A stretch of 64,000 nucleotides of DNA, taken from assembly GCA_905221615.1 (NCBI GenBank), contig CAJNDT010006129.1, positions 62,001 to 126,000 of the forward strand, given 5' to 3'. Below, one piece after another: positions 1 through 64,000 of the stretch. The DNA is from Symbiodinium sp. CCMP2592 (lineage: Eukaryota > Sar > Dinophyceae > Suessiales > Symbiodiniaceae). A model generated the notes under the pieces. The model did no database searches. It was not told the DNA's origin and saw nothing but the letters and a program-made list of their open reading frames with translations. The position numbers were made by a program, and so were the translations under genes. Numbering within the stretch: the first letter of the stretch is position 1; every line of letters begins with the position of its first letter.

Positions 1-560
1 GGAGAGAGAGGGACAGAGAGGGAGAGAGAGAGAGAGACGGCGCGGAGGTGGAGGGCAATTAACATGTGAAGCGAGATAGTACGACAAAGGAAGGGCTGCT
101 ACACGTAGGCATCGCTGCAAGCAAAGCGTAAAAGTTTGACAACGACCTGTAAAGGGACCCCTGCTTGCCCGACGACACCCGACGTGGGCCCGAACGGCCG
201 GAAATTAACGTTGCTCCATAAGGGGAGAGTTTAGGACATTGGATCTGCTTAAAGCTTTTGTTCAGTCAGGGATTCGACCTACAAGGGAAGGGTTCGGGAG
301 TTCAGGAATATTGAACTTTCATACAGAAGCAGCCGGGTACTGTTGCTCAGAACCCCTCGGTTTCAGCAACTCGCGCCTAAATGCCTGCGTCACGTCCTCG
401 GGCTCGTAGTCGATCCTGGTCCCCAATGACTTTCAAAGCCCCTAATTCATGCTATATACCCAAAATCATGTGAGGTCTCTGGGAGCTCTCGGTGATTTAG
501 CTACATGCTAAAATTCCGAAACTCCCTTCACACAAGATACACGCTCCTTTTCTGGTAGTT
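1..560. other. No recognisable gene; GA-rich left edge
   Basis: The first 40 bases are an impure GAGAGA tract. The rest is non-repetitive sequence with frequent stops in all frames, and I see no exon or element in it. Confidence 0.5.
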
Positions 561-1879
561 TTTGAATCGATGCTGCAGAGGAAGCTCACTGTTGCGTTAT
601 TGGCTTCGAGCTCAAACCTGAACTACAGCCCCAAGAAATCATCAGCGAGAGCAAACACCAAACCCCCTGAAAGCCCCAGACGTCGGGACCCCGAGCGATC
701 CTTTCTTATCCCAAACAATGCAAAAAGGGCCCCTAACGCTACCAGTACCATGGAAACTTGAAAGGAGCGGACCTTGATAAGTCATCAAACCCTCGTTTTT
801 TGTGAAGCGTGCAGGACACCTCTACGGAGCCTAAACCCGGAACCTTCTCTAAACCTTTGTCCTTGAACCCCGAGCCGACATCCTTACCAGAGCCTTCCCT
901 GACAGCCTAAGCCCTGAACCCGAAAACACTATATACTATGCCCCCGTTAGAACCATAATAAAGACAATATCTTTAATATTCTCTTGGGCTTTGTATGAAC
1001 AAAAGTTAAAATCCTAAGGAGACTATAGCCTAGACCCTTATCTCGTGTTCGCGGCAGGGCCGCTGCATCTTCCGAGCCATCGAGGTGCAAAGCTCGGCGA
1101 AGTTAATCCTCAGCGGTGCGCTTCTCGAACCAGGCAAGGCTTTTGCTGACGTTTATTTGAAGGCTCTGCGGCAGGTGTGGAGGAGCTTCTCGAAAAGGCA
1201 TCTGTCTCAAATCTTGCTTATTTCAACTCGGGGCCCGTCTTCGGCACGCCGAGCCATCGAATCTAAATCCAAGTTCTCTACAAGAACCCACATTAGAAAC
1301 CCACCCGACGAAGCCCCCCTGTCCGAAACTCTTCTTGAAACCTCGGCCCACATCTCAGCAAGACTTATGCCGACTTACCCTAAACCCCTAAACTTGGAAG
1401 CTGCCCCTACCCTGTAATAGTGACTTTAAGGATTTTAGGGCCCTATTATATTCCTAGTATACCACTATTACAGGGTGGGGGCCCCTTCTAACCCTAAACC
1501 CTAAGAGCCCAGAAGCTCGCCATCGCCGTCCACGTCTATCTCTGCCATCAGGGCATCCTCCGGATGTCTGCGTGTTCTGCGGCTTTTTCAATGGCTGAGG
1601 CCTCGATGTCGACCCGGAAGCACAAAAATCCAGGACCCTAAACCCAAACCCTAGACCCTAAACCCTAAGCCGTCCTCTCTAAACAGACCTCGAACCACAT
1701 GCCTCGCCTGGATTGTCCGAGTGTGAGCGCCGAAACCCAAAGCCTTAAAGCCAAAACCCCTAAATTTCTGACGATGAGTTCTTTGTTGGCGGGCTTAGCG
1801 GTTGTGCCCTCGTACCAAGGGTGCATTCCCGCCAGGAGGCTATATACTACGATCGGCAACGAATGTCCTATAAATGGAG

Positions 1880-1985
1880 TGTATTATACAAAAGTGTACT
1901 ATGATATACTACAATGTACTACAATACACTATAACATGTTGTAATACACCATGATATACTACAGTATGCGACAATATGCTATATT
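1880..1985. repeat. AT-rich TATACTACAA tandem-like repeats
   Basis: A run of imperfect copies of TACTACAATATAC (about 12-13 bp unit), with both direct and inverted copies. It is low-complexity DNA with no coding content. Confidence 0.55.
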
Positions 1986-2498
1986 CGTAATCTTTAACCT
2001 TTTGTCTGAAACGGCACCCCAATCACGAAGCTGCAGGCTTCCATCACCCTAAAATGCCACGCTCTCACCCAAAATTCCCTCAACCCTAAAACCCTCGCAG
2101 GATCTCATCCCCCAACGTCCCAACCCCTGAACCCTAACGTCGATGTTACAGGAACCCTTTGAAGAACCTTAGCAGCAACCCTCTCCCCAACCCGAGGAAC
2201 TTGAGGAACCTGTAAAACAAGAGCCCTCAAGAGGAACCGTTGAAGGTGTAAGTCGCTAAGTTTGGGTCCCTTCTTCCCCCCCGAAATAGCACGGTACCCT
2301 TCTAAACTGGACCCTAAAAAGGGGGACACTAATTTAGAGAACTACCCACATCACCCTGAAACCCCTAACCCGAAACCCCAAACTTTTCCCAACCCCCCCC
2401 CCCCCCCGGCGCACCCTAAACCCTTAAAACTTTTCACAAAAACCCCCCGGCGCACCCTAAACCCTCAACCCTAAACTTTTCCCAACACCCCTCCCCCA

Positions 2499-2600
2499 GA
2501 GAGCCCAATACCCCTTAATTAAGGAATATACCTTAAATTATAAGGGTGCGCATAATATGATTTAAGCTGTATTCCTTAATTAAGGGATATTAGAATCCCC
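2499..2600. mobile_element. MITE-like palindromic element, family B, copy 1
   Basis: The left arm contains CCTTAATTAAGGAATAT and the right arm is its inverted copy, ATTCCTTAATTAAGGGATAT. The total is about 100 bp with no coding capacity. The arms are less perfect than those of the copy at 2773-2967. Confidence 0.65.
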
Positions 2601-2772
2601 TTAACCCTAAACCCTATAGATCCCTTAAAGGATCCCTTTAAAGGAACCCTAGGTAACCCCCCCCCCTCCCCCCCGAAGTGCGCGCGCCATCTGCAGTGGG
2701 CTCAGCTTGAGCCCAACTGTCTCAAGGAGCTGCTCGAGGTCGTCGACGCCTTTTTGCAGCGGTGTCGGGCTT

Positions 2773-2967
2773 CCCAGAGACTCCAATATCCCTTAATTAA
2801 GGAATATACCTAGGGTTCCTTTAAAGGGATCCTTTAAGGGATCTGTAGGGTTTAGGGTTTAGGGGATTCTAATACCCCTTAATTAAGGACTATTCCTTAA
2901 ATCATATTAGGGATCCTACTATAATTTAAGGTATATTCCTTAATTAAGGGATATTGGAGTCTCTGGG
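2773..2967. mobile_element. MITE-like element, family B, copy 2 (perfect long inverted ends)
   Basis: The ends are perfect inverted copies for about 36 bp, starting CCCAGAGACTCCAATATCCC on the left and ending with its reverse complement on the right. The interior holds an extra block of telomere-like TTTAGGG and a GGGATCC...GGGATCT stretch absent from the ~100-bp copies, so this copy has probably received a secondary insertion. Confidence 0.75.
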
Positions 2968-2998
2968 TTTAAGTCCATAAGGTTCAGGTTTTAAAGCT

Positions 2999-3113
2999 TA
3001 CTTGAAGGTTCCTGGGCACTTATAAAGTGGGGTTCGAAGCCCTTCAATATGGCTTATAACTGTAGGTATCCTACTTATAATCCGACTTATAACTAACCAT
3101 GAACCTCCAAGTA
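2999..3113. mobile_element. MITE-like palindromic element, family D, copy 1
   Basis: The left arm starts TACTTGAAGGTTCCTGGGC and the right arm ends CATGAACCTCCAAGTA. Both arms continue inward with ACTTATAA-type sequence. The length is about 115 bp, non-coding, with three further relatives in the window. Confidence 0.65.
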
Positions 3114-3983
3114 GGGTTTATAAGTCAGGTTTTGGGTTTAGCGGTTTAGGGGTTTTCAGGTTTGGTGTTTTTCAGGCTTGGGGTTTAAAATTACAATCTT
3201 TGGGTTGCGAGTTTGGGGTTTAGGGTTTGGGATTTCAGGGTTGCCTGCCAGATGATTTCCAGAGTTTGGGTGGAGGTCTGTGGGGTTGCCTTTTGAATCG
3301 GCAAGCCGGGGCTCTGCACGTGTGTCTTTACCAAAGGATGCTTTGCATCTTTAGTACATGCTTGCCTTTGCGTTCGTGGGGCTTGGTGCTCTCAGGGCCT
3401 CCGGGTGCTTGCATGCTGTGGGGGAATGTTCGGGCATAGTACAGGCTCGACCCTCTGTAGTACAGGGAGGCCCTGACAAGCCTCAATCCCAAACCCTAGG
3501 CCCTAGACTGAACCTCAGAACACTCACTCCTAACCCTGAACCCTGAAGCAAAAAGCCTAAATCTAAACCCTGTATCCTGAACCCTAAACCCCTAAAGCCG
3601 AAACAGTCAAATGAACTGGCTTTTTTTGGGGGGTGTCTCAGGGTCACGGCCCGGGCATTGATGAAGCATCCAGGCTGCAGTGACCGAGTGGAGCGTCAGA
3701 AAGGTATGGCATAGCTGTTGAATCCACAGGCCCCAAAAAACGTACGCTTTCAATTCTATGGGGGGGGGGGGATTAATTTTATCACAAAAAGTATAAAGTG
3801 TACTCGCTCAGCTACTGAGACTATTAAGGTGAGAAGGGTTTTGGGCTCAGGGTTGAGGGGCTTGGGGCTTAGCGCCCCGGTTTCGGGATGTGTTCCGGCT
3901 ATACCCTGCCTAAGCGGCAAGGACAGTCTACAACGCTGCTGAAGCACTGAGGCGACTGAAACTGGGTTGGCACGTTTCGGGTT

Positions 3984-4030
3984 TCAAACCCTAAACCCTA
4001 AACCCTATACCCTAAGCCCTAAACCCTATA
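3984..4030. repeat. Dense CCCTAAA tract
   Basis: About six near-perfect tandem telomere-type heptamers, followed by a second copy of a short segment (TTGGCACGTTTCGGGTTT) that also precedes the tract. Confidence 0.7.
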
Positions 4031-4909
4031 CCATGCCTAGTTGGCACGTTTCGGGTTTACGGGTTTAAGGGAACCGAAGCCAAAGAGTGCCCAAGACCGT
4101 CGAACCTCAAGAAACCCCCAAGTCCTAAAGCCTGAAACCCCAAACCAAAAAAAAAAAAAAAAAAAAACCTAAAAATCCTAAACCCGAACTAAACCCCCCC
4201 AAAAAAAAACAAACCCTAAAGACCCCTAAACCCCCAACCCTAAACAGCCGGGGCCTATGGAGCCTTGCTCGTTCCAGTCGGTGATCTGGATGTTGTCATC
4301 GCTCAAGCCGGCGCTTCGTGCCTGCAGTGGCGGGTTTAGGGCTTTAGGGCTTTAGGGCTTTAGTTAGGGTTTAGGGTCTGAAATTTTTGGGGGTGTAGGG
4401 GTTTAGGGTCTAGGGGGTTTAGCGCTTTTTTCTAGGGTTTGGGGTCTGTAGATGAATTTTAAGCAGCAACAGCTGACCATAGCTCCACCAAAGGTAAGGG
4501 TTTGGGGTTTGGGGTTTCGGCACTCACACTCAGGGTTTGGGGTTTAGGGGCGTTCACTGTAGATGGGTCATAACCCTAAGCCCGAAACCCGAAGTAACAA
4601 GCTACCGTTGAATACAAAGCTTCTAGCAACCCGCCCGGGCTAAGTTGGATCGGAGCATGTATGTGCCCTCTTCGGCATGCCTTAGCACATACCGAAACTC
4701 TGCACTGTTCGACCGACACTCTTTTGCATACGGCTCTCGGACACTAGCCGGGAGAAATGCTGTGGGTAACGGCTTCAAGCCGGAACTCTAGGTTGGACCT
4801 CCTGTTGAATGATTCCCAGAGATGTATTTTTGAAGTATCCAGCCTCATGCTCCTCATCCTGGGTTTAGAGTACGAAATGTGTTGAATGTTTACCCAATAT
4901 AAAAAGTGT

Positions 4910-4960
4910 GTGTGCATACATATATATATATGCATGTATGTATGTATGTATGTATAAACA
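4910..4960. repeat. TA / TATG microsatellite
   Basis: ATATATATAT is followed by about five GTAT units. The minus-strand ORF across it is a translation of the repeat and has no exon-like flanks. Confidence 0.8.
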
Positions 4961-5049
4961 CCAACAAATACCCATGTATGTAGTTGATCAATTCTGTGTG
5001 TATACATAGGTGATCTTTCTCTCGCTGTCGCAATACTAGAAAACAAACC

Positions 5050-5150
5050 GGAGTTTCCGAAAATAGAGGGCCCTAAGATAGTACCCTAAATAGTAGGATC
5101 CTTATCATAACGACCAAAAGGTTAAGGTACCCCTATTTTCGGAAACTGCC
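5050..5150. mobile_element. MITE-like palindromic element, family A, copy 1
   Basis: The left arm is GGAGTTTCCGAAAATAG and the right arm is its inverted copy CTATTTTCGGAAACTGCC, with a core around TAGTAGGATCCTTAT. It is one of the most repeated families in the window, about 100 bp and non-coding. Confidence 0.75.
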
Positions 5151-6268
5151 AAATCCCGAACAAAAGCACACATTCAGAAAGTGTTGGACCCTTGGCTTCT
5201 GAAAGGGGGAGCCTGGCTCAGCTGCTTGAATAAGCAGAAGATCTGTCGCATTTCCTGGAAGCATGTCGGGTTTCGGGATTAGGGCTTTTTTGCCCTCTCG
5301 CATTTTCGGGATTAGGGCTTTAGGGTTTGGGGTTTAGCGTGGAGTTTCGGGTTCAGGCTTTAGGACTTATAGGGTTTCCGACTCACACTCTCGAGGGATT
5401 CGGGTTGGGAGCGACGTCGGAAGATCTCCATGCCTACCTTAAACCCGACATTGTAAGAGGCGAGACCAGCAAGGCTGCTTGAAGGCTCCCAGTAAATTAG
5501 TTAGAGGTATGGCTACAAGTTCTAGATGGCATAGTCGGGGCCATACTCAGCTGTTCGTGCAGGAGGGGATTGAAAATTAGAATAGGATTTCTAGGTGGGG
5601 CTTTCAAAGCTTCTGAAAAATATTAGTAAATAAGATCTTCTTAAGCCCAGTAAGGGAAAATTTAAAATGTCCCAAAGCCCTACCCAGATTTAGGGCTGCA
5701 TCGGACCGAACGTCTGGGCGGTGCAAAGCGAATCAGAGTGACAGGCGAAGCCTCATGAACGACGAGCCCTGAGGCACTGAGGGCAGAATAAGCTCGAAGC
5801 CTGTGCTTGACGCGGTTCACTACATGAACCCTGGCACCACATGCCAAATGTCATTGCTTCAGAGTCAAACTATGTAGTTTACCTGAGGAAGATCTTTGGC
5901 AACTCCTGGGTCGCTACATTACCTGCAAGACAAATTCTACTGTAGTTGGTTTACACAGCTACTGCATGGCCGAAACAGTGTTTAATACAAAGCCTAAACT
6001 CCTAAACTCAAAAACCGAAGCCCAAAACTCTGAACCCTGAATCCAAAACCGGAAACCCCCCATATCTCGATACTGGTAACCGTAGACCCTAATCAAATCC
6101 TATACTCAGGCTACCCAACAGCCACCCAAAACCCGAAACCCTAATTCTGAGCCCTCTCGAGTCCTCCTTGTCTTGCTCGGTGATGCCCCGCTTCTTTACC
6201 GGGGCGTGCACCAAGTCCTCAGTCTGGGACTTGAGGGGCTCTTGAGGCACACGGCTATAAAGGGTACT

Positions 6269-6353
6269 CCAGAAAGTTGGAATATGGTTTCAGGGTAGGA
6301 TACCTTATAATTTACCATAAAGGGTTTAGGATAATCATATTCCAACTTTCTGG
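6269..6353. mobile_element. MITE-like palindromic element, family G, copy 1
   Basis: Perfect inverted ends CCAGAAAGTTGGAATATG / CATATTCCAACTTTCTGG enclose about 50 bp. Related elements sit at 20114-20245 and at 53910-54017. Confidence 0.75.
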
Positions 6354-7559
6354 CTTTTACTGTAGGGGTTCAGAGCCCCTGAATGCATTTTGGTCAGGGG
6401 CTCTGGCTGAATAAACTCTGTACGGTAGCGGCACCAACTTCAAGGAATTCCGGGGTTGCCAGCATGGACTAGTTCTACCTAGAGCCTCGAAGGTTGTCTC
6501 ACGGTCTGATAACACGGTATCCAGATCTGAAGTGCGCGAAGTACACGTCCCTGTGGGAACCCCTAGTCTACAGGCCTCCACCCCCTGACCCCTGCTTGGG
6601 GCCTGAACAATTACCACCACCATGCCTTGGGGTTCCTCAATAAATCAATTGTATACTGGACCAAAAAATCCATTTCCAGTCTTTCAGGCCTCTATATTAT
6701 AAACCAAACGTAAAACCCTAGACCCTAAAGCCCTAAACAGCAAAACCCTTCACCTGATCACCTAAACCCTAAACCCCTGCCTTCTTCTCCTTCTTCGCCG
6801 GCAGCTTCTCCGCCGCGCGCATGGCTCTGTCAAACTCCTGGCGTAGTCGGGTGCCTTTGGTACCTTAAGGGTTTAGGGTTTAGGCACAGCCTACTATTTG
6901 TGTAGGTTCGTAATATGAAGTACCCTAATATGAACTGTATAGAGGCTCTACGAAAAGAGGTTTCGGTCGGCTCAGGTAGGTAGGCTCAGGCTACGCAGCC
7001 ACTATTCCCTATCTCAGCTATGGCATGGGGGCAACAAAAGCGCCGGTGAAGCAAAAGAAGCCCTTTTTTCTTGAGCAAGGGCTGCAATGCACTAAGCTTT
7101 GAATCCCTTCAGCCAAGCTTCAAAAGAAGCCCTAAACCCTCAATCCGCAACCCGAAAACCCCTAAATCCTACAGCCCGAATCCTAAACCCTAAACCCTAC
7201 CCTAAACCTTAAACGGCTCCTTGACGCTGACCTCTCCTCCGCCGTCTTTGTCCTGATGTCGGGGCTGTAACAGCTTGAACTGTGTCGAAGCTAACCCCTA
7301 ATCCCTAGAATGCTACGGCTTAGGGTTTACTGTTTAGGAACCCCTGAAATGCTGGATCCCCTAAACTCTCAAACCCGAGACCCCCAACCCTGCAAGGGCC
7401 TCCTTTAAGGGGTCTCCCTGTTACTCATTACCGAAGATTATGGAACCCTGATAGTGGAGGCCTTAACGGAGGCTTCAAGAATCAAGATCAAGGGCGATCA
7501 CACTCTTATAGAGCCCTTCTAGAACCTGTACACCTAAAACTTAGAACACCACTAGACCC

Positions 7560-7615
7560 TAAGCCCCAAACCCTAAGCCCTGAACCCTAAACCCCAAACC
7601 CCGAACCCCAGTAGA
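7560..7615. repeat. Dense CCCTAAA/CCCTGAA tract
   Basis: Seven or eight imperfect telomere-type heptamers in one orientation. Confidence 0.65.
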
Positions 7616-8369
7616 CCAAGGGGCGATCACGCTCATGATGGACTGGAGGTCTGCATCTGAAAGCTTGAAACCCAAGTCAGAGAGGCCTGGCGCTTTGCTT
7701 TTGATTGTTGTTTAGGGCTTAGCGGGGTTTAGGGGTTGGGGTTTCAGGGTTTAGGGTTAATATGTCGTTGGTCGCGGTTGCATTGAAGTGGGGACATAGC
7801 ATAGGCATGAACCAGTCCCTGAAAGGTGCACACTCGAGTGCGGTTTCCTGCACACATGGTGCTGATTGAACAAGACACCAAGAATCCTGGGTCCTGACCG
7901 ACCCCATCACCCCCCAATTCTCCATGACAAAAACTGTTACTGTACCAAACCCCGAGAACTCTGAACACGAAAGCTTCTCATTAAGCTCTCAGTCATGGGA
8001 GCTTAAGGCCTAGGCCTAGGACTTCCTGTTTAGACCACTTGAGTCGTCTGCCTGAGGCCCCCCAAAAAAGATCGAATCCAGGAATGACGAAGTCATGTCT
8101 GATTTAACGTTTCGCTGTGTAGTCCGTCGCATTCGGCTTCCTACACCCCCCGTTGTGAAAGGGCCTTGGTGATAGCGACGCCGCTTAGGCTCCGTAGCAA
8201 CGGACGGAGTCTATCAAAAGCCAGGTCTGAAGCGTTCAAATACCCCCCCCCCCCGCCCCGCCCTCAACAAATGTAGCTATCATGTACTGCACGCCCAAGC
8301 CGTATTCTAAATTTCATAGCCGCTGAACCCTAAACCCTGTATCGATCAGGTGCTACACTACCTTCCGAA

Positions 8370-8512
8370 GAAGCCCTAAACCCTGAACCCCCTGAACCCC
8401 GAACCCTAAACCCCTAAACCCCTAAACCCCCTAAACCTCTAAACCTGCTAAACCTGCTTTTTGCATCAGTAAACCTGCTAAACCCCTAAACCCCCTAAAC
8501 CTTGAACCCTTG
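8370..8512. repeat. Dense CCCTAAACC / CCTGCTAAA tract
   Basis: Imperfect tandem heptamers with a local variant unit ACCTGCTAA. No coding content. Confidence 0.65.
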
Positions 8513-9202
8513 CGAAGAAGCCCTCCCTTCACGCAGCCTGCCCGGAGCTCCTCGCCAGTCACGTTTCCTGAGATCGCGGGAGCTTCGGGGGGGGGGGGTT
8601 CGGATGCAGGTTTGGGATTGTGGTTTAGGGTCTGGGGTTTAGGCTTTCGGGTAGCCGTTTAGGATTTGGGGATCTATGGTTCAGGGTCTAGGATTCTGTG
8701 ATCTAGAGTTGAGTTTAGGACTTTGGGATCTAGGGTTTAGGGTTTTTGTCTTTCGGACTGAGAAACTTCTGGGCTTTCGTATGCCGGATGCTCTCGCGCG
8801 AAGTTGCGTGCTTGGGGCCCAAAGAGTTCGAGTATGGGGCTTGCAAAGAAGAGATGCCAAGGTTTTGGGGGTTTAGGGTTTAGGGTTTAGGGGTTTTGGG
8901 GTTTAGCATAAGACACAACCTTTCGGACAGCTGCTCCCCATCATGCTCCGAAGTTGTCTAAGCTTTCAGGGCTTAGGTCGAATAGTCGCGTACATAGGTG
9001 GCCCTACTAGTCAAACTGGGGCTTTGGGTTGTGTTGTACATACTATGATGACATAGAAGCTCTGAAGGGATGCGCCAGTACTAGCTCTTCTCTTCCAGCT
9101 CTGTATTACCTGCGATGGCGCGGCCGTCGCCACTGGAGTCGATCTTCTTGAAGAGGTCGCTGGCCCGGAGCCTAAGAGTAGCTGAAGCCGAGGATTCGCG
9201 TA

Positions 9203-9418
9203 CTATAGGGGCCGAAATATATGGGTAGTTGTCAAAATTAAGGGGCCCTTTTGGGGTACCCTAAATAATAGGTGCCGCAATATCATAGGGACCCAAAAGG
9301 GACCATAATTTTGACAACCACCCAAATAACAATTACCAATACTATTTTGGGGGTTCCTTAGTATAGTTAGAGTATAATGGGCCCGAAAGCCCCTATTCCC
9401 ATAATTTAGGCCCCTATG
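9203..9418. mobile_element. MITE-like element, family F, interrupted by a family E element
   Basis: This is the reverse-orientation form of family F: it starts ATAGGGGCC and ends TTAGGCCCCTAT, with the conserved interior TATTTTGGGGGTTCCTTA and CATTATAC-type sequence. The left arm is split by the separate palindromic element at 9223-9323, which restores the family F order when removed in thought. F therefore came first. Confidence 0.65.
9223..9323. mobile_element. MITE-like palindromic element, family E, copy 1 (nested in family F)
   Basis: The left arm GGGTAGTTGTCAAAATTA and right arm TAATTTTGACAACCACCC are inverted copies. An AAATA-like stretch flanks both sides and could be a target duplication. 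Confidence 0.7.
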
Positions 9419-9678
9419 TTACATGGTTTAGGGCTTAGCGCCCTAGTGCCCTAAACCAAAACCTTTAACCCCGAGCACTGAACCCTCTAAGCCCTAGAAG
9501 ACCCGCCAAATCCCCATCGAAGATGTTCAAGCCTCCCAGAGCACAGCTCTCAAAGTCCTACCAGCACCGGAGCAGAAAACAATACCCGCATTCAGCGACA
9601 AGGATCACGGCACTCTACGCAGCGATCCTAGGTTGCAGTGGTCTATCCGTCAGTTTAGCTGCTTAGCTGTTCGCTGAT

Positions 9679-9870
9679 CTAAAACAAACTCGTGATGCTC
9701 TCTAGGATAGCGGAACAGAAGTCAGGAACCCCGAATCCATGGAGTTCCCGCAGCCTCTTCTTTTTGAGGAGGTCCGCAACGCTCTTCATCAGTTCCTCCC
9801 GGCAGAAAAGACGCCATGACACGTTCCGCTGGATCGTTGCTTGCTGCTGTTCCCTTGCAGATCCTAGACC
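9679..9870 (-). CDS. Possible exon, unrecognised protein
   Basis: The minus-strand frame reads as ordinary protein (QRNVSWRLFCREELMKSVADLL, then a Lys/Arg-rich stretch and GFGVPDFCSAILESI) and stands out from the surrounding repeat DNA by mixed codon use. No initiator or splice partner was identified and the family is unknown. It may be a relic exon. Confidence 0.3.
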   Translation of the reverse strand, partial: GLGSAREQQQATIQRNVSWRLFCREELMKSVADLLKKKRLRELHGFGVPDFCSAILESITSLF

Positions 9871-10019
9871 GCAAGCTGTGTGAATCTTACACCCGTAGAT
9901 GGAAGCCGAGTCCTTATTCTTTGAGCAGGCAGAAGTCCTGATGGCCGACACTGACTTACGAAAGTCCGACCAAAACCATAAACCATAAGCTTTCAACCCT
10001 ACGTTCTACCCTAAATCTA

Positions 10020-10048
10020 CAAACTTAAGTCCTCTCTCTCTCTCTCTC
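10020..10048. repeat. CT microsatellite
   Basis: A short uninterrupted run of TCTCTCTC. Confidence 0.8.
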
Positions 10049-10945
10049 ACACGGACTCGAGTCGATCATGCCGCGATGAAGCAAGCCGTCATGTCGTTGT
10101 TCGACACACCAAAACCACCACAGGCCTAAAGACTCTGCACACGATTGACCCAAGTAGGCGGGATCAAACTTAAGTCCTTAAACCCCTATACAAGCCCCAT
10201 AGACGGACAGCATAAGACTGCATAAAAATGCTGTTTGTTCGTCCTTAAAGCCTTAAAGATTACGAGAGGGTTTTGGTGAATATGCTACTATGGTGGAAGA
10301 GGGGCGCCCAAGGAATGGTAGTGTTAATTATCCAGTCTGCTATCTTCGAATGCCATCCCTATAAACACCAGGAAAGCCCTAAACCCCAAACGCTGAACCC
10401 TAACCCCGTTCTGCTTCTCTAAACTCTAGTCCTAAAACCTAAACCCTAAATCCCTAAACCCAAATCCACAAACCCTACAACCCCAAAGGTAGGCCCTCCG
10501 AAAAGCCTGCCGTCCTCCGCCTCCGAGGTCATCTTCGGCGTGGTGTCGACGGGCTTCGCCGGCTTCTCCTGGTTCAGCGCTCCGGGCGGAGGAACCCCTT
10601 AGAGGCACCCGGGCCCCTTGAAGGACCCCGTAAGAGAACCCTATGGACCCCTTACCGGGACGCTTTTAAGGAACTTTTAGAGGAACATAGGACGCAAAGG
10701 CAACCCCAAAAAGACTACGTAAGGAAACCAGGAAGGGACCCTTAAAGGGATCCCCCGGTCGGAACACTTTGAGGGACCCTTCAGGAATCCTCAAAAAAAC
10801 CTTCCTCGGGGAAATCCTTTAAGGTTTCATTGGGTTCGTGCTCCCCTCTAGCATGGCTGGAATCGAAATCCACAAGCGAGGAAAGATTGTCAGATCATGA
10901 ACGCTTTTTTTTAGGGGGTCTCCTTTTACCATCTGCAATCCACAA

Positions 10946-11006
10946 GTAGTTCCTTTTTTTTGGGCTCATATTGAGAATCCTAAAAGGTAATCCCCAAAAG
11001 GAACTA
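10946..11006. repeat. Short inverted repeat
   Basis: TAGTTCCTTTTTTTGGG is opposed by CCCCAAAAGGAACTA about 30 bp downstream. A related right arm recurs near 11966-12000. It is probably a decayed MITE-like element. Confidence 0.45.
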
Positions 11007-11103
11007 GAAGATCATGAACGGTTTAGGGTTTAGAGCTTTGCTGGGTTTTGGAGTCTTCGGATCAAGGGTTGGTGATCGTTACGTTTTTCCCCGTGGCACT
11101 ACT

Positions 11104-11213
11104 TATATGGGGGTTTCCGAAAATAGGGGTACCTTATTTGGGGTTCCTTATAATAAGGATCCTACTACTTAGGGTACTATGTTAGGGTCCCCTATTTTCG
11201 GAAACTCCCATAT
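11104..11213. mobile_element. MITE-like palindromic element, family A, copy 2
   Basis: The arms TTTCCGAAAATAGGGGTACC and its inverted partner CCCCTATTTTCGGAAACTCC enclose a core with TAATAAGGATCCTACTACTT. The outermost bases TATATGGG / CCCATATT extend the palindrome. This is the best-preserved copy of the family. Confidence 0.8.
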
Positions 11214-12038
11214 TGACAGTGAGCAGTTCAATGGTAAAAGGACAATATCATAGCAACTTTAGTATCAGCAACCAGTAGTGACGATAGCACCTTTATGTCA
11301 GTAGCAGCGATGAACAACTATTTCGTACAACTTCCATAGCCTGAGTTGCAACAAAGCAAGAGCGAAGATGAAGCAATCAGTAATGTTTGGGGTTCAGCTC
11401 TTTAGGTCGCTGGGGGCTTCGAAGGGCTGGGGGCTAGGGGGCTCCAGTCCTCTGTGGGTGTTGAAGTTTTCGGGTCTAGGGTCTGGAATTTGGGGTTTCG
11501 GGTTTTTTTTTTGAGCCCCTTTTTACAGCTGCACGACCATCCGAACTGCTGCAAGGCCAGTAGGCCAGGCGGTAGAGTGTTTAGGGTTTTGGATTTAGGG
11601 TTTAGGTTTCAAAACGGATCTCAAGCTTTAGGGTTTGGGGGTTTGAGGATGTCTTAGGGGTTTTGGGCTTTCGGGGCCGTGGGTTTCGCCTTCCCCTTCA
11701 TATGATAACTTAAGCTAAGCTTTCGAACAACAACCCGGTTTAGGGCTTAGGCTTTTTTTGCACGCGTTTTTTCCGACGATTTACGTAGGTTTTCTAAACT
11801 TAGAACCCGCAACCTTACAGAAAACTTAGCCCAAGAGGCCCGAAAAAAACCCTAAAGCCTGTTTTGCGCAGGCACTGCGATGAACTGAGGCCTGAATCAC
11901 CTCAGCCGACACCCTGGGGCCCTGAACACCCTGAACCCGAAGCCCTAAGAAGATAGTGTTATGTAGAATCCTAGAAGGTAATCTCCAAAAAGGAACTACT
12001 ATGGGGGCCTATGGGTAGGGTAGAGCTATAGATCTAGT

Positions 12039-12292
12039 GTAGGAACCTGATCAAGCAACCCTGGGCCCAAGGTTTCTAAATCAGGTTCCTACATTATTAT
12101 AGTACCCTTATACATCCCTTATAGTAATCCTTATAGACCCCTACATTATTATAGTACCCTTCTACATCCCTTATAGTCATCCTTATAGACCCCTTTAAAG
12201 GAACCCTCATGGTTCCTACATGGGTAGTTATACTTCGAGCAAGCCTAACCCTTATAGACCCCTTTAAAGGAACCCTCATGGTTCCTACCTTA
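12039..12292. repeat. Hairpin followed by tandem CCCTTATAG-rich repeats
   Basis: GTAGGAACCTGAT and ATCAGGTTCCTAC form an inverted repeat at 12039-12091. A unit containing TTATTATAGTACCCTT...CATCCCTTATAG is then repeated twice. A second pair of units, CCCTTTAAAGGAACCCTCAT, follows at about 12190 and 12260. Confidence 0.6.
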
Positions 12293-12463
12293 GAGTTCAG
12301 AAAACGTGGGGTGCTCCCAAGCCCGGGCGCCTCCACGGCCAAGCCGAAGCCGGACATCAGCACCGCCTTCCTCGGACGGCTCTGGGCTTTAAGGGATCTA
12401 TAAGGGTTACTATAAGGGATCTATAAGGGTACTATAATATAGGGGCCTTAATAATCCTATATC

Positions 12464-12495
12464 TTACCTTTGGTTAATAGGGAATGGAGGAAGGA
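12464..12495. mobile_element. Solo arm of MITE-like family C
   Basis: ACCTTTGGTTAATAGGGAAT is present without an opposing arm, so this is a truncated copy. Confidence 0.5.
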
Positions 12496-12635
12496 ATAGT
12501 CCTTATTATAGTAGGGTCCCTGGACGGCTCTGGGCTTTAGGGTGAGGGCTTAGGAGTTTAGGGTTTAGGGTTCAGTGTATAGGGTTTAGGGTTTCGGGTA
12601 TAGGGTATAGGCTTGAGGGTTCTTTAGCGTTACTT

Positions 12636-12720
12636 ACCTTTGGTTAGTAGGGAATGGAGGAATGGGCTACAATTATAACTACTATTACTACCATTCTTCT
12701 ATTCCCTACTAACCAAACGT
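12636..12720. mobile_element. MITE-like palindromic element, family C, copy 1
   Basis: The left arm ACCTTTGGTTAGTAGGGAAT and right arm ATTCCCTACTAACCAAACGT are inverted copies. The core is built of TAC/TTA-rich trinucleotides (ACTACTATTACTACC). Confidence 0.75.
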
Positions 12721-13261
12721 AGGGTTAGGGCTCAGGAGTTTAGGGTTTAGAGTGCAGGGTATAGGGTTTACGCTCTCACAACTCGGACTCAGCCAGGCGA
12801 GGTTCTTGGGTGCAAGTCGGGTATAGGGTTTAGGGTTTCGGGTGTAGGGTATAGGCTTGAGGGTTTAGGGTAAAGGGTTTTTTGGTATAGGGCGTCTTCC
12901 CGCGCAGCGGCTGGTAATCCATGCTCAGATGGCGATCGAGTTGCGGCAGATTTTGCATCAAGCGACCTTCCTTGTGCGCCGAGATAGAACTCGGTGGAGA
13001 CGGAAAATCGTTTTACCCGCGTGCTGTGATGAACCGCGATTTCCTGTTGTGTTGTGACTGGGGCTCACGCCCTCAATTCCTACACTATGCCACAGATGTA
13101 CGAGTCCCTCGCCTGCAGCGGTGCAAACAACAACAACGACAAGGGCGCAACACAAGGGCGGTACCGACTCCGGAGCCACGTTTTGGAGGGTTCTGGGGCC
13201 TCCCCGGGGGCGAATTCTTCGAGGGCTTCAAAGCCAAATCCATGGCTCTGGGGCTGTATGT

Positions 13262-13361
13262 GTGGGAGTTTCCGAAAATTAGGGGTACCTTATTTTGGGG
13301 TCCTTATAATAAGGATTTAGGGTACCATACGAGGATCCCCCTATTTTTGGAAACTCCCATG
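13262..13361. mobile_element. MITE-like palindromic element, family A, copy 3
   Basis: The arms GGGAGTTTCCGAAAATTAGG and CCTATTTTTGGAAACTCCC are inverted. Translation through it gives a WEFPKI-type peptide. The long plus-strand ORF over 12921-13511 is largely an artefact of this element and flanking repeat DNA. Confidence 0.75.
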
Positions 13362-14559
13362 TGGCTTTCAGGCCCAGGCTCAGGGCTATCGTTAAGGGCT
13401 CTGGCTAAGGGCCTAGGCCTGTGGTGGACCACTCTTGATTTCGTCGGCGAGATGCCCTCAAGTGGAGGAAGTACTTATGTAAGCTTGTGTGTCATTCAGA
13501 GAAGCTCTTAAAGCTAAGAAGCATTTCAGTTAGACGAGCCAGAGCCCATACCCGGATCCCTGGCTTTCCGAAATTTCAATATACGCCTAGGAAGTTAGGC
13601 AGTGTAGGGTTCTATGATGGAGAGTGGCCGAAACTGGCTAAACCTGAGCCCGGTGGGAAGCAGGATTTACAGGTTTTAAGTAGCTAAACGTGCAGCTACC
13701 CGAATTCTACCTGCATGCAATATATGGGCCTGCATGATGAGAACAGGGCCTGGGGTGTTTAGAGTCTAGGTATATCAGCCCTGAGGAATTGTATTCGTAA
13801 GTCTTTAGGCCCCTATCTCAAATCCGAAAACGCCCAAATCCGTCAAACCTGCCCTCAAAACTTCAAACCCTTGCAGCCTTAAAGGCCGAGGGTCCTTTTT
13901 AAAAGCAGGCTCTGACCCTACAACCCTCTGAACCTTCTGCTCGGCACTCTGCGGCAAGGCCACTCGGCCATTGCTGCTTTCTGGGCCGGCGACCGCGCCT
14001 CCCTGGGACGGCTGTTTCGTGTTCGGTGTTCAGCTTTTTGATTAGAGCTACGGGTTTCGGGTTGGAGGGCTTTCTGTCTGCGTTAAATGGCAAGGCAATG
14101 CAGGCTCAGTGTTTCGAGGTTTAGTTTTTGGGCTTCGGGGTGTAGGGCAAGTTTAGAGAGCCGTGATACTCTGCGTGTCTTGCTGCCATCCCTATCCTTC
14201 CCGCCCCCTGCTACTCCCCAGAACAATTACTAAACTACCGCATTATACTGCATTCTCCGCCTTCTGAAATTGATGTCGCTGGATCAAAGACGGTGCAACT
14301 CGTATCAAATTGGTGGCGACCAGGAAAAGCTGACTAGGCACCCAGAAACGCTGAAACCTCCTAAGCCCCGAAGCCTGAACTGCAGCTTCGTGGCCAGCTA
14401 ACTGGCGCCGCGGCGCCCCGCGACCCCGACTTCTTCTTGAGCCACCAGTTGGCGTTGCTTACTATGGCGGGCCCTTATCAATTAGAGTAGGGCTTCTTCG
14501 GGCACAGCTATAGAATGAAGCCCTTTGGACTCATATTGGATCCTTCCTAGGTTGCAAGG

Positions 14560-14935
14560 CTTGGGGCTAAGGGCGAACACTCCATCTTCGATCTTCAGCT
14601 GACAAACCAAGCAGCCCGACGAGTGTCCGGAACCACCATGTTGTTGGAAGCCGCGGGGCGCCTATGTTAGCCTCCGACCCCCAAACAAGGAACTCTGCAG
14701 TCCCACAAATTGCGCATGAAAGGTTGGGGGCTAAGTACTCTAAGGCGGCTGGTTCATTCCACCGTGGAACGCCAACAACAGCGTGGATACCAAACCTACA
14801 AGTCGGAAACACCACGAGTAGAGCCGCATTGAACGCTTTGGACACTGAGGAAGAACTGCCTACGTCGTGGTCTGGCACAAGTGAAGATGACTTCCTTCTC
14901 CGAAACATAACCAGAAGGAGGCCTGAATAACTGAA
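14560..14935. other. Exon-like open stretch, strand uncertain
   Basis: Both strands stay open here, for 88 codons on plus and over 120 on minus, in DNA that lacks the telomere-like heptamers. The plus-strand frame (AAGSFHRGTPTTAWIPNLQ, then acidic DTEEELP and GTSEDDF) looks slightly more protein-like. I recognise no family and cannot decide the strand. Confidence 0.2.
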
Positions 14936-15380
14936 ACATGGTATGGGGCGATAGAGATATTGTAAGGGAGTGAAACAAGGACTGTAAGGGAGCATTATAG
15001 CGCCCATATAGCAGCCTGTTCCATTTCCCGAAACCCGTCTCGAATCCCCCGAGCCTCTCCGCAATCTCAACTCTGTTCCCTAGACTCCCTAGACCTAGAG
15101 CACCTTGTTCCACACCTCCCTGAAGTTGCTTCTCTGCTAAGTATGGCCCTCTCCGACAATGAACCTTAAACCCTTAAGCCGCAACCTTTCTGTAAACCCC
15201 AACCCCTAACCCCCAAACACCTGAACCCCCCAAGCCCTTGTCCCGAAAACTGTCCCAAAGTCGAAACCAACCCAGCTTGCTTGAGCCGAGCCTTTGCCGC
15301 CCCCTTTGCCCTTGTACGGGCCATCCTGCCCGCAACAAGGACGAGATGAACAACTAGCTGCCAACTAACTAAGCAGGGCA

Positions 15381-15480
15381 TAGACTAATTAGAATGGGGT
15401 TTTGGGGCCCATTATACTATATAACTACAGTGAGGAACGCCCGAAAAAATAGTATAGGTAAATATTCAGGCCCTATATTA
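15381..15480. mobile_element. MITE-like element, family F, copy 2
   Basis: It contains TAATTAGAATGGGGTTTTGG, the conserved GGGCCCATTATACTAT core and a right end AGTATAGGTAAATATTCAGG followed by CCCTATA. It is diverged but has the same order as the other family F copies. Confidence 0.6.
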
Positions 15481-15734
15481 CGGGGTCTAGGGCTTAGGGA
15501 TATTGGCCTCGTGGGCTCGCTTTGCCTTCAAGCTGTAAGGCTTGGGGGCTTCTTTCAGCGATGGACAAAGGCTTAGCAAAAAAAGGTTAACCTCTTGAAT
15601 TCCAGGAGGATCAAAAAACCTAAACCACACCAACCCCTAAAGCGTGAAAGCCTCAAAACCCCTTTTTGAACGAGGTCCCTCTGAGGTGGACTGATTGTAC
15701 CTTGCTTTCTAGGTCTCCACCCCCCCCCACAATG

Positions 15735-16400
15735 AATGCAGGCCCCTGCAATGCCAAATTCATGGCGCAGGATATGCAGGCAGCATCAAGGCCTGATGCC
15801 GCATTCGGGCCATGGGCCGCCAACCATATCAGCGGATTGTCACATGCATTTTGCACATCGTTTTCTGGCCCAAAGTTGCCGGCCACGATAGCTGCAGTTC
15901 TTGCCGGTCGTCTACCTTCTGCAGAGTATAAATACACCGTGATGGTCTGCAAGTGAGGACATCCGCCGGTTGCCCAGCAGGAATAGATCCTCTGGGCTGT
16001 ACGGCACAATGCAGGGGGTTCAGGACCGTTCCTGGGATTGGTCCATCGAACGGATAGAAATGCGCGTTCAGCTCAAGGACAACTCGTCCATTCTTCCTTT
16101 GGTCAACAGCTACTGCAACTGCGCAGGTGGATTTGGAACCCGGCCACATACGCAAAAGTTTAGGGTTTGGGGGGGTCGAAAAGCTTAGGGTTAAGGTCTT
16201 AGTTACTGTTTTATCGGGATACACTCAAGACAGCTTCAGGAACCGTCTTGTCCCATGGCAGCTCGTGGTCACACTCCACATAGCCATCACGGACGATGGA
16301 GACATTCATGGCCGGATCTCTGCTCAACACTAGCCAGGTATGAAGGAGCTGGGACACGTAGTCTTGCACGACCCCGCTGCACCCCCTTTCCACTAGCATC
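15735..16400 (-). CDS. Probable three-exon gene fragment, unrecognised product
   Basis: Three minus-strand blocks read as protein, in order. Block 1 is about 16390-16211 (VERGCSGVVQDYVSQLLHTW, then DPAMNVSIVRDGYVECDHELPW). Block 2 is about 16125-15916 (VAVAVDQRKNGRVVLELNAH, then FYPFDGPIPGTVLNP) and ends at a plausible AAG|GTAGAC donor. Block 3 is about 15870-15735 (DNPLIWLAAHGPNAASGLDA). They are in different frames, as expected for exons. No initiator, stop or known domain is evident. It may be a truncated gene copy; function unknown. Confidence 0.35.
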
Positions 16401-16617
16401 AGATGCCCCAACCCGAATCAAAAAAGAATGAAACTGCTGCCTTAATCCGCAACTCGAAACCCCAAAGCCCGACGAAGACAGAACAGCCCCAGGGTGCCAA
16501 GCCAGCTTCCGACACCGACCACCCCCTGCACTCCACTACATCAACACATAGAACCCTGAAACCCCCCGACTCCGCAAGCTCTAAGCCCCCAAACTTCGAA
16601 ACGCTGAAGCCTTCACC

Positions 16618-16690
16618 TACACCCTCAACCCCTAAACCCTCAACCGCTAAACCCTCAACCTCTAAACCCCTAAGCCCTAGACCCCTAAAG
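16618..16690. repeat. CCCTAAACCCTCAACC tract
   Basis: Imperfect tandem telomere-type heptamers, including an alternating CCCTCAACC(T/G)CTAAA unit. Confidence 0.65.
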
Positions 16691-16981
16691 CCCGAAATCC
16701 GGGAGCCTTACATGGCCTTAACACCTGAAGCCTCAACTCTCGGCGCCTTCTTCTTGACATCGATGCTGCGGATCCTTACAGCTTCTGTGGTTAATAGAGG
16801 GTTTAGGGTTTAGGGTTTGGGGTTTAGGGTTTAGGGTTTTTGTATGGTTTAGGTAAGGCTTTGGCATTCCAGGGTCTTAGACTAGCTTTGGGCTCACGGC
16901 TCAGAAAGTTGCAAGCCGCCTGTCTGGCTAGGGTTATGCGAGCAAGCCATGCAGCAGGTTTTCAGTAGGAACCAGAATAAA

Positions 16982-17119
16982 CCCTTGGGTTAGTAGGGAA
17001 TGGAGGAATGGGATACAATAATAACTACTATTACTACCATATTACTACCATATTACTATCAGATTACTATTATTACTACCACATTACTACCATTCTTCCA
17101 TTCCCTACTAACCAAAGGT
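16982..17119. mobile_element. MITE-like element, family C, copy 2 (expanded trinucleotide core)
   Basis: The left arm GGTTAGTAGGGAATGGAGG and right arm CCATTCCCTACTAACCAAAG are inverted. The core has expanded to about 80 bp of TACCAT / TTACTA trinucleotides, showing how this family seeds trinucleotide microsatellites. Confidence 0.75.
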
Positions 17120-17185
17120 AAGATAGGATTATTAAGGCCCCTATATTATAGTACCCTTATAGTAGCCCTTATAGACCCCTTTTTA

Positions 17186-17217
17186 CGGCCCCTTCCATTC
17201 CCTACTAGGCAAAGGTA
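17186..17217. mobile_element. Solo right arm of MITE-like family C
   Basis: TTCCATTCCCTACTAGGCAA followed by AGGTAAG, without a left partner nearby. Confidence 0.5.
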
Positions 17218-17293
17218 AGTTTAGGGTTCAGGGTCTTGGGGCAGGTTGGGGCCGTTGCCTCGCGGGCCTGGACGGTCCCTCGTGTTCGGATGA

Positions 17294-17402
17294 TGTGGGA
17301 GTTTCCGAAAATAGGGGTACCTCATTTTGGGGGTCCTGAAAATAAGGATCCTACTATTCAGGGCACTATGTTAGGGACCCCTATTTTCGGAAGCTCCCAT
17401 AT
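17294..17402. mobile_element. MITE-like palindromic element, family A, copy 4
   Basis: The arms GTGGGAGTTTCCGAAAATAG and CTATTTTCGGAAGCTCCCAT are inverted, with core AATAAGGATCCTACTATTCA. A family F element follows after about 90 bp. Confidence 0.75.
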
Positions 17403-17490
17403 TAAGAGAGGGCCCTTAATAATTAGACTAGGGATTCATAGGGTTCCTTTAACGGGGCTACTACAAGGGATCTATAAAGGTAGTACAAAA

Positions 17491-17600
17491 TAGGGGCCTG
17501 AATAATTAGAATAGGGTTTTGGTGCCCATTATACTATAACTACGTAATTACAATAAGGAACCTCCAGAAGAGTGTTGGGAATTGTTTCAGCCCATATGCT
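17491..17600. mobile_element. MITE-like element, family F, copy 3 (decayed right end)
   Basis: It starts TAGGGGCCTGAATAATTAGA and has the CCCATTATACTATAAC core and AATAAGGAACC. The right end is diverged. Confidence 0.55.
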
Positions 17601-18560
17601 AGTTGTCACCAATAATCTGGTAGCAAGGTCTTGCGGCTGCTCTTCTAAAACCCCTTATGAGACCTGAAAACAAGATTCCTAAGGAAGGGGCAGGGCTTCA
17701 AGTAGTCCTCAAAGCCCCTCACATTGTAGCCTCAACCCGGAGTCCAAACGGAACCATAAGGAAGTCGACGACGAACCATTCAGACCCCGTGCAAACACGC
17801 AAGACAACTTCAACTCTGAGCTGCACCGCCCTAAACCCCGAGACCGGATCCCTGAAACCCAGAGGAAACCAACGAAAGTTTACGGTTACTAGGGGGTTAC
17901 GGTTTAGGGTCTAGGGTTTTAGGAAATTGGGTAAAGGTCTAGGGCTGAGGATTTACGGCAAGTCTTTTGGTTGCGAGTTGCGGGTTCAGGGTCCATTCTT
18001 CAACCCCTCAGAGATAAGGCAGCAAAAGCAAAAACAACCGCTACGCAGGCATGCCAGTGCGCCGACGAGTCTTGGTCCCGCACGCATCCTCCATCGCGTA
18101 TCCAAGGAAGCAAAGACGGGAATCCCTGCAGCCTGAACCCGAAAAAAACCCACACCCACGGACGATCTCTGGAGCTCGGCATCTACTTTCTCAGGGATTC
18201 GAGGCCGAATGGGTTTCAGGGACCCTAAACCCTACACCCTAAATCTTATAGGGCCTTTGGGGTTCAAGGCATCTGGACTGGTGGTCTGAGATGCAGGAGT
18301 GACGGCTGCAGTGTTCTCTTCGTCTGAACCTAGACCCCTCAAGTCAGCATTGGATAGAAACCGAAAACATGCAAGTTGATCCACTTCTGCGACGGAGGGC
18401 TCAAGCTTCGGGGTTGTCATGAACCAAACTCCCCTTCAGTCTTGAAACCATGAGTTTAAAGAGCCTGCCCCGCCGAACCGCAACCACTTGGTTCGCTGTG
18501 AGCCGCAACAATGGCCGAGTCCGAGTAGTCTGCGGCAAACGACTTGGAGTTTCGGGCTGT

Positions 18561-18682
18561 TGTGTTATACTTGGAGGTTCTTGGGTACTTATAAGTAAGG
18601 TTCTACGTAGGATAACTGTAGTTATAACCCATATTAAAGCCAAACTTATGACTAATTACCCATGAACCTCCAAGTAACACAA
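18561..18682. mobile_element. MITE-like palindromic element, family D, copy 2
   Basis: The left end TGTGTTATACTTGGAGGTTC and right end GAACCTCCAAGTAACACA are inverted. The interior carries ACTTATAAGT and TTATGACTAATTA. It has the longest arms of the family. Confidence 0.75.
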
Positions 18683-18762
18683 CTATTGCTGTAGACTTGG
18701 AGCTTCGGGCTATTATGTTACTTAACGGGGTCGAGGCAACTCGCAAAATCCCTTCTGAACCC

Positions 18763-18885
18763 TACTTGGAGGTTCATGCGCACTTATAAGTGGCGCTAGA
18801 AGTCCTTCAACATGGCTTATAACTATAGTTATCCCACTTTTAACCCTACGTATATAACTTATTACTAACCATGAATCTCCAAGTA
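18763..18885. mobile_element. MITE-like palindromic element, family D, copy 3
   Basis: TACTTGGAGGTTCATG and CATGAATCTCCAAGTA are inverted ends of an element of about 123 bp, some 80 bp downstream of copy 2. Confidence 0.75.
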
Positions 18886-18983
18886 GACCCGAAACCCACA
18901 TGCTCTGAAAGGAGCTAAGGAGCTTCGCAACGGGTGCTCGAGGCCGCAGTCATTGCAACCGGGTTTAGAGCTTGCGGTCTCTT

Positions 18984-19068
18984 ACCTTTGGTTAGTAGGG
19001 AATGGAAGAATGGTAGTAATAGTAGTTATAACTGTAGCGCATTCCTCCATTCCCTACTAACCAAAGGT
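18984..19068. mobile_element. MITE-like palindromic element, family C, copy 3
   Basis: ACCTTTGGTTAGTAGGGAAT and ATTCCCTACTAACCAAAGGT are perfect inverted ends. The core GGTAGTAATAGTAGTTATA is TAG-rich. Confidence 0.8.
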
Positions 19069-19727
19069 ACGGTCTAAGGCTATAAAATAGCGCGGGGTCA
19101 CAGACGGACTCTTTCCGTTGCCACGCATGTTTTGCGACAGGCGTTCCGCGGCATTTGCGCCGAACGCGCTCCTGCTGATCTCTAGCACAACACTCGCAAT
19201 GATCTCTGGCACAAGACTCCCAATGCGTGATCCGAACCCCCCCCCGCCCACCCAACCTAGAACCGAAACGGTTCCGCCTGAATTACAGCATGTATTGGTT
19301 TTCCTGCCGATAATTAGCTGCTGGTATCTCTCTGTTCATGATGAGGGCCGACTCAGTAGAACCAGGTCGTCACTGCCTCATCTCTGCCGCTCTTGCACTG
19401 CGAGTAGCTTTCTAGACAGAAAGACACGTTTCGGCTCAAGGCAGTGGAAGGATCTTCCCAATAATACATCTTAACTAAATAACAAAAGTCTGTGTAAGGC
19501 AATCGGGGCCATTTTGTGCGTTAGCCCAGAGAATGCTTCGGTTTGGTTCCAGGACTTCGGAATTTAGGGGAAGGGGGCTTGTGAGCTGCTAGTGAACTAC
19601 GACTATCCACCACCGAATCTCACCAATCATCTTCCACACCGTGAAGCTGTCTCACACCCGCTTCCAACCGAACCCCTTGGAAAGAAGATCCGCACCTTCG
19701 AAAGCCAACATCCCCCAAACCGCAAAC

Positions 19728-19938
19728 CCCTAAACCCACAAAACGCCAAAACACCAAAACCACCAAAACCCCCAAACCTCCAAAACCCCAAAACCCCAAA
19801 AAACCATAAACACCCACAACCCCTAAACCCCCAAACCCCCCTAAAACCCCGAAACCCGTAAACCCCTAAACCCCAAACCCCAAACCACTAGACCCCCACA
19901 ACCCCTAAACCCCCTAAACCCCAAAGAAGCACCACACC
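19728..19938. repeat. C/A-rich degenerate heptamer block
   Basis: A continuous strand-biased run of CCCTAAA, CCCCAAA, CACCAAA and ACCCCAAA units. The opposing long ORFs on both strands (Pro/Lys/Asn-rich and Gly/Leu/Trp-rich) are repeat translations. Confidence 0.7.
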
Positions 19939-20039
19939 CCCCCAAGCCCCAAACTTCGAGTCGCCACACAAGGTCCCACAAAGAGCTGAGCTCTCCGACC
20001 CACCGCTCGGCATACGCCGGAAGCACCTACCCAGAAAGC

Positions 20040-20066
20040 CGTTTCCGAAAATCAGGGGTACCTTTA
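20040..20066. mobile_element. Solo left arm of MITE-like family A
   Basis: GTTTCCGAAAATCAGGGGTA without an opposing arm. Confidence 0.5.
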
Positions 20067-20113
20067 AAGGGTTCCTTAAGGGTTCCTTTGAGGGATCTAT
20101 ATGGGTTCTATAA

Positions 20114-20245
20114 AGAGTTTAGGGTTTACAGTAAACCCCATAAAGTTGGAAACTGGATTAAGGCCAAATAGTGCTGGGATTCCCTATACATTACTCTTAA
20201 GGATGGAGGCTCTGGGTTTTCCAACTTTTGGGCTTCTACTGTACC
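20114..20245. mobile_element. MITE-like element, family G, copy 2
   Basis: AGTAAACCCCATAAAGTTGG opposes CCAACTTTTGGGCTTCTACT. The interior (GGCCAAATAGTGCTGGG, CCCTATACATTACTCTTAAG) is shared in reverse orientation with the element at 53910-54017. Confidence 0.65.
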
Positions 20246-20249
20246 CAGA

Positions 20250-20277
20250 AAGCCCAACACTCCTTAATTAAGGAATA
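20250..20277. mobile_element. Family B fragment disrupted by a family A element
   Basis: CCTTAATTAAGGAATA marks a family B left arm, cut directly by the family A copy at 20278. The family B interior (TAGCTTAAATCATAAT) resumes at about 20384, but no right arm follows. Confidence 0.5.
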
Positions 20278-20384
20278 GGGAGTTGCCGAAAATAGGGGAC
20301 CCTAATATAGTACCCTAAATAGTAGGATCCTTATTATGAGGGCCCCAAAATAAAGTCCCTCTAATTTTCCGAATCTCCCATATA
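20278..20384. mobile_element. MITE-like palindromic element, family A, copy 6 (nested in family B)
   Basis: GGGAGTTGCCGAAAATAGGG opposes AATTTTCCGAATCTCCCATA. The core TAGTAGGATCCTTATTATGA is in reverse order relative to copy 2. Confidence 0.65.
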
Positions 20385-20946
20385 GCTTAAATCATAATGC
20401 TACTTGCAGGTCCGTGGCTAGCTAGAATAGCTAGAAGTCAGGTAAGAATTAAGACAACTACAGTTATAACATATCAAAGGACTCAGAACCCCGCTTGTAA
20501 CTGCCGTTGAACCGCCTAGAAGTCCCCGACGAACCGAAGATTCATATCGAGTGGGGTGGAATTTGGGTTTACGGTTTCGGTGCTCGCCCTCGGGCACTCC
20601 AGCCGAGGAGGGTTTAGTGCTTTGGGTTCAGTGTTGAGAGACCTCATGAAACTTCATACGCTTCAGAAAAAGATTTTGGGTTCAGGGCTAAACGTTTCTC
20701 AGCATTCCATGTAGGGGACCCCTGTAGCTCCAGGCAAAGATTGTGGTCTCAAGCTAAGCCGATTCATGATGTGCTTACTTCCCCAAAACAAACAACGGTT
20801 CACGCATTCAGACATAACATAAGCTTCTCCATGGGAACCGAAAGCCTAGGCTTAAATGCCTGTTCATCGAGGAACAGTTTGGCTTCGAAGGTGTTATGGC
20901 CTCCCCTGTGGAGCTTGTGCCTTGCAGCTTTCAGTCGCGAAACTCC

Positions 20947-21050
20947 GAGAGACTCCAATATCCCTTCTTAAAGGAATATTCCTTACATCATAAAAAGGAT
21001 CCCACTATATTCTTAGGTGTATTCCTTAATCAATTGATATTGGGGTCTTA
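20947..21050. mobile_element. MITE-like element, family B, copy 3
   Basis: GAGACTCCAATATCCCTT opposes a diverged right arm ATTCCTTAATCAATTGATAT. It is about 104 bp. Confidence 0.65.
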
Positions 21051-21059
21051 GGGCTAAAA

Positions 21060-21235
21060 GCCAAGCCAGAAGGCTATAAGTGGTACGTAAGTTGGAAGCT
21101 CCAAGCATCTCCCACGCAAAGCTGGTTAGATGTGGGGCTTTGCGATGAAACTCTTGGGCAACCTTCATCAGTCGCAACATCCGATCGCAACTTGTCACTT
21201 CGTTTCCTCCGCCCCACGAAAGGTGAGGATGCTGC
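21060..21235 (-). CDS. Possible exon, unrecognised
   Basis: The minus-strand frame reads GGNEVTSCDRMLRLMKVAQE, FHRKAPHLTSFAWEML and GASNLRTTY, protein-like and free of heptamer repeats. No splice partner was confirmed. A second minus-strand exon-like stretch is at 21660-21775 (RQQPDEAVELTTKYHSVDQH), so the two may belong to one gene relic. Function unknown. Confidence 0.3.
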
Positions 21236-21579
21236 ACAAATCCTAACTCAATTTACCATTACGTACCTGATAATACACGCCACAGACACAAGGAAATTCC
21301 CCAGTTTTCGAATCCTAACCCCTTACATTAACGCTAAAAATTGAAACAAAAAGAGGCCTCATGCTCCAGCCACTCACTGCTGAATAGCACCAAGCGGTCC
21401 TTGGTGCGAGGGCTGTGGAATGTGGGGGGTTTAGGGGTTAGGGTTCAGGGATTCAGCTCTGCTTTTCTGCTTTATGGCGGGGCGCAGCTTACCGTTGATG
21501 TATCGAGATTCGGATGCTATTTCGTTCAAGCTCAAACGCACAAGCGCCACAAGTTCAAGCGATGCTAAGACCAAACAAA

Positions 21580-21614
<35 letters not shown>

Positions 21615-21622
21615 AAAAAAGG
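21580..21622. repeat. CA microsatellite plus A tract
   Basis: About 15 CA dinucleotides followed by a run of A. Confidence 0.9.
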
Positions 21623-22499
21623 AGGTCCTGGCCTTCCATGCACATGATCACACAAGTCACACTCCCGAACTTTGACGGACTGAATGAACTCTTTTGATAA
21701 ACCATGTTGGTCAACGGAATGATACTTAGTCGTCAGCTCCACTGCCTCATCCGGCTGCTGGCGGAAAAAACACATCTTTGGTAAACGCTAGTATCCTCTT
21801 CTCACTACTGATTGTTGTGGCCGCGGAAGCTCTTCTCTGTTCCCTTGACCGCCCAGATTGCGTCGAGTTTAGGCTTTAGGGTTTAAACAGGGATTTAGGG
21901 TTTAGGGGTTTGGCGTGTCTTTTCTATCCTACCTTCAAAGGGAACCTTGCATCAGCATGGCTCGGGATTTGAGGGTTTCCACCGGCCCGGGTCGGGGGCG
22001 AAGGCCGGTGCTAAGGATATGGAGATGAATAAGAGACAATAAGGCCCCCAAAAAAGGCACATTAAGCAAGAATTAGGGTAGTGATATCCCATAAACCCCG
22101 TATAACGAAGCCCAATAAGGTAGGGATATCCCCATAAAATGCTTACGCTTATGTGCGTTTTGGGTGCCTAAAGACCAACAAATGAACGGCGATTCCGACG
22201 GACGGGCGGATAGACAACTGCTTGCATGTGTCGTCGCTTTGGTTCCAATCCGGCATCCTCTTGGTCAGGTGAAGGCAAACCCAAGAAAAACCTAAATAAT
22301 CCGAAATCTTTGGTACTGCCCCATAGTAAGAGTCTATAGTAGGGCTACTATTAGGGTCCTAAAATATATCTGTACTATGAATACTATTAACTATAGTATC
22401 CACCCCGAAACCCTGAACCCCAGCCCTGTAAGCAAGACGGACAGTCCGGACAAAGAAGACAAGCTGACAGGCAACCACAAGCCTTCTGGCTCACTTCCC

Positions 22500-22611
22500 A
22501 ACTTGCAGGTTCATGGGTAGCTATACTTGGGTTATGAGCCACATGACTATAATGATAACGCATGTTAAACGGCTTATAACCCCACTTAGAACTACCCGTG
22601 AACCTCCAAAA
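22500..22611. mobile_element. MITE-like element, family D, copy 4 (diverged)
   Basis: ACTTGCAGGTTCATGGGTAG opposes CTACCCGTGAACCTCC, with family-D-like TTATAACCCC interior. Confidence 0.6.
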
Positions 22612-23087
22612 TATCAGCCGAGATTCGGCGAGTGGAGCAACATCCACGAAATAGCCCTGGTCGCAGTCTGCTTGGCTTTGAGGGGTCTGCAAGAAACAAC
22701 GTGAATACGCTAACATTTTTCAAACCCACGGACATGGAACCTCCTACGGGGTGCGAGACCGGAGTAAACAAGCCCTTGCGGGATCCCTATAAGCGCTTCG
22801 GGGGTGTGGGGGGGGGTTAGGATTCAGGCTTTAGGGCCCCCTACAACCCTGAACCCTAAAGCTTCCAGTGCTGTTGTACACGCGCTGCGTCGCCAGCAAC
22901 CTTTCCCAAATTCTGAACCACTAGTACAACCCAAACCCTGAACACCTTCAAAGCCTCACATCGTGCCTCCCCAAAGAGCTCAAAACCCGGTTCAGCAGTA
23001 TGGTAATCAAAAATTAAGTCTCAAACCGTTTTGGGGGACACTGGCTCATTTCCAAGCAGATGGCCTGTTCTCCAAACGGACGGCCCT

Positions 23088-23190
23088 CCCAGAGACTCCA
23101 ATATCCCTTAGTTAAGGAATCTTCCTTAACTCATATTACGGATCCTACTATAATTTAAGGAATATTCCTTAACTAAGGGATATTGGAGTC
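23088..23190. mobile_element. MITE-like palindromic element, family B, copy 4
   Basis: CCCAGAGACTCCAATATCCC and GGGATATTGGAGTC are inverted ends with inner arms TTAGTTAAGGAAT / ATTCCTTAACTAA. The core is GGATCCTACTATAATTTAAG. Confidence 0.75.
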
Positions 23191-23338
23191 AAGGGCTCTG
23201 CATACACTGGTTGGGTAAGCCAAAATAGTCTACACGAAAGATTTGAGGCATTATCAAGCCGTATGACTCTCTGCAATACAAAGCCTGACAAAAGATCCGG
23301 ATAAAGGCTCTAGGGGTCTTGGCTCCCCGGATGGCTGC

Positions 23339-23440
23339 TATAGGGGCCTTGATAATTAGAATAGGGTTTTGGGGCCCATTGTACTATAACTATAATAAGG
23401 AACCCCCAAATTAGTACAGGTAATTATTGAGGCCCCTAGA
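23339..23440. mobile_element. MITE-like element, family F, copy 4 (best preserved)
   Basis: ATAGGGGCCTTGATAATTAG opposes TAATTATTGAGGCCCCTA. The interior GGGGCCCATTGTACTATAAC and AATAAGGAACCCCCAAAT defines the family. Confidence 0.75.
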
Positions 23441-23585
23441 TAACTGGACTCAAGTCTAGCCAGACGTCGACCTGCAATCATCTTGACTGAAGCCAACTCC
23501 AAGTGCTGTATTGTAAACCCTTTTTGCTGCAGGCTTGCTTGCAAGGACGCCTGGTAGTTTGCCGCTCTTCCGCCAGTTAACCTTG

Positions 23586-23690
23586 AATCCTAAACCCTGA
23601 ACCCTGACCCTAAACCCTAAAAACCCTAAACCCTGAACCCTAAACCCTAAACCCTAAGCCCTGAACCCTGAACCCTAAACCCTAGACCTT
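23586..23690. repeat. Densest CCCTAAA array
   Basis: About 14 telomere-type heptamers, mostly CCCTAAA with interspersed CCCTGAA. It is interstitial, not terminal: unique and repeat DNA continues on both sides. Confidence 0.8.
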
Positions 23691-23769
23691 TGGCCTGAAC
23701 ATCCTGGAACCCAGGGGCCAAGCAAGAAGGGGGAGCTGAAATGGGTCGCTTCGGCTACGGGGAACTGTA

Positions 23770-23834
23770 AGGGCACTATAAGACTATAAGGATACTATAA
23801 GGGTATTATAAGGATACTATAAGGGTACTATAAG
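23770..23834. repeat. Tandem ATAAGG(A/G)TACTAT repeats
   Basis: Five imperfect copies of a unit of about 14 bp (ACTATAAGGATACTATAAGG). Confidence 0.7.
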
Positions 23835-23948
23835 AGCTTCGTAGCTGTCCAGTAGTTCAGGGGAACTCAAGGTTTAACCTTTGGAGAAATATGCGTAGGG
23901 TTTTTCGTACCCCAAAAGGGTTAAAGGTTACCATACTCTACTACTGGA

Positions 23949-24068
23949 GTGGTTGTCAAAATTATGGTCCCTTTTTGGTCCCTAATAAAGTACGGCACCT
24001 CTTATTTGGGGTGCCCTAAACCCTAAACCCTAAACCCCAAAAAGGGACCCTAATTTTGACAACCACCC
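23949..24068. mobile_element. MITE-like palindromic element, family E, copy 2
   Basis: GTGGTTGTCAAAATTATGG opposes CCTAATTTTGACAACCACCC. Its interior carries three CCCTAAA heptamers, so telomere-like units sit inside a mobile element here. Confidence 0.7.
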
Positions 24069-24129
24069 TATTGCAGTTTGAAGGGCTCCTTTGACGTCCA
24101 GTCTCGGACGTGTCAGAATGCTAAGAACT

Positions 24130-24166
24130 TACCTTGGGTTGGTAGGGAATGGAAGAATGGCAGTAT

Positions 24167-24211
<45 letters not shown>

Positions 24212-24221
24212 CAGTAGTAGC

Positions 24222-24266
<45 letters not shown>

Positions 24267-24311
24267 TAGTAGTAGTAGTAGGAGTAGGAGTAGGAGTAGG
24301 AGTAGGAGTAG

Positions 24312-24364
<53 letters not shown>
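24130..24364. repeat. TAG microsatellite grown from a family C element
   Basis: It begins with the family C left arm (ACCTTGGGTTGGTAGGGAAT, then GGAAGAATGG) and continues for about 200 bp as (TAG)n with GTAGGAG interruptions. No right arm is found. The poly-Ser, poly-Thr, poly-Leu and poly-Tyr ORFs here are repeat translations. Confidence 0.8.
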
Positions 24365-24658
24365 AGCCGCCACAAGTGCTCAAGCGGCCGCGCTGAATGA
24401 GAGGTTTCGAACAGGCTTGGGGCGCAACTGCTGTGCTAGAGGTCCCAACTGGGCTCTTTTCTGAACAGTAAAGGTTTGTGCCTCCTTCTACGCCATGGTC
24501 CTCTCCCTTTTCTCACAGGAGCTGCTTTGAGCCGCCAGGTCCCAATTCCTGGGCCCAGACTCTGTTTAAAACATTGCAACACTGGGTAGGCGGTAGGGTT
24601 TCCACCTCCGCGCGGTGGAGGGAGTCATTAGGCTTCTGTCTCTTGACGAAAGTAGCGG

Positions 24659-27376
24659 ATGGCGCAATTGCCAGTGCACTCACAAAACTTTGCATCTCTT
24701 CGTAAGAATTCGTTCAAGACAGCATGTAGAAGGACAGTCCGTAGTGACGGGCCCGTACCATACCGAGGGCAGGTTCTGACACCTACCCTGGTTGATCGTC
24801 TGGGGGTGCGCCCCCCACCCACTCGAAGAGAGCTTCAGTCACAGACTGCTGACTCCCCTGCATATGGCACAGCCTCCCGCAGGGCAGGAAGGTTGGAAAG
24901 ATCCATTCGAGTTCTTTCGTGGAACGCGGGCCACCTAGGCCAACAGCAATGGGGCGAACTCAAAACATGGCTAGCAGCTGAAGCCTCTCATCACTGCGAC
25001 ATCCTCATATTGCAGGAAACGCACTGGACTGAGACCAGTGAATTCAGCGTTTCTGGGTGGTACTGTATCTCCTCAGCCTCGGAGTCTACCAAACCCAACA
25101 CCCGGCCTAAACAAGCAGCGAAGCGAAACACTCGGCAAGAACCGCGAGCTCCATCCACGACTCGCGCTGATGGAGTCATGATCCTATTCTCTCCCAAGTT
25201 CGTCCCCAAGAGCTTACGCTGGAAGGAGTGGAGCCCGGGTAGAGTCTTAGAAGCTCGTGCGGACATTGCAGGTACTCGGCTGGTTGTTGTCGCGGTGTAC
25301 CAACACGCTTGGTCTTCTGCCAAGACCATCCAGTCCAATAAGGACGACCGTGCTAAGGTGCTATCTGTCATGTCCAAGGTGATCAAGCAGGTGCCTAAGA
25401 GGGACTCCCTTATTGTAGCAGGTGATTTTAACACTTCCTTGCGTCCGAGCTCTCCATTGGTGGGAACGCACGTGAAGCCACCTACTGAGGACCGCCCTGA
25501 CGAATCCAACTTGTTTAACCTGCTGCTCAGGTTGCGTTTGGTTGCCCTTAACACCTGGCAATGTGACCATATAGCTACCTTCTCACAAGGAGGAGTGGAG
25601 TCGCAAATTGACTTCATTCTAACCAAAGAATCTACGGCGGGAGGCAAAGCAAAAAGGTCAGCCCCCTGGGTGGACTGCCCGTTGGGAAGCTGGAAGAAAG
25701 GAGGGCATTACCCGCTTAAAGCTGACGTACCCCTCCAGCATCACTGGCTGCTCCCATCCCATAAGCCCAGCACGCGCCGTTACGATTCACTAGCTCTACA
25801 GGCCTCGGTCAGAGAGGAGGACGAGACGGCAAAGGCACTGCACAGCTGGATAGCTTCCAGAATTGACACCTGCCAGGACCCCAAGGCATGGAATGCGTTG
25901 CTTTTGGAAGGTGCAGAACGCTTTTTCCCAAAAATTCCCAAAAGAAGACCGATCCTGCTGGAATCGGAAACCCGTCGCATGTGGCGGGCCCGCACCCATG
26001 ACAGGGCTGCGAATACCACTCCCTCAGCACAGCTGATCGAGTCACCTAAAGCAATGGCACAGCCTCCTAATCAGAACACGCCACGTCCGCCGGAAACAGA
26101 AGCTGAGCTGGCACAAGTGGCACATCGCCAAGCTGTGAAACAAGCAAAGAAAGATCGAATTGCGAGTTTCATATCGGAGGTGGATGCGAGTCTAGCTGAA
26201 GGTGATCAACATATCTCCTTCCAGACCCTCAAAAAGCTGCAGCCTTGGCAGCCCGCGCGCAGAGCTCAGCTAAAGGACAACACAGGACATCTCCTAGGTC
26301 CAGCGCAGGAACTAGCAGCCCTCAGGGACTATGCCAATCAGGTATTTGCGGCCCACCCTCCGTTACGGACAATGCATGGAGCTTTCCCCGCTTTGGAGCC
26401 ACCCAAACTAGCAGCTCACATACATTCCATCAAGCCGAACAAAGCTGTTCCTGACGGAGCGGCACCAGCGGCTGTATGGAGGCTGTGTAGCGATCTCGTT
26501 GCACCGGTCCTCTCCGAACACGTAGCATCCAAGCAGGCCGAGGACAGTCTAGAATCCGACCTAGTAGACGCAGATCTCTGTTTAATACCCAAGCCGGGCA
26601 AGCCCTCTGACAGACCCGCAAACCTGAGACCCCTGGGCATCCTTAGACCTGACGCAAAGGGACTGGCGGGAGCAGCCAGAGAAGCGCTTCAACCACTGAC
26701 ACTCTCGTTCCTCAAGCACATGCCACAATTCGCTTATCTACCAGGTCGGGGGCTGTCAGACGCGCTAGAACGCGTGGTGCATCACTTGCGAGAGGCTCGA
26801 TCCCTGTTAGAACAGGCTCACCCCACGAGACATGCCTTGCAACAAGGCACACAGGCCCCAGCCTTAGTCGGCGGCCTCACCTTTGCTCTTGACCTCAGCC
26901 AAGCGTTTGACACTGTCTCTCGCCAAGAGATCATCGACCTTCTTCAGAGAGAAGGGGCCGATCAGGACACAGTCCACCTTGTTCAGGCTCTACATGACGG
27001 GTCTCGTTATGTTCTTCACGCGCAGGGAGATTCCACCTCTGTTGAAACCACAGCAGGCATTAAACAAGGATGTAAGCTTGCCCCCACACTCTTCTCATTC
27101 CTTACAGGTGACCTTTTCCGCTCTCTGGTCGACCTTTTCGGTGCTGAGCAGCGGCTTGGCGCTTCTGACTGGGGTCCGGGGTCATCAAGAAAGAATCAAA
27201 GGACACTTGCCCCTCCCTGGCGCTCTCTTTTTTATGACACTGACACTCGTGCCGGCGAGAAGACCTGGCACAGAAGGGCAGCATGTCAAATCGGTCAAAT
27301 CGTGATTGGAAGCTGGAGTGGAGGCATGCACTGTTCTTTTAGACGCAGCCGAAGGTCTGTGACGCACAGGCACTGA
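24659..27376 (+). CDS. Retroelement ORF2, 5' part: EEP endonuclease and reverse transcriptase to motif B
   Basis: It nicks target DNA and primes reverse transcription, as in APE-type LINEs. The endonuclease/exonuclease/phosphatase fold spans about residues 82-360 with its catalytic signatures visible: LSWNAG (N89), LQETHW (E120), VYQH (Y214), AGDFNTS (D256, N258), SQIDFIL (D318) and GGHYPL (His). A Pro/Gln-rich linker follows (about 440-490). RT blocks follow: IPKPGKPSDRPANLRPLGIL, motif A FALDLSQAFDTV (first catalytic Asp near 744) and motif B GIKQGCKLAPTLFS (near 797-812). The YADD motif is absent. The element-derived frame ends at 27151; the last 75 codons are read from inserted DNA. The matching downstream half starts at 57629. 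Start codon uncertain; the N-terminal 80 residues are low-complexity linker. Confidence 0.9.
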   Translation: MAQLPVHSQNFASLRKNSFKTACRRTVRSDGPVPYRGQVLTPTLVDRLGVRPPPTRRELQSQTADSPAYGTASRRAGRLERSIRVLSWNAGHLGQQQWGELKTWLAAEASHHCDILILQETHWTETSEFSVSGWYCISSASESTKPNTRPKQAAKRNTRQEPRAPSTTRADGVMILFSPKFVPKSLRWKEWSPGRVLEARADIAGTRLVVVAVYQHAWSSAKTIQSNKDDRAKVLSVMSKVIKQVPKRDSLIVAGDFNTSLRPSSPLVGTHVKPPTEDRPDESNLFNLLLRLRLVALNTWQCDHIATFSQGGVESQIDFILTKESTAGGKAKRSAPWVDCPLGSWKKGGHYPLKADVPLQHHWLLPSHKPSTRRYDSLALQASVREEDETAKALHSWIASRIDTCQDPKAWNALLLEGAERFFPKIPKRRPILLESETRRMWRARTHDRAANTTPSAQLIESPKAMAQPPNQNTPRPPETEAELAQVAHRQAVKQAKKDRIASFISEVDASLAEGDQHISFQTLKKLQPWQPARRAQLKDNTGHLLGPAQELAALRDYANQVFAAHPPLRTMHGAFPALEPPKLAAHIHSIKPNKAVPDGAAPAAVWRLCSDLVAPVLSEHVASKQAEDSLESDLVDADLCLIPKPGKPSDRPANLRPLGILRPDAKGLAGAAREALQPLTLSFLKHMPQFAYLPGRGLSDALERVVHHLREARSLLEQAHPTRHALQQGTQAPALVGGLTFALDLSQAFDTVSRQEIIDLLQREGADQDTVHLVQALHDGSRYVLHAQGDSTSVETTAGIKQGCKLAPTLFSFLTGDLFRSLVDLFGAEQRLGASDWGPGSSRKNQRTLAPPWRSLFYDTDTRAGEKTWHRRAACQIGQIVIGSWSGGMHCSFRRSRRSVTHRH
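24836..24884 (+). repeat. Paired ACA-loop mini-hairpins, pair 1
   Basis: The first hairpin is CAGTC-ACA-GACTG (24836-24848). The second is GGC-ACA-GCC (24866-24874) within an outer stem CCCTGC (24856-24861) / GCAGGG (24879-24884). They lie in the linker just before the endonuclease domain. Confidence 0.7.
26024..26064 (+). repeat. Paired ACA-loop mini-hairpins, pair 2
   Basis: TCAGC-ACA-GCTGA (26024-26036) and GGC-ACA-GCC (26056-26064), in the linker between endonuclease and RT. The second sits in the 14-mer ATGGCACAGCCTCC, also found at 24864, 59124 and 62938. Confidence 0.7.
27144..27151 (+). other. Left target-site duplication of the giant insertion
   Basis: CTGAGCAG, repeated exactly at 57621-57628. 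The preceding G is also shared, giving a 9-bp identity. It codes the same residues (A-E-Q) in the same frame of the RT at both ends. Confidence 0.8.
27152..27165 (+). repeat. Left terminal inverted repeat of the giant element
   Basis: CGGCTTGGCGCTTC. Similarity to the right end stops after this 14-mer. Confidence 0.75.
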
Positions 27377-27399
27377 CATGTGCCATGCGATTGCAAAAA

Positions 27400-28140
27400 G
27401 CAATGACACTGACGCGGTCATTGAAGCAGGGAAGCATGTGCTGTAGTTGCTGTGACTCTGACGCGATTTAGTGGGCTGGAGCCTTGATGCACTGATGCAC
27501 AGCACATGGAGCCCTTGATGCGATGCACAGCACATGGATCCCCGCATCAGCTGGAAAGGAGAACCACTGATTTGCCAGGAATCTCCAAGGCCTGCTTACT
27601 GAAGATCCTGAAAATGATGCTGTCATTGACAGGCTGCAAAACGAACTCTCGGCCACCCTGGCTTGCCTCTGACGCTTCCGTGGCAAGAGCTGCTGTGACG
27701 GCCGCCTGCGGCGTACGGTTTGGGGTTTAGTTTAGGGTTTAGGGTTGACCAGTTTATTTTGCAGACCCTGGTCGAGGCCTGAACGCTCTGGAGCACAGGG
27801 ACCACGATGAACCGTGACACCGGCACTTTGCTGGGCAGCGGGACTTCCTCGTCCACCTTTGCCACGAGGAATGCTCCAGCCTCATATTGAAAAATCTTCG
27901 TATGGCATGGTATATGAGGCTGATTATGTTATGACTGGGCTCAGGGCTCAGGCTCAGGTAGGCCAATATGCTGCGAAGTAACATTGGCAGGGCGAATTTT
28001 GGCTGGATCTTTCTGGTCCTCATCCAAAATGCCGGCCACGTCTGTGAGGGGCTTGAACGACAAGCTTCGATTGGATGCCACCGTCGTGCGCATATTCCAC
28101 ATCAAGAAGTCTGGCCTGGGTAGCACGGGCAACATGTAGT
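27400..28140. other. Element left subterminal region, no clear gene
   Basis: It holds two copies of a GATGCACAGCACATGGA unit near 27495 and 27523, TGACACTG motifs and a short TTTAGGG run at 27720-27745. No convincing exon is visible. Confidence 0.45.
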
Positions 28141-28146
28141 TGGGAG

Positions 28147-29634
28147 TCACAACTGCACAGACGAGAAGCAACAGGTTGGCAAGACACTGGTTATCAGTCT
28201 GGTAATCCTGACCCGAAGCGAGCTTTTACACTGGAAATCTGGCCTCAATGTCTTTGCCACGTTGACCCCAAGATCCTTGAAGACCTGTCCGCAGGATTGC
28301 ATCTTGAGGCCATTGGTACCCGGCTTCTCGAAGGCGATCTTGAGGCTGGCGGCATTTACGGCTTCACTGACACTGCCTCCAAATTCCCACCGGAGAGCCG
28401 CACGATCCTTGGCAGAAGCCATGCCCTCAGCATTCAGCTGTACGAGCTTCATCTTGCCCAACCCACAGATTTCGAAGTCCTTGGGTATCTTGATGGCCGC
28501 CTCGCTCTCATTGCAAAGCCAAACTGACACTGAGACTCCCGAGGTGGACGCCGCGGTCGAGGCATTGGCTTCGCCGATGGCAGTGGCACAAATGCAAGAA
28601 TACCCTTTAGGGTGTGACTCTGACTTGCCCAGGATCTTGTACTTGGCCTCGAAGCTCGCCAGTGTCAGTTCCTTGTCTGTGATCTCTGCAGCCGGGGCCG
28701 TGCCACTGTCCTGATTCTGAGTGCCTTCAGTGTTGTTGGCACCGCTGACACCGCTGCCACCAGGCCTCTCGGCCTCACCCAAAGCCTTCGCCAACTGCTC
28801 GAATTGCTCGCGAGCTGTCGAGATCCTGGCGCTGCCACCAAGCTTCTCCGGGCAGCTTCTGAGCTGCAACAAGCCTGCCGCCGTGATCTCCGAGTGCTGC
28901 GAAAGCTGGGCTCTGACATTGCCGATGGCACGCTGCATTGACTCATCACTTGGCTGCTGGTTCTCCCATCCAGGAGGGATGGCCGGCAGGCGGGTGTGCT
29001 GCGGGATCTGCAACCTGTCTGACCGGAAGAATTCCAGCACTGTCTCCACTGCGTGAATCTTGTTGATCTGGACCCGGTGTTCCATGCTGTCGGAAACCAC
29101 GGCAGCCATGCGCGGGGCTCTCTTTCCAGCAGACTGCCTGCTGCAAAGAGCCCTTGTGAACCCGGAAGACCAGTCCGGGTTTCCGGCACACATGACGTAG
29201 AGCTTCACTCCCTTGATGGATTCCGGCAGTTGCTGCATGAATTCCTCCAGAACCTTGGCCACCGCCTCTGACCCAAGTTGCGCTCGCTGGCCCTCATTGA
29301 CTCTGTTCATTGGGAGTTGCTCTGTCTCCCTCTCTGACCGTGCTTTCTCTGCGGCTTGCAAACTGATCTTCGTGAACATCTCGGCCGCTGGCACTTTTTC
29401 CAAGTGCCCTTTCATGAAGACACTTGCCTCCATCCATGCCTGCGACTCCGATGCCTTGACGGGCACCAAAACCTCGAACTCTCTGGTGAAGCGACCCAGC
29501 AGCATCTGTGACATTGTCAAAGTGAAGCTCGAAGAAATGTGTTGGTCCGGCACCTGCTCGAGAGCAACAAATGAACATGACGTGAGAGCAAGAAGAGTGC
29601 ATGTTCGGCGGTTGCACCGGGCGGCGGAGGGCAT
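28147..29634 (-). CDS. Long exon of an unrecognised element gene
   Basis: A 495-codon frame with protein-like composition from about 29553 (after a GAGCAG|GTGCC acceptor) to about 28230 (possible GT donor after LRPDFQ). Visible features are a helical, acidic N-terminal half (EAVAKVLEEFMQQLPESIKG), GWENQQPSDESMQRAIGNVR, a Glu/Ala-rich helix (REQFEQLAKALGEAERPGG) and a C-terminal beta-rich part (CICATAIGEANASTAASTSG, then VSVSVWLCNESEAAIKIP). No signal peptide or catalytic motif is recognised. The exon contains several TGACACTG/CAGTGTCA motifs in coding sequence. It probably joins the exons at 29.6-33.5 kb in one gene. Function unknown. Confidence 0.6.
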   Translation of the reverse strand: MPSAARCNRRTCTLLALTSCSFVALEQVPDQHISSSFTLTMSQMLLGRFTREFEVLVPVKASESQAWMEASVFMKGHLEKVPAAEMFTKISLQAAEKARSERETEQLPMNRVNEGQRAQLGSEAVAKVLEEFMQQLPESIKGVKLYVMCAGNPDWSSGFTRALCSRQSAGKRAPRMAAVVSDSMEHRVQINKIHAVETVLEFFRSDRLQIPQHTRLPAIPPGWENQQPSDESMQRAIGNVRAQLSQHSEITAAGLLQLRSCPEKLGGSARISTAREQFEQLAKALGEAERPGGSGVSGANNTEGTQNQDSGTAPAAEITDKELTLASFEAKYKILGKSESHPKGYSCICATAIGEANASTAASTSGVSVSVWLCNESEAAIKIPKDFEICGLGKMKLVQLNAEGMASAKDRAALRWEFGGSVSEAVNAASLKIAFEKPGTNGLKMQSCGQVFKDLGVNVAKTLRPDFQCKSSLRVRITRLITSVLPTCCFSSVQL

Positions 29635-29644
29635 GCCGCCTAGC

Positions 29645-29860
29645 CTGAAAAGAATCCTCTATGGTCCGGCGGAGGAACCGCATGTCGCCGCTAAGCAACT
29701 GCCTCTTCTGCATGATGCTCAGAGACTTGGCCGACCTGGATCCGGTTGCCGGCAATGCTGTTGCCAAGGAGTCAGCCGCATTTTCGGCGATTTCTTCATT
29801 CTCATTCTCGGAAGATGAACCACTGGAACTTGACGCTGTCGCCACCGTCTTTGTAGTGCC
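29645..29860 (-). CDS. Exon of an unrecognised element gene (Ser/Glu-rich)
   Basis: The minus frame reads TVATASSSSGSSSENENEEI, then AENAADSLATALP and KRQLLSGDMRFLRRTIEDSF, ending at a possible CAG|GC donor near 29648. GC donors are accepted in dinoflagellates. The low-complexity acidic stretch suggests a disordered linker. It lies immediately upstream of the 28.2-29.55 kb exon. Confidence 0.5.
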
Positions 29861-29934
29861 ATCGGACCCTCGCTTGTTTTTGCGATGCCTAGCTCAACCG
29901 TCACACATCGACAGAGTATGATCATATGACTATT

Positions 29935-30234
29935 GGGCAGCATAAGGGAACGGCTACACTGACAGCAGTCTGGCCTCTTCCGACACAAGACCGGCTGGGC
30001 GACAAGCTTCACTGCATGCGGAAAAGCCATTGCCACCGTCAAGGCAGGCTCCGCAGTTTTCTTCTGCAAGCGTCCCTGTGATCGAAGATCTACGACAAAC
30101 AGCTCGGCCACGTTCTCTTCTGGCACGTCTCCAATGGCACTTTTCATGAAAGTGGCAGCCTCCGTCACGAAGGTGTTCCTGACACTGTCCAGCTTCTTGG
30201 GGTCGGCCTCGATTTGAAGGATCCTGCACTGCGG
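29935..30234 (-). CDS. Exon of an unrecognised element gene
   Basis: After a CCCGCAG|TGC acceptor the minus frame reads CRILQIEADPKKLDSVRNTF, VTEAATFMKSAIGDVPEENV and AELFVVDLRSQGRLQKKTAE, then AMAFPHAVKLVAQPVLCRKR and a Cys-rich end (PDCCQCS). The CRKRPDCCQC cluster could bind metal but is too short to assign. Confidence 0.5.
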
Positions 30235-30237
30235 GCT

Positions 30238-30678
30238 TCATCTGAAATCTTCACTCAGTGCATTCAAAAGAGTAACAGCCACTGACACATAATACGCATA
30301 ACAACTGGAAGTATCGTCAAGAGGACAGCCAAGGAGCTGGAGGTACTTCGAAAGGAAGGCCGAAGCTGCATTCCAGTCGTTGTCTTTGCACCTCTGCTCG
30401 TGCTTGACCTTCGCCGTAGACCATTTGGCGAGAGTGTCCATGTGGCCTTGTCGGAAGTGTTTGTACACGGCCATGTCGTTCTGCAGCTCGCTGCAGTAGG
30501 TGTCGCTTAAGATCTCAAGTTTCTTCTGCTCGAGGTCCGAGAGGTCCACCGGTGCCATGGAGGCCATGGTGATGGACGTCTCTTCCAGCAGGAGGCGCAC
30601 CGAGGGGATCATCTGCCGGGCATACTGGTCAAGCTCAGACATCCTGGGCTTCGAACATGAACAAGCAGGCCATTTCAT
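30238..30678 (-). CDS. Exon of an unrecognised element gene (helical)
   Basis: The minus frame runs from about 30642 (after GCCCAG|GATG) to a possible GT donor near 30300. It is strongly helical: ELDQYARQMIPSVRLLLEET, SDLEQKKLEILSDTYCSELQ and HMDTLAKWSTAKVKHEQRCK. No domain recognised. An upstream ATG (MSELDQ) could be an internal start. Confidence 0.5.
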   Translation of the reverse strand: MKWPACSCSKPRMSELDQYARQMIPSVRLLLEETSITMASMAPVDLSDLEQKKLEILSDTYCSELQNDMAVYKHFRQGHMDTLAKWSTAKVKHEQRCKDNDWNAASAFLSKYLQLLGCPLDDTSSCYAYYVSVAVTLLNALSEDFR

Positions 30679-30726
30679 GACTGTGCTGCGGCAGTGCTGC
30701 GATGAAACCTACCTGACATACCTGAA

Positions 30727-30950
30727 CTAAAATGCGGCCCAGATCAAGAAGTTCTCGGGCAGTCCACTCACAAAGGAATCGAAGAAGCCATCCATTCGGC
30801 TTTCATGGAGGACAGACTGCCACCATGCATCCCGTTCTGACACTGCCACCCGTGCGACAGTGAGCACGTTGTCGTAGATGTGAGCAGCCACAATGATTTT
30901 CTGCATGACCCTGGCCTGAATTCCAGCACGGATATGAGTCTTGTAGCTCT
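30727..30950 (-). CDS. Exon of an unrecognised element gene
   Basis: After a CGCCAG|AGC acceptor the minus frame reads SYKTHIRAGIQARVMQKIIV, AAHIYDNVLTVARVAVSERD, AWWQSVLHESRMDGFFDSF and ends ...LIWAAF with a stop. It may be the 3' end of an upstream gene or read past a donor. Confidence 0.5.
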
Positions 30951-30999
30951 GGCGACTATGACTAAAGGACGAAGGCCAAGAGTAAAATGCGACCAAATG

Positions 31000-31373
31000 G
31001 CCGCTTCATCAGGACTGACCCCGTTTCGATGATCGTCCTGCATCCATTCAATGAACGCAGTCTGTGCCCTCAGTGTGGTGGTCAGGATCTTGCGATGCTC
31101 GGCATGGCTGGTCTGCTTGCAGCACTTACCGACGTAGAGGGCCTCCCAAGTCACCAGGAGGGATACCGACATGCAGCACAGCCTGATGACAATCACGACA
31201 TGACACAAATTGCTTTTCCGTCTGGCCTGCATGTCGAAGATCTTGAGGCTCCACGTGCATTCGCTGCTCCCCCATCCAACCTTGCCGAGGTATTGCAGTA
31301 TCTTCTGCCGGTTCTCCGCCGTCATGGTGCCCAAGTTCTGCACCCTTGTATCAGCTTTGCCGGTGAACATCAT
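31000..31373 (-). CDS. Two exon-like blocks of an unrecognised element gene
   Basis: One minus-strand frame contains two protein-like blocks (about 31365-31235: DTRVQNLGTMTAENRQKILQ and YLGKVGWGSSECTWSLKIF; about 31120-31010: SHAEHRKILTTTLRAQTAFI and EWMQDDHRNG). They are separated by a hydrophobic stretch starting near a GGTAAG donor-like site, probably an intron. Confidence 0.4.
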
Positions 31374-31410
31374 GTCCTGTTTTCACAGCTGGAGTCTCAC
31401 TTTCTGCTTA

Positions 31411-31911
31411 CTAACTGACTAATTGCACGAGTTTCGGCCACACTGGCTGTCCAAGCCGACCGAAGTCCTTGTCGCCAAAGACCTTGGCGTTGTAGCTGTT
31501 TATGACGGCCCGGAGAGTAGCAGCTTCTGCGCCCACCATGAGTATGCAGGCCTTTGCAGATCGAGATGAGTGTGCGATTGGCAACCACTCCCCTGACACA
31601 AGCACGCCCCTGACTCGGACACTCGCACTGCTACACCGTGCCTCCGTCACGGAGACCGGATCCAATGCCCTGTTGGTTTTCGCAGCAAGGCTTGACTCAC
31701 CTCACACGCGAATGCACATAGGCACTGAGCCACAGCCACGACCCAGCACGAAGATACTGTCATTGCATCTGCTCACACTCTCCAGTCGAGTCAAGCAGCG
31801 GAACACATCAGTCAGCCGCTCAGCGTTGGCCTTGTCTGGCTTGAGTGCTGTGCTCGAGGCCTTGCGGGCCGTGCCGGTCAATGTGCCTTGAATGACACTG
31901 AGGCTCTCCAC
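31411..31911 (-). CDS. Two exon-like blocks of an unrecognised element gene
   Basis: About 31905-31705 reads LSVIQGTLTGTARKASSTAL, KPDKANAERLTDVFRCLTRL and ESVSRCNDSIFVLGRGCGSV. About 31600-31411 reads GEWLPIAHSSRSAKACILMV, GAEAATLRAVINSYNAKVFG and DKDFGRLGQPVW. They lie in different frames, consistent with an intron between. Function unknown. Confidence 0.4.
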
Positions 31912-31918
31912 GACAACC

Positions 31919-32146
31919 TTAGCTCGTCATGCAGTCCGGCATTTCCCCCGAGCTTTCTTTGCTGCTAGTCCCAGCGACCTTCGGCACCTTGCCCGGGAAA
32001 TTCAGGGCACTGAAAGCAACCCACATCGCTGCTGCCAGCACCACTCCATTGTTGTAGGCACCATCCGCTCCAAAGAAGCAAAAGTTCCCGCTGTATTTTG
32101 GCATATCTTCTGGAGGAGGAACCTTGGCTGCTGACTGCTGCTGCAT
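31919..32146 (-). CDS. Exon of an unrecognised element gene
   Basis: The minus frame reads AAKVPPPEDMPKYSGNFCFF, GADGAYNNGVVLAAAMWVAF and SALNFPGKVPKVAGTSSKES. The small hydrophobic stretch GVVLAAAMWVAFSAL is too short to call a membrane segment with confidence. Confidence 0.4.
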   Translation of the reverse strand: MQQQSAAKVPPPEDMPKYSGNFCFFGADGAYNNGVVLAAAMWVAFSALNFPGKVPKVAGTSSKESSGEMPDCMTS

Positions 32147-32195
32147 AGAAAGAAATCAGTCTGCAGGGGCGATCCGTAAGACCCCGCAAAACGCC

Positions 32196-32570
32196 TCACA
32201 ACGCTCCAGCAAACTTGACAAAGATGGAGCGCCCTGAGCCTTTAGTTATAGCCGCAGGGCGGGGAAAAGAGCCATGGTCTCCTGGAGGCCCTTCTGGGCA
32301 ATTGCCCGAGCCTTGTACAAAACATCCTGCCGGAAGGGGATGATGGGATACGCCTGGCGTCTGTACCTCATTTGTTTGCAAGACTCCAAGGGTCCAAGGC
32401 TGCGCCAAACTGTTGGGTTGCTTGCACATGCAGCCCAGGCTCGGGTTCAGCATCGTGATGTGCAGCTGGCCCTTCCTCGGCAGCTTCTGACTCTGCAAGC
32501 CAGTGTAGCAGACTCCTGTCAAGTGACAAGTGAGTGTGGGTGTGTTCATGCAATGCAAAACGCGGCCCAC
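32196..32570 (-). CDS. Exon-like stretch, frame uncertain
   Basis: Two minus frames stay open after a possible TTGACAG|GAG acceptor: one reads LPRKGQLHITMLNPSLGCMC, the other SLLHWLAESEAAEEGPAAHH. I cannot decide between them. Confidence 0.25.
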   Translation of the reverse strand: MGRVLHCMNTPTLTCHLTGVCYTGLQSQKLPRKGQLHITMLNPSLGCMCKQPNSLAQPWTLGVLQTNEVQTPGVSHHPLPAGCFVQGSGNCPEGPPGDHGSFPRPAAITKGSGRSIFVKFAGAL

Positions 32571-32589
32571 GGCTGGCCGCCTTGCCTGA

Positions 32590-32980
32590 CTCTGACTCTA
32601 GCGGCGAAAGGGCCTGCCGCCTAGCTTTACTTTACTTTACTTTACACTGACGCTGCTACTAATTACCTTGTAGTCTACCCTGTCTAATCTAACGGACTCT
32701 AGCGGCGAAAGGCCGTGCCGCCTAGCTTTACTTTACCTTGACACTGCTACTAACTACCTTGTAGTCTAGCCTGTCTCATCTAGCAGACTCCAGCGGCGAA
32801 AGATCCTGCCGCCTAGGTTTACTTTACACTGACACTGCTACTAACTACCTTGCAATCTGGCTGGCCTGTCTAATCTAGCGGACTCTAGCGGCGAAAGGTC
32901 CTGCCGCCTAGATTTACTTTACACTGACACTGCTGCTAACTACCTTGCAATCTGGCTGGCCTGTCTACTGGGCGGATTGT
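32590..32980. repeat. Four tandem units (~95 bp) each carrying a GCGGC/GCCGC hairpin
   Basis: Each unit has CTAGCGGCGAAAGG(N)4GCCGCCTAG, then TTTACTTTACACTGACACTG and CTACTAACTACCTTG. Hairpins lie at about 32597, 32697, 32788 and 32883. The first unit includes an expanded CTTTA run. Confidence 0.75.
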
Positions 32981-33308
32981 TGAGAGGAGCGGGTGTAGCA
33001 GAGGAGCAGATGCCACAGGATATGCGAAAGCAAACAGAAGAAAGGACGAGAGAGGAAAGAGGAGACTAAATACACATGTAAGAGGTGAAGAAAGGCGAGC
33101 TACGAAGAATAGAACGATGTGGAATGGAACTACCGATGAGCTGCAGCCAAAGAGCAGGAAAACATCGAGCAAGACATCAAGAAGCACGACAGGCGAGAGC
33201 TAGCAGGAGCAGACAGCAGGGGCAAACACGCATATATATAAGCAACAACAATAGTCAGGAAAATGATGGCTTAAGGGGTTTTGGCACTGCAAATGCTTCC
33301 ACCGGAGA

Positions 33309-33505
33309 TTACGATTGCCGGCCTTCGCCCTTTTCGAAGGGAAACACTGCTTTCATCTTCTCGTAAATGTCGCTCTTGTCCGGGCATTTCTCGGCGAGCA
33401 CTGTCCAGACGGATTCCGTCTCCTTCCAGCTGCTCACCCTTGGCTGGCCAAGGAGGACAGCGTTGGACAATCGGACAATGTACAGGAGGGGAAATCCCTG
33501 AAACC
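33309..33505 (-). CDS. Exon-like stretch, unrecognised
   Basis: The minus frame after a possible AG|GGATTT acceptor reads GFPLLYIVRLSNAVLLGQPR, VSSWKETESVWTVLAEKCPD and KSDIYEKMKAVFPFEKG, ending at a stop. It could be a terminal exon. No family recognised. Confidence 0.4.
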
Positions 33506-33554
33506 AGAAGTTTAGAGGCAGTAGAAAGGAAGCAGATTGGAGATGCACAGCAAA

Positions 33555-33560
33555 ATATAC

Positions 33561-33597
<37 letters not shown>

Positions 33598-33612
33598 TAG
33601 ATGTATGTATAT
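33555..33612. repeat. TA microsatellite
   Basis: Two blocks of ATATAT separated by GTAT, then ATGTATGTAT. Confidence 0.9.
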
Positions 33613-33632
33613 CGTCTGATTGATGCTGGGGT

Positions 33633-33813
33633 TTAGGGTTTAGGTTGACATGAAAGGGGCCAGCTCAGGTTCTCTATTGGCGGGTGAACAACCCGATGCT
33701 TTGGGAATTCTGGTCTCAATGATTGGAAGAGCTTGCAGAGAAAGAGCAAAAAGCTTGAATAAGCAACGTCGCTATGAGCCCTCGAGTGTCCTTGGAATCC
33801 TGTAAACCCCACA
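33633..33813. repeat. Internal copy of the element's right subterminal sequence
   Basis: It matches 57342-57596 in the same orientation (for example GGCCAGCTCAGGTTC, ATTGGCGGGTGAACAACC, AATGATTGGAAGAGCTTGCA, AATAAGCAACGTCGCTATGA). It stops about 25 bp short of where the right TSD would be, and has no TIR. It lacks the ~65-bp duplication seen in the 57-kb copy. Confidence 0.75.
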
Positions 33814-34166
33814 CTGGACGCTGATAGAGGTCTTTCACAAGTAGTTGTGAAGCACGGAGAACGCGGGGCACGGGTTGCTATTGTTTATGTTTGCAAAACT
33901 ACACGTTTAACCATGTGGCAAACACTGAACCCTAAAACCCTCAGCGGAACCGCAAAACCCGTAAGCCCCAAAACACACTTAGCCCTGTGAGCCCCGTCGC
34001 TTCGTCTTTGAGGCTGCGGCCCTCCCCCTGAACCGCCTCAACCCGAAGCCCCCAAAAAACCGACTTGCTCAAAAACCCGAAATCTCTAACAGACAGCCTT
34101 TTACCCAAAGAGGCGTGCAACCGTCGATCGGGCCCGCCTTTTTTTACCCACGCACCCCGAGCGGAC

Positions 34167-35513
34167 TCAGCATTTCAGCTTCTGTATGTGACATACAACG
34201 GCCTCGGTGAAAGCATCGAGCTTCATTCGCTTCCTTTTGAGAGCCACCACACGCGTCAGGAGCTCTCTGGCGCTCTTCTGTGCCATTCGATGAGAGGGCG
34301 AAGCCAGCAGAGCATCCACTGTTCGCTGCCACATGGTTCCCCACGGTCCAGATGTGTTCGCAGCACGCTTCTTCAGCAGGTCGTCGACGGCAGCGGGCGG
34401 AAAAAGGTTCACCACGTTCGTAGACAGGAGATCGAACATGACGCCTTGGCGGGACATCTGAATGACCATGTCTTATATTCTAATCACAAACAACAGAACT
34501 ATGACTATCTCTAAACACTAAGGGTCTTTTGAGAAAGTCTGACAGAGCTCAGCCAAGTCACAACCAAGGGCGAAGATGTCAGCCTCGGGCCCCGTATGGC
34601 AAAGATCCTGACCAGCCTCCAACAGCTCTGGAGCACGGTAGCTCGTACAAAAGGCCTCCGCGCCGACGGTGGCGACCACGCCCCTGACGACCTTCCCCGC
34701 CATGCCGAAGTCAGTGATCTTGATGCACCGGCTAGCCGGAAACGCCAACACGTTGTTCGGCTTGAGGTCCAGGTGCAGCATATCATGCGAGTGGATGTGC
34801 TGCAAACCCAAGCACAACTGATGCAGCCACTGCCAACGCTGCAGCAGCTGCGCAATCTGACCACTCTCATTCTCCGACCCCTGGAATCCAGTCTGCTTGC
34901 AGCCTTGAAGCACTTGGAGGAGGGTGCTATCGGCCTTCTCCATCAGCAGCGCCACGGTGTTCTCCGGGCCAAGGGCAAAACCATAAACAGTTACGATGTA
35001 AGGGCACTGGAAGCGGCTAATGATTTTTAGCTCTTTCTCCAACTCGGCAAGGCACTTGCAAACCTTGCCGGCCACGACAGCTGCAGAGAGCATGCTCTCA
35101 AAGGCCCACACAGTGCCGTATGTCCCGCTCCCCAAACGTGACACTCGACGCCATGTCTCGCCAGTGGCTTGCCTGAACACGAGCCCTTCAGAGGCATGCG
35201 AAGGACGCTCATCTCTGACATTGCACTCCTCGGCATCGGACCCGCAGGAGATTGCCAGCAATCTCTCTTTCTCCTGCTGGACATGATTTGCCCGGCACCG
35301 GGCATCGTCCCTGAAGCTCTGCTTTGTCTCCTCGGGCAAACGCGCCCACTGAGCTGACGGGTTTGTATTAGTCATGGTCTTCGCCCTCAATCGCCGCTCC
35401 GGTCGCAGGCTCGTGCCCTTGGCCTTCAGGTGTGCTTTGAACAAAGCGAAAGAATTTGGAGCTTTCTGCAGCCCCAGATCATCCAGTCTCGTATACGACA
35501 TTGCACAAAGCAA
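34167..35513 (-). CDS. Protein kinase with N-terminal HMG-box-like region, two exons
   Basis: Exon 1 (35513-34518) starts MLCAMSYTRLDDLG. Residues about 18-75 resemble an HMG box (PNSFALFKAHLK...QWARLPEETKQSFRDDA). The kinase domain starts near residue 122: glycine loop GSGTYGTV, VAGKVCK (Lys), catalytic loop HLDLKPNN, ITDFGMAGK (DFG), activation-segment end SYRAPELL and the DIFALGCDLAEL helix. The catalytic loop has HLD where HRD is usual, so it is a non-RD kinase, but Asp, Lys and Asn are kept. Exon 2 (34469-34167) supplies the C-lobe end with a typical subdomain XI (LLASPSHRMAQKSARELL). The intron is about 50 bp, ending AATATAAG. Substrate unknown. It lies in the giant element's minus-strand gene run, so it is cargo or a captured host gene. 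Confidence 0.75.
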
Positions 35514-35519
35514 GATCTA

Positions 35520-37950
35520 AGAAGTCTCAGATACTCTGACTCCGACTTCGGGAAGCAATTGCTACGCATCTGACAAACTCCATGCATTGTTCACGCATCA
35601 GGAATCAAATCACGACCATTTCTGTGGCCTGTCGGGCGTGTAGGGTAGGCGGCACTAGGGACAACGGGTATTCCAGTGTCACTTTCATCCATTTCATCTA
35701 CAGCGAGCTGTAACATCGAAATGCTGTCCAGGATTCAAGTTCTGGTGTTACCTACCTTGTATCACGAAACTCATGGCACATGACTTTCACAAGACAGAAA
35801 TCACCATCACTTGGGCCTATGAAGCAGCAGGAAGCAGTGACTCTCGCATCGGCATCTTGTAACAGGAATCTATCTGTTCATGAGATCAAGCACAGACTGA
35901 GCACTTCCATGCATGTTCACTGCTGCCCAAGACTCGTCTGCTCCACGAAGGCTTCAAACAAGCTTGTGGACTCATCGTCAATGGCATCCTGCCCGGAACC
36001 CTAGAAGTACCGTGGTGTTACGACTGTTAAGACATGGCATGGCAATGGTATCGTCATGACGGAAATGACTCTGTACGGCTCCTCGGCAGCCTGCGACATT
36101 GCCAGTGCAACGGCCGCTGCCATATCCGATCCGTACTTGAACCAGATTGTCACACAGATGCTGACACTGACTCAATGCAAATAACATGCAGTTCCCAACT
36201 TGTTGTTCATATCTCTCAGCACCGTAGGCCCTAGGCATGTGGAAAGTGTCTCAGCGACGCATCAGCTCTGCCACACAAGCAAGCCAGGAGCACCAATCCT
36301 ACCAACTTTGCTCCGCCTAGCCCTGCCGCCGCCGCCGCAATCACCTGGCACTTGCATTCGCCCCCCGCTTCAATGCATCTCAGCCATACCGTACTTACTG
36401 ACCGACTGCCGGATCTGCCCTGCAATCTGCAACATGTTATTGTAACACTCCGCACAAGTGAGAAGTGGTTTGATTCATGCGCAACGGCACCAAGGGCACG
36501 GCTCTGGCTTTTGCATGGTGGGCCGGCGCCTGCAAGCACTCGGAAACGACCCATGCTCATCATGCCAATGGACATCTACTCGGATCGTCGCTGTCGGTTA
36601 TAAGATTATTTCAGGACTTGGGGACTTATTGTGAGGACCACGGGACTTGTTAGAATATCAAGTATATGAACATAACAAGTCTGATAAGTTAACTTACCTA
36701 AGCCTAGCTTGTCTGACTTCTCTGGTATTGTACTTACCGTTTGTTCAGGATACATAGTAAGTGCAGCACTAATGGAGCAGCAGTTGTTGTCACCTTCATC
36801 TTGGGTCGGGTCCGGGTCAGGAGGTTTTGTCTCTAATTGGACTTATGAGATCCAAGTACCTGTTCCGTCCAGACATGTTCGCTATCGCTCTTCCAATTTC
36901 CCAAACACTATCTCCATCTTCAATCTAAAACAAAGCCACCACCCAGGACCTGAAGGGCTTCTGAAGCTCTTGTCTATATTGATGATGATCAAAGTACAGG
37001 AAAACCACCAAATCTCACGTGTCTTCTCCGTGATGTGCACGGCAGTGTCAAAGCAACTCTGACTCTGTACACTGACACTCTTCTGTGAGAATGACGGGAG
37101 CGACGCACCGAGTCGCACTGAAGTCTGACTTGCGAGCATGGCGAGAGACCGCCATGCCATGTATCTGACGACGACGACACTGGGATCCGCAATCAGCCTC
37201 GCCGTCCACTGACACTGCCGCCGATGGGAACCCTCTTCACACGGGCAAGTCCCCATCTGAGTTCAAGCCGACAGATCGCAAAGCCTGTCTGACTCTGCTC
37301 CAGAGCTCGTCGGGCAATGACGCGGGGGAATAAAAAGCAAAGTCGTGCCCTGCGCTCGATAGCACCTCGCTCCAAGAATGGCAGGTCCGACTATTCCTAA
37401 ACTCGAGACATCACATGTACCCGACATTGCAGTCCGACAGACTACATTAACATTAATACATGGCTTTCTGCAGCTACTGTGGCAGCCAGGAAGCATCGGC
37501 CTTTCGTGGCTTCACGGCCAGCGTTGACGTCGCCCTAGATGAAGCAGTTGTTAGCCACGGCCGCCTGCCTGCTGCCCAGATCGACTGCTTTTGAAGCTGG
37601 CTTCTGCGACGTTGAAGAGTCAAACTCGGTCCAAGCATCTCTTCATGCTTGGCCTGCAGCATTCCACGCATACGTTACATGTTTTGAACTGCTTTTGGAC
37701 TTGTTTCTTTGGTTCCTACACCGCCCGACACATAGTTTTGACTTAAGGTCAGAGTGCAACCCTAGTCTGTGCAAACAAAAGTCTTGTCGTCGTTTACGAG
37801 CTCGCGAGGACAAGAAGAACGAGGTCAAGGACGGCCGCAGTTGCCGATGCAGGTTGAGAGCACAGAAAGCGAAGCCCATGTCCTCCAATGAACCCCGCAC
37901 ACCTGGCTGGCTTAGATTCGGTTCAGGGTTTAGATTAGGGTTGGAAGTTT
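35520..37950. other. No confident gene
   Basis: Unique sequence with scattered TGACACTG motifs. Short minus-strand open stretches (35978-36575, with a hydrophobic AAAAAGLGGAKLVGLVLLAC run, and 37643-37900) are weak. A plus-strand stretch at 36709-37062 (GGFVSNWTYEIQVPVPSRHV) is equally weak. It could hold introns or UTRs of the flanking genes. Confidence 0.4.
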
Positions 37951-37954
37951 CAAC

Positions 37955-38740
37955 TTAAAGGTTTCGGACCCGGCCTGCATACCTCAGCATGGTTGCTCGA
38001 ATCAAGTGTCCTGTGGACCAGGCTCGGCCGCCAGTTTTTTTCCTCTCCAACCATCGGCAACACCCGCCAACGCCCTCGCAAGCTGCTGATGAGCTCAAAC
38101 CCCAGATATGCAGGGCGTGCCACAACATCAAGTTATGCCACAAGCCATTCCACTTGCGAACCTTGCTCAGTGGAGCCGAGGACAGAAATGTCTTCAGCAG
38201 CAGTGCATCATGAAAAGACCAATGAATTTTTCCCAGGTCGATTCGGGACTGGTTTTTCACCAGCACCCTCGAAAACATACGCAAGTTCTTGTAGCCCTCC
38301 CACAGGAAACTCTTGGATACTGAACTGAAAAGCTCCTCTGGCGGGTCCTGATAAGGACAGTCGTGTGCAGACCTGTTCCAGCAGATGGATCCAAACACAT
38401 CGACCAGGTAGTTTAACGCTTCCTTCTTCAAATCCATCTCTGCCTGGTCGAAGTCTACCTGTCTGTCTGGCAGATCCAGAAACAGTCTCGCAGCGGCGGC
38501 CTGCACACGAACGGTTTGTCCAAACGACCACACACATCGCCCCAGCTTCTGAGGCCTGCAGTAGAACATGTCGGCCCAGCATTCCTTCAAAGTGTAAGTC
38601 CTTTCTCGAAACAAAAGCTTCTTGTTCTTGGAGTTCCACAACAAAGATACGTTGAAGCGTTTGCTCCGCCTGAACCTGTCCAGGTTTTCAGCATTGCCAG
38701 GACGACCCAGCATGCCTCCAATGTTGCTCTTGGACTGCAC
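37955..38740 (-). CDS. Transposase-like gene, exon 5 (3' region)
   Basis: A 261-codon frame with real protein character: RFRRSKRFNVSLLWNSKNKK, YTLKECWADMFYCRPQKLGR, FLDLPDRQVDFDQAEMDLKK, VFGSICWNRSAHDCPYQD and an aromatic/Leu-rich C-terminus (WNGLWHNLMLWHALHIWG). Same strand and close spacing to the exons at 38833-42094 suggest one gene. No catalytic motif is recognised in this part. Confidence 0.5.
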   Translation of the reverse strand: MQSKSNIGGMLGRPGNAENLDRFRRSKRFNVSLLWNSKNKKLLFRERTYTLKECWADMFYCRPQKLGRCVWSFGQTVRVQAAAARLFLDLPDRQVDFDQAEMDLKKEALNYLVDVFGSICWNRSAHDCPYQDPPEELFSSVSKSFLWEGYKNLRMFSRVLVKNQSRIDLGKIHWSFHDALLLKTFLSSAPLSKVRKWNGLWHNLMLWHALHIWGLSSSAACEGVGGCCRWLERKKTGGRAWSTGHLIRATMLRYAGRVRNL

Positions 38741-38832
38741 CTTTGTGCAACTACGTGACGCTCAACATTTTATCCTGATGTCCAATGTCCAGTCAACCCG
38801 AAACCGCAGCAGCAACGATGAAGAATCCTCCT

Positions 38833-39620
38833 TCAACCCGAAAGCCTCTGGCGACAAACGACCAACGTGACTAGAGCGAAATGCTGCCGGGTTACAAAAG
38901 CTCGCTGCATAGTTTGCTGCTGCCATTCGCTTGGCGGCCACTTGAATCTGAAGGCGCTCCTGCCTGGTGCAAAATCATCTGACTCTGGATTCTCCGGGTC
39001 GTCCTCGTCAGCATCTGAATCAGGTGTCTCAGCGCTGCCCCGTGCTTGGGCCCAGGTGTTCGCGGTCGCAGCGGACACAGAAGACATGCCCTCCATGCAC
39101 TTGTTACAAGCAGCCGCTGCTGCAAGATCAGCCGCTTCCCCAGAGTCAGCTCCAGCCCCCATGGAATCCTCGTCGTTGCCCTCCACCTGCTGCTCCTCCT
39201 CTGGGTCCTCTGGCAAGAGATCTTGACCATGAAGTCCTTTTGCAGTCAGGAATTCAGCCGGAATGTCAGTCGATGCCCAATTCACCACACGCACCCAAAA
39301 AAAATGGCGCTCGTTGACAAGCCAAGTTCGGAAGCATGACAAACAGTCATGAAGCTCATCAAAAACGCGCCGTCGACAAAGCCGGGAGGTCTCACTGTGC
39401 CTTGCCATCACGTCACGAGGTTCCGCAAATGGATGGGGTTGCTTTGCAAGGAATCCGAGTGAGCAACCTTGAGCCTGCCTATCCAAAATCATCTCCAGGA
39501 AAAGCCTGCATGCAGTGGGCAGCTGCCGCTCAGCGGTTTGGGCGACCATCGTCTTAACCTTGATTCTGGTCCAGTAGTCGAGTAAAACTGTGCTTACTAA
39601 CTGGGGGACTTGAGGGGAAA
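38833..39620 (-). CDS. Transposase-like gene, exon 4
   Basis: The minus frame from about 39620 reads LVSTVLLDYWTRIKVKTMVA, TACRLFLEMILDRQAQGCSL, RVFDELHDCLSCFRTWLVNE and then a long acidic/Ala-rich linker (EDPEEEQQVEGNDEDSMGAG, then SDADEDDPENPESDD) before AFRFKWPPSEW. The frame switches relative to the upstream stretch (39859-39620) with no clear intron, so a frameshift or a very short intron is likely. Confidence 0.5.
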
Positions 39621-39868
39621 GCTTGGTTAACACACAACCGAGAAGCGAAGGCATCACGGCTGGCTCGGCTGGCTACGGTGTCTCTGGGAAGAGCGCTGCC
39701 ATCCACGCAGTCAGCCAAGTTCTTCCAACACTGCAATGCTCCTCGCAGGCCTTGTGTGGCAGCCAGCTGGCTTCGCATGTTGTCAAGACAGTGCATTGCC
39801 AAAGTGAGCTTGGCGTGCCCACTCATTTGACGATTCTGCGCCATGTACAAGTACTTCAAGAGGCCTGA
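39620..39868 (-). CDS. Transposase-like gene, exon 3
   Basis: The minus frame reads KYLYMAQNRQMSGHAKLTLA, MHCLDNMRSQLAATQGLRGA and LQCWKNLADCVDGSALPRDT. Beyond about 39620 it runs into a different frame from the next block. Confidence 0.45.
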
Positions 39869-40183
39869 AGGGTCAAGGTTTGCCTGTCCCCCAATTCCTG
39901 GGCCCGAAAACTAAATCAAACAAAAAACAACCCCTTTTAGCACCCTTGTTCAATCCCCTTCCTGTTAGCTTACCCAATGAACCCGCTTTTCCAAGCCCTG
40001 CTTCTTGAATGGAACCTGGGTTTTGGAAGGGGTTCAAGATTGTACGGCTTAATGCTTAAACATGTAAAAATGCTAGGGGCCTACAAAATTACTATTATTA
40101 GAATTAATGGGACTCCGAATAAAATCACCATGAACCCAACTTGAAATAACAGGAACCCAATAAAGCCCTAGCCCCTGAATGTT

Positions 40184-40640
40184 TTAAACCAATGTCACTA
40201 ACGGGTCCTCGCCTTGCATCCTGGAGTCGTAGCGCAGAGCAACAAAGAGCAGCATGCCAGGGCACAGCATGTCCCGCCCCAGTTGTCTCAGAGCCTTCAC
40301 CTCCTTGTCCTGCATCCCGCAAGATTCGGTGACGTGACGGCCTTGTCGCATGGATGCTGTTCGGCTCCGCTCCAAGCGAGCTTGAATGGACACAGCGATT
40401 GCTCCAGCAGCCACCCTCAGATTATGAAAAAAATTCGGAGGAATCCTGCGGCTTTCATACGCTACCAGCCTGGTCGACTCAGACGACGGTGCCATCGGCG
40501 CGTGCCAGCTGACCTCAAACTTCTTCGCCACGCTTCTCGCAATGCACATGCCGCGGCCGAAGCCAAAGAGCCGCTTCACACGCCGGGTGACAGAGTGAAA
40601 AAGCCGCACTGGCTCCACCCCAAAATCCTTGGCTGAAAGT
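40184..40640 (-). CDS. Transposase-like gene, exon 2
   Basis: After a TTTCAG|CCAAGG acceptor near 40628 the minus frame reads VEPVRLFHSVTRRVKRLFGF, GRGMCIARSVAKKFEVSWHA, STRLVAYESRRIPPNFFHNL and ends near EVKALRQLGRDM. The pattern LFHSV..RVKRLFGFG...R.VA followed by a Tyr/Pro-rich segment and an ALRQLGR helix resembles a hAT-like dinoflagellate protein family I have seen before. That recognition is from memory and unverified. Confidence 0.5.
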
Positions 40641-40672
40641 TTAGCCTCTTCATTAAATTATATTCTCGTTCA

Positions 40673-42094
40673 TCAAGAAGCCCAAACACTCAAGGTCCCA
40701 AGAGAGCCCGAACTGTTCAGCCTGCCAGAAGAACTCCAAGAATCGGCATGAGCTCCTCCCTTGTCGGAGGCGTGCATCGCATCCAAGGCTGTCCAACAGT
40801 CCTTGGGCAGCGGCAGCCTGTGATTCGCAGCGTCTACGAGGGCAAAAAGTGGCTGCTCCTCCGGGACCTCTACAGGCACACTTTCGTACAGCACCTCTGC
40901 CAAGCACAAGCCATGATCTGTGCCGAAAGGCCCTGCCAAAAGACCATCTCCGGCGAGGCCAAGATAACGAAATCTAAGTTGCTGCTGGTCCACGCCCAGT
41001 TTCCGCAATGTCTCCAGTCTGCTCTCCGTAATCTGCCTTGTGGGCGACTTCCCATCGGTCGGTACTGAGCGAGCAGGTGGAAGGTCGAGCAGAATCGTAT
41101 CGACGGATCCAGTGTCGTTGCAGGCATGCGCCATCTGTATGTCTAGCGGTTCCCCGGTAGCCGGGGTAAAGCCGTCTGCGACCACTTTCAGAAAACTAGG
41201 CGTGCCCAAAGCCGGCAAGACGACTTGCAAGTCCTCACACGTCCGATACTTCAGCGTTTGCCTTGCAGACACAAGTATCTCTTCCATAAAACGTTTTGAG
41301 TGGTGGCATTCGCCTAGCTGCCCGGGAAAAAAAAGATCGATCCAATCCACAGAGTCTTCAAATTCGCGGCCGCCTAAGGCTCTCGTTTCTAGACGTAGTG
41401 CAAGGGAACATAGCCGCAATCCCACCACATGATTCTGGCTGTCTTCATCCAGGATTGACAGTGGTTGCATCTCCGCAGCGCAGCCAGCAGCTTGAACCTG
41501 GCGAAGTACTCCTGGTGTCACTCGCTTGACGCCAAGAAAAAGCGCCGACTCCTCCGGGTTTTCGGCGTCCCCCTCCTCCTCGGCCACCTCGAAGGCCGCT
41601 GCCGCTGCACCTGGCTCTGCCATCAAGTCCTCTATGAGAACCTCGGGAACCGACTCTGGCACTGCAGACTCCTCTGCTACCAGGGACGGCAATGGACTAC
41701 GAACTGTTGCCGAAGGCATATAGGCAGAGATGTCCGGCAGATCGCTCTGGGCAGCTGTTCTCTTCTTGCGGCCGCCTTGATTCACAGGATCACGAGCGAT
41801 GCCTCGTGTCTCGTCTAAGTGCTTGCAAACCCGCTCCAGGGATTGGCGCGACACACCAGTTAAGTTGCTCATCAAACCAAACAAACGCATTCGCGGATCT
41901 AGGTCCAGCACTGACACGATCTCCGAAACATGCGGCGACAGAACCTTGTACATGTTGTAGATGATCTCCTGCGACTGCTTCTGGAGCTGTCCTCCGCCTC
42001 CCCGGCCAGCTGGCCTATACGTGAAAGCAGCCTCCTGCTCATCCTGCTCCTGGTCATCTTCCTCTGCGAAAAGATCGGGAAGAGGCAAAGCCAT
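40673..42094 (-). CDS. Candidate hAT-like transposase, exon 1 (catalytic half)
   Basis: A 473-codon frame starting MALPLPDLFAEEDDQEQDEQ. The N-terminal third is acidic, then helical (EIIYNMYKVLSPHVSEIVSV). A low-complexity acidic linker follows (about 150-200). The C-terminal half has widely spaced acidic residues in an RNase-H-like order: LKVVADGFTP (Asp), YLGLAGDGLL (Asp) and CWTALDAMHASDKGG (Asp), as DDE/D-type transposases have. The real exon probably ends near 40745-40760, since the last 15 codons look like intron read-through. It lies inside an element with an 8-bp target duplication, which fits a hAT-type enzyme. Cellular hAT-derived domesticated proteins are the main alternative. Confidence 0.5.
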   Translation of the reverse strand: MALPLPDLFAEEDDQEQDEQEAAFTYRPAGRGGGGQLQKQSQEIIYNMYKVLSPHVSEIVSVLDLDPRMRLFGLMSNLTGVSRQSLERVCKHLDETRGIARDPVNQGGRKKRTAAQSDLPDISAYMPSATVRSPLPSLVAEESAVPESVPEVLIEDLMAEPGAAAAAFEVAEEEGDAENPEESALFLGVKRVTPGVLRQVQAAGCAAEMQPLSILDEDSQNHVVGLRLCSLALRLETRALGGREFEDSVDWIDLFFPGQLGECHHSKRFMEEILVSARQTLKYRTCEDLQVVLPALGTPSFLKVVADGFTPATGEPLDIQMAHACNDTGSVDTILLDLPPARSVPTDGKSPTRQITESRLETLRKLGVDQQQLRFRYLGLAGDGLLAGPFGTDHGLCLAEVLYESVPVEVPEEQPLFALVDAANHRLPLPKDCWTALDAMHASDKGGAHADSWSSSGRLNSSGSLGTLSVWAS

Positions 42095-42169
42095 GGCACA
42101 TGCACATCCGCTCTCTGACTCCCCAAGTTGTTGAGGCTTTGGAAGGGGTTTGGGATCGGCTTGTTTTGG

Positions 42170-42540
42170 TTATGTGCCCGTCCGTGAAAATCCCGTGGCA
42201 ACCCTGAAAGTTGTCACGGCCTCTGAGCAGCCGTCCGAGACCAGGCCCGTGACAAACCACCGGGTGGTTTGTCACTAACTCTAGTTAAAGCTAATACAAT
42301 GAAATTTGTATTGGGATGGCAAAGGCAGAACTTCGCGGCTTGGGCCGAGCAGCCGTCCGTGGCAATCACAGCAGCGAGCGTGACAAACCACCCGGTGGTT
42401 TGTCACGGCATCTAGCCAGTTGTCCACACGAACGACCGTGACAAAGCAGGACTTTAAAACTCAGACGCACAGCTCCAGGCCTCCTCGGACCAGCCGTCCG
42501 TGAGTGGACACCGCCGGAGCCAGCCGTCCGTGACAGCCTG
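42170..42540. promoter_or_regulatory. CAGCCGTCCGTG repeats and two 27-bp perfect palindromes upstream of the transposase-like gene
   Basis: Five copies or variants of CAGCCGTCCGTG occur at about 42172, 42228, 42350, 42490 and 42521. Between them lie two palindromes, 42249-42275 and 42380-42406, each GTGACAAACCACC, one central base, then the exact reverse complement. The central base is G in one and C in the other. The cluster is immediately 5' of the minus-strand gene starting at 42094. Protein binding is an inference. Confidence 0.55.
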
Positions 42541-42761
42541 GCAGAGGCACTGACATGCCGACTCTGACGACCATGGCAATGACACTTGACAAGGACTCTG
42601 ATGTCGCTTGACGCCGCTTGATGACGACTATGCCGACTATGCAACGCAGAACTTTTTGTTCCATGCCGGAGCACGGAGCGCCCGTAGCCCCATCGTCTTG
42701 AAGCTGCTTGGAGAGGGGTCTTGAAGAGCGGACATGACCAAGGTCGCAAGTCCATCACCTT

Positions 42762-42934
42762 CGATACTTCGAGGTGATAGACCTGGACTGAAAGCCTAAG
42801 TCGATCACCGAAGTGGTCGGCACAACTTGTCGCCTCAGACATCATAGAACTGGACTGACCCAGTCCCGCTCTAGTATGTCTGATCCGACGAGGTGTGCAA
42901 ACTTTCAGTCCAGGTCTATCACCTCTAAGTATCG
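42762..42934. mobile_element. Palindromic MITE-like element
   Basis: The outer arms match at 32 of 33 positions (left begins CGATACTTCGAGGTGATAGA; right ends TCACCTCTAAGTATCG). Inner arms TCAGACATCATAG / CTAGTATGTCTGA continue the hairpin. No coding sequence. Confidence 0.7.
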
Positions 42935-42949
42935 TCTCTGTCTCTCCTC

Positions 42950-43440
42950 ATCCGCAAGCTCGGTTCTGTCTCGCTCAGCTCGATGCAAAACATTGCCAGT
43001 GACACTGTTGATGGCTCTGATGTCGCTTTTGGCTCTCGGACCTCGGCGACCCACCACGTGCATCCGCACCAGCTGGCCGTTGTCTGGCCTGATCGCGAAG
43101 CTCCATCTCTCGTGCTTGCTGAGTGCTGCTCTATGCTCAGGTTCGCGAACAGCATGCAAGCACCATGTTCGACCTATTCCACGACCACGACGCCACGATT
43201 CCACAAGGTCATCCTTTGAGACGGAGACTAACACCACAACACTCTTCTTATCACTTATCTTATGGTGCTAATTCTTTTATGACTGGGTTCAGTTTAACCT
43301 GCCGCTACACTACCAGGCTATCGTTGCTAGAGGAACCTGCCTCACACTGACACTGACTCATGATGCTGTCTGCACTGTCTGCAAGGAGTGTTCGAGCCAG
43401 TGACAGCTCTGGACATTCTCTGTCAGCCACACAACCGCTC
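42950..43440. other. No confident gene
   Basis: Open stretches on both strands, but none clearly protein-like. TGACACTG motifs at about 43001 and 43350. Confidence 0.35.
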
Positions 43441-43451
43441 GCTCGCTCGCA

Positions 43452-44635
43452 CGCTGACGAGAGCAGACTGAATCCCCTTCAATCCCGAAGTGCTCAACCG
43501 AAACCCCCGCCTCGAGTGCCAGGGTCCAGGCTCCAGCAGCCAGCAGAACTGTCCCGGAAATTCATGCCTCAATCGGGTGAGTACCAATGTATCTAAAACT
43601 ACCAAAAAAAATCCATGGGCTATGGGTTGACTTGCCGACTACGGCCTAGACCAGCGGCGAATGACTTGCCGCCTACTCTGCTCAGCCGACTACGGCCTAG
43701 ACCAGCGGCGAATGGCCTGCCGCCTACTCTGCTCAGATTCTGCTGGCTTGCCGCCTACGGCCTAGACTAGCGGCGAAGGGCTTGCCGCCTTCGATGACTC
43801 GATGAGACCTTGGTCCAATACTTCTCAAACCCTGACGGACCTATGTAGTAGAACCTTCCTAGAGGGGCTGCGATGGTAACTCTGAGGAACGCACACCCTG
43901 ACCCCTGACCCTGAATCTGCCTGAATCTGCCTGAATCTGCCAGCTTCGAGGAGCACCGGCCTGGGTCAACGCATCACCAGAAAGAGATGCAGCTCCGCAT
44001 GTTAATGCTACGACGCTGCGACAGCACTGACAGCACTGCACTCGAAGCTCCCAAAGCTGACGAGAGCAGACTGAATCCCCTTCAATCCCGAAGTGCTCAA
44101 CCGAAACCCTCGCCTCGAGTGCCAGGGTCCAGGCTCCAGCAGCCAGCAGAACTGTCCCGGAAATTCATGCCTCAATCGGGTGAGTACCAATGTATCTAAA
44201 ACTAACAAAAAAATCCATGGGCTATGGGTTGACTTGCCGACTACGGCCTAGACCAGCGGCGAATGACTTGCCGCCTACTCTGCTCCGCCGACTACGGCCT
44301 AGACCAGCGGCGAATGGCCTGCCGCCTACTCTGCTCAGATTCTGCTGGCTTGCCGCCTACGGCCTAGACTAGCGGCGAAGGGCTTGCCGCCTTCGATGAC
44401 TCGATGAGACCTTGGTCCAATACTTCTCAAACCCTGACGGACCTATGTAGTAGAACCTTCCTAGAGGGGCGGGCTGCGATGGTAACTCTGAGGAACGCAC
44501 ACCCTGACCCCTGACCCTGAATCTGCCTGAATCTGCCAGCTTCGAGGAGCACCGGCCTGGGTCAACGCATCACCAGAAAGAGATGCAGCTCCGCATGTTA
44601 ATGCTACGACAGCCAACATTCTTGAATGAATTTTG
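43452..44635. repeat. Tandem duplication, ~605-bp unit, two copies
   Basis: Copy 1 starts at 43452 and copy 2 at 44057 with the same GCTGACGAGAGCAGACTGAA. Both run through three GCGGC/GCCGC hairpins, TCTCAAACCCTGACGGACC and AGATGCAGCTCCGCATG. They differ by a few substitutions and small indels, for example CCTGAATCTG in three versus two copies, so the duplication is recent. The identical 70- and 78-codon ORFs in the copies are not convincing genes. Confidence 0.85.
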
Positions 44636-44867
44636 ATCCTGGCCTGCTGAGCTGCGAGCAGTAGCCCGCAAGCTCGGTAAGGTTGGGAAGGATGAAGATC
44701 CTCCGTAGGTTTGGGGTTTTGAGGTTTAGGGTGTTGGGGGCTTAGGGCTTTTGGGAGGGTTTGTGTGGGTCTTGTCCGTGTGCATAGCATGTTGGTGTGG
44801 GTGAGCTATCATTACCAACACTCGCGCCCCGCAACCGAAGCTGTTTCCGGCACATCCGACTGTCTTT

Positions 44868-45130
44868 CTCAGCTACCGGCGAAGAGCTTGCCGCCTTCGA
44901 CGACTCGATGAGACCTTAATTGATCCAAGACTTTCTCAAACCCTCACGGACCTATGTAGTAGAAGCTTGGTAGAGGGGCTGCGATGGTAACTCTGAGGAC
45001 CGCACACCCTGAATCTGCAAGCTTCGGGGAGCACCGGCCTGGGTCAACGCATCACCAGAAATGAAAGAGATGCAGCTCTGCACTGTAATGCTACGCTACG
45101 ACAGCACTGACAGCACTGCAGTTCCATGGC
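44868..45130. repeat. Third, partial and diverged copy of the ~605-bp unit
   Basis: It begins within the hairpin (CCGGCGAAGAGCTTGCCGCC) and follows the unit to AGATGCAGCTCTGCA, with several substitutions. It lacks the first half of the unit. Confidence 0.75.
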
Positions 45131-45239
45131 CGGCAAGCCCCTCCACGTTCGCACTGGCACTGCATTTGATGTTTCTGCAGCCGGGTCAGCAGCTCGAACG
45201 GTCACGACATCCAAAATCTTGCCGCTTGGCTATGCTCCG

Positions 45240-45745
45240 CAACAGCCCACAGATACACCAATATTACGCCTCTAGCTGTAGCAGTACATCTGAGTCTAAG
45301 TTCGCAGCCCTAATGCTGTACCGGTGAATTCGTAGACCCCATTTCCACACTGTGCTTCGAGAAATGCCTGGTTCCTGACTTCCTGATTCGTAATGTAACA
45401 GTGGCCTGTGGCCTGTGAGAAGGAGTGACTCTGAGGACTGATGGAACATGGCCTTCTGATATTCGCACCAGCATTGCGAAATACAGCTCAATCGAACGGT
45501 CAGGGCAGCACAAAAACATGCCGCTTGGCGACGCGATGTTGCGCGACAGCGAAACACTCCGACGGCCCAGAGATACACCAAACCTTACGGCTCTAGCAGC
45601 ACGTCTAAGTCCAAGGTCGCTGTACCCCTGAATCGCCCCTGAATTCGTTCATTCGTAAACCCCACTTTGACACTGCACTTCGAATAACGCCTGCCGCCTG
45701 CTTCCTGATTCGTAACATATATCTGTGCGAAGGAGTGACTCTGAC
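45240..45745. repeat. Three imperfect copies of a shorter repeat
   Basis: Segments ending in GTAGACCCCATTTCCACACTG, GCACGTCTAAGTCCAAGG...TTTGACACTG and TTCCTGATTCGTAA...GGAGTGACTCTGA recur with spacing of about 290-300 bp. Confidence 0.55.
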
Positions 45746-46009
45746 GATTGATGCAACATCGCGGATCATGGCTTCTCAGGTTTCTCCAGAGTTTTCATGA
45801 GCTCCGCCCAGGAGGTCTTAAAAGAAGCATCCTTCTGCCTGAAGTCCGCGCTGATCTTCTGGGAACTCTCCAGCCAATCCTTCCAAGGCTCCCGAAGTGC
45901 GGGCAAAGAAAGCCTCCCCAGCCCCAATGAATCACATGTCTCACAGGCCCTGGGTGCTAACTCGTTCTAGTTCTTGGTTCTAAATACCAAATCAAACAAG
46001 CATGCCCTG

Positions 46010-46075
46010 GCTGCCGACCAGCATAACCAGCATGCCAGGGGTTGGCAACCAGCATGCCAGGGGTGCCAACCCCAA
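46010..46075. repeat. Tandem CCAGCATGCCAGGGGT repeats
   Basis: Three imperfect units built on AACCAGCATGCCAGGGG(T)TG. Confidence 0.7.
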
Positions 46076-46125
46076 TTTATAGGTAATGGCATCTCAACAA
46101 CTAGAATCTAGCACAGGGCACCATC

Positions 46126-46785
46126 CTAGTTAACTACAAGGTGAGCCAGAGATGAGTCCTTGAGGTTCGTCACCGACGTAAGCTTGTTGGCGAAGCTGGC
46201 CTTGTAGAAGCGGATGCTCTTGCGGAAGCCGTCCGTGTTGGGCATGTCGCACAAGATGCGCCAGTGACGAAACGGAACACTGTTCGGCACCGCCTGCCCG
46301 GCATCCAGCATCGCCTGCCATGTGGTCTGGCCAAAAGTGATCTTCAGCAATGCCACAGTCTGCTTCGACTCTGCCTCTGCAAGGACGCTGCCGGCACCGG
46401 CACCGACACTGTTGTCATCCGCTTCGTGCCAGCTGCTGCCGCCCATCGTCAGCTCGTCTTTGACACTGACGGCTGATGCCTTCTTCAGCAGCCCGAAGTG
46501 CAGCAGTGCCGTGGCCGGCGAGTCATAGGCAGGCATGAAGCGCTCGCTCATCCCATCATAGATCGCCTGCGTGATCGAGGCCTCCTCGTGAACACGGATT
46601 TTGAAGTCCGACACCGTGATCAGAACGGCACCTTGGCTGTTCAGCCTGCCTTTGATGATGTTGTGCAGAGAGTTCGAAACGGCCATGAACTTGTCGACGG
46701 TCGGCTCCGCCAGCTCCTCCGCATCGTCAGGCTGAGGCTTGCCGCCGTCCTGCAAGCAATCACAGGGCAACGCCAAGTCTGACAC
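46126..46785 (-). CDS. Exon of an unrecognised element gene
   Basis: A 219-codon minus-strand frame with good protein character: AEELAEPTVDKFMAVSNSLH, NIIKGRLNSQGAVLITVSDF, MSERFMPAYDSPATALLHFG, LLKKASAVSVKDELTMGGSS, KQTVALLKITFGQTTWQAML and NTDGFRKSIRFYKASFANKL. The first codons are probably intron or an alternative start. No known domain. It lies downstream of the exons at 47.1-48.4 kb on the same strand and probably belongs to the same gene. Confidence 0.55.
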   Translation of the reverse strand: MSDLALPCDCLQDGGKPQPDDAEELAEPTVDKFMAVSNSLHNIIKGRLNSQGAVLITVSDFKIRVHEEASITQAIYDGMSERFMPAYDSPATALLHFGLLKKASAVSVKDELTMGGSSWHEADDNSVGAGAGSVLAEAESKQTVALLKITFGQTTWQAMLDAGQAVPNSVPFRHWRILCDMPNTDGFRKSIRFYKASFANKLTSVTNLKDSSLAHLVVN

Positions 46786-47115
46786 TGAGGCCTAAATCCA
46801 AACAGCAATGGTAGGAACGTCCTCCAGCTCCAGGTGCCGCTTTCGCTTCAAGGTCGGCTTTGACCCGGTTTCAGGCACCTATGCCAAAATGCGCGCTGCA
46901 GGAAATGCTACTTAAGATGTGCCAGTGCTAGCTGCCAGCTGCCTAGCTGCTGGCATCCCTACAAAGTGATTTGTTTGAGAAGTCTTTCTGCTAGGGGTCG
47001 CGGCCTCTGACTCCTGGCACGAAGCCGTAATAACTGTAGCAGTGTCTCCAGGATCAGAATGAGGACTGCGAACCCATGGCAGAGTGCTCGCACTATCCAG
47101 CGATCTCAATGCCTT

Positions 47116-47893
47116 TTATGTGAGTCTGAAATCAGCTGTGACACTGACACTGCACATGACGAGACACACAACAGGCCCACGACATACATGTACAGCTTGC
47201 GGCCGCGGCACTGGCACATCATCATCAGCTTGGCCATCATGTTGATCACGTACATTCTCCACTGCCAGGCATGGCCCCGCAACTCGATCGTCAGCAGTGA
47301 CACTGTCACTGTCAACATCAAGATTTACGTGGAGCTCCAGATGGTAGAACTGCACCTGCAAGTTGTCGATCTTGATCTTGTTGAACACGTACGCTGCGCC
47401 GCCTTGGGGGAGCTGCTGGCATTTCGCCGCGTGCATGTCCTGCACGAAAATTGACACCGCCACCAAGCAGTCGTGGTCACCCTTGTTCAGGATGTCCTTC
47501 TGGCTGCGGATGGGGCTGTAGCCGTCGTGAGGCACCGAGAGATTGTGCCCATTGCGCGGAATCCAGCAAGTGGGTGTCTTCCCCAACGAGCGCCTGCTGG
47601 AGTAGTGGTGGGCCTCAATGGCGCTCTGTAACGAGGTAAACATCACCAATCTCTCTTCGATGTCCTGGTCCAGTCGCATAGCCAGCGATGGCACCATCTC
47701 CGCTGGGAGCACCTTCCAACATGTCGTCATCACAAAAGAGACCGGAAAGGAGCTGGGCACTTGAAGCACTTGGACACTCAGTCAGCTGCGGTTCATTCGA
47801 CTTGCCCTGGTCTCTGCTCTTCGCAAACTGCAAACTCGACTCAATCTCAGCATGGAAATGGCACTGCGCTGCACATCGGACACCGGCGGACAC
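47116..47893 (-). CDS. Exons of an unrecognised element gene
   Basis: Upstream block (about 47860-47690): AEIESSLQFAKSRDQGKSNE, PQLTECPSASSAQLLSGLF. Downstream block, different frame (about 47725-47330): PSLAMRLDQDIEERLVMFTS, LQSAIEAHHYSSRRSLGKTP, TCWIPRNGHNLSVPHDGYSP, KGDHDCLVAVSIFVQDMHAA and AYVFNKIKIDNLQVQFYHLE. The last part is beta-rich. The frame switch implies an intron or indel near 47700. Function unknown. Confidence 0.5.
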
Positions 47894-48019
47894 ATATATT
47901 CACCGCTGATTCTGACTCTGACAAGCACTCCCAGTCTGTTGTGACAATTTTGACGCTGCTCGGAGGCATGTATGCGACACAGGACCACAGGAAAAATGGC
48001 ACCGCTGACTGACAAACGG

Positions 48020-48400
48020 TCACACAGTGCCCTTCTTCGGCTTCTGTACACCCTTCTTCTTTTTCATAGCTTTCATGGCTTTCATGGCTTTCATGGCCTT
48101 CTTCGCCGTAATCTTCGCGGCTGGCCTCTTCACAGGTCCTGCCGGCCTCTTCAGAATTGGCGACGGCTGCAAATTTGACACTGTCACTCCCAGGACCGCT
48201 GATGACCCTGCTGAAAGCTCTTTGCCCACATCCAAATCTGGCAGCGGCAAGGATGGAAGCGGCATTGCAGAACGACAGGAACCCGCACCGGCTGCCGCCA
48301 CAGGCGGCAATGGAATGTTGGGCAACGGCATGGACATGAAGACTCCAGGAATCACAGTCGCAACTTTGACGCTGAAGACGCTGCTGATGGCACATGACAT
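48020..48400 (-). CDS. Lys-Ala-Met repeat protein, N-terminal exon
   Basis: A 126-codon frame starting MSCAISSVF. A Pro-rich first half (MPLPNIPLPPVAAAGAG, MPLPSLPLPDLDVG) is followed by KRPAGPVKRPAAK and a basic tail with four KAM units ending in KKKKGVQKPKKG. Basic KRPA/KAM repeats of this kind are frequent in predicted Symbiodiniaceae proteins and suggest nuclear, nucleic-acid-contacting tails. This is family knowledge from memory. It lies at the 5' end of the 48.4-46.1 kb minus-strand exons. Confidence 0.55.
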   Translation of the reverse strand: MSCAISSVFSVKVATVIPGVFMSMPLPNIPLPPVAAAGAGSCRSAMPLPSLPLPDLDVGKELSAGSSAVLGVTVSNLQPSPILKRPAGPVKRPAAKITAKKAMKAMKAMKAMKKKKGVQKPKKGTV

Positions 48401-48689
48401 GACGTGCTAGTGGCTTCTGTCTGACTCTGACACTGAAACTCGCACAATTGTGACTCGCACTGCCGCTGACACTGATTTCCCAAGGCCCCGTCGCAGGAGA
48501 CAGCAGCCAAGCCTTTGAGGTGACGGTTTCAGGGTTAGGGTCTAGGGGTTTCGGGCGTTTCGGGTTTACGATCCATCGGTCGGGGGGGGGGGGGGCGGTC
48601 TTCCCGGGGCTTGAGTGTTCAGACCAGAATTAAAGGGTTCGGGGCTCGGTTGCATCAAGTCTTGGGGCCTTGGGGGTCAAGGGTTTGGA

Positions 48690-50085
48690 GCCGAGGGCCG
48701 CTGGTGATCACGTTCGAATTTGAAAGAAAACACAGGGAATTTGAAAGAATTTGAAGGAATGTCATTGATAATATCAGGCCTGTTTGACAATTTGAACGTG
48801 TGCTTGCTTCTGCCTTTTGGTGATTACAATGAATGCTCGAACGAAATTTGAAAGAAAACACAAGGAAATTGAAAGAATTTGAAGGAATGTCATTGATAAT
48901 TTCAGGAGGCCTGTTTGGCAATTTGAATGTGTGCTTGCTTTTGCCTTTTGGTGATCATGAATGCTCGAAAGAGATTTGAACGAAAACGCAGTGAATTTGA
49001 AGGAATGTCATTGAACATTTTTATTCTGTTTGGCAATTTGAATGTGTGCTTGCTTTTGCCTTTTGGTGATCAGAATCAGAATGAATGCTCGAAAGAAATT
49101 TGAAAGAAAACGCAAGGAATTTGAAAGAATTTGAAGGAATGCAATTGATAATTTCTAGTCTGTCTGTTTGGCAATTTGAATGTGTGCTTGCTTTTGCCTT
49201 TTGGTGATCAGAATGAAAGCTCGAAAGAAATTCGAAAGAAAACGCATGGAATTTGAAAAAATTTGAAAGAATGCCTTGGTAATTTCTGACTGTTTGACAA
49301 TTTGAATGTGTGCCCACTGTCGCCAATAATTATTAGATCACTTTCAAAACAAGCCAGAAGCCAGAAGCCATTTATATGTCTTCGGCCCGGGGCTTGCCTT
49401 TTGGTGATCCGAATGAATGCTCGAAAGAAACTTCAAAGAAAACGCAGGGAATTTGAAAGAATTTGAGGGAATGCCATTGATAATTTCAGGCTTGTTTGAC
49501 AATTTGAATGTGTGCTTGCTTCTGCCTTTTGGTGATCACAATGAATGCTCTAAAGAGATTTCAAAGAAAACACAAGGAATTTGAAAGAATTTGAAGGAAT
49601 GTCATTGATAATTTCAGGCCTGTTTGACAATTTGAATGTGTGCTTGCTTCTGCCTTTTGGTGATTACAATGAATGCTCGAACGAAATTTGAAAGAAAACA
49701 CAAGGAAATTGAAAGAATTTGAAGGAATGTCATTGATAATTTCAGGAGGCCTGTTTGGCAATTTGAATGTGTGCTTGCTTTTGCCTTTTGGTGATCAGAA
49801 CAGAATGAATGCTCGAAAGAAATTTGAAAGAAACCACATGGAATTTGAAAGAATTTGAAGGAATGTCATTGATAATATCAGGCCTGTTTGACAATTTGAA
49901 TGTGTGCTTGCTTCTGCCTTTTGGTGATTACAATGAATGCTCGAAAGAAATTTGAAAGAAAACACAAGGAATTTGAAAGACTTGGAAGGAATGTCATTGA
50001 TAATTTCAGGAGGCCTGTTTGGCAATTTGAATGTGTGCTTGCTTTTGCCTTTTGGTGATCAGAACGAATGCTCGAAAGAAATTTG
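48690..50085. repeat. Satellite array, about ten copies of a ~130-bp unit
   Basis: The unit reads GAATGCTCGAAAGAAATTTG, AAAGAAAACACAAGGAATTT, GAAAGAATTTGAAGGAATGT, CATTGATAATTTCAGG and CTGTTTG(A/G)CAATTTGAAT, followed by GTGTGCTTGCTTTTGCCTTT and TGGTGATCA. Unit starts fall at about 48832, 48958, 49082, 49209, 49413, 49542, 49670, 49805, 49933 and 50065, so spacing is mostly 124-135 bp with one larger gap at 49310-49400. It is AT-rich compared with its surroundings. Several minus-strand ORFs of 60-100 codons arise because the unit lacks stops in one frame; they are not considered genes. Confidence 0.9.
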
Positions 50086-50423
50086 GTTTCGGGGGTCGGG
50101 ATTTAGGGTAGGGGATGTCCCCCGTATATTTTCATTAACTTGATGCCTTTGGCCTAAGCAGGCTGTTTGAAGGTCAGGGATCGTTGTATTGATGCCTGAC
50201 TTCCCGAGCTTGGTGCTGGTGCTTAAGCAGCGATGTCACGTAACATTCTCTGCCTTTAGGGCTTAAGTCTTAAACCCCAAACCCTACACCCTAGACTCCA
50301 GCCTTTTTTTCACCCCAACCCCTAAAACCTAAACCACCAACCTAAACCTCTCTTTCATATGTCATATGTACACACTGGCGCACACGTCGTGGGAACTAGC
50401 GTTTTCGGTAGGGTTCGCGAGGG

Positions 50424-52081
50424 TCATGCCGCCTAGTACCTACTCCTACTCCGCGGCGAAGGGCCATGCCGCCTAGTACCTACTCCTACTCCGCGGCGAA
50501 GGGCCATGCCGCCTAGTGTTACAAATAATTTGACTAGGGTTTGGAAGTACCAGACTAAGCATCTTAAACCCCAAAGCCTAAAATTCCTAAGACCTATACC
50601 CTAATCCCTAAAACCACCAAAACCCTCCCTAAACCCAGTACCAGTACAGACTTGAGAACTCTAGGGTTTAGTTAGGATGTAGGGTTATGAAGCCCGAAGC
50701 CCCAAGGCCCAAACACGACACAAAATGGCTCAACCCAGTACCCGATCCTAAAATCCTGAAACCTACACCCTAAACGCCTCAAAATCCTCCTTAAACTTAG
50801 GCCCTAAACCCAGTGCTCAGTACCCGACACCCGATCCTAAAATCTTGACAACTATACCCTAAAACCCCTCAAAGCCCTCCCTATCCCCAAACCTAAACCA
50901 AAACCCTAGAATGCCCAAAGCCAGAGAGCCCTGCCTAAGTCCAGAAAGTCCCTAGTAAAACATTAAACACCCAAAGCCTAAAAAGACCTAAACCCCAAAC
51001 CCCAAACCAACCCTAATTCTTACTTGCTTAGACAGTCAACGTACGTAAGGACCTGAAGAACCTAGACCTAGTGCCCAAAATCCTGTGCTTAAAACCTATA
51101 CCCTATAAACCACCCAAAACTAAAACCAACCCAAAACCCTCATCAAATTATCTAATTCAAACCCCTAAACCCAAAACTCAACACTCTCAGGCTGCTGCGT
51201 TGACGAAGACGATCTGTGGCACCTGAGCGGCAGGTGGGGGGGGGGTGGGGGGGGGTGAGGTTTCGGGTCCGGGTTTTTCGGGGAGGGGAACTACCATAAC
51301 CCCAATTAGGGTCCCTTTTAGGGTACATATAAGTCTACTTACTAACTGCTTACTAAGTCCCCCGACCCCCCTAGGCTTAGGGCTTGCCGCCCTACTCCTA
51401 CCCTACTCGCGGCGAAGGGCTTGCCGCCTAGTTACGTGAATCTACTCGCGGCGAAGGGCTTGCCGCCTAGTTACGCGAATCTACTCGCGGCGAAGGGTCC
51501 TGCCGCCTAGACTAGATTTACACTGACACTGACACGCTAGTCACTACTCTAGACTAGACTACACTGGACTAGACTAATCATGACTAATCTAGACTAGACT
51601 GGCGAGATATATCCCAAAATCTAGAGCTCCTCAAACCCTTAAAGCCGGGCTCTGCGGCTTTAAAAGCCCAAAGCCTAAAACGCCAAAACCCACAACCGTG
51701 ATCCAAACTCATAACCCTTAGGGTTAAACTTAAAATCTTTAAACCTATACCCTAATGCGCTAAGCCCCAAACCCGACCATAATTTAAACCCGAAGCCCTA
51801 GGCTCTAAGCTGTAAACCCCAACTCCCCAAATCCTGAAACCTATACCCTAATTATCTAAGCCTACCAATTCAAACTCATAACCCTAACCCTAAATCCTAG
51901 AACAGAACCAATACCCTAAAGCCCCAGCCCCAAACCCCAATCCATGATTTCAACCCAAAGCCCTAAGTTTAAAACCCCAACTCCCCAAATCCCGAAACCT
52001 ATAATTACCCTATTACCCTAATTAGCCAAAACCCCCACATCCTGAAACCTATGCCCCCAAACCCCAACGGCCGAGCCCCCA
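50424..52081. repeat. Segmental duplication, copy 1
   Basis: It matches 55577-57246 in the same orientation, almost identically over the first ~750 bp (from GCCGCCTAGTGTTACAAAT to the GCGGCAGGTGGGGGG tract) and more loosely afterwards (CTAGACTAGACT, GGCCGAGCCCC). It contains GCGGC/GCCGC hairpins at about 50451, 50492, 51404, 51435 and 51484 and many CCTAAA-type units. No gene. Confidence 0.85.
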
Positions 52082-52199
52082 AAAGAGTCGACATCCTGCT
52101 CCTGCCCCTCGCTCTCCTCCCGCCCCCGCCCCCGCCGTCGTTATAGCTGAGGAGTAGCTGTATCAGCACAGGGAAGCTTCGTGTGCTCAAGTGCTGAAG

Positions 52200-52960
52200 A
52201 ATGCTCAATGCTCAAGACCAGGCAACGCAGCTCAGCACAAGGACGCAACATGTGAGAAGAAGAGAGGGGCGGATGGCACCTCTCGGACGCTGCCGCTGAT
52301 GACCACGAAAACGAAGTCGCCTGCCAGTGTCAGCAGCTTCAATGATGAACCTACCAAACTGACTCACACTGGCACTGATTTCCCAAGGCCCCGTCCCGGG
52401 AGACAGCAGCCAAGCCTCTGAGGTGACCTCGGGTCGGAAAGAGATGCATGCAATTGTCAAAAGCGATGGCTCCGGCTCTTGCACGGCACGGTCGGACTGC
52501 TAAGCCGCTTTTCACTCGCAAAAGAAAGCCACTCCCTCGGGTCCCCCCCCCCCCGCCCCCTAACAGATTCCCGCTGACACCCGGCCAAAGCCTAGGATAT
52601 TAGACTACGGAATTAAACCTAAGTTTTAAGCGGGAATCCGTTTGGGGGACGGGGGGAAGGGATCGTCGTGCGTCCTGTGACCGTCGTGTGACACGTGTGC
52701 GCCGAGAGCTGCTGGCTACGTGCCATGTGCTGCTATGTGTGCTGCTGCGTGCTGCTGTGTGTGTGTGTGTTGCTGTACGCTGCTGTGTGCTGCTGTGTGT
52801 GTTGTGTGTGTTGTGTGTGTGTGTTGGGTTTGTTGTGTGTGCTGTGTCTGCTGTGGTCCCTGGCATAGCAGCACTCAGCAGCTCAGCACTACAGGATTTT
52901 AGGGCTCCGGGAAGAACAACAGCCAGGCCTATCATGCTAAGTCCTCATTGGCTAGGCTAC
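52200..52960. other. No confident gene; GT-rich low-complexity tract
   Basis: 52715-52860 is dominated by TGCTGTGTGTG-type repeats. A segment at 52375-52425 repeats part of 48470-48520 (TTTCCCAAGGCCCCGTC, GGAGACAGCAGCCAAGCC). Cys/Val-rich and Thr/His-rich ORFs here are repeat translations. Confidence 0.5.
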
Positions 52961-52990
52961 TGACTGAACCAAGCCTTGACTACTCTTCTA

Positions 52991-54193
52991 CTACTTCTTC
53001 CCTTTGCCCTTACCCTGGCCCTTGGCAATCTGCTGGAGCTCGGCCTTCAAGTTGTTGACTTCCAGAGTCTTCTTCTCTGAGAACTCCGTCTGCTCCTTCA
53101 GCTGGTTCGTCAGGGACTTCTCTCTGTTCTCCAGCCTTTGAAGCTTTAATGCAGCGAAACCCCAATCAAAAGTAAAGGTCCTAAGCTCCTAGCCAAGTCC
53201 CAAACCAAATAGTTAGTCAGTCATGAGTACACCACAAGTTAACCTTTAGGATTTATATTTTGGGTTTATTTATTTTTTCATACAACCCAAAAACAAATAC
53301 CTGCCGAGGCAAGGAACGACTCGATCTTGCGCCTCAGATCCTGACGAATCTTATACTCGTCATCGCGCTCGCCCCTGACCTTCTGCAGCTCCGTTTGTGA
53401 CTCCTGAGGGGGAGCTCAGAAGCGGAGGGTACCACTAGAAGAAGAAGTAGTAGTCTTAGTAGTCGTCGTCGAGTCGTCGTAGTAGTAATATCAATAATAG
53501 AAACCCGACCCAACCCCAAACCCCGAAACCCCGAAGACCCCGCTGGTCCTTGAAGAGGCGCTGAGACGTCTGCAGCCGCCCTTCCACGGAGTGGATGTCG
53601 GAGCGGTGCTTCGACGCCATGTCGGAGATCTGCTTGCCGAGCCGCTCGATCTCCGCCCCAGCCTTTGCCTTGGCATCCAGCAACTCATCGGCAGCAGCCT
53701 GGGGTTGAGGGCCGTTTGAGGTTGAGAGTTTTTATCCCTCCCTGGCAAGGAAAGTTTAAGGTTTAGGGTGGCCCACCTTCTGGACGTCAAGGATCTCGGT
53801 AGTGTGGGCGGTCCGCTGCTCGTCAAGCTGCCGCTGGAGTCTGGAAGCGGAGTCTCTCAGGTCATCTCTCTCCGACTCCGCGACGGTCAGGTCGATCTGT
53901 GGGTGGATAGAAGCCGAAAAGTTGGAAACCCAACAGCCTCAATCCTGAAGAGTAATGTATAGGGAAGCCCAGCACTATTTGGCCTTAATCCGGTTTCCAA
54001 CTTTATGGGGTTTACTCTATGGAGGTGGCCCGCATGATCCCCTACTACTGCTACTGGTTATTAATGCATGGGATGGGGCTTACCTGGGGCTTTGGCAACA
54101 CCCACCCTGGCTTGCGTCAGGTCTCCTTCAAGGCGCTGCACTTCGCCTTCCAGTCTGCTGATCATCTGCCCTCTCAGGGTGCTTGTCGTCGAC
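52991..54193 (-). CDS. Coiled-coil protein, five C-terminal exons (5' end not found)
   Basis: Minus-strand exons with good splice sites: about 54193-54084 (LRGQMISRLEGEVQRLEGDL; donor CAG|GTAAGC), 53896-53777 (DLTVAESERDDLRDSASRLQ; acceptor CCCACAG, donor AAG|GTGGGC), 53698-~53543 (DELLDAKAKAGAEIERLGKQ; acceptor CCCCAG), 53403-53301 (ESQTELQKVRGERDDEYKIR; acceptor CTCAG, donor CAG|GTATTT) and ~53144-52991 (LQRLENREKSLTNQLKEQTE), ending in a basic GKGKGKK tail and tandem stops. All exons are heptad-rich, so the product is a long parallel coiled coil, probably cytoskeletal or scaffold-like; the exact family cannot be told. The intron at 53897-54083 contains a family G MITE-like element. Upstream exons may be missing, so a truncated captured gene is possible. 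Confidence 0.7.
53910..54017. mobile_element. MITE-like element, family G, copy 3 (intronic)
   Basis: AGCCGAAAAGTTGGAAACCC opposes GTTTCCAACTTTATGGGGTT. The interior (AGAGTAATGTATAGGGAAGC, CCAGCACTATTTGGCC) is the reverse complement of the 20114-20245 copy. It is wholly within an intron of the coiled-coil gene. Confidence 0.7.
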
Positions 54194-54199
54194 CTGCAG

Positions 54200-55560
54200 C
54201 TCTAAATCCAAACCTAGACCCAAGAGTCACCTAGGAAGAAAAAGGGTGCCCTTTTGGGTTTTAAGGGGGTTATAAGGGAACCTAAACCCTTAAAAGGGAA
54301 TAAGGGCCTACTCTGGGTCCTAGAAACCCCCCCCCATTTTAAATTATTCCCTGGGGCCGGTCCTGTTATCGCCCTTTCCGCCGCCAGTGCCGCCAGCGCC
54401 CTTCCCGCCGCCAGCGCCCTTCCCGCCGCCAGCTGGCGGGTAGGGACCATACCAGGCCGGGCCCCCCCAGCAAGGGCCCCCCCAGCCAGGGCCCCACCAG
54501 CCATCCATGGCTGGGCGATAGCCGCAAAGCCCAACCTCCCTAGTCCTAGTCTTTGCTGCTGCACAAGTGCTTTTAATGCTTGTGTGCCCGCTGCCCTGAA
54601 GCCTTGACTGGGCCTGGACCTGGCGGATATGGAGCCCTAAGCCCTAAGCCCTGGCCCTAAGCCTGCATGTCACATGTCTGCTGACTGTTCTGTCGCATGC
54701 AGCATGCACATGCATGAGCTGGGCTGCACTGCACGTCAGCAACAACTTTCAATGACATGCCGACACTCCGAAGAAGGGGCAGTGCACCGGCACCGAGCTG
54801 CCGACTCTGATGACGATGACCACGACCAACGAGAGTCTGTTGAAGAGGCAGAGGTACCGGCCTCGGCAGCACTCAGCATCAGAGCAACCAAAGTGAATGT
54901 CAGGAGGCCTCCGCTCGATGCCGTAGTTCTCCACGACGAAGTGACCTGAAGCTGAAGTTCGAGAGAGAAGCTGCAGAGTGACTGCAACCCATGGGCAAGC
55001 GCATGTAACACGACACGGCTACCGATGGATATTTAGGGCCAATGAGGCCAACAGCTTTCAGTGACATGATGCCGACATATGCCGACACTCCCATCGGCAC
55101 CGAGCTGCCGACTCTGATGTCGATGGCCATGACTCTGACGCGAGTCTGCTGAAGAGGTACCCGCCTCGGCGACTTGGCGATGGGCTCCGGCATAGGGCCG
55201 GATCTTAAATAAGGGTTGGCTGAAGGATGCTCCGGGCCCGGGATCATGAACTCACTTCACAGATGCTCTCTGACACTGACACTGTCAGGCTCCTGGCACC
55301 CAGGAGCCAGCGGGCACGGGCCTGGCCCAGAGCTGTACTCGTGGTCGTGGTCATGCAATGATGCAGACGGTGACCACCGCATCCAGGCCACAACAATCCC
55401 CAATCGTTTAACCTCAACCCCAAATCCCTGCTGTGGCCACCGCCTGCACCGAGGCCAGACCACAGGTCCACACCTCAACCGGCACAATGACACTGGGACT
55501 GGGGCGGTCGTGGCATTTCGGGTTTACAGGTTTTGGGCTTAATGGGTCATTGGTCGGGTG
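54200..55560. other. No confident gene; short duplication
   Basis: 54780-54870 and 55090-55180 share GGCACCGAGCTGCCGACTCT, CGAGTCTGCTGAAGAGG-type and CCGCCTCGGC segments. 54360-54500 is a GCCGCCAG/GGGCCCCCCAGC low-complexity stretch. No convincing reading frame. Confidence 0.45.
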
Positions 55561-55576
55561 GGGTCGCCTACTAACT

Positions 55577-57246
55577 ACCTACCTACTCCTACTCCGCAGC
55601 GAAGGGTCATGCCGCCTAGTACCTACTCCCACTCCGCGGCGAAGGGCCATGCCGCCTAGTACCTACTCCTACTCCGCGGCGAAGGGCCATGCCGCCTAGT
55701 GTTACAAATTTGACTAGGGTTTGGAAGTACCAGACTAAGCATCTTAAACCCCAAAGCCTAAAACTCCTAAGACCTATACCCTAATCCCTAAAACCACCAA
55801 AACCCTCCCTAAACCCAGTACCAGCACAGACTTGAGAACTCTAGGGTTTAGTTAGGATGTAGGGTTATGAAGCCCGAAGCCCCAAGGCCCAAACACGACA
55901 CAAAATGGCTCAACCCAGTACCCGATCCTAAAATCCTGAAACCTACACCCTAAACGCCTCAAAATCCTCCTTAAACTTAGGCCCTAAACCCAGTACTCAG
56001 CACCCGACACCCGATCCTAAAATCTTGACAACTATACCCTAAAACCCCTCAAAGCCCTCCCTATCCCCAAACCTAAACCAAAACCCTAGAATGCCCAAAG
56101 CCAGAGAGCCCTGCCTGAGTCCAGAAATTCCCTAGTAAAGCACTAAACACCCAAAGCCTAAAAAGACCTAAACCCCAAACCCCAAACCAACCCTAATTCT
56201 TACTTGCTTAGACAGTCGACGTACGTAAGGACCTGAAGAACCTAGACCAGTGCCCAAAATCCGGTGCTTAAAACCTATACCCGGTTACCCTATAAACCAC
56301 CCAAAACTAAAACCAACCCAAAACCCTCATCAAATTATCTAATTCAAACCCCTAAACCCAAAACTCAACACTCTCAGGCTGCTGCGTTGGCGTTGACGAA
56401 GACGATCTGTGGCACCTGAGCGGCAGGTGGGGGGGGGGTGGGGGGGGTGAGGTTTCGGGTCCGGGTTTTTCGGGGAGGGGAACTAGGCTTAACTCCTACG
56501 GGGCGCGGGCGAAGGGCTTGCCGCCCTACTCCTACCCTACTCGCGGCGAAGGGCTTGCCGCCTAGTTACGTGAATCTACTCGCGGCGAAGGGCTTGCCGC
56601 CTAGTAGCCTAGTTACCTGTACTTGCGGCGAAGGGTCATGCCGCCTAGACTAGAATTATAATTACACTGACACGCTAGTCACTACTCTAGACTAGACTAG
56701 ACCAGACTAATCATGACTAATCTAGACTAGACTGACGAGATATATCCGAAAATCTAGAATCTAGAGCTCCTCAAACCCCTAAACCCCAAAGCCTAAAAAT
56801 AGCAAAACGACAAAACCCACAACCGTCATCCAAACTCATAACCCTAAACCCTAAGCTAAATCCTAACACACAAAGTCCTAGGGTCCTAGAACCAATACCC
56901 TAATGCGCTAAGCCCCAAACCCGAACATAATTTCAACCCGAAGCCCTAGGCTCTAAGCTCTAAGCCCCAACCCCCCAAATCCTGAAACCTATACCCTTAT
57001 CTATCCTGGTCCTACTACTAATTCAAACTCATAAACCTAAATCCTGAATCCTAGAAGCAATACCCTAAAGCCCCAGTCCTAAACCCCAATCCATAATTTC
57101 AACCCAAAGCCCTAAGCCGTAAACCCCAACTCCCCAAATCCTGAAACCTATAAGGACCTATAAATACCCTAATTATTACCCTAATTACTCACAAAACCCC
57201 CACATCTTGAAACCTATGCCCCCAAACCCCAACGGCCGAGCCCCAA
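55577..57246. repeat. Segmental duplication, copy 2
   Basis: The partner of 50424-52081, about 5.15 kb downstream. It has one extra hairpin unit at its start (three instead of two) and another near 56626. Small indels distinguish the copies, for example ATAATTTGAC versus ATTTGAC at the first junction. Confidence 0.85.
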
Positions 57247-57341
57247 AAACCCTAAACCCGAAATATGAGGACCTGGCTTGTCTGCGATCACCAGCACGGA
57301 CGGCGACGGCACATGAAGGCTTATTGTTTCGGGGTTAAGGC

Positions 57342-57596
57342 TTTAGGGTTTAGGTTGTCTGAAAGTGGCCAGCTCAGGTTCCCTATTGGCGGGTGAACAA
57401 CCTAATGCTTTGGCTTTGGGACTTCAATGATTGGAAGAGCTTGCAGCGGGTGAACAACCTGATGCTTTGGCTTTGGGACTTCTGGTCTCAATGATTGGAA
57501 GAGCTTGCAGCGAAAGAGCAAAAAGCTTCAAAGCTTCAATAAGCAACGTCGCTATGAGCCCTCAAGTGTCCTTTGATTATTTTGAACCCCACATTG
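57342..57596. repeat. Right subterminal region of the giant element, with ~65-bp internal duplication
   Basis: The segment GGGTGAACAACCT(A/G)ATGC...AATGATTGGAAGAGCTTGCAG occurs twice in tandem here and once in the internal copy at 33633-33813. The N-terminal 63 codons of the following ORF are read from this DNA and are not retroelement sequence. Confidence 0.7.
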
Positions 57597-59986
57597 GATA
57601 TGCAAGGAAGTGCCAAGCCGCTGAGCAGGTCTTGAAGTTCCTGACTGGCTATGCCGATGATCTCACGCTTCATCGGACTATCCGCTCTGACAAGGACCTC
57701 AGGGCCATTCATGCTCTCATCGCAGCGCTACTTGAAGAGGTCCGCAAACACCGCCTTCGCGTCAACATTAGCAAGTGCGTCATCTTAGTGAAGTTAGCGG
57801 GAAGAGAATCCCAAAACGTGATGAACAAACATGGCTGCTGGATCACCAACTCCAAGGGCGAGCAGGTTCGCGGATGGCGCATAGGGCCCAACAAATCGTT
57901 CCCCGCCTTCCAGTGGGTCTCCTGTAGCAAGTACCTGGGGGTTATGATCTCCTACAACCACTTCGAGCTGCAGTCCTTACATTACCGCATTGGGGAAGCC
58001 AAGCAAAAGCTGCATCAAGTCCGCCAGTTTGTCTACAATCGCCGGCACGCGAGCACCATGTCGAGACTTAAGGTTTGGCAAAGCACAGTCCTGAGCACAC
58101 TGACTACAGGCCTCTCAGACGTCGGACTTAGCGAGGAGTCGGCCAAGCAGCTACGCAGTTGGCATGCTTACAAGGTGCGATCAGTGCTGAACTTGCCAGC
58201 ACACACCAGCCGCATCACCACTAAGGACCTCTTCCAGCTTTATAGCATTCAGGACCCAGTTCAAGCGATGCAGGTCAAGCTCAGGAAGCGACTCCGCAAA
58301 CTTGAGCGGCGTGCAGCCAGAAGCCCAGATATCACAACCGATCCTTCTGTTCTGCAAGTCATCCGGGACAAGCTGCATTTCATGTCACAGCTCCCTGAAA
58401 CAGTTGAGCACCCTGTAGCCCTACATGCATGCACACTCTGCGATGCCTCCTTCGAGACAGCAAACGGGTTACACTTACACAAGTCGAGAGTGCATCCAGC
58501 CAGCATTGACCGATTTGTGCCATCAAGCTTCGATCGGCAACTCCACGCGGTGGATGGGATGCCGCAATGTGCCGCTTGCATGCGCAAATTTCATCAATGG
58601 AAAGGTCTACGTGACCACCTGTTGTCAGGAGCATGTCCGGAACCCCAGAAGCTTCGAACTCTGAACGTGACTGACAAACACTCAAGTCACCCTGAGGTAA
58701 GGACCCTGTCCCAGCTGCGACAGGACATTGCCCAACTCCCACAACATCGAATAGCGGTGATCTCAAAGACACCGGAGGCCCGGGTCCTGATCCATAGGTG
58801 CCTCACGTGTGACTTCTGGACTTTCGATCACACTAAAGTCAAGTCACACTTCCGTCAGGCGCATCCTAAGGACTGGTCAAGGCTGCACAAGCGCGCAGTC
58901 TCTATATGTCAGGGTTTCTCGCCTCACCTTGCCAAGGGACACCCGTGTTCATTCTGCGGCTACAAGGTCTATGATCGTCGACTGCACCCGGAACAATGCC
59001 CCGTACTTTATCAGGTGAGTACACAGTGGCTGCGAGGGCAACCGGAGGCAGAGGAAGCCGTTACTGCTCCCCCCTCCAAGCCCCAAGAACGGTCACTGAC
59101 CCACTTCTTTAAGCCACGGTCGAATGGCACAGCCTCCAATCAGTCGAGCACAGCTCGTCACACCCCGGCAGACAAGCAGGCGTCTGATCCGCAGTCCTCA
59201 GGACAAGCGGAAATTAGACCCGAAGGAGTGCACAAACGCGCTCTGACTAACACGTCCAACTCGTGTTACGCTAATGCCCTATTCCAGGCTCTGCATCAGA
59301 TCTCGAGCTTTGGGTATGACCTGGGTGCTTTCCAGTCCGTCCTATCCCATCTAGGCGACGAGCGAGCCCCCAGATTACTGAACCTGTTAGGCTTGTTTGA
59401 ATTTCGCCATGCCATCTCAGGCTGGCGACTTGACGGCAGACAGCATGATGTCTCAGAGCTGCTTCTGCATATGCAGTCCAAGCCTTTCGGCTCCCTTCAA
59501 CAAACCCAGTGGCAGGGTCGAACAGATGGCGAGGTTGAGGATTCAGATGTGGGAGTCAGCCCACTCCTTCTTCCCCTCCCGCCTGGCCCTCTGTCACTCT
59601 CGACTTGCTTACGGCTGTGGGAGTCCCAGATCTTCTCCCGCGCGCTAGTTTGGTCACCTGAACTCCTAGCAATTGTGATTTGCCGCTGGCAGGATGGAGT
59701 CAAGAACACTCAGCCGTGTCTTTGGTCAGGCCGCACCACGGTGCCTGTATGGACCTCAAGTGATGCTCGCACTCAGCGTCACTATCAGGTCATAGCAGGA
59801 GTTGCCCACTTTGGGGACTCCCTTTCTTCTGGGCACTACCGCGCTTTTTGGCCAGAGGACCCAGCGGATACCGCCTCTCAGGTTTGGATCTCCGACGACT
59901 ACAGGCTTCCGGAAAAGGCCTCAGCGGCCTTGAACCTGTCCATCTCCAGGAATGTCTACATGCTTTTCTTGCAACGAATTCGCTAG
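57431..59986 (+). CDS. Retroelement ORF2, 3' part: RT motif C and thumb, zinc fingers, USP protease domain
   Basis: Retroelement sequence starts at residue 64-66 (57620-57628). RT motif C is GYADDLTLH (Y74-D77), followed by the RT tail and thumb (RKHRLRVNISKCVIL). Four Cys/His fingers follow: CTLCDASFETANGLHLHKSR..H (from 334), CAACMRKFHQWKGLRDH (from 380), CLTCDFWTFDHTKVKSHF (from 457) and CSFCGYKVYDRRLHPEQC (about 506). After a linker, residues about 604-851 form a compact USP (peptidase C19) domain: Cys box NTSNSCYANALFQAL (C613), QQD-like box RQHDVSELLLHM, His box GDSLSSGHYRAFW and the terminal WISDDYRL, with the C-terminal strand VYMLFLQR. Cys and His are intact, so deubiquitinase activity is plausible; it might stabilise the retroelement proteins or complex. 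The visible ATG lies in inserted DNA, so it is not the native start. Confidence 0.9.
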   Translation: MEELAAGEQPDALALGLLVSMIGRACSERAKSFKASISNVAMSPQVSFDYFEPHIGYARKCQAAEQVLKFLTGYADDLTLHRTIRSDKDLRAIHALIAALLEEVRKHRLRVNISKCVILVKLAGRESQNVMNKHGCWITNSKGEQVRGWRIGPNKSFPAFQWVSCSKYLGVMISYNHFELQSLHYRIGEAKQKLHQVRQFVYNRRHASTMSRLKVWQSTVLSTLTTGLSDVGLSEESAKQLRSWHAYKVRSVLNLPAHTSRITTKDLFQLYSIQDPVQAMQVKLRKRLRKLERRAARSPDITTDPSVLQVIRDKLHFMSQLPETVEHPVALHACTLCDASFETANGLHLHKSRVHPASIDRFVPSSFDRQLHAVDGMPQCAACMRKFHQWKGLRDHLLSGACPEPQKLRTLNVTDKHSSHPEVRTLSQLRQDIAQLPQHRIAVISKTPEARVLIHRCLTCDFWTFDHTKVKSHFRQAHPKDWSRLHKRAVSICQGFSPHLAKGHPCSFCGYKVYDRRLHPEQCPVLYQVSTQWLRGQPEAEEAVTAPPSKPQERSLTHFFKPRSNGTASNQSSTARHTPADKQASDPQSSGQAEIRPEGVHKRALTNTSNSCYANALFQALHQISSFGYDLGAFQSVLSHLGDERAPRLLNLLGLFEFRHAISGWRLDGRQHDVSELLLHMQSKPFGSLQQTQWQGRTDGEVEDSDVGVSPLLLPLPPGPLSLSTCLRLWESQIFSRALVWSPELLAIVICRWQDGVKNTQPCLWSGRTTVPVWTSSDARTQRHYQVIAGVAHFGDSLSSGHYRAFWPEDPADTASQVWISDDYRLPEKASAALNLSISRNVYMLFLQRIR
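57607..57620 (-). repeat. Right terminal inverted repeat of the giant element
   Basis: GAAGTGCCAAGCCG. Its reverse complement differs from the left end only at position 10 (A for G). Confidence 0.75.
57621..57628 (+). other. Right target-site duplication of the giant insertion
   Basis: CTGAGCAG, identical to 27144-27151 and in the same codon phase. Confidence 0.8.
59126..59157 (+). repeat. Paired ACA-loop mini-hairpins, pair 3
   Basis: GGC-ACA-GCC (59126-59134) and CGAGC-ACA-GCTCG (59145-59157), in the linker between the zinc fingers and the USP domain. Confidence 0.7.
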
Positions 59987-60114
59987 CATCATCGCTAGGT
60001 GATGCATTCCGGCCCAGCTTCGTCCTCAAGGGCACTGCGGGGCGCCCGTGCGTGAGAAGCCTATAGTCAATTGAAAGTTGGCATAGGCCACCTCACGTCA
60101 AGGCCAAGTGCGTC

Positions 60115-61005
60115 ATGCGCGCACGCGGATATGCACATACCGCAATACTTTTTCCTCTCAATCAGCTCGCCCTCTTTTTGTATAGCTTCCGCTCCGACTA
60201 CACGGCCGGCATGACCGCTTCCCCTGTCGCAGTCAAGAGTCCGGAGCACAAACGCTCCAGAAACGGCACAGACAATGAGGACGCATCGGGAATGGATTTT
60301 TCTGAAGAGCCTCCACTCGAGTCACTCTCGCCTGCGGCCAAGGCCGCTGCCCTGCCGAGGCAGCAAGACCAGCCTCGCCGCAAATCAGTCCCGAGGCAGA
60401 AAGGACCTGGTGCGATCCAAGGGTTTGGGCAAGGCACCCAGCCTCGGGCGCAATCTGGTGCCATCCAGGCGCTGAGCCCGGAAGAGCTCACCAAAGCCTT
60501 CCTTGTGCACGACGACCAAATGAGCCTGCTGCAGCACCAGTTATCATTGGTTTACAAACTACCTCAAGACCATCAGCTTTCGAAGGCATTAGTTGCGTCT
60601 GTGAAATCCTGGCAGGGAGGTTTGAAGAAGCTGCGCCAAGGAGAACCCCACCCCGAGGGATCATGCTCGAACGCGGTCTCCCTGGTTCTCCTCCACGAAC
60701 TGACCAAAGGCAACCCTCCAGCACACGTGGACAAGACGGAGTACGGCAAGCTCCTGAAGGTGGTGGACTCCATGATCAATATCACTACCGACAAGACCAA
60801 GCTGGCACAGGAAATAGTGCACTGCTCTGCCAAGCCGAACAAGCTCAAGACGCACGTTATCCTTGACTTCAGGGTGGCCATCTACTCTGACCTCATGCCC
60901 TACCTCTCCCTCCTTGCCTCCCTCTTTGACTCCCATGATGGCTTCGAACGCCTGGGTCGCAAGGCGCCGGGAGGACTGGCTCGTAAGGCTCGAGGCCGTC
61001 CGTGA
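60115..61005 (+). CDS. Unrecognised ORF, possible ORF1-like retroelement protein
   Basis: A 296-codon frame 128 bp after the RT-USP stop. The inner ATG at 60211 (MTASPVAVKSPEHKRSRNGT) is the better start, since the first 32 codons read like leader or UTR. Residues about 33-120 are disordered and basic/Pro-rich (PRQQDQPRRKSVPRQKGPGA). About 125-280 is an all-helical domain (EELTKAFLVHDDQMSLLQHQ, LSKALVASVKSWQGGLKKLR, KTEYGKLLKVVDSMINITTD, AIYSDLMPYLSLLASLFDSH). A disordered basic region plus a helical domain fits a nucleic-acid-binding ORF1 or gag-like role, but no known family is recognised. Confidence 0.6.
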   Translation: MRARGYAHTAILFPLNQLALFLYSFRSDYTAGMTASPVAVKSPEHKRSRNGTDNEDASGMDFSEEPPLESLSPAAKAAALPRQQDQPRRKSVPRQKGPGAIQGFGQGTQPRAQSGAIQALSPEELTKAFLVHDDQMSLLQHQLSLVYKLPQDHQLSKALVASVKSWQGGLKKLRQGEPHPEGSCSNAVSLVLLHELTKGNPPAHVDKTEYGKLLKVVDSMINITTDKTKLAQEIVHCSAKPNKLKTHVILDFRVAIYSDLMPYLSLLASLFDSHDGFERLGRKAPGGLARKARGRP

Positions 61006-61021
61006 GCTTGGCCTAGTGGAA

Positions 61022-61055
61022 GCACACAGTGCACTAACTTCCTCAGCACAGCTGA
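61022..61055 (+). repeat. Paired ACA-loop mini-hairpins, pair 4
   Basis: GCAC-ACA-GTGC (61022-61032) and TCAGC-ACA-GCTGA (61043-61055), directly after the stop of the preceding ORF. The second has the same sequence as the hairpin at 26024. Confidence 0.7.
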
Positions 61056-61161
61056 TGTTCTGATCCGTCTTGCACTTTTCACTCACGTACAGCGTGACAA
61101 GCAAGGCTGCTGATTCTTTCAACAAAGTTCCAGCTGCGCATCAAAACGTAGGGAGCCTGTC

Positions 61162-61479
61162 GTGAGCAGATCACTTCTTTCCACTAGATGTCCTGAGCGT
61201 GCCAGCCTGGCTCGAGCCCTTAGCACTATGGATCTCACACGGTTTGCGGACCTACCGGGCCCTGACCAAGTCCCGCATTTCCTGAATCTGGTACATCAGC
61301 TGGACGAGATTCTCAAGCGCAAGGCCTCGCAACTCTATACAGACCCTAGCTCGGCGTCTTCTACCAGCTCTCAGACTGCCGAACGATGCACTTTGCCCTC
61401 TGGCAAGGCCCGTCCTCCAACACCGCCAGCTCCTAAACATCGACGAACTGACGCGGCTCCAGAACAGGACGCTACGTAA
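61162..61479 (+). CDS. Small unrecognised ORF of the retroelement
   Basis: 105 codons. A second ATG at 61228 gives MDLTRFADLPGPDQVPHFLN, which looks like the real start. It has a short amphipathic helix (LNLVHQLDEILKRKASQLY), then a Ser/Thr/Pro-rich tail with PTPPAPKHRR. It lies between the ORF1-like and kinase-like genes on the same strand. No family recognised. Confidence 0.4.
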   Translation: MSRSLLSTRCPERASLARALSTMDLTRFADLPGPDQVPHFLNLVHQLDEILKRKASQLYTDPSSASSTSSQTAERCTLPSGKARPPTPPAPKHRRTDAAPEQDAT

Positions 61480-61618
61480 GCTCTTCCGAGAACTAGGCAC
61501 AGTCGGCGGAGCCGGCTACCAGCGAGCAAAACTCATTGCCATGCGTTTTTCTTTAATTAATTGTTTCCTGCTCCTGACTCCACTGCTTTGCAACTAGGTC
61601 ACAGGGCTCAAGCTACCA

Positions 61619-62902
61619 GTGGCAGGTAGCACACAGTGCAGCACGGATTCGTCACAGACGATATCTCCCACTCACGCTGTGATGAATCGAGCTCCATATT
61701 CTGATGGAGTGCATGAGGCTCTTGGTCGGAGCCATATGCCTGGACTTCGACGACCGGTTGACCCCCAAGTGACTTCCGCCATCTCACCAGAGCTCTTGGG
61801 CGTGAAGATCGCAAAGGGATACGCCAGCGCGGTCTTCAATTCCAGTGCTGCAAACTTTGTGCTCAAGAAAGTCACGAGGCCTCAGGAAGAGTACATGGCC
61901 AGAAGAGAGTTTAGCAGATTATCGAGATTCCCGCCCATCAACACCATCATCGAGGCTTTCTGGCAGCAGGGCCCAACGCTACTACTGCCACGTCTGTACC
62001 CTGCTCATATCCCCTCCATGACGACGGACCATGTCGTCAATCTCGTCGCTGACATCCGGTCTGCCCTCAACGCAGTGCATTCCAGCCAACTGGTACACGC
62101 GGACATCCACATGGGCAACATCATGGTGCGCTACGACCCTCCCACCTATGTCCTGATCGATTTCGGCGGCACCGCGGGGGAAAGTGTCTATCCTCTCAGC
62201 TTGGGCTACGGAGCCCTTGGCCAGGGAGGAATGCTTCATCGTCCTCCTCACGAACTTATGGAGCGACCCACCAGGACCGTCAGAGGCGACTACTACAGGC
62301 TCAGCAAGACGATCTCCGTCGAAATCGTGGGCAACAAGTGCTGGCGCGACACTGCGTCGGGTTTCCCGATGCCCCCGAAACTCCCCAAGCACCTTCGCGT
62401 CGAGCTGGCAGAATGGGAGAATCTCGCTGGCCTCACTCCACCCAAATGGCCAGAATCTGCCTTTCCCGGAGGAAGCTGGTACGAGACTGCCATCGATCCC
62501 TCGATCACCGTGCAAGCCGGCTTGTATGATGAAGCCGGCAACGTCCGACTGGCCACCGCCGTTTTCTCCTACTCCAAGCAGCAAAAATCCAATGTATCCG
62601 GGCTCTTCGGGCCAGAAGATCCCAAACGGGCTTCTCTGGACTCCGGAAGCTGGGAGGAATCTGCTGCTTACGCTAGGTTCTTCCTATCTTGCAGGCTCAG
62701 GACCATGGGCAGCCACATCCGGACCATGTACACGGAGGTCCTGCCGTACCAAAAGTACAGCAACCAGGATGGCTACCTCATGCTGGAGAATGCTCTCGAG
62801 CACCCTCCACCTCCACCACCTCCTCCGGCTGCCAGCTCGAACGAGCCAGCGCCCTCGACACCGGCTACTGAGCTGCAGGGCATTTGGGCGGAAATGGACT
62901 AG
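61619..62902 (+). CDS. Protein-kinase-fold protein in the retroelement
   Basis: The ATG at 61682 is preferred, because the first 21 codons cover a mini-hairpin pair. N-lobe: YASAVFNSSAANFVLKKV (candidate ATP-binding Lys) and a helix with EEYMARREFSRL (candidate Glu). Hinge-like segment: GPTLLLPRLYPAHIP. Catalytic loop: LVHADIHMGNIMV (Asp and Asn kept, HAD for HRD). Metal motif: YVLIDFGGTA. After this the C-lobe diverges from classical kinases, with GDYYRLSKTI and a long Trp/Pro-rich region, and the tail is poly-Pro (HPPPPPPPPAA). The catalytic Lys, Asp, Asn and DFG are all present, so it may be active. Atypical small-molecule or RIO/Bud32-like kinases are alternatives. Substrate unknown. Confidence 0.65.
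   Translation: MAGSTQCSTDSSQTISPTHAVMNRAPYSDGVHEALGRSHMPGLRRPVDPQVTSAISPELLGVKIAKGYASAVFNSSAANFVLKKVTRPQEEYMARREFSRLSRFPPINTIIEAFWQQGPTLLLPRLYPAHIPSMTTDHVVNLVADIRSALNAVHSSQLVHADIHMGNIMVRYDPPTYVLIDFGGTAGESVYPLSLGYGALGQGGMLHRPPHELMERPTRTVRGDYYRLSKTISVEIVGNKCWRDTASGFPMPPKLPKHLRVELAEWENLAGLTPPKWPESAFPGGSWYETAIDPSITVQAGLYDEAGNVRLATAVFSYSKQQKSNVSGLFGPEDPKRASLDSGSWEESAAYARFFLSCRLRTMGSHIRTMYTEVLPYQKYSNQDGYLMLENALEHPPPPPPPPAASSNEPAPSTPATELQGIWAEMD
61629..61661 (+). repeat. Paired ACA-loop mini-hairpins, pair 5
   Basis: GCAC-ACA-GTGC (61629-61639) and TCGTC-ACA-GACGA (61649-61661), just before the likely start of the kinase-like ORF at 61682. Confidence 0.7.
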
Positions 62903-62914
62903 GCTTCAATCGCA

Positions 62915-63022
62915 GGACACAGTCCACTCAGCGGCATATGGCACAGCCTCCGCCACGCGGTTACTGTAACCAATTTGTCGCGGGAATAGGACACAGTCCA
63001 CATCAGCCTGAGTCACAGACTC
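62915..63022 (+). repeat. Cluster of ACA-loop mini-hairpins, pairs 6 and 7
   Basis: GGAC-ACA-GTCC (62915-62925), GGC-ACA-GCC (62940-62948, flanked by GGC/GCC at 62933 and 62952), a near-perfect GGTTAC-T-GTAACC palindrome (62959-62971), GGAC-ACA-GTCC (62989-62999) and GAGTC-ACA-GACTC (63010-63022). They fill the spacer between the kinase-like and dioxygenase-like ORFs. Confidence 0.75.
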
Positions 63023-63172
63023 TGTTCCAGCGCCTACTGCCTACAGCACTGGCCTCAGCCCGAGAAAACACCTGTGCATCTGTCTTGAGCGCAGTTGTCT
63101 GCACTTTTCAGCTCCCGCTTGCTTGAGCTCAGCTTAATCTCAGCTACTGGCTCCCCACTTGCGCGGGCGCAC

Positions 63173-64000
63173 ATGGCTGGCGAAGATGACTGCCCCATCC
63201 GGGCCATTTCCTTTCCCGCCGGGGTCTTCGCAGACTACATGGATGACTACCTCACCCTTTCGGCGCTGAAGTTGTATTGTGCGGAGGCCCACGTGTCCCT
63301 GCCGCCGGCAGCGGGAACATGGCCATCAAATGACATCACGGCATGGGCATACAAAGCTCTCCCACCCCAACAGTGGCAGCAATTCGAGAAGTATCTCGAG
63401 TCCGTGACTACCATGCCCTGCTCCGGGATGGAGGAAGGCTGCTTAGTCAATCCCATCCCACACGGAGGACTACTACACATGGTGCCAAAGGCAGAGCAGA
63501 TAGCTAACAACTGTCTCACTTCTCGCTGTCTCTCCATCTGGTCCTCGGTCCGCCAGGTTCTGCAACACCTACCTTTCGAGGCCCACGACAGATGGGAGCA
63601 CTCTCCCAGTGCGGCTGGCTCTTCATGTGGCCAGCGCTTTCGGGTTGGTGCTTACTGCCGAGTTCTCCCTGGCCTGCTCAAGGAGACGGTCTCCCATCCC
63701 AACGTCACTCGTCTCTTCAACGCATTCGTGTGCTCATGTCACCCAAGTCACCAGTGGACTTCGCTTGAAATCTTAGTGGATGTGCAGTCCCCACCGCACA
63801 AAGATGCTCGCAACGCTGCCTTGGGCACTCTGCTCATCCCGATTTCGATTTGCGACCAGGGCGGCCTATGGATCGAAGACCCCGACGGCTGCGACTACCA
63901 GGAGATCCCGCACCAGCAGGGGATGACCCGGGGAAGTTGCTTTGACCTACGGGGTCTCAGCCTTCTCTTTCGGGCGGATGAGCTGTGGCATGCAACTCTA
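63173..64000 (+). CDS. 2-oxoglutarate/Fe(II) dioxygenase-like ORF, open at window end (TET/JBP-like?)
   Basis: The frame is open from the ATG at 63173 to the last base (276 codons), so it is partial. The N-terminal ~190 residues are unrecognised (PAGVFADYMDDYLTLSALKL; QQWQQFEKYLESV; CLSIWSSVRQVLQHLPFEAH). From about 195 a double-stranded beta-helix pattern appears: LEILVDVQSPPHKDARNAAL with HxD (H209, D211), LLIPISICDQGGLWIEDPDG, CFDLRGLSLLF and LWHATL with a second His (H273), 62 residues after the HxD. The HxDxxN form and the GG(L)W strand recall TET/JBP-type nucleic-acid base oxidases; the expected 2OG-binding Arg would lie past the window. A generic 2OG oxygenase is the safer call. Confidence 0.6.
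   Translation, partial: MAGEDDCPIRAISFPAGVFADYMDDYLTLSALKLYCAEAHVSLPPAAGTWPSNDITAWAYKALPPQQWQQFEKYLESVTTMPCSGMEEGCLVNPIPHGGLLHMVPKAEQIANNCLTSRCLSIWSSVRQVLQHLPFEAHDRWEHSPSAAGSSCGQRFRVGAYCRVLPGLLKETVSHPNVTRLFNAFVCSCHPSHQWTSLEILVDVQSPPHKDARNAALGTLLIPISICDQGGLWIEDPDGCDYQEIPHQQGMTRGSCFDLRGLSLLFRADELWHATL

Follow-up and report, generated by a model that had tools for sequence, protein, structure and literature searches.

Fungi and green, brown, and red algae are known to harbour giant DNA transposons; the algal ones include giant KDZ elements of 30-32 kb (PMC12477816). Within the KDZ group (Zisupton, Kyakuja, and Dileera), Zisupton makes target-site duplications (TSDs) of 8 bp, the length usual in the hAT superfamily, and fungal Kyakuja makes TSDs of 7 bp and has no terminal inverted repeats (TIRs) (PMC12730594). 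Teratorn, a piggyBac-herpesvirus element, spans 41-182 kb and has terminal inverted repeats (PMC6431247). The Starships of fungi are classified by their tyrosine recombinase and attain up to about 700 kb. Teratorn targets TTAA, P elements also make 8-bp TSDs, and hAT transposases have their catalytic residues in the order D, D, late E, together with a large insertion and a C-terminal dimerisation motif. An 8-bp TSD is common to Zisupton and P, and is therefore not specific for hAT. Among the matches listed in the open-licence literature, no title or abstract opening reports a giant DNA transposon from a dinoflagellate.

Here we analyse an insertion in a stretch of 64,000 nucleotides from Symbiodinium sp. 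CCMP2592 (hereafter, the window), which very probably is a single, recently mobile TIR transposon of 30.5 kb, moved most likely by its own hAT-like transposase, with a third gene and a kinase gene aboard. Its likeness to the hAT superfamily, including fungal hAT elements with an extra gene, lies in the 8-bp TSD, the short TIRs, and the D/D/late E order of its candidate catalytic residues, but it differs in its size and in having no hAT or hATC match in Pfam. Two genes also set it apart: a kinase gene that includes an HMG-like part, and a third gene that a second family of elements has as well. With the giant KDZ elements found in green and in brown algae it has in common a size of about 30 kb, accessory genes, and nested insertions, as well as the 8-bp TSDs of Zisupton, whereas it has no KDZ match in Pfam and its conserved motifs and accessory genes are different. 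Starships are likewise giant cargo-carrying transposons of eukaryotes, but the element in the window combines 8-bp TSDs with short TIRs and has motifs that are DDE-like, and no tyrosine recombinase was recognised by Pfam in 100 of the 253 ORFs. Teratorn and Polintons resemble it in that they too are giant and bear terminal inverted repeats; they differ in that no viral gene was recognised among the scanned ORFs here and in the larger size of Teratorn. With its TIRs, its distinct duplications, its near-identical copies, and a target that also occurs empty, the case would represent a DDE-like element moving 30 kb intact. The interpretation given in the first-pass annotation largely holds.

The insertion and its target

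The transposon (27152-57620; 30,469 bp) is bounded by two identical 8-bp copies of the TSD, CTGAGCAG, at 27144-27151 and 57621-57628. Its left TIR, CGGCTTGGCGCTTC (27152-27165, plus strand), matches the right TIR, CGGCTTGGCACTTC (57607-57620, read on the minus strand), at 13 of 14 positions, and the likeness of the ends ceases beyond 14 bp; the duplication and the inverted termini are thus present as the first-pass annotation had described them. Chance was assessed in the window with directly repeated 8-mer pairs at least 36 bases apart whose adjacent 14-mers are inverted at 13 or more of 14 positions. Only four of 80,805 pairs passed, the transposon pair being one; the other three comprise two TTAATTAA pairs, which sit in a small inverted-repeat element at 2.5-2.9 kb of the window, and one AGGATCCT pair, a palindrome and hence really one longer inverted repeat. 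Not one of 60 Markov-1 simulated windows held any such pair. When the window was scanned with CGGCTTGGCRCTTC, 30 matches were obtained at up to three mismatches (11.9 expected), and the exact sites were two, both of them transposon termini.

The insertion had been placed, in frame-matching position, inside a reverse transcriptase (RT), and the flanks bear this out. The left part of the interrupted LINE ORF (24656-27151, plus strand) comprises an APE-like endonuclease, the first part of the RT, and one TSD copy; the right part (57629-59986, plus strand) comprises YADD, the remaining RT, and a USP/UCH-like C-terminus. When 27152-57628 is deleted, so that the flanks meet at a single copy of the repeat, the LINE reads through as one open frame (1,617 codons, counted between stops), in which YADD begins about 40 residues past GIKQGC. 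The Pfam domain RVT_1 is divided by the insertion, with profile positions 1-142 on the left ORF and 146-204 on the right one. We searched the host assembly (1.098 Gb) for relatives of the joined target, and all 40 that were scored, out of 291 candidates, are uninterrupted and lack the 30 kb, at 96-99% identity; these empty sites concern the window insertion site. The target is a high-copy LINE.

Copies of the transposon in the host genome

Further copies with the same termini, which the first-pass annotation had proposed to search for, were found on contigs C269, C1587, and C5351, with different flanks and different 8-bp duplications. C269 (left end) and C1587 (right end), taken as one insertion, carry the duplication TCCCAGCA (8/8) and are 99.9% identical to the window transposon, with 10 substitutions over 27152-49285 in C269 and 6 over 40609-57620 in C1587; compared with each other over 8.7 kb, the two show one indel and 2 base differences, and may therefore not be one copy. 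The duplication of the C5351 copy, CATTGTGG and CATTGTAG, matches at 7/8 with one mismatch. This copy has 87 substitutions relative to the window transposon, 32 of them in 57000-57620; its right-terminal 0.6 kb shows a similarity of only 85%, and outside this diverged stretch it is about 99.8% identical by substitutions. In the nine ORFs compared, no indel separates the window from the copies where these are covered, and all three changes of C269 in ORF 28150-29658 are non-synonymous. Inverted ends are thus common to copies at unrelated sites, and a TSD of fixed length differs from site to site. The same ends, the other duplications elsewhere, and the empty sites together argue for one recently mobile DNA transposon, so that the earlier proposal of a single mobile unit stands, and, judging from sequence comparison, the near-identical copies with other target duplications indicate that it moved recently.

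It is quite possible, if on balance doubtful, that the 30 kb grew by nesting, in which case a smaller transposon would later have taken up insertions and much of the interval would be hitch-hiking. Such growth would fit the 128-bp tandem arrays (48694-50085, in the first of which C269 breaks at an assembly gap), the direct repeat of about 1.7 kb (50417-52084 and 55599-57249, 97% then 83% identical), the internal remnant of the right-end region (33640-33818, plus strand; 83-88% to the right-terminal region of the window copy and of the C5351 copy), and the C5351 copy, which two inserts (30,771 and 15,150 bp) have enlarged to 76 kb. However, the interval is common to the copies in full, which means that it now moves as one, whatever its origin, and no insert with 14-bp inverted ends between 8-bp repeats turned up inside it in a scan directed at that kind only.

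The transposase-like gene and its affinities

The interval does carry the transposase-like gene that had been read in it. The gene has several exons on the minus strand (37958-42169; ORFs 40676-42169, 40187-40657, 39557-39910, 38836-39672, and 37958-38761), and its five ORFs have collinear homologues in L042 and L044, which represent the second family. Searches of ENA, each scoring 7,999 candidates chosen by most shared words, returned one protein with the transposase sequence and two with its profile. P0001 shares 66% identity with the first ORF (40676-42169), and P0002, which aligns to 30% of P0001, is 68% identical to it there. Homology predicts an intron of 117 bp (40628-40744, minus strand, GA...AG), and the frame without it reads GGAHADFGVEPVRLFHSVTRR, which matches P0001 and P0002. 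Both the GA...AG borders and the size of the genome are in keeping with a dinoflagellate. Among viral contigs, a set that may leave out relatives of the window's genome, no relative of the transposase was found.

Three motifs, all on the minus strand, contain candidate catalytic residues. First, the Asp of ADGFTP (41162-41179) is also present in P0001 and, across a predicted splice, in the second family. Second, the Asp of LAGDGLL (40937-40957) is conserved in P0001 and the second family. Third, the C-terminal SSSAACEGVGG (38063-38095), for which the second family has NSSAACEGVGS, provides the candidate Glu. Wherever the sequences extend to them, the D, D, and E are kept in the window, in P0001, and in the second family. 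Together with the 8-bp duplication, these conserved residues point to a putative enzyme distantly related to hAT. Pfam-A includes hAT/hATC models and a KDZ model, and no Pfam family was found for the transposase ORFs, P0001, P0002, or the second-family ORFs, the weak matches being to unrelated families. In the PDB, the transposase profile matched no solved structure and the single sequence gave one match that is not significant (E=0.27); an AlphaFold model made from four input sequences has a mean pLDDT of 35, too low for a fold to be read from it. The hAT/P/Zisupton-type transposition proposed in the first-pass annotation is thus plausible from the length of the TSD, but Pfam offers no family for the transposase, whose hAT-like character is read from motifs.

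We consider it rather unlikely that the transposon, itself real, has an enzyme that is not hAT-like and belongs to KDZ (Zisupton), P, another superfamily with 8-bp TSDs, or an undescribed one. Zisupton has TSDs of this length (PMC12730594), and algal giant KDZ elements are of this size (PMC12477816). The lack of any Pfam match leaves room for such an enzyme, but it extends to the KDZ transposase domain. Moreover, the late E lies in a C-terminal motif (SSAACEGVG...STGHL.RA..LR) that we take to resemble hATC and not KDZ motifs. The comparison of the two families renders the nature of the transposase testable.

It is improbable that the element is a large non-autonomous passenger, its ends being recognised by a transposase from elsewhere and its internal genes merely carried. 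Self-transposition by the transposase-like gene is predicted from sequence, and the giant elements of Ectocarpus often have a transposase gene predicted to be dead (PMC12477816), but here the transposase-like ORFs covered by P0001 stay open in the copies, and the second family has conserved the gene.

Accompanying genes and a proposed mechanism

The transposase-like, kinase, and third genes all lie on one strand of the transposon. The third gene (28150-31382, minus strand; ORFs 30771-31382, 30241-30708, and 28150-29658) has collinear homologues in the second family, weak for ORF 30771-31382 (E=0.001), and its ORF 28150-29658 has seven matches in the host genome. The second family, 30-65% identical by segment, keeps the transposase-like and third genes in the same order, and its two sampled copies agree at 99.94% over 3,263 bp; the kinase gene was not found in the sampled part of this family. 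The main exon of the kinase gene (34521-35516, minus strand; Pfam Pkinase, E=1.4e-29) is 53% identical to P0003 and has an HMG-box-like N-terminal part (HMG_box_2, E=0.034, 15.3 bits, below the cut-off of 22.4), and a probable last exon (34170-34472, minus strand) is an open frame with no homologue covering it. Of 377 candidate kinase matches in the host, 109 were scored, and at 54% to P0003 there are three element copies alone. The kinase relative P0003 and the transposase relative P0001 each lie on an ENA contig of 140,233 bp. This coincidence and the homologues of the transposase-like and third genes, in the same order in the second family, argue that the cargo, as the first-pass annotation called it, is no random load. 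Scoring by codon usage, with the LINE as training set, did not clearly separate the genes. To our knowledge, no transposon with a kinase bearing a DNA-binding-like part among its own genes was known beforehand.

For the remaining content, 100 of the 253 ORFs of at least 60 aa were scanned with Pfam, and nine ORFs, the kinase included, were scanned apart. The 100 ORFs gave 18 families with one member each (E 0.0098 to 0.096), among them chance-level matches to viral families and a homeodomain-like HTH_23 in one ORF (E=0.083).

Assembly artefact, segmental duplication, and virus were all rejected. An artefact or a segmental duplication without transposition is highly improbable: 100-N gaps do lie inside the compared stretches of C269 and C5351, and the C269/C1587 copy is divided between two contigs, but the matching ends at inverted repeats, the flanks differ, each end pair has its own 8-bp duplication, and the empty target is present at least 40 times. 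An integrated virus or Polinton-like element, within whose range the size and inverted ends would fall, is scarcely credible, the inverted repeats being just 14 bp and Pfam giving no credible capsid, polymerase B, packaging-ATPase, or integrase match in the 100 of 253 ORFs, nor polymerase B, capsid, and integrase in the nine scanned apart.

For a mobile TIR transposon, the 8-bp duplications would result from a staggered cut at insertion, here inside a high-copy LINE, as the copies, duplications, and empty sites show. Movement would most likely be driven by the element's own multi-exon transposase, a putative far-diverged hAT-like DDE enzyme whose proposed catalytic residues, based on motif conservation and TSD length, are the D of ADGFTP, the D of GDG, and the late E of SSAACEG. 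The whole unit would excise and reinsert, with copy number probably growing through gap repair, and the third gene and the kinase gene with its HMG-box-like part would travel as parts of the element. More speculatively, the HMG-like part may bend terminal DNA and so aid the pairing of ends 30 kb apart, and the kinase might modulate the transposase, the cell cycle, or repair by the host.

A broader reading, which we hold tentatively and at somewhat below even chances, is that these elements form an undescribed superfamily or a deep hAT-like branch of giant DNA transposons. Their standing set would consist of a large DDE transposase together with a conserved partner protein, to which one lineage would add a kinase with an HMG-box-like part, controlling transposition or the host response. 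Blocks of 30 kb would be moved intact, one copy having taken up another 46 kb of insertions, and relatives would occur in more than one genome. Among host kinases, that of C4891 is 25% identical to the window kinase and 26% to P0003.

The insertion site and its empty counterparts

The 30,469-bp element (27152-57620) is bounded by two copies of the 8-bp direct repeat CTGAGCAG (27144-27151 and 57621-57628), directly inside which the left end CGGCTTGGCGCTTC and, on the opposite strand, the right end CGGCTTGGCACTTC agree at 13/14 positions; both duplication and inverted ends are in the sequence where the first-pass annotation had placed them. Among the 80,805 direct 8-mer pairs of the window, four have adjacent 14-mers inverted at 13/14 or better. 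One is formed by the element ends and the remaining three are palindrome-based repeats; such pairs occurred in 0 of 60 simulated windows. The proposed insertion inside a reverse transcriptase frame also holds: the RVT_1 profile is split over the flanking DNA, with positions 1-142 in the left ORF (24656-27151, +), which also encodes an endonuclease-like part, and 146-204 in the right ORF (57629-59986, +), and joining the flanks at one copy of CTGAGCAG yields one continuous frame of 1,617 codons. We searched the host assembly (1.098 Gb, 5,383 contigs), in which the window corresponds to C5267:62001-126000, with the joined 303 bp of target, an empty-site check that the annotation had suggested. 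All 40 scored relatives (291 candidates) match without interruption over bases 1-303, at 96-99% identity, and the 30-kb insert was found in none of them. The element has inserted into a LINE of high copy number, and the target used at the window site exists empty of it.

At its end, the right ORF of this LINE carries a domain like those of ubiquitin proteases (UCH, E=6e-6), with NTSNSCYAN and SSGHYRAFW being what we take to be ubiquitin-protease boxes; to our knowledge, such an end is unusual among LINEs. Just past it, ORF 61598-62902 (+) has a weak kinase/ABC1-like match.

Further copies in the host genome

The same termini recur elsewhere with their own duplications, which the annotation had proposed to look for. 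Three places match the element's first 300 bp at 100%: the window and host contigs C5351 and C269. The last 320 bp give 15 matching rows: the window and C1587 at 100% and full length, C5351 at 85% over 146-320, and 12 further partial rows, including another part of the C5351 end and an internal remnant in three copies. The C5351 copy is flanked by CATTGTGG and CATTGTAG, and TCCCAGCA closes the left flank at C269 and opens the right flank at C1587. C269 matches the element up to 49285, followed by a 100-N gap within a tandem array, and the C1587 match begins at 40609 and continues to the right end; their 8.7-kb overlap contains 2 base differences and one indel, and beyond it no match of at least 1 kb joins C1587 to the 90 kb of C269 compared. 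The simplest reading is a single insertion divided between two contigs, but given these differences there may be two. The whole interval is one mobile unit, as had been claimed: it was inserted entire at three sites, each time with an 8-bp duplication, and one of the three is pieced together from two contigs.

Substitutions relative to the window copy number 10 in C269, 6 in C1587, and 87 in C5351, 32 of the latter falling in 57000-57620. Outside its right end, the C5351 copy is ~99.8% alike by substitutions (98.7-99.6% with gaps in long BLAST pieces), and its right end is ~85% identical to the last 0.6 kb (57028-57620). It is a mosaic, perhaps produced by conversion or by template switch during gap repair. 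Two additional inserts, of 30,771 and 15,150 bp, account for the 76,176 bp between its ends. The former, between window positions 43203 and 43205, has ends CCCAAAGGGTC, a 3-bp duplication (ACA), and a 100-N gap inside, and looks like another giant nested DNA-transposon-like unit. The latter, at 49329, has a frame of 2,410 aa, gag-pol-like by eye, and is probably a retrotransposon.

Gene content and a second family

The transposase-like ORF 40676-42169 (-) has one relative at E<=0.001 in the protein collection, P0001 (66% identical; 7,999 candidates scored), and profile search brought in P0002 as well, which covers 30% of P0001 at 68% identity. A putative 117-bp GA-AG intron, deduced by comparison with these two proteins, would connect this ORF to 40187-40657. 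In the host genome, P0001 gave 22 matches (30 scored candidates), which are element copies, fragments, and a diverged second family on C5351 (551-553 kb) and C5329 (861-862 kb). The two second-family copies are 99.94% identical across 3,263 bp, and this family has therefore probably also moved lately. Comparison of all 253 window ORFs of at least 60 aa with 12.4 kb of the second family revealed homologues of the transposase-like ORFs 40676-42169, 40187-40657, 39557-39910, 38836-39672, and 37958-38761 (all -), of 37959-38210, an antisense shadow of the last, and of the third-gene ORFs 30241-30708 and 28150-29658. In a further comparison, restricted to eight selected ORFs, 30771-31382 also matched, weakly. 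Since the homologous ORFs occur in the same order and on the same strand (30-65% identity by segment), both families share the transposase-like gene and the third gene. ORF 28150-29658 has 7 host matches (28 scored), which are the element's three copies, the second family on both its contigs, a comparable one on C194, and, on C5112, a fragment containing a stop.

ORF 34521-35516 encodes a protein-kinase domain (E=1.4e-29), with what are presumably the glycine loop, HLDLKPNN, DFG, and APE-like kinase motifs. Its HMG-box-like N-terminus scores 15.3 bits, and 21.4 in P0003, against a cut-off of 22.4. P0003 (53% identical) is its only relative at E<=1e-25 and sits on a 140,233-bp ENA contig; P0001 likewise sits on one of 140,233 bp, and we infer that a single contig encodes both. 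Among 109 scored host matches (377 candidates), identity to P0003 is 54% in the three copies of the element and 30% in the next best by score, on C4891, with some short rows up to 42%; the 12.4 kb examined of the second family gave no hit to a kinase. We read the kinase as a gene of this element lineage and not a fresh host capture. The same search returned kinase-like open frames of equal length (~258 aa, 34% identity) at many loci (more than 12 rows), perhaps belonging to other kinase-carrying repeated elements.

Affinity, novelty, and transposition

Several motifs are conserved in the transposase-like enzyme. The Asp of (A/C)DGFTP is shared by the window, P0001, and the second family (there via a putative splice); the Asp of GL.GDG.LAGP, and LD.MHA.DK.G.HAD with SE.TR...YESRR, by the window, the second family, and P0001 where covered; and the Glu of SSAACEGVG...STGHL.RA..LR by the window and second family, without P0001. 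Their order and spacing resemble, we assume, those of hAT transposases. No Pfam model and no solved structure matches the enzyme, and its AlphaFold model, with a pLDDT of 35, is too poor to use. We consider a hAT-like enzyme fairly probable and claim no hAT membership because the profile search found no match. The first-pass annotation was right in substance; its hAT/P/Zisupton-type assignment is plausible from the duplication, 8 bp being the usual hAT length (PMC12730594), but finds no counterpart among Pfam models for the enzyme. In size the element is like the KDZ transposons, which reach 30.3 kb in Ectocarpus (PMC12477816) and include an actively moving one of 31.7 kb in Chlamydomonas (as cited there). 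DNA transposons of ~30 kb and more being already known, size alone is not new; as far as literature searches show, the novelty lies in the set of genes and in a transposase that no profile recognises.

Transposition would depend on the element's own DDE transposase, which would act on the inverted ends and make a staggered cut, and excision may be followed by copy gain through gap repair; roles for the third protein and for the kinase and its HMG-like region are speculative.

Many hairpin-like repeats of the type GCGGCGAAGGG...TGCCGCC occur within the element (32594-32925, 43651-44917, 50486-51524, and 55575-56662). Elsewhere in the window, a small inverted-repeat element surrounds TTAATTAA (2495-2967), and an inverted-repeat pair with AGGATCCT lies at 11156 and 20324, 9 kb apart.
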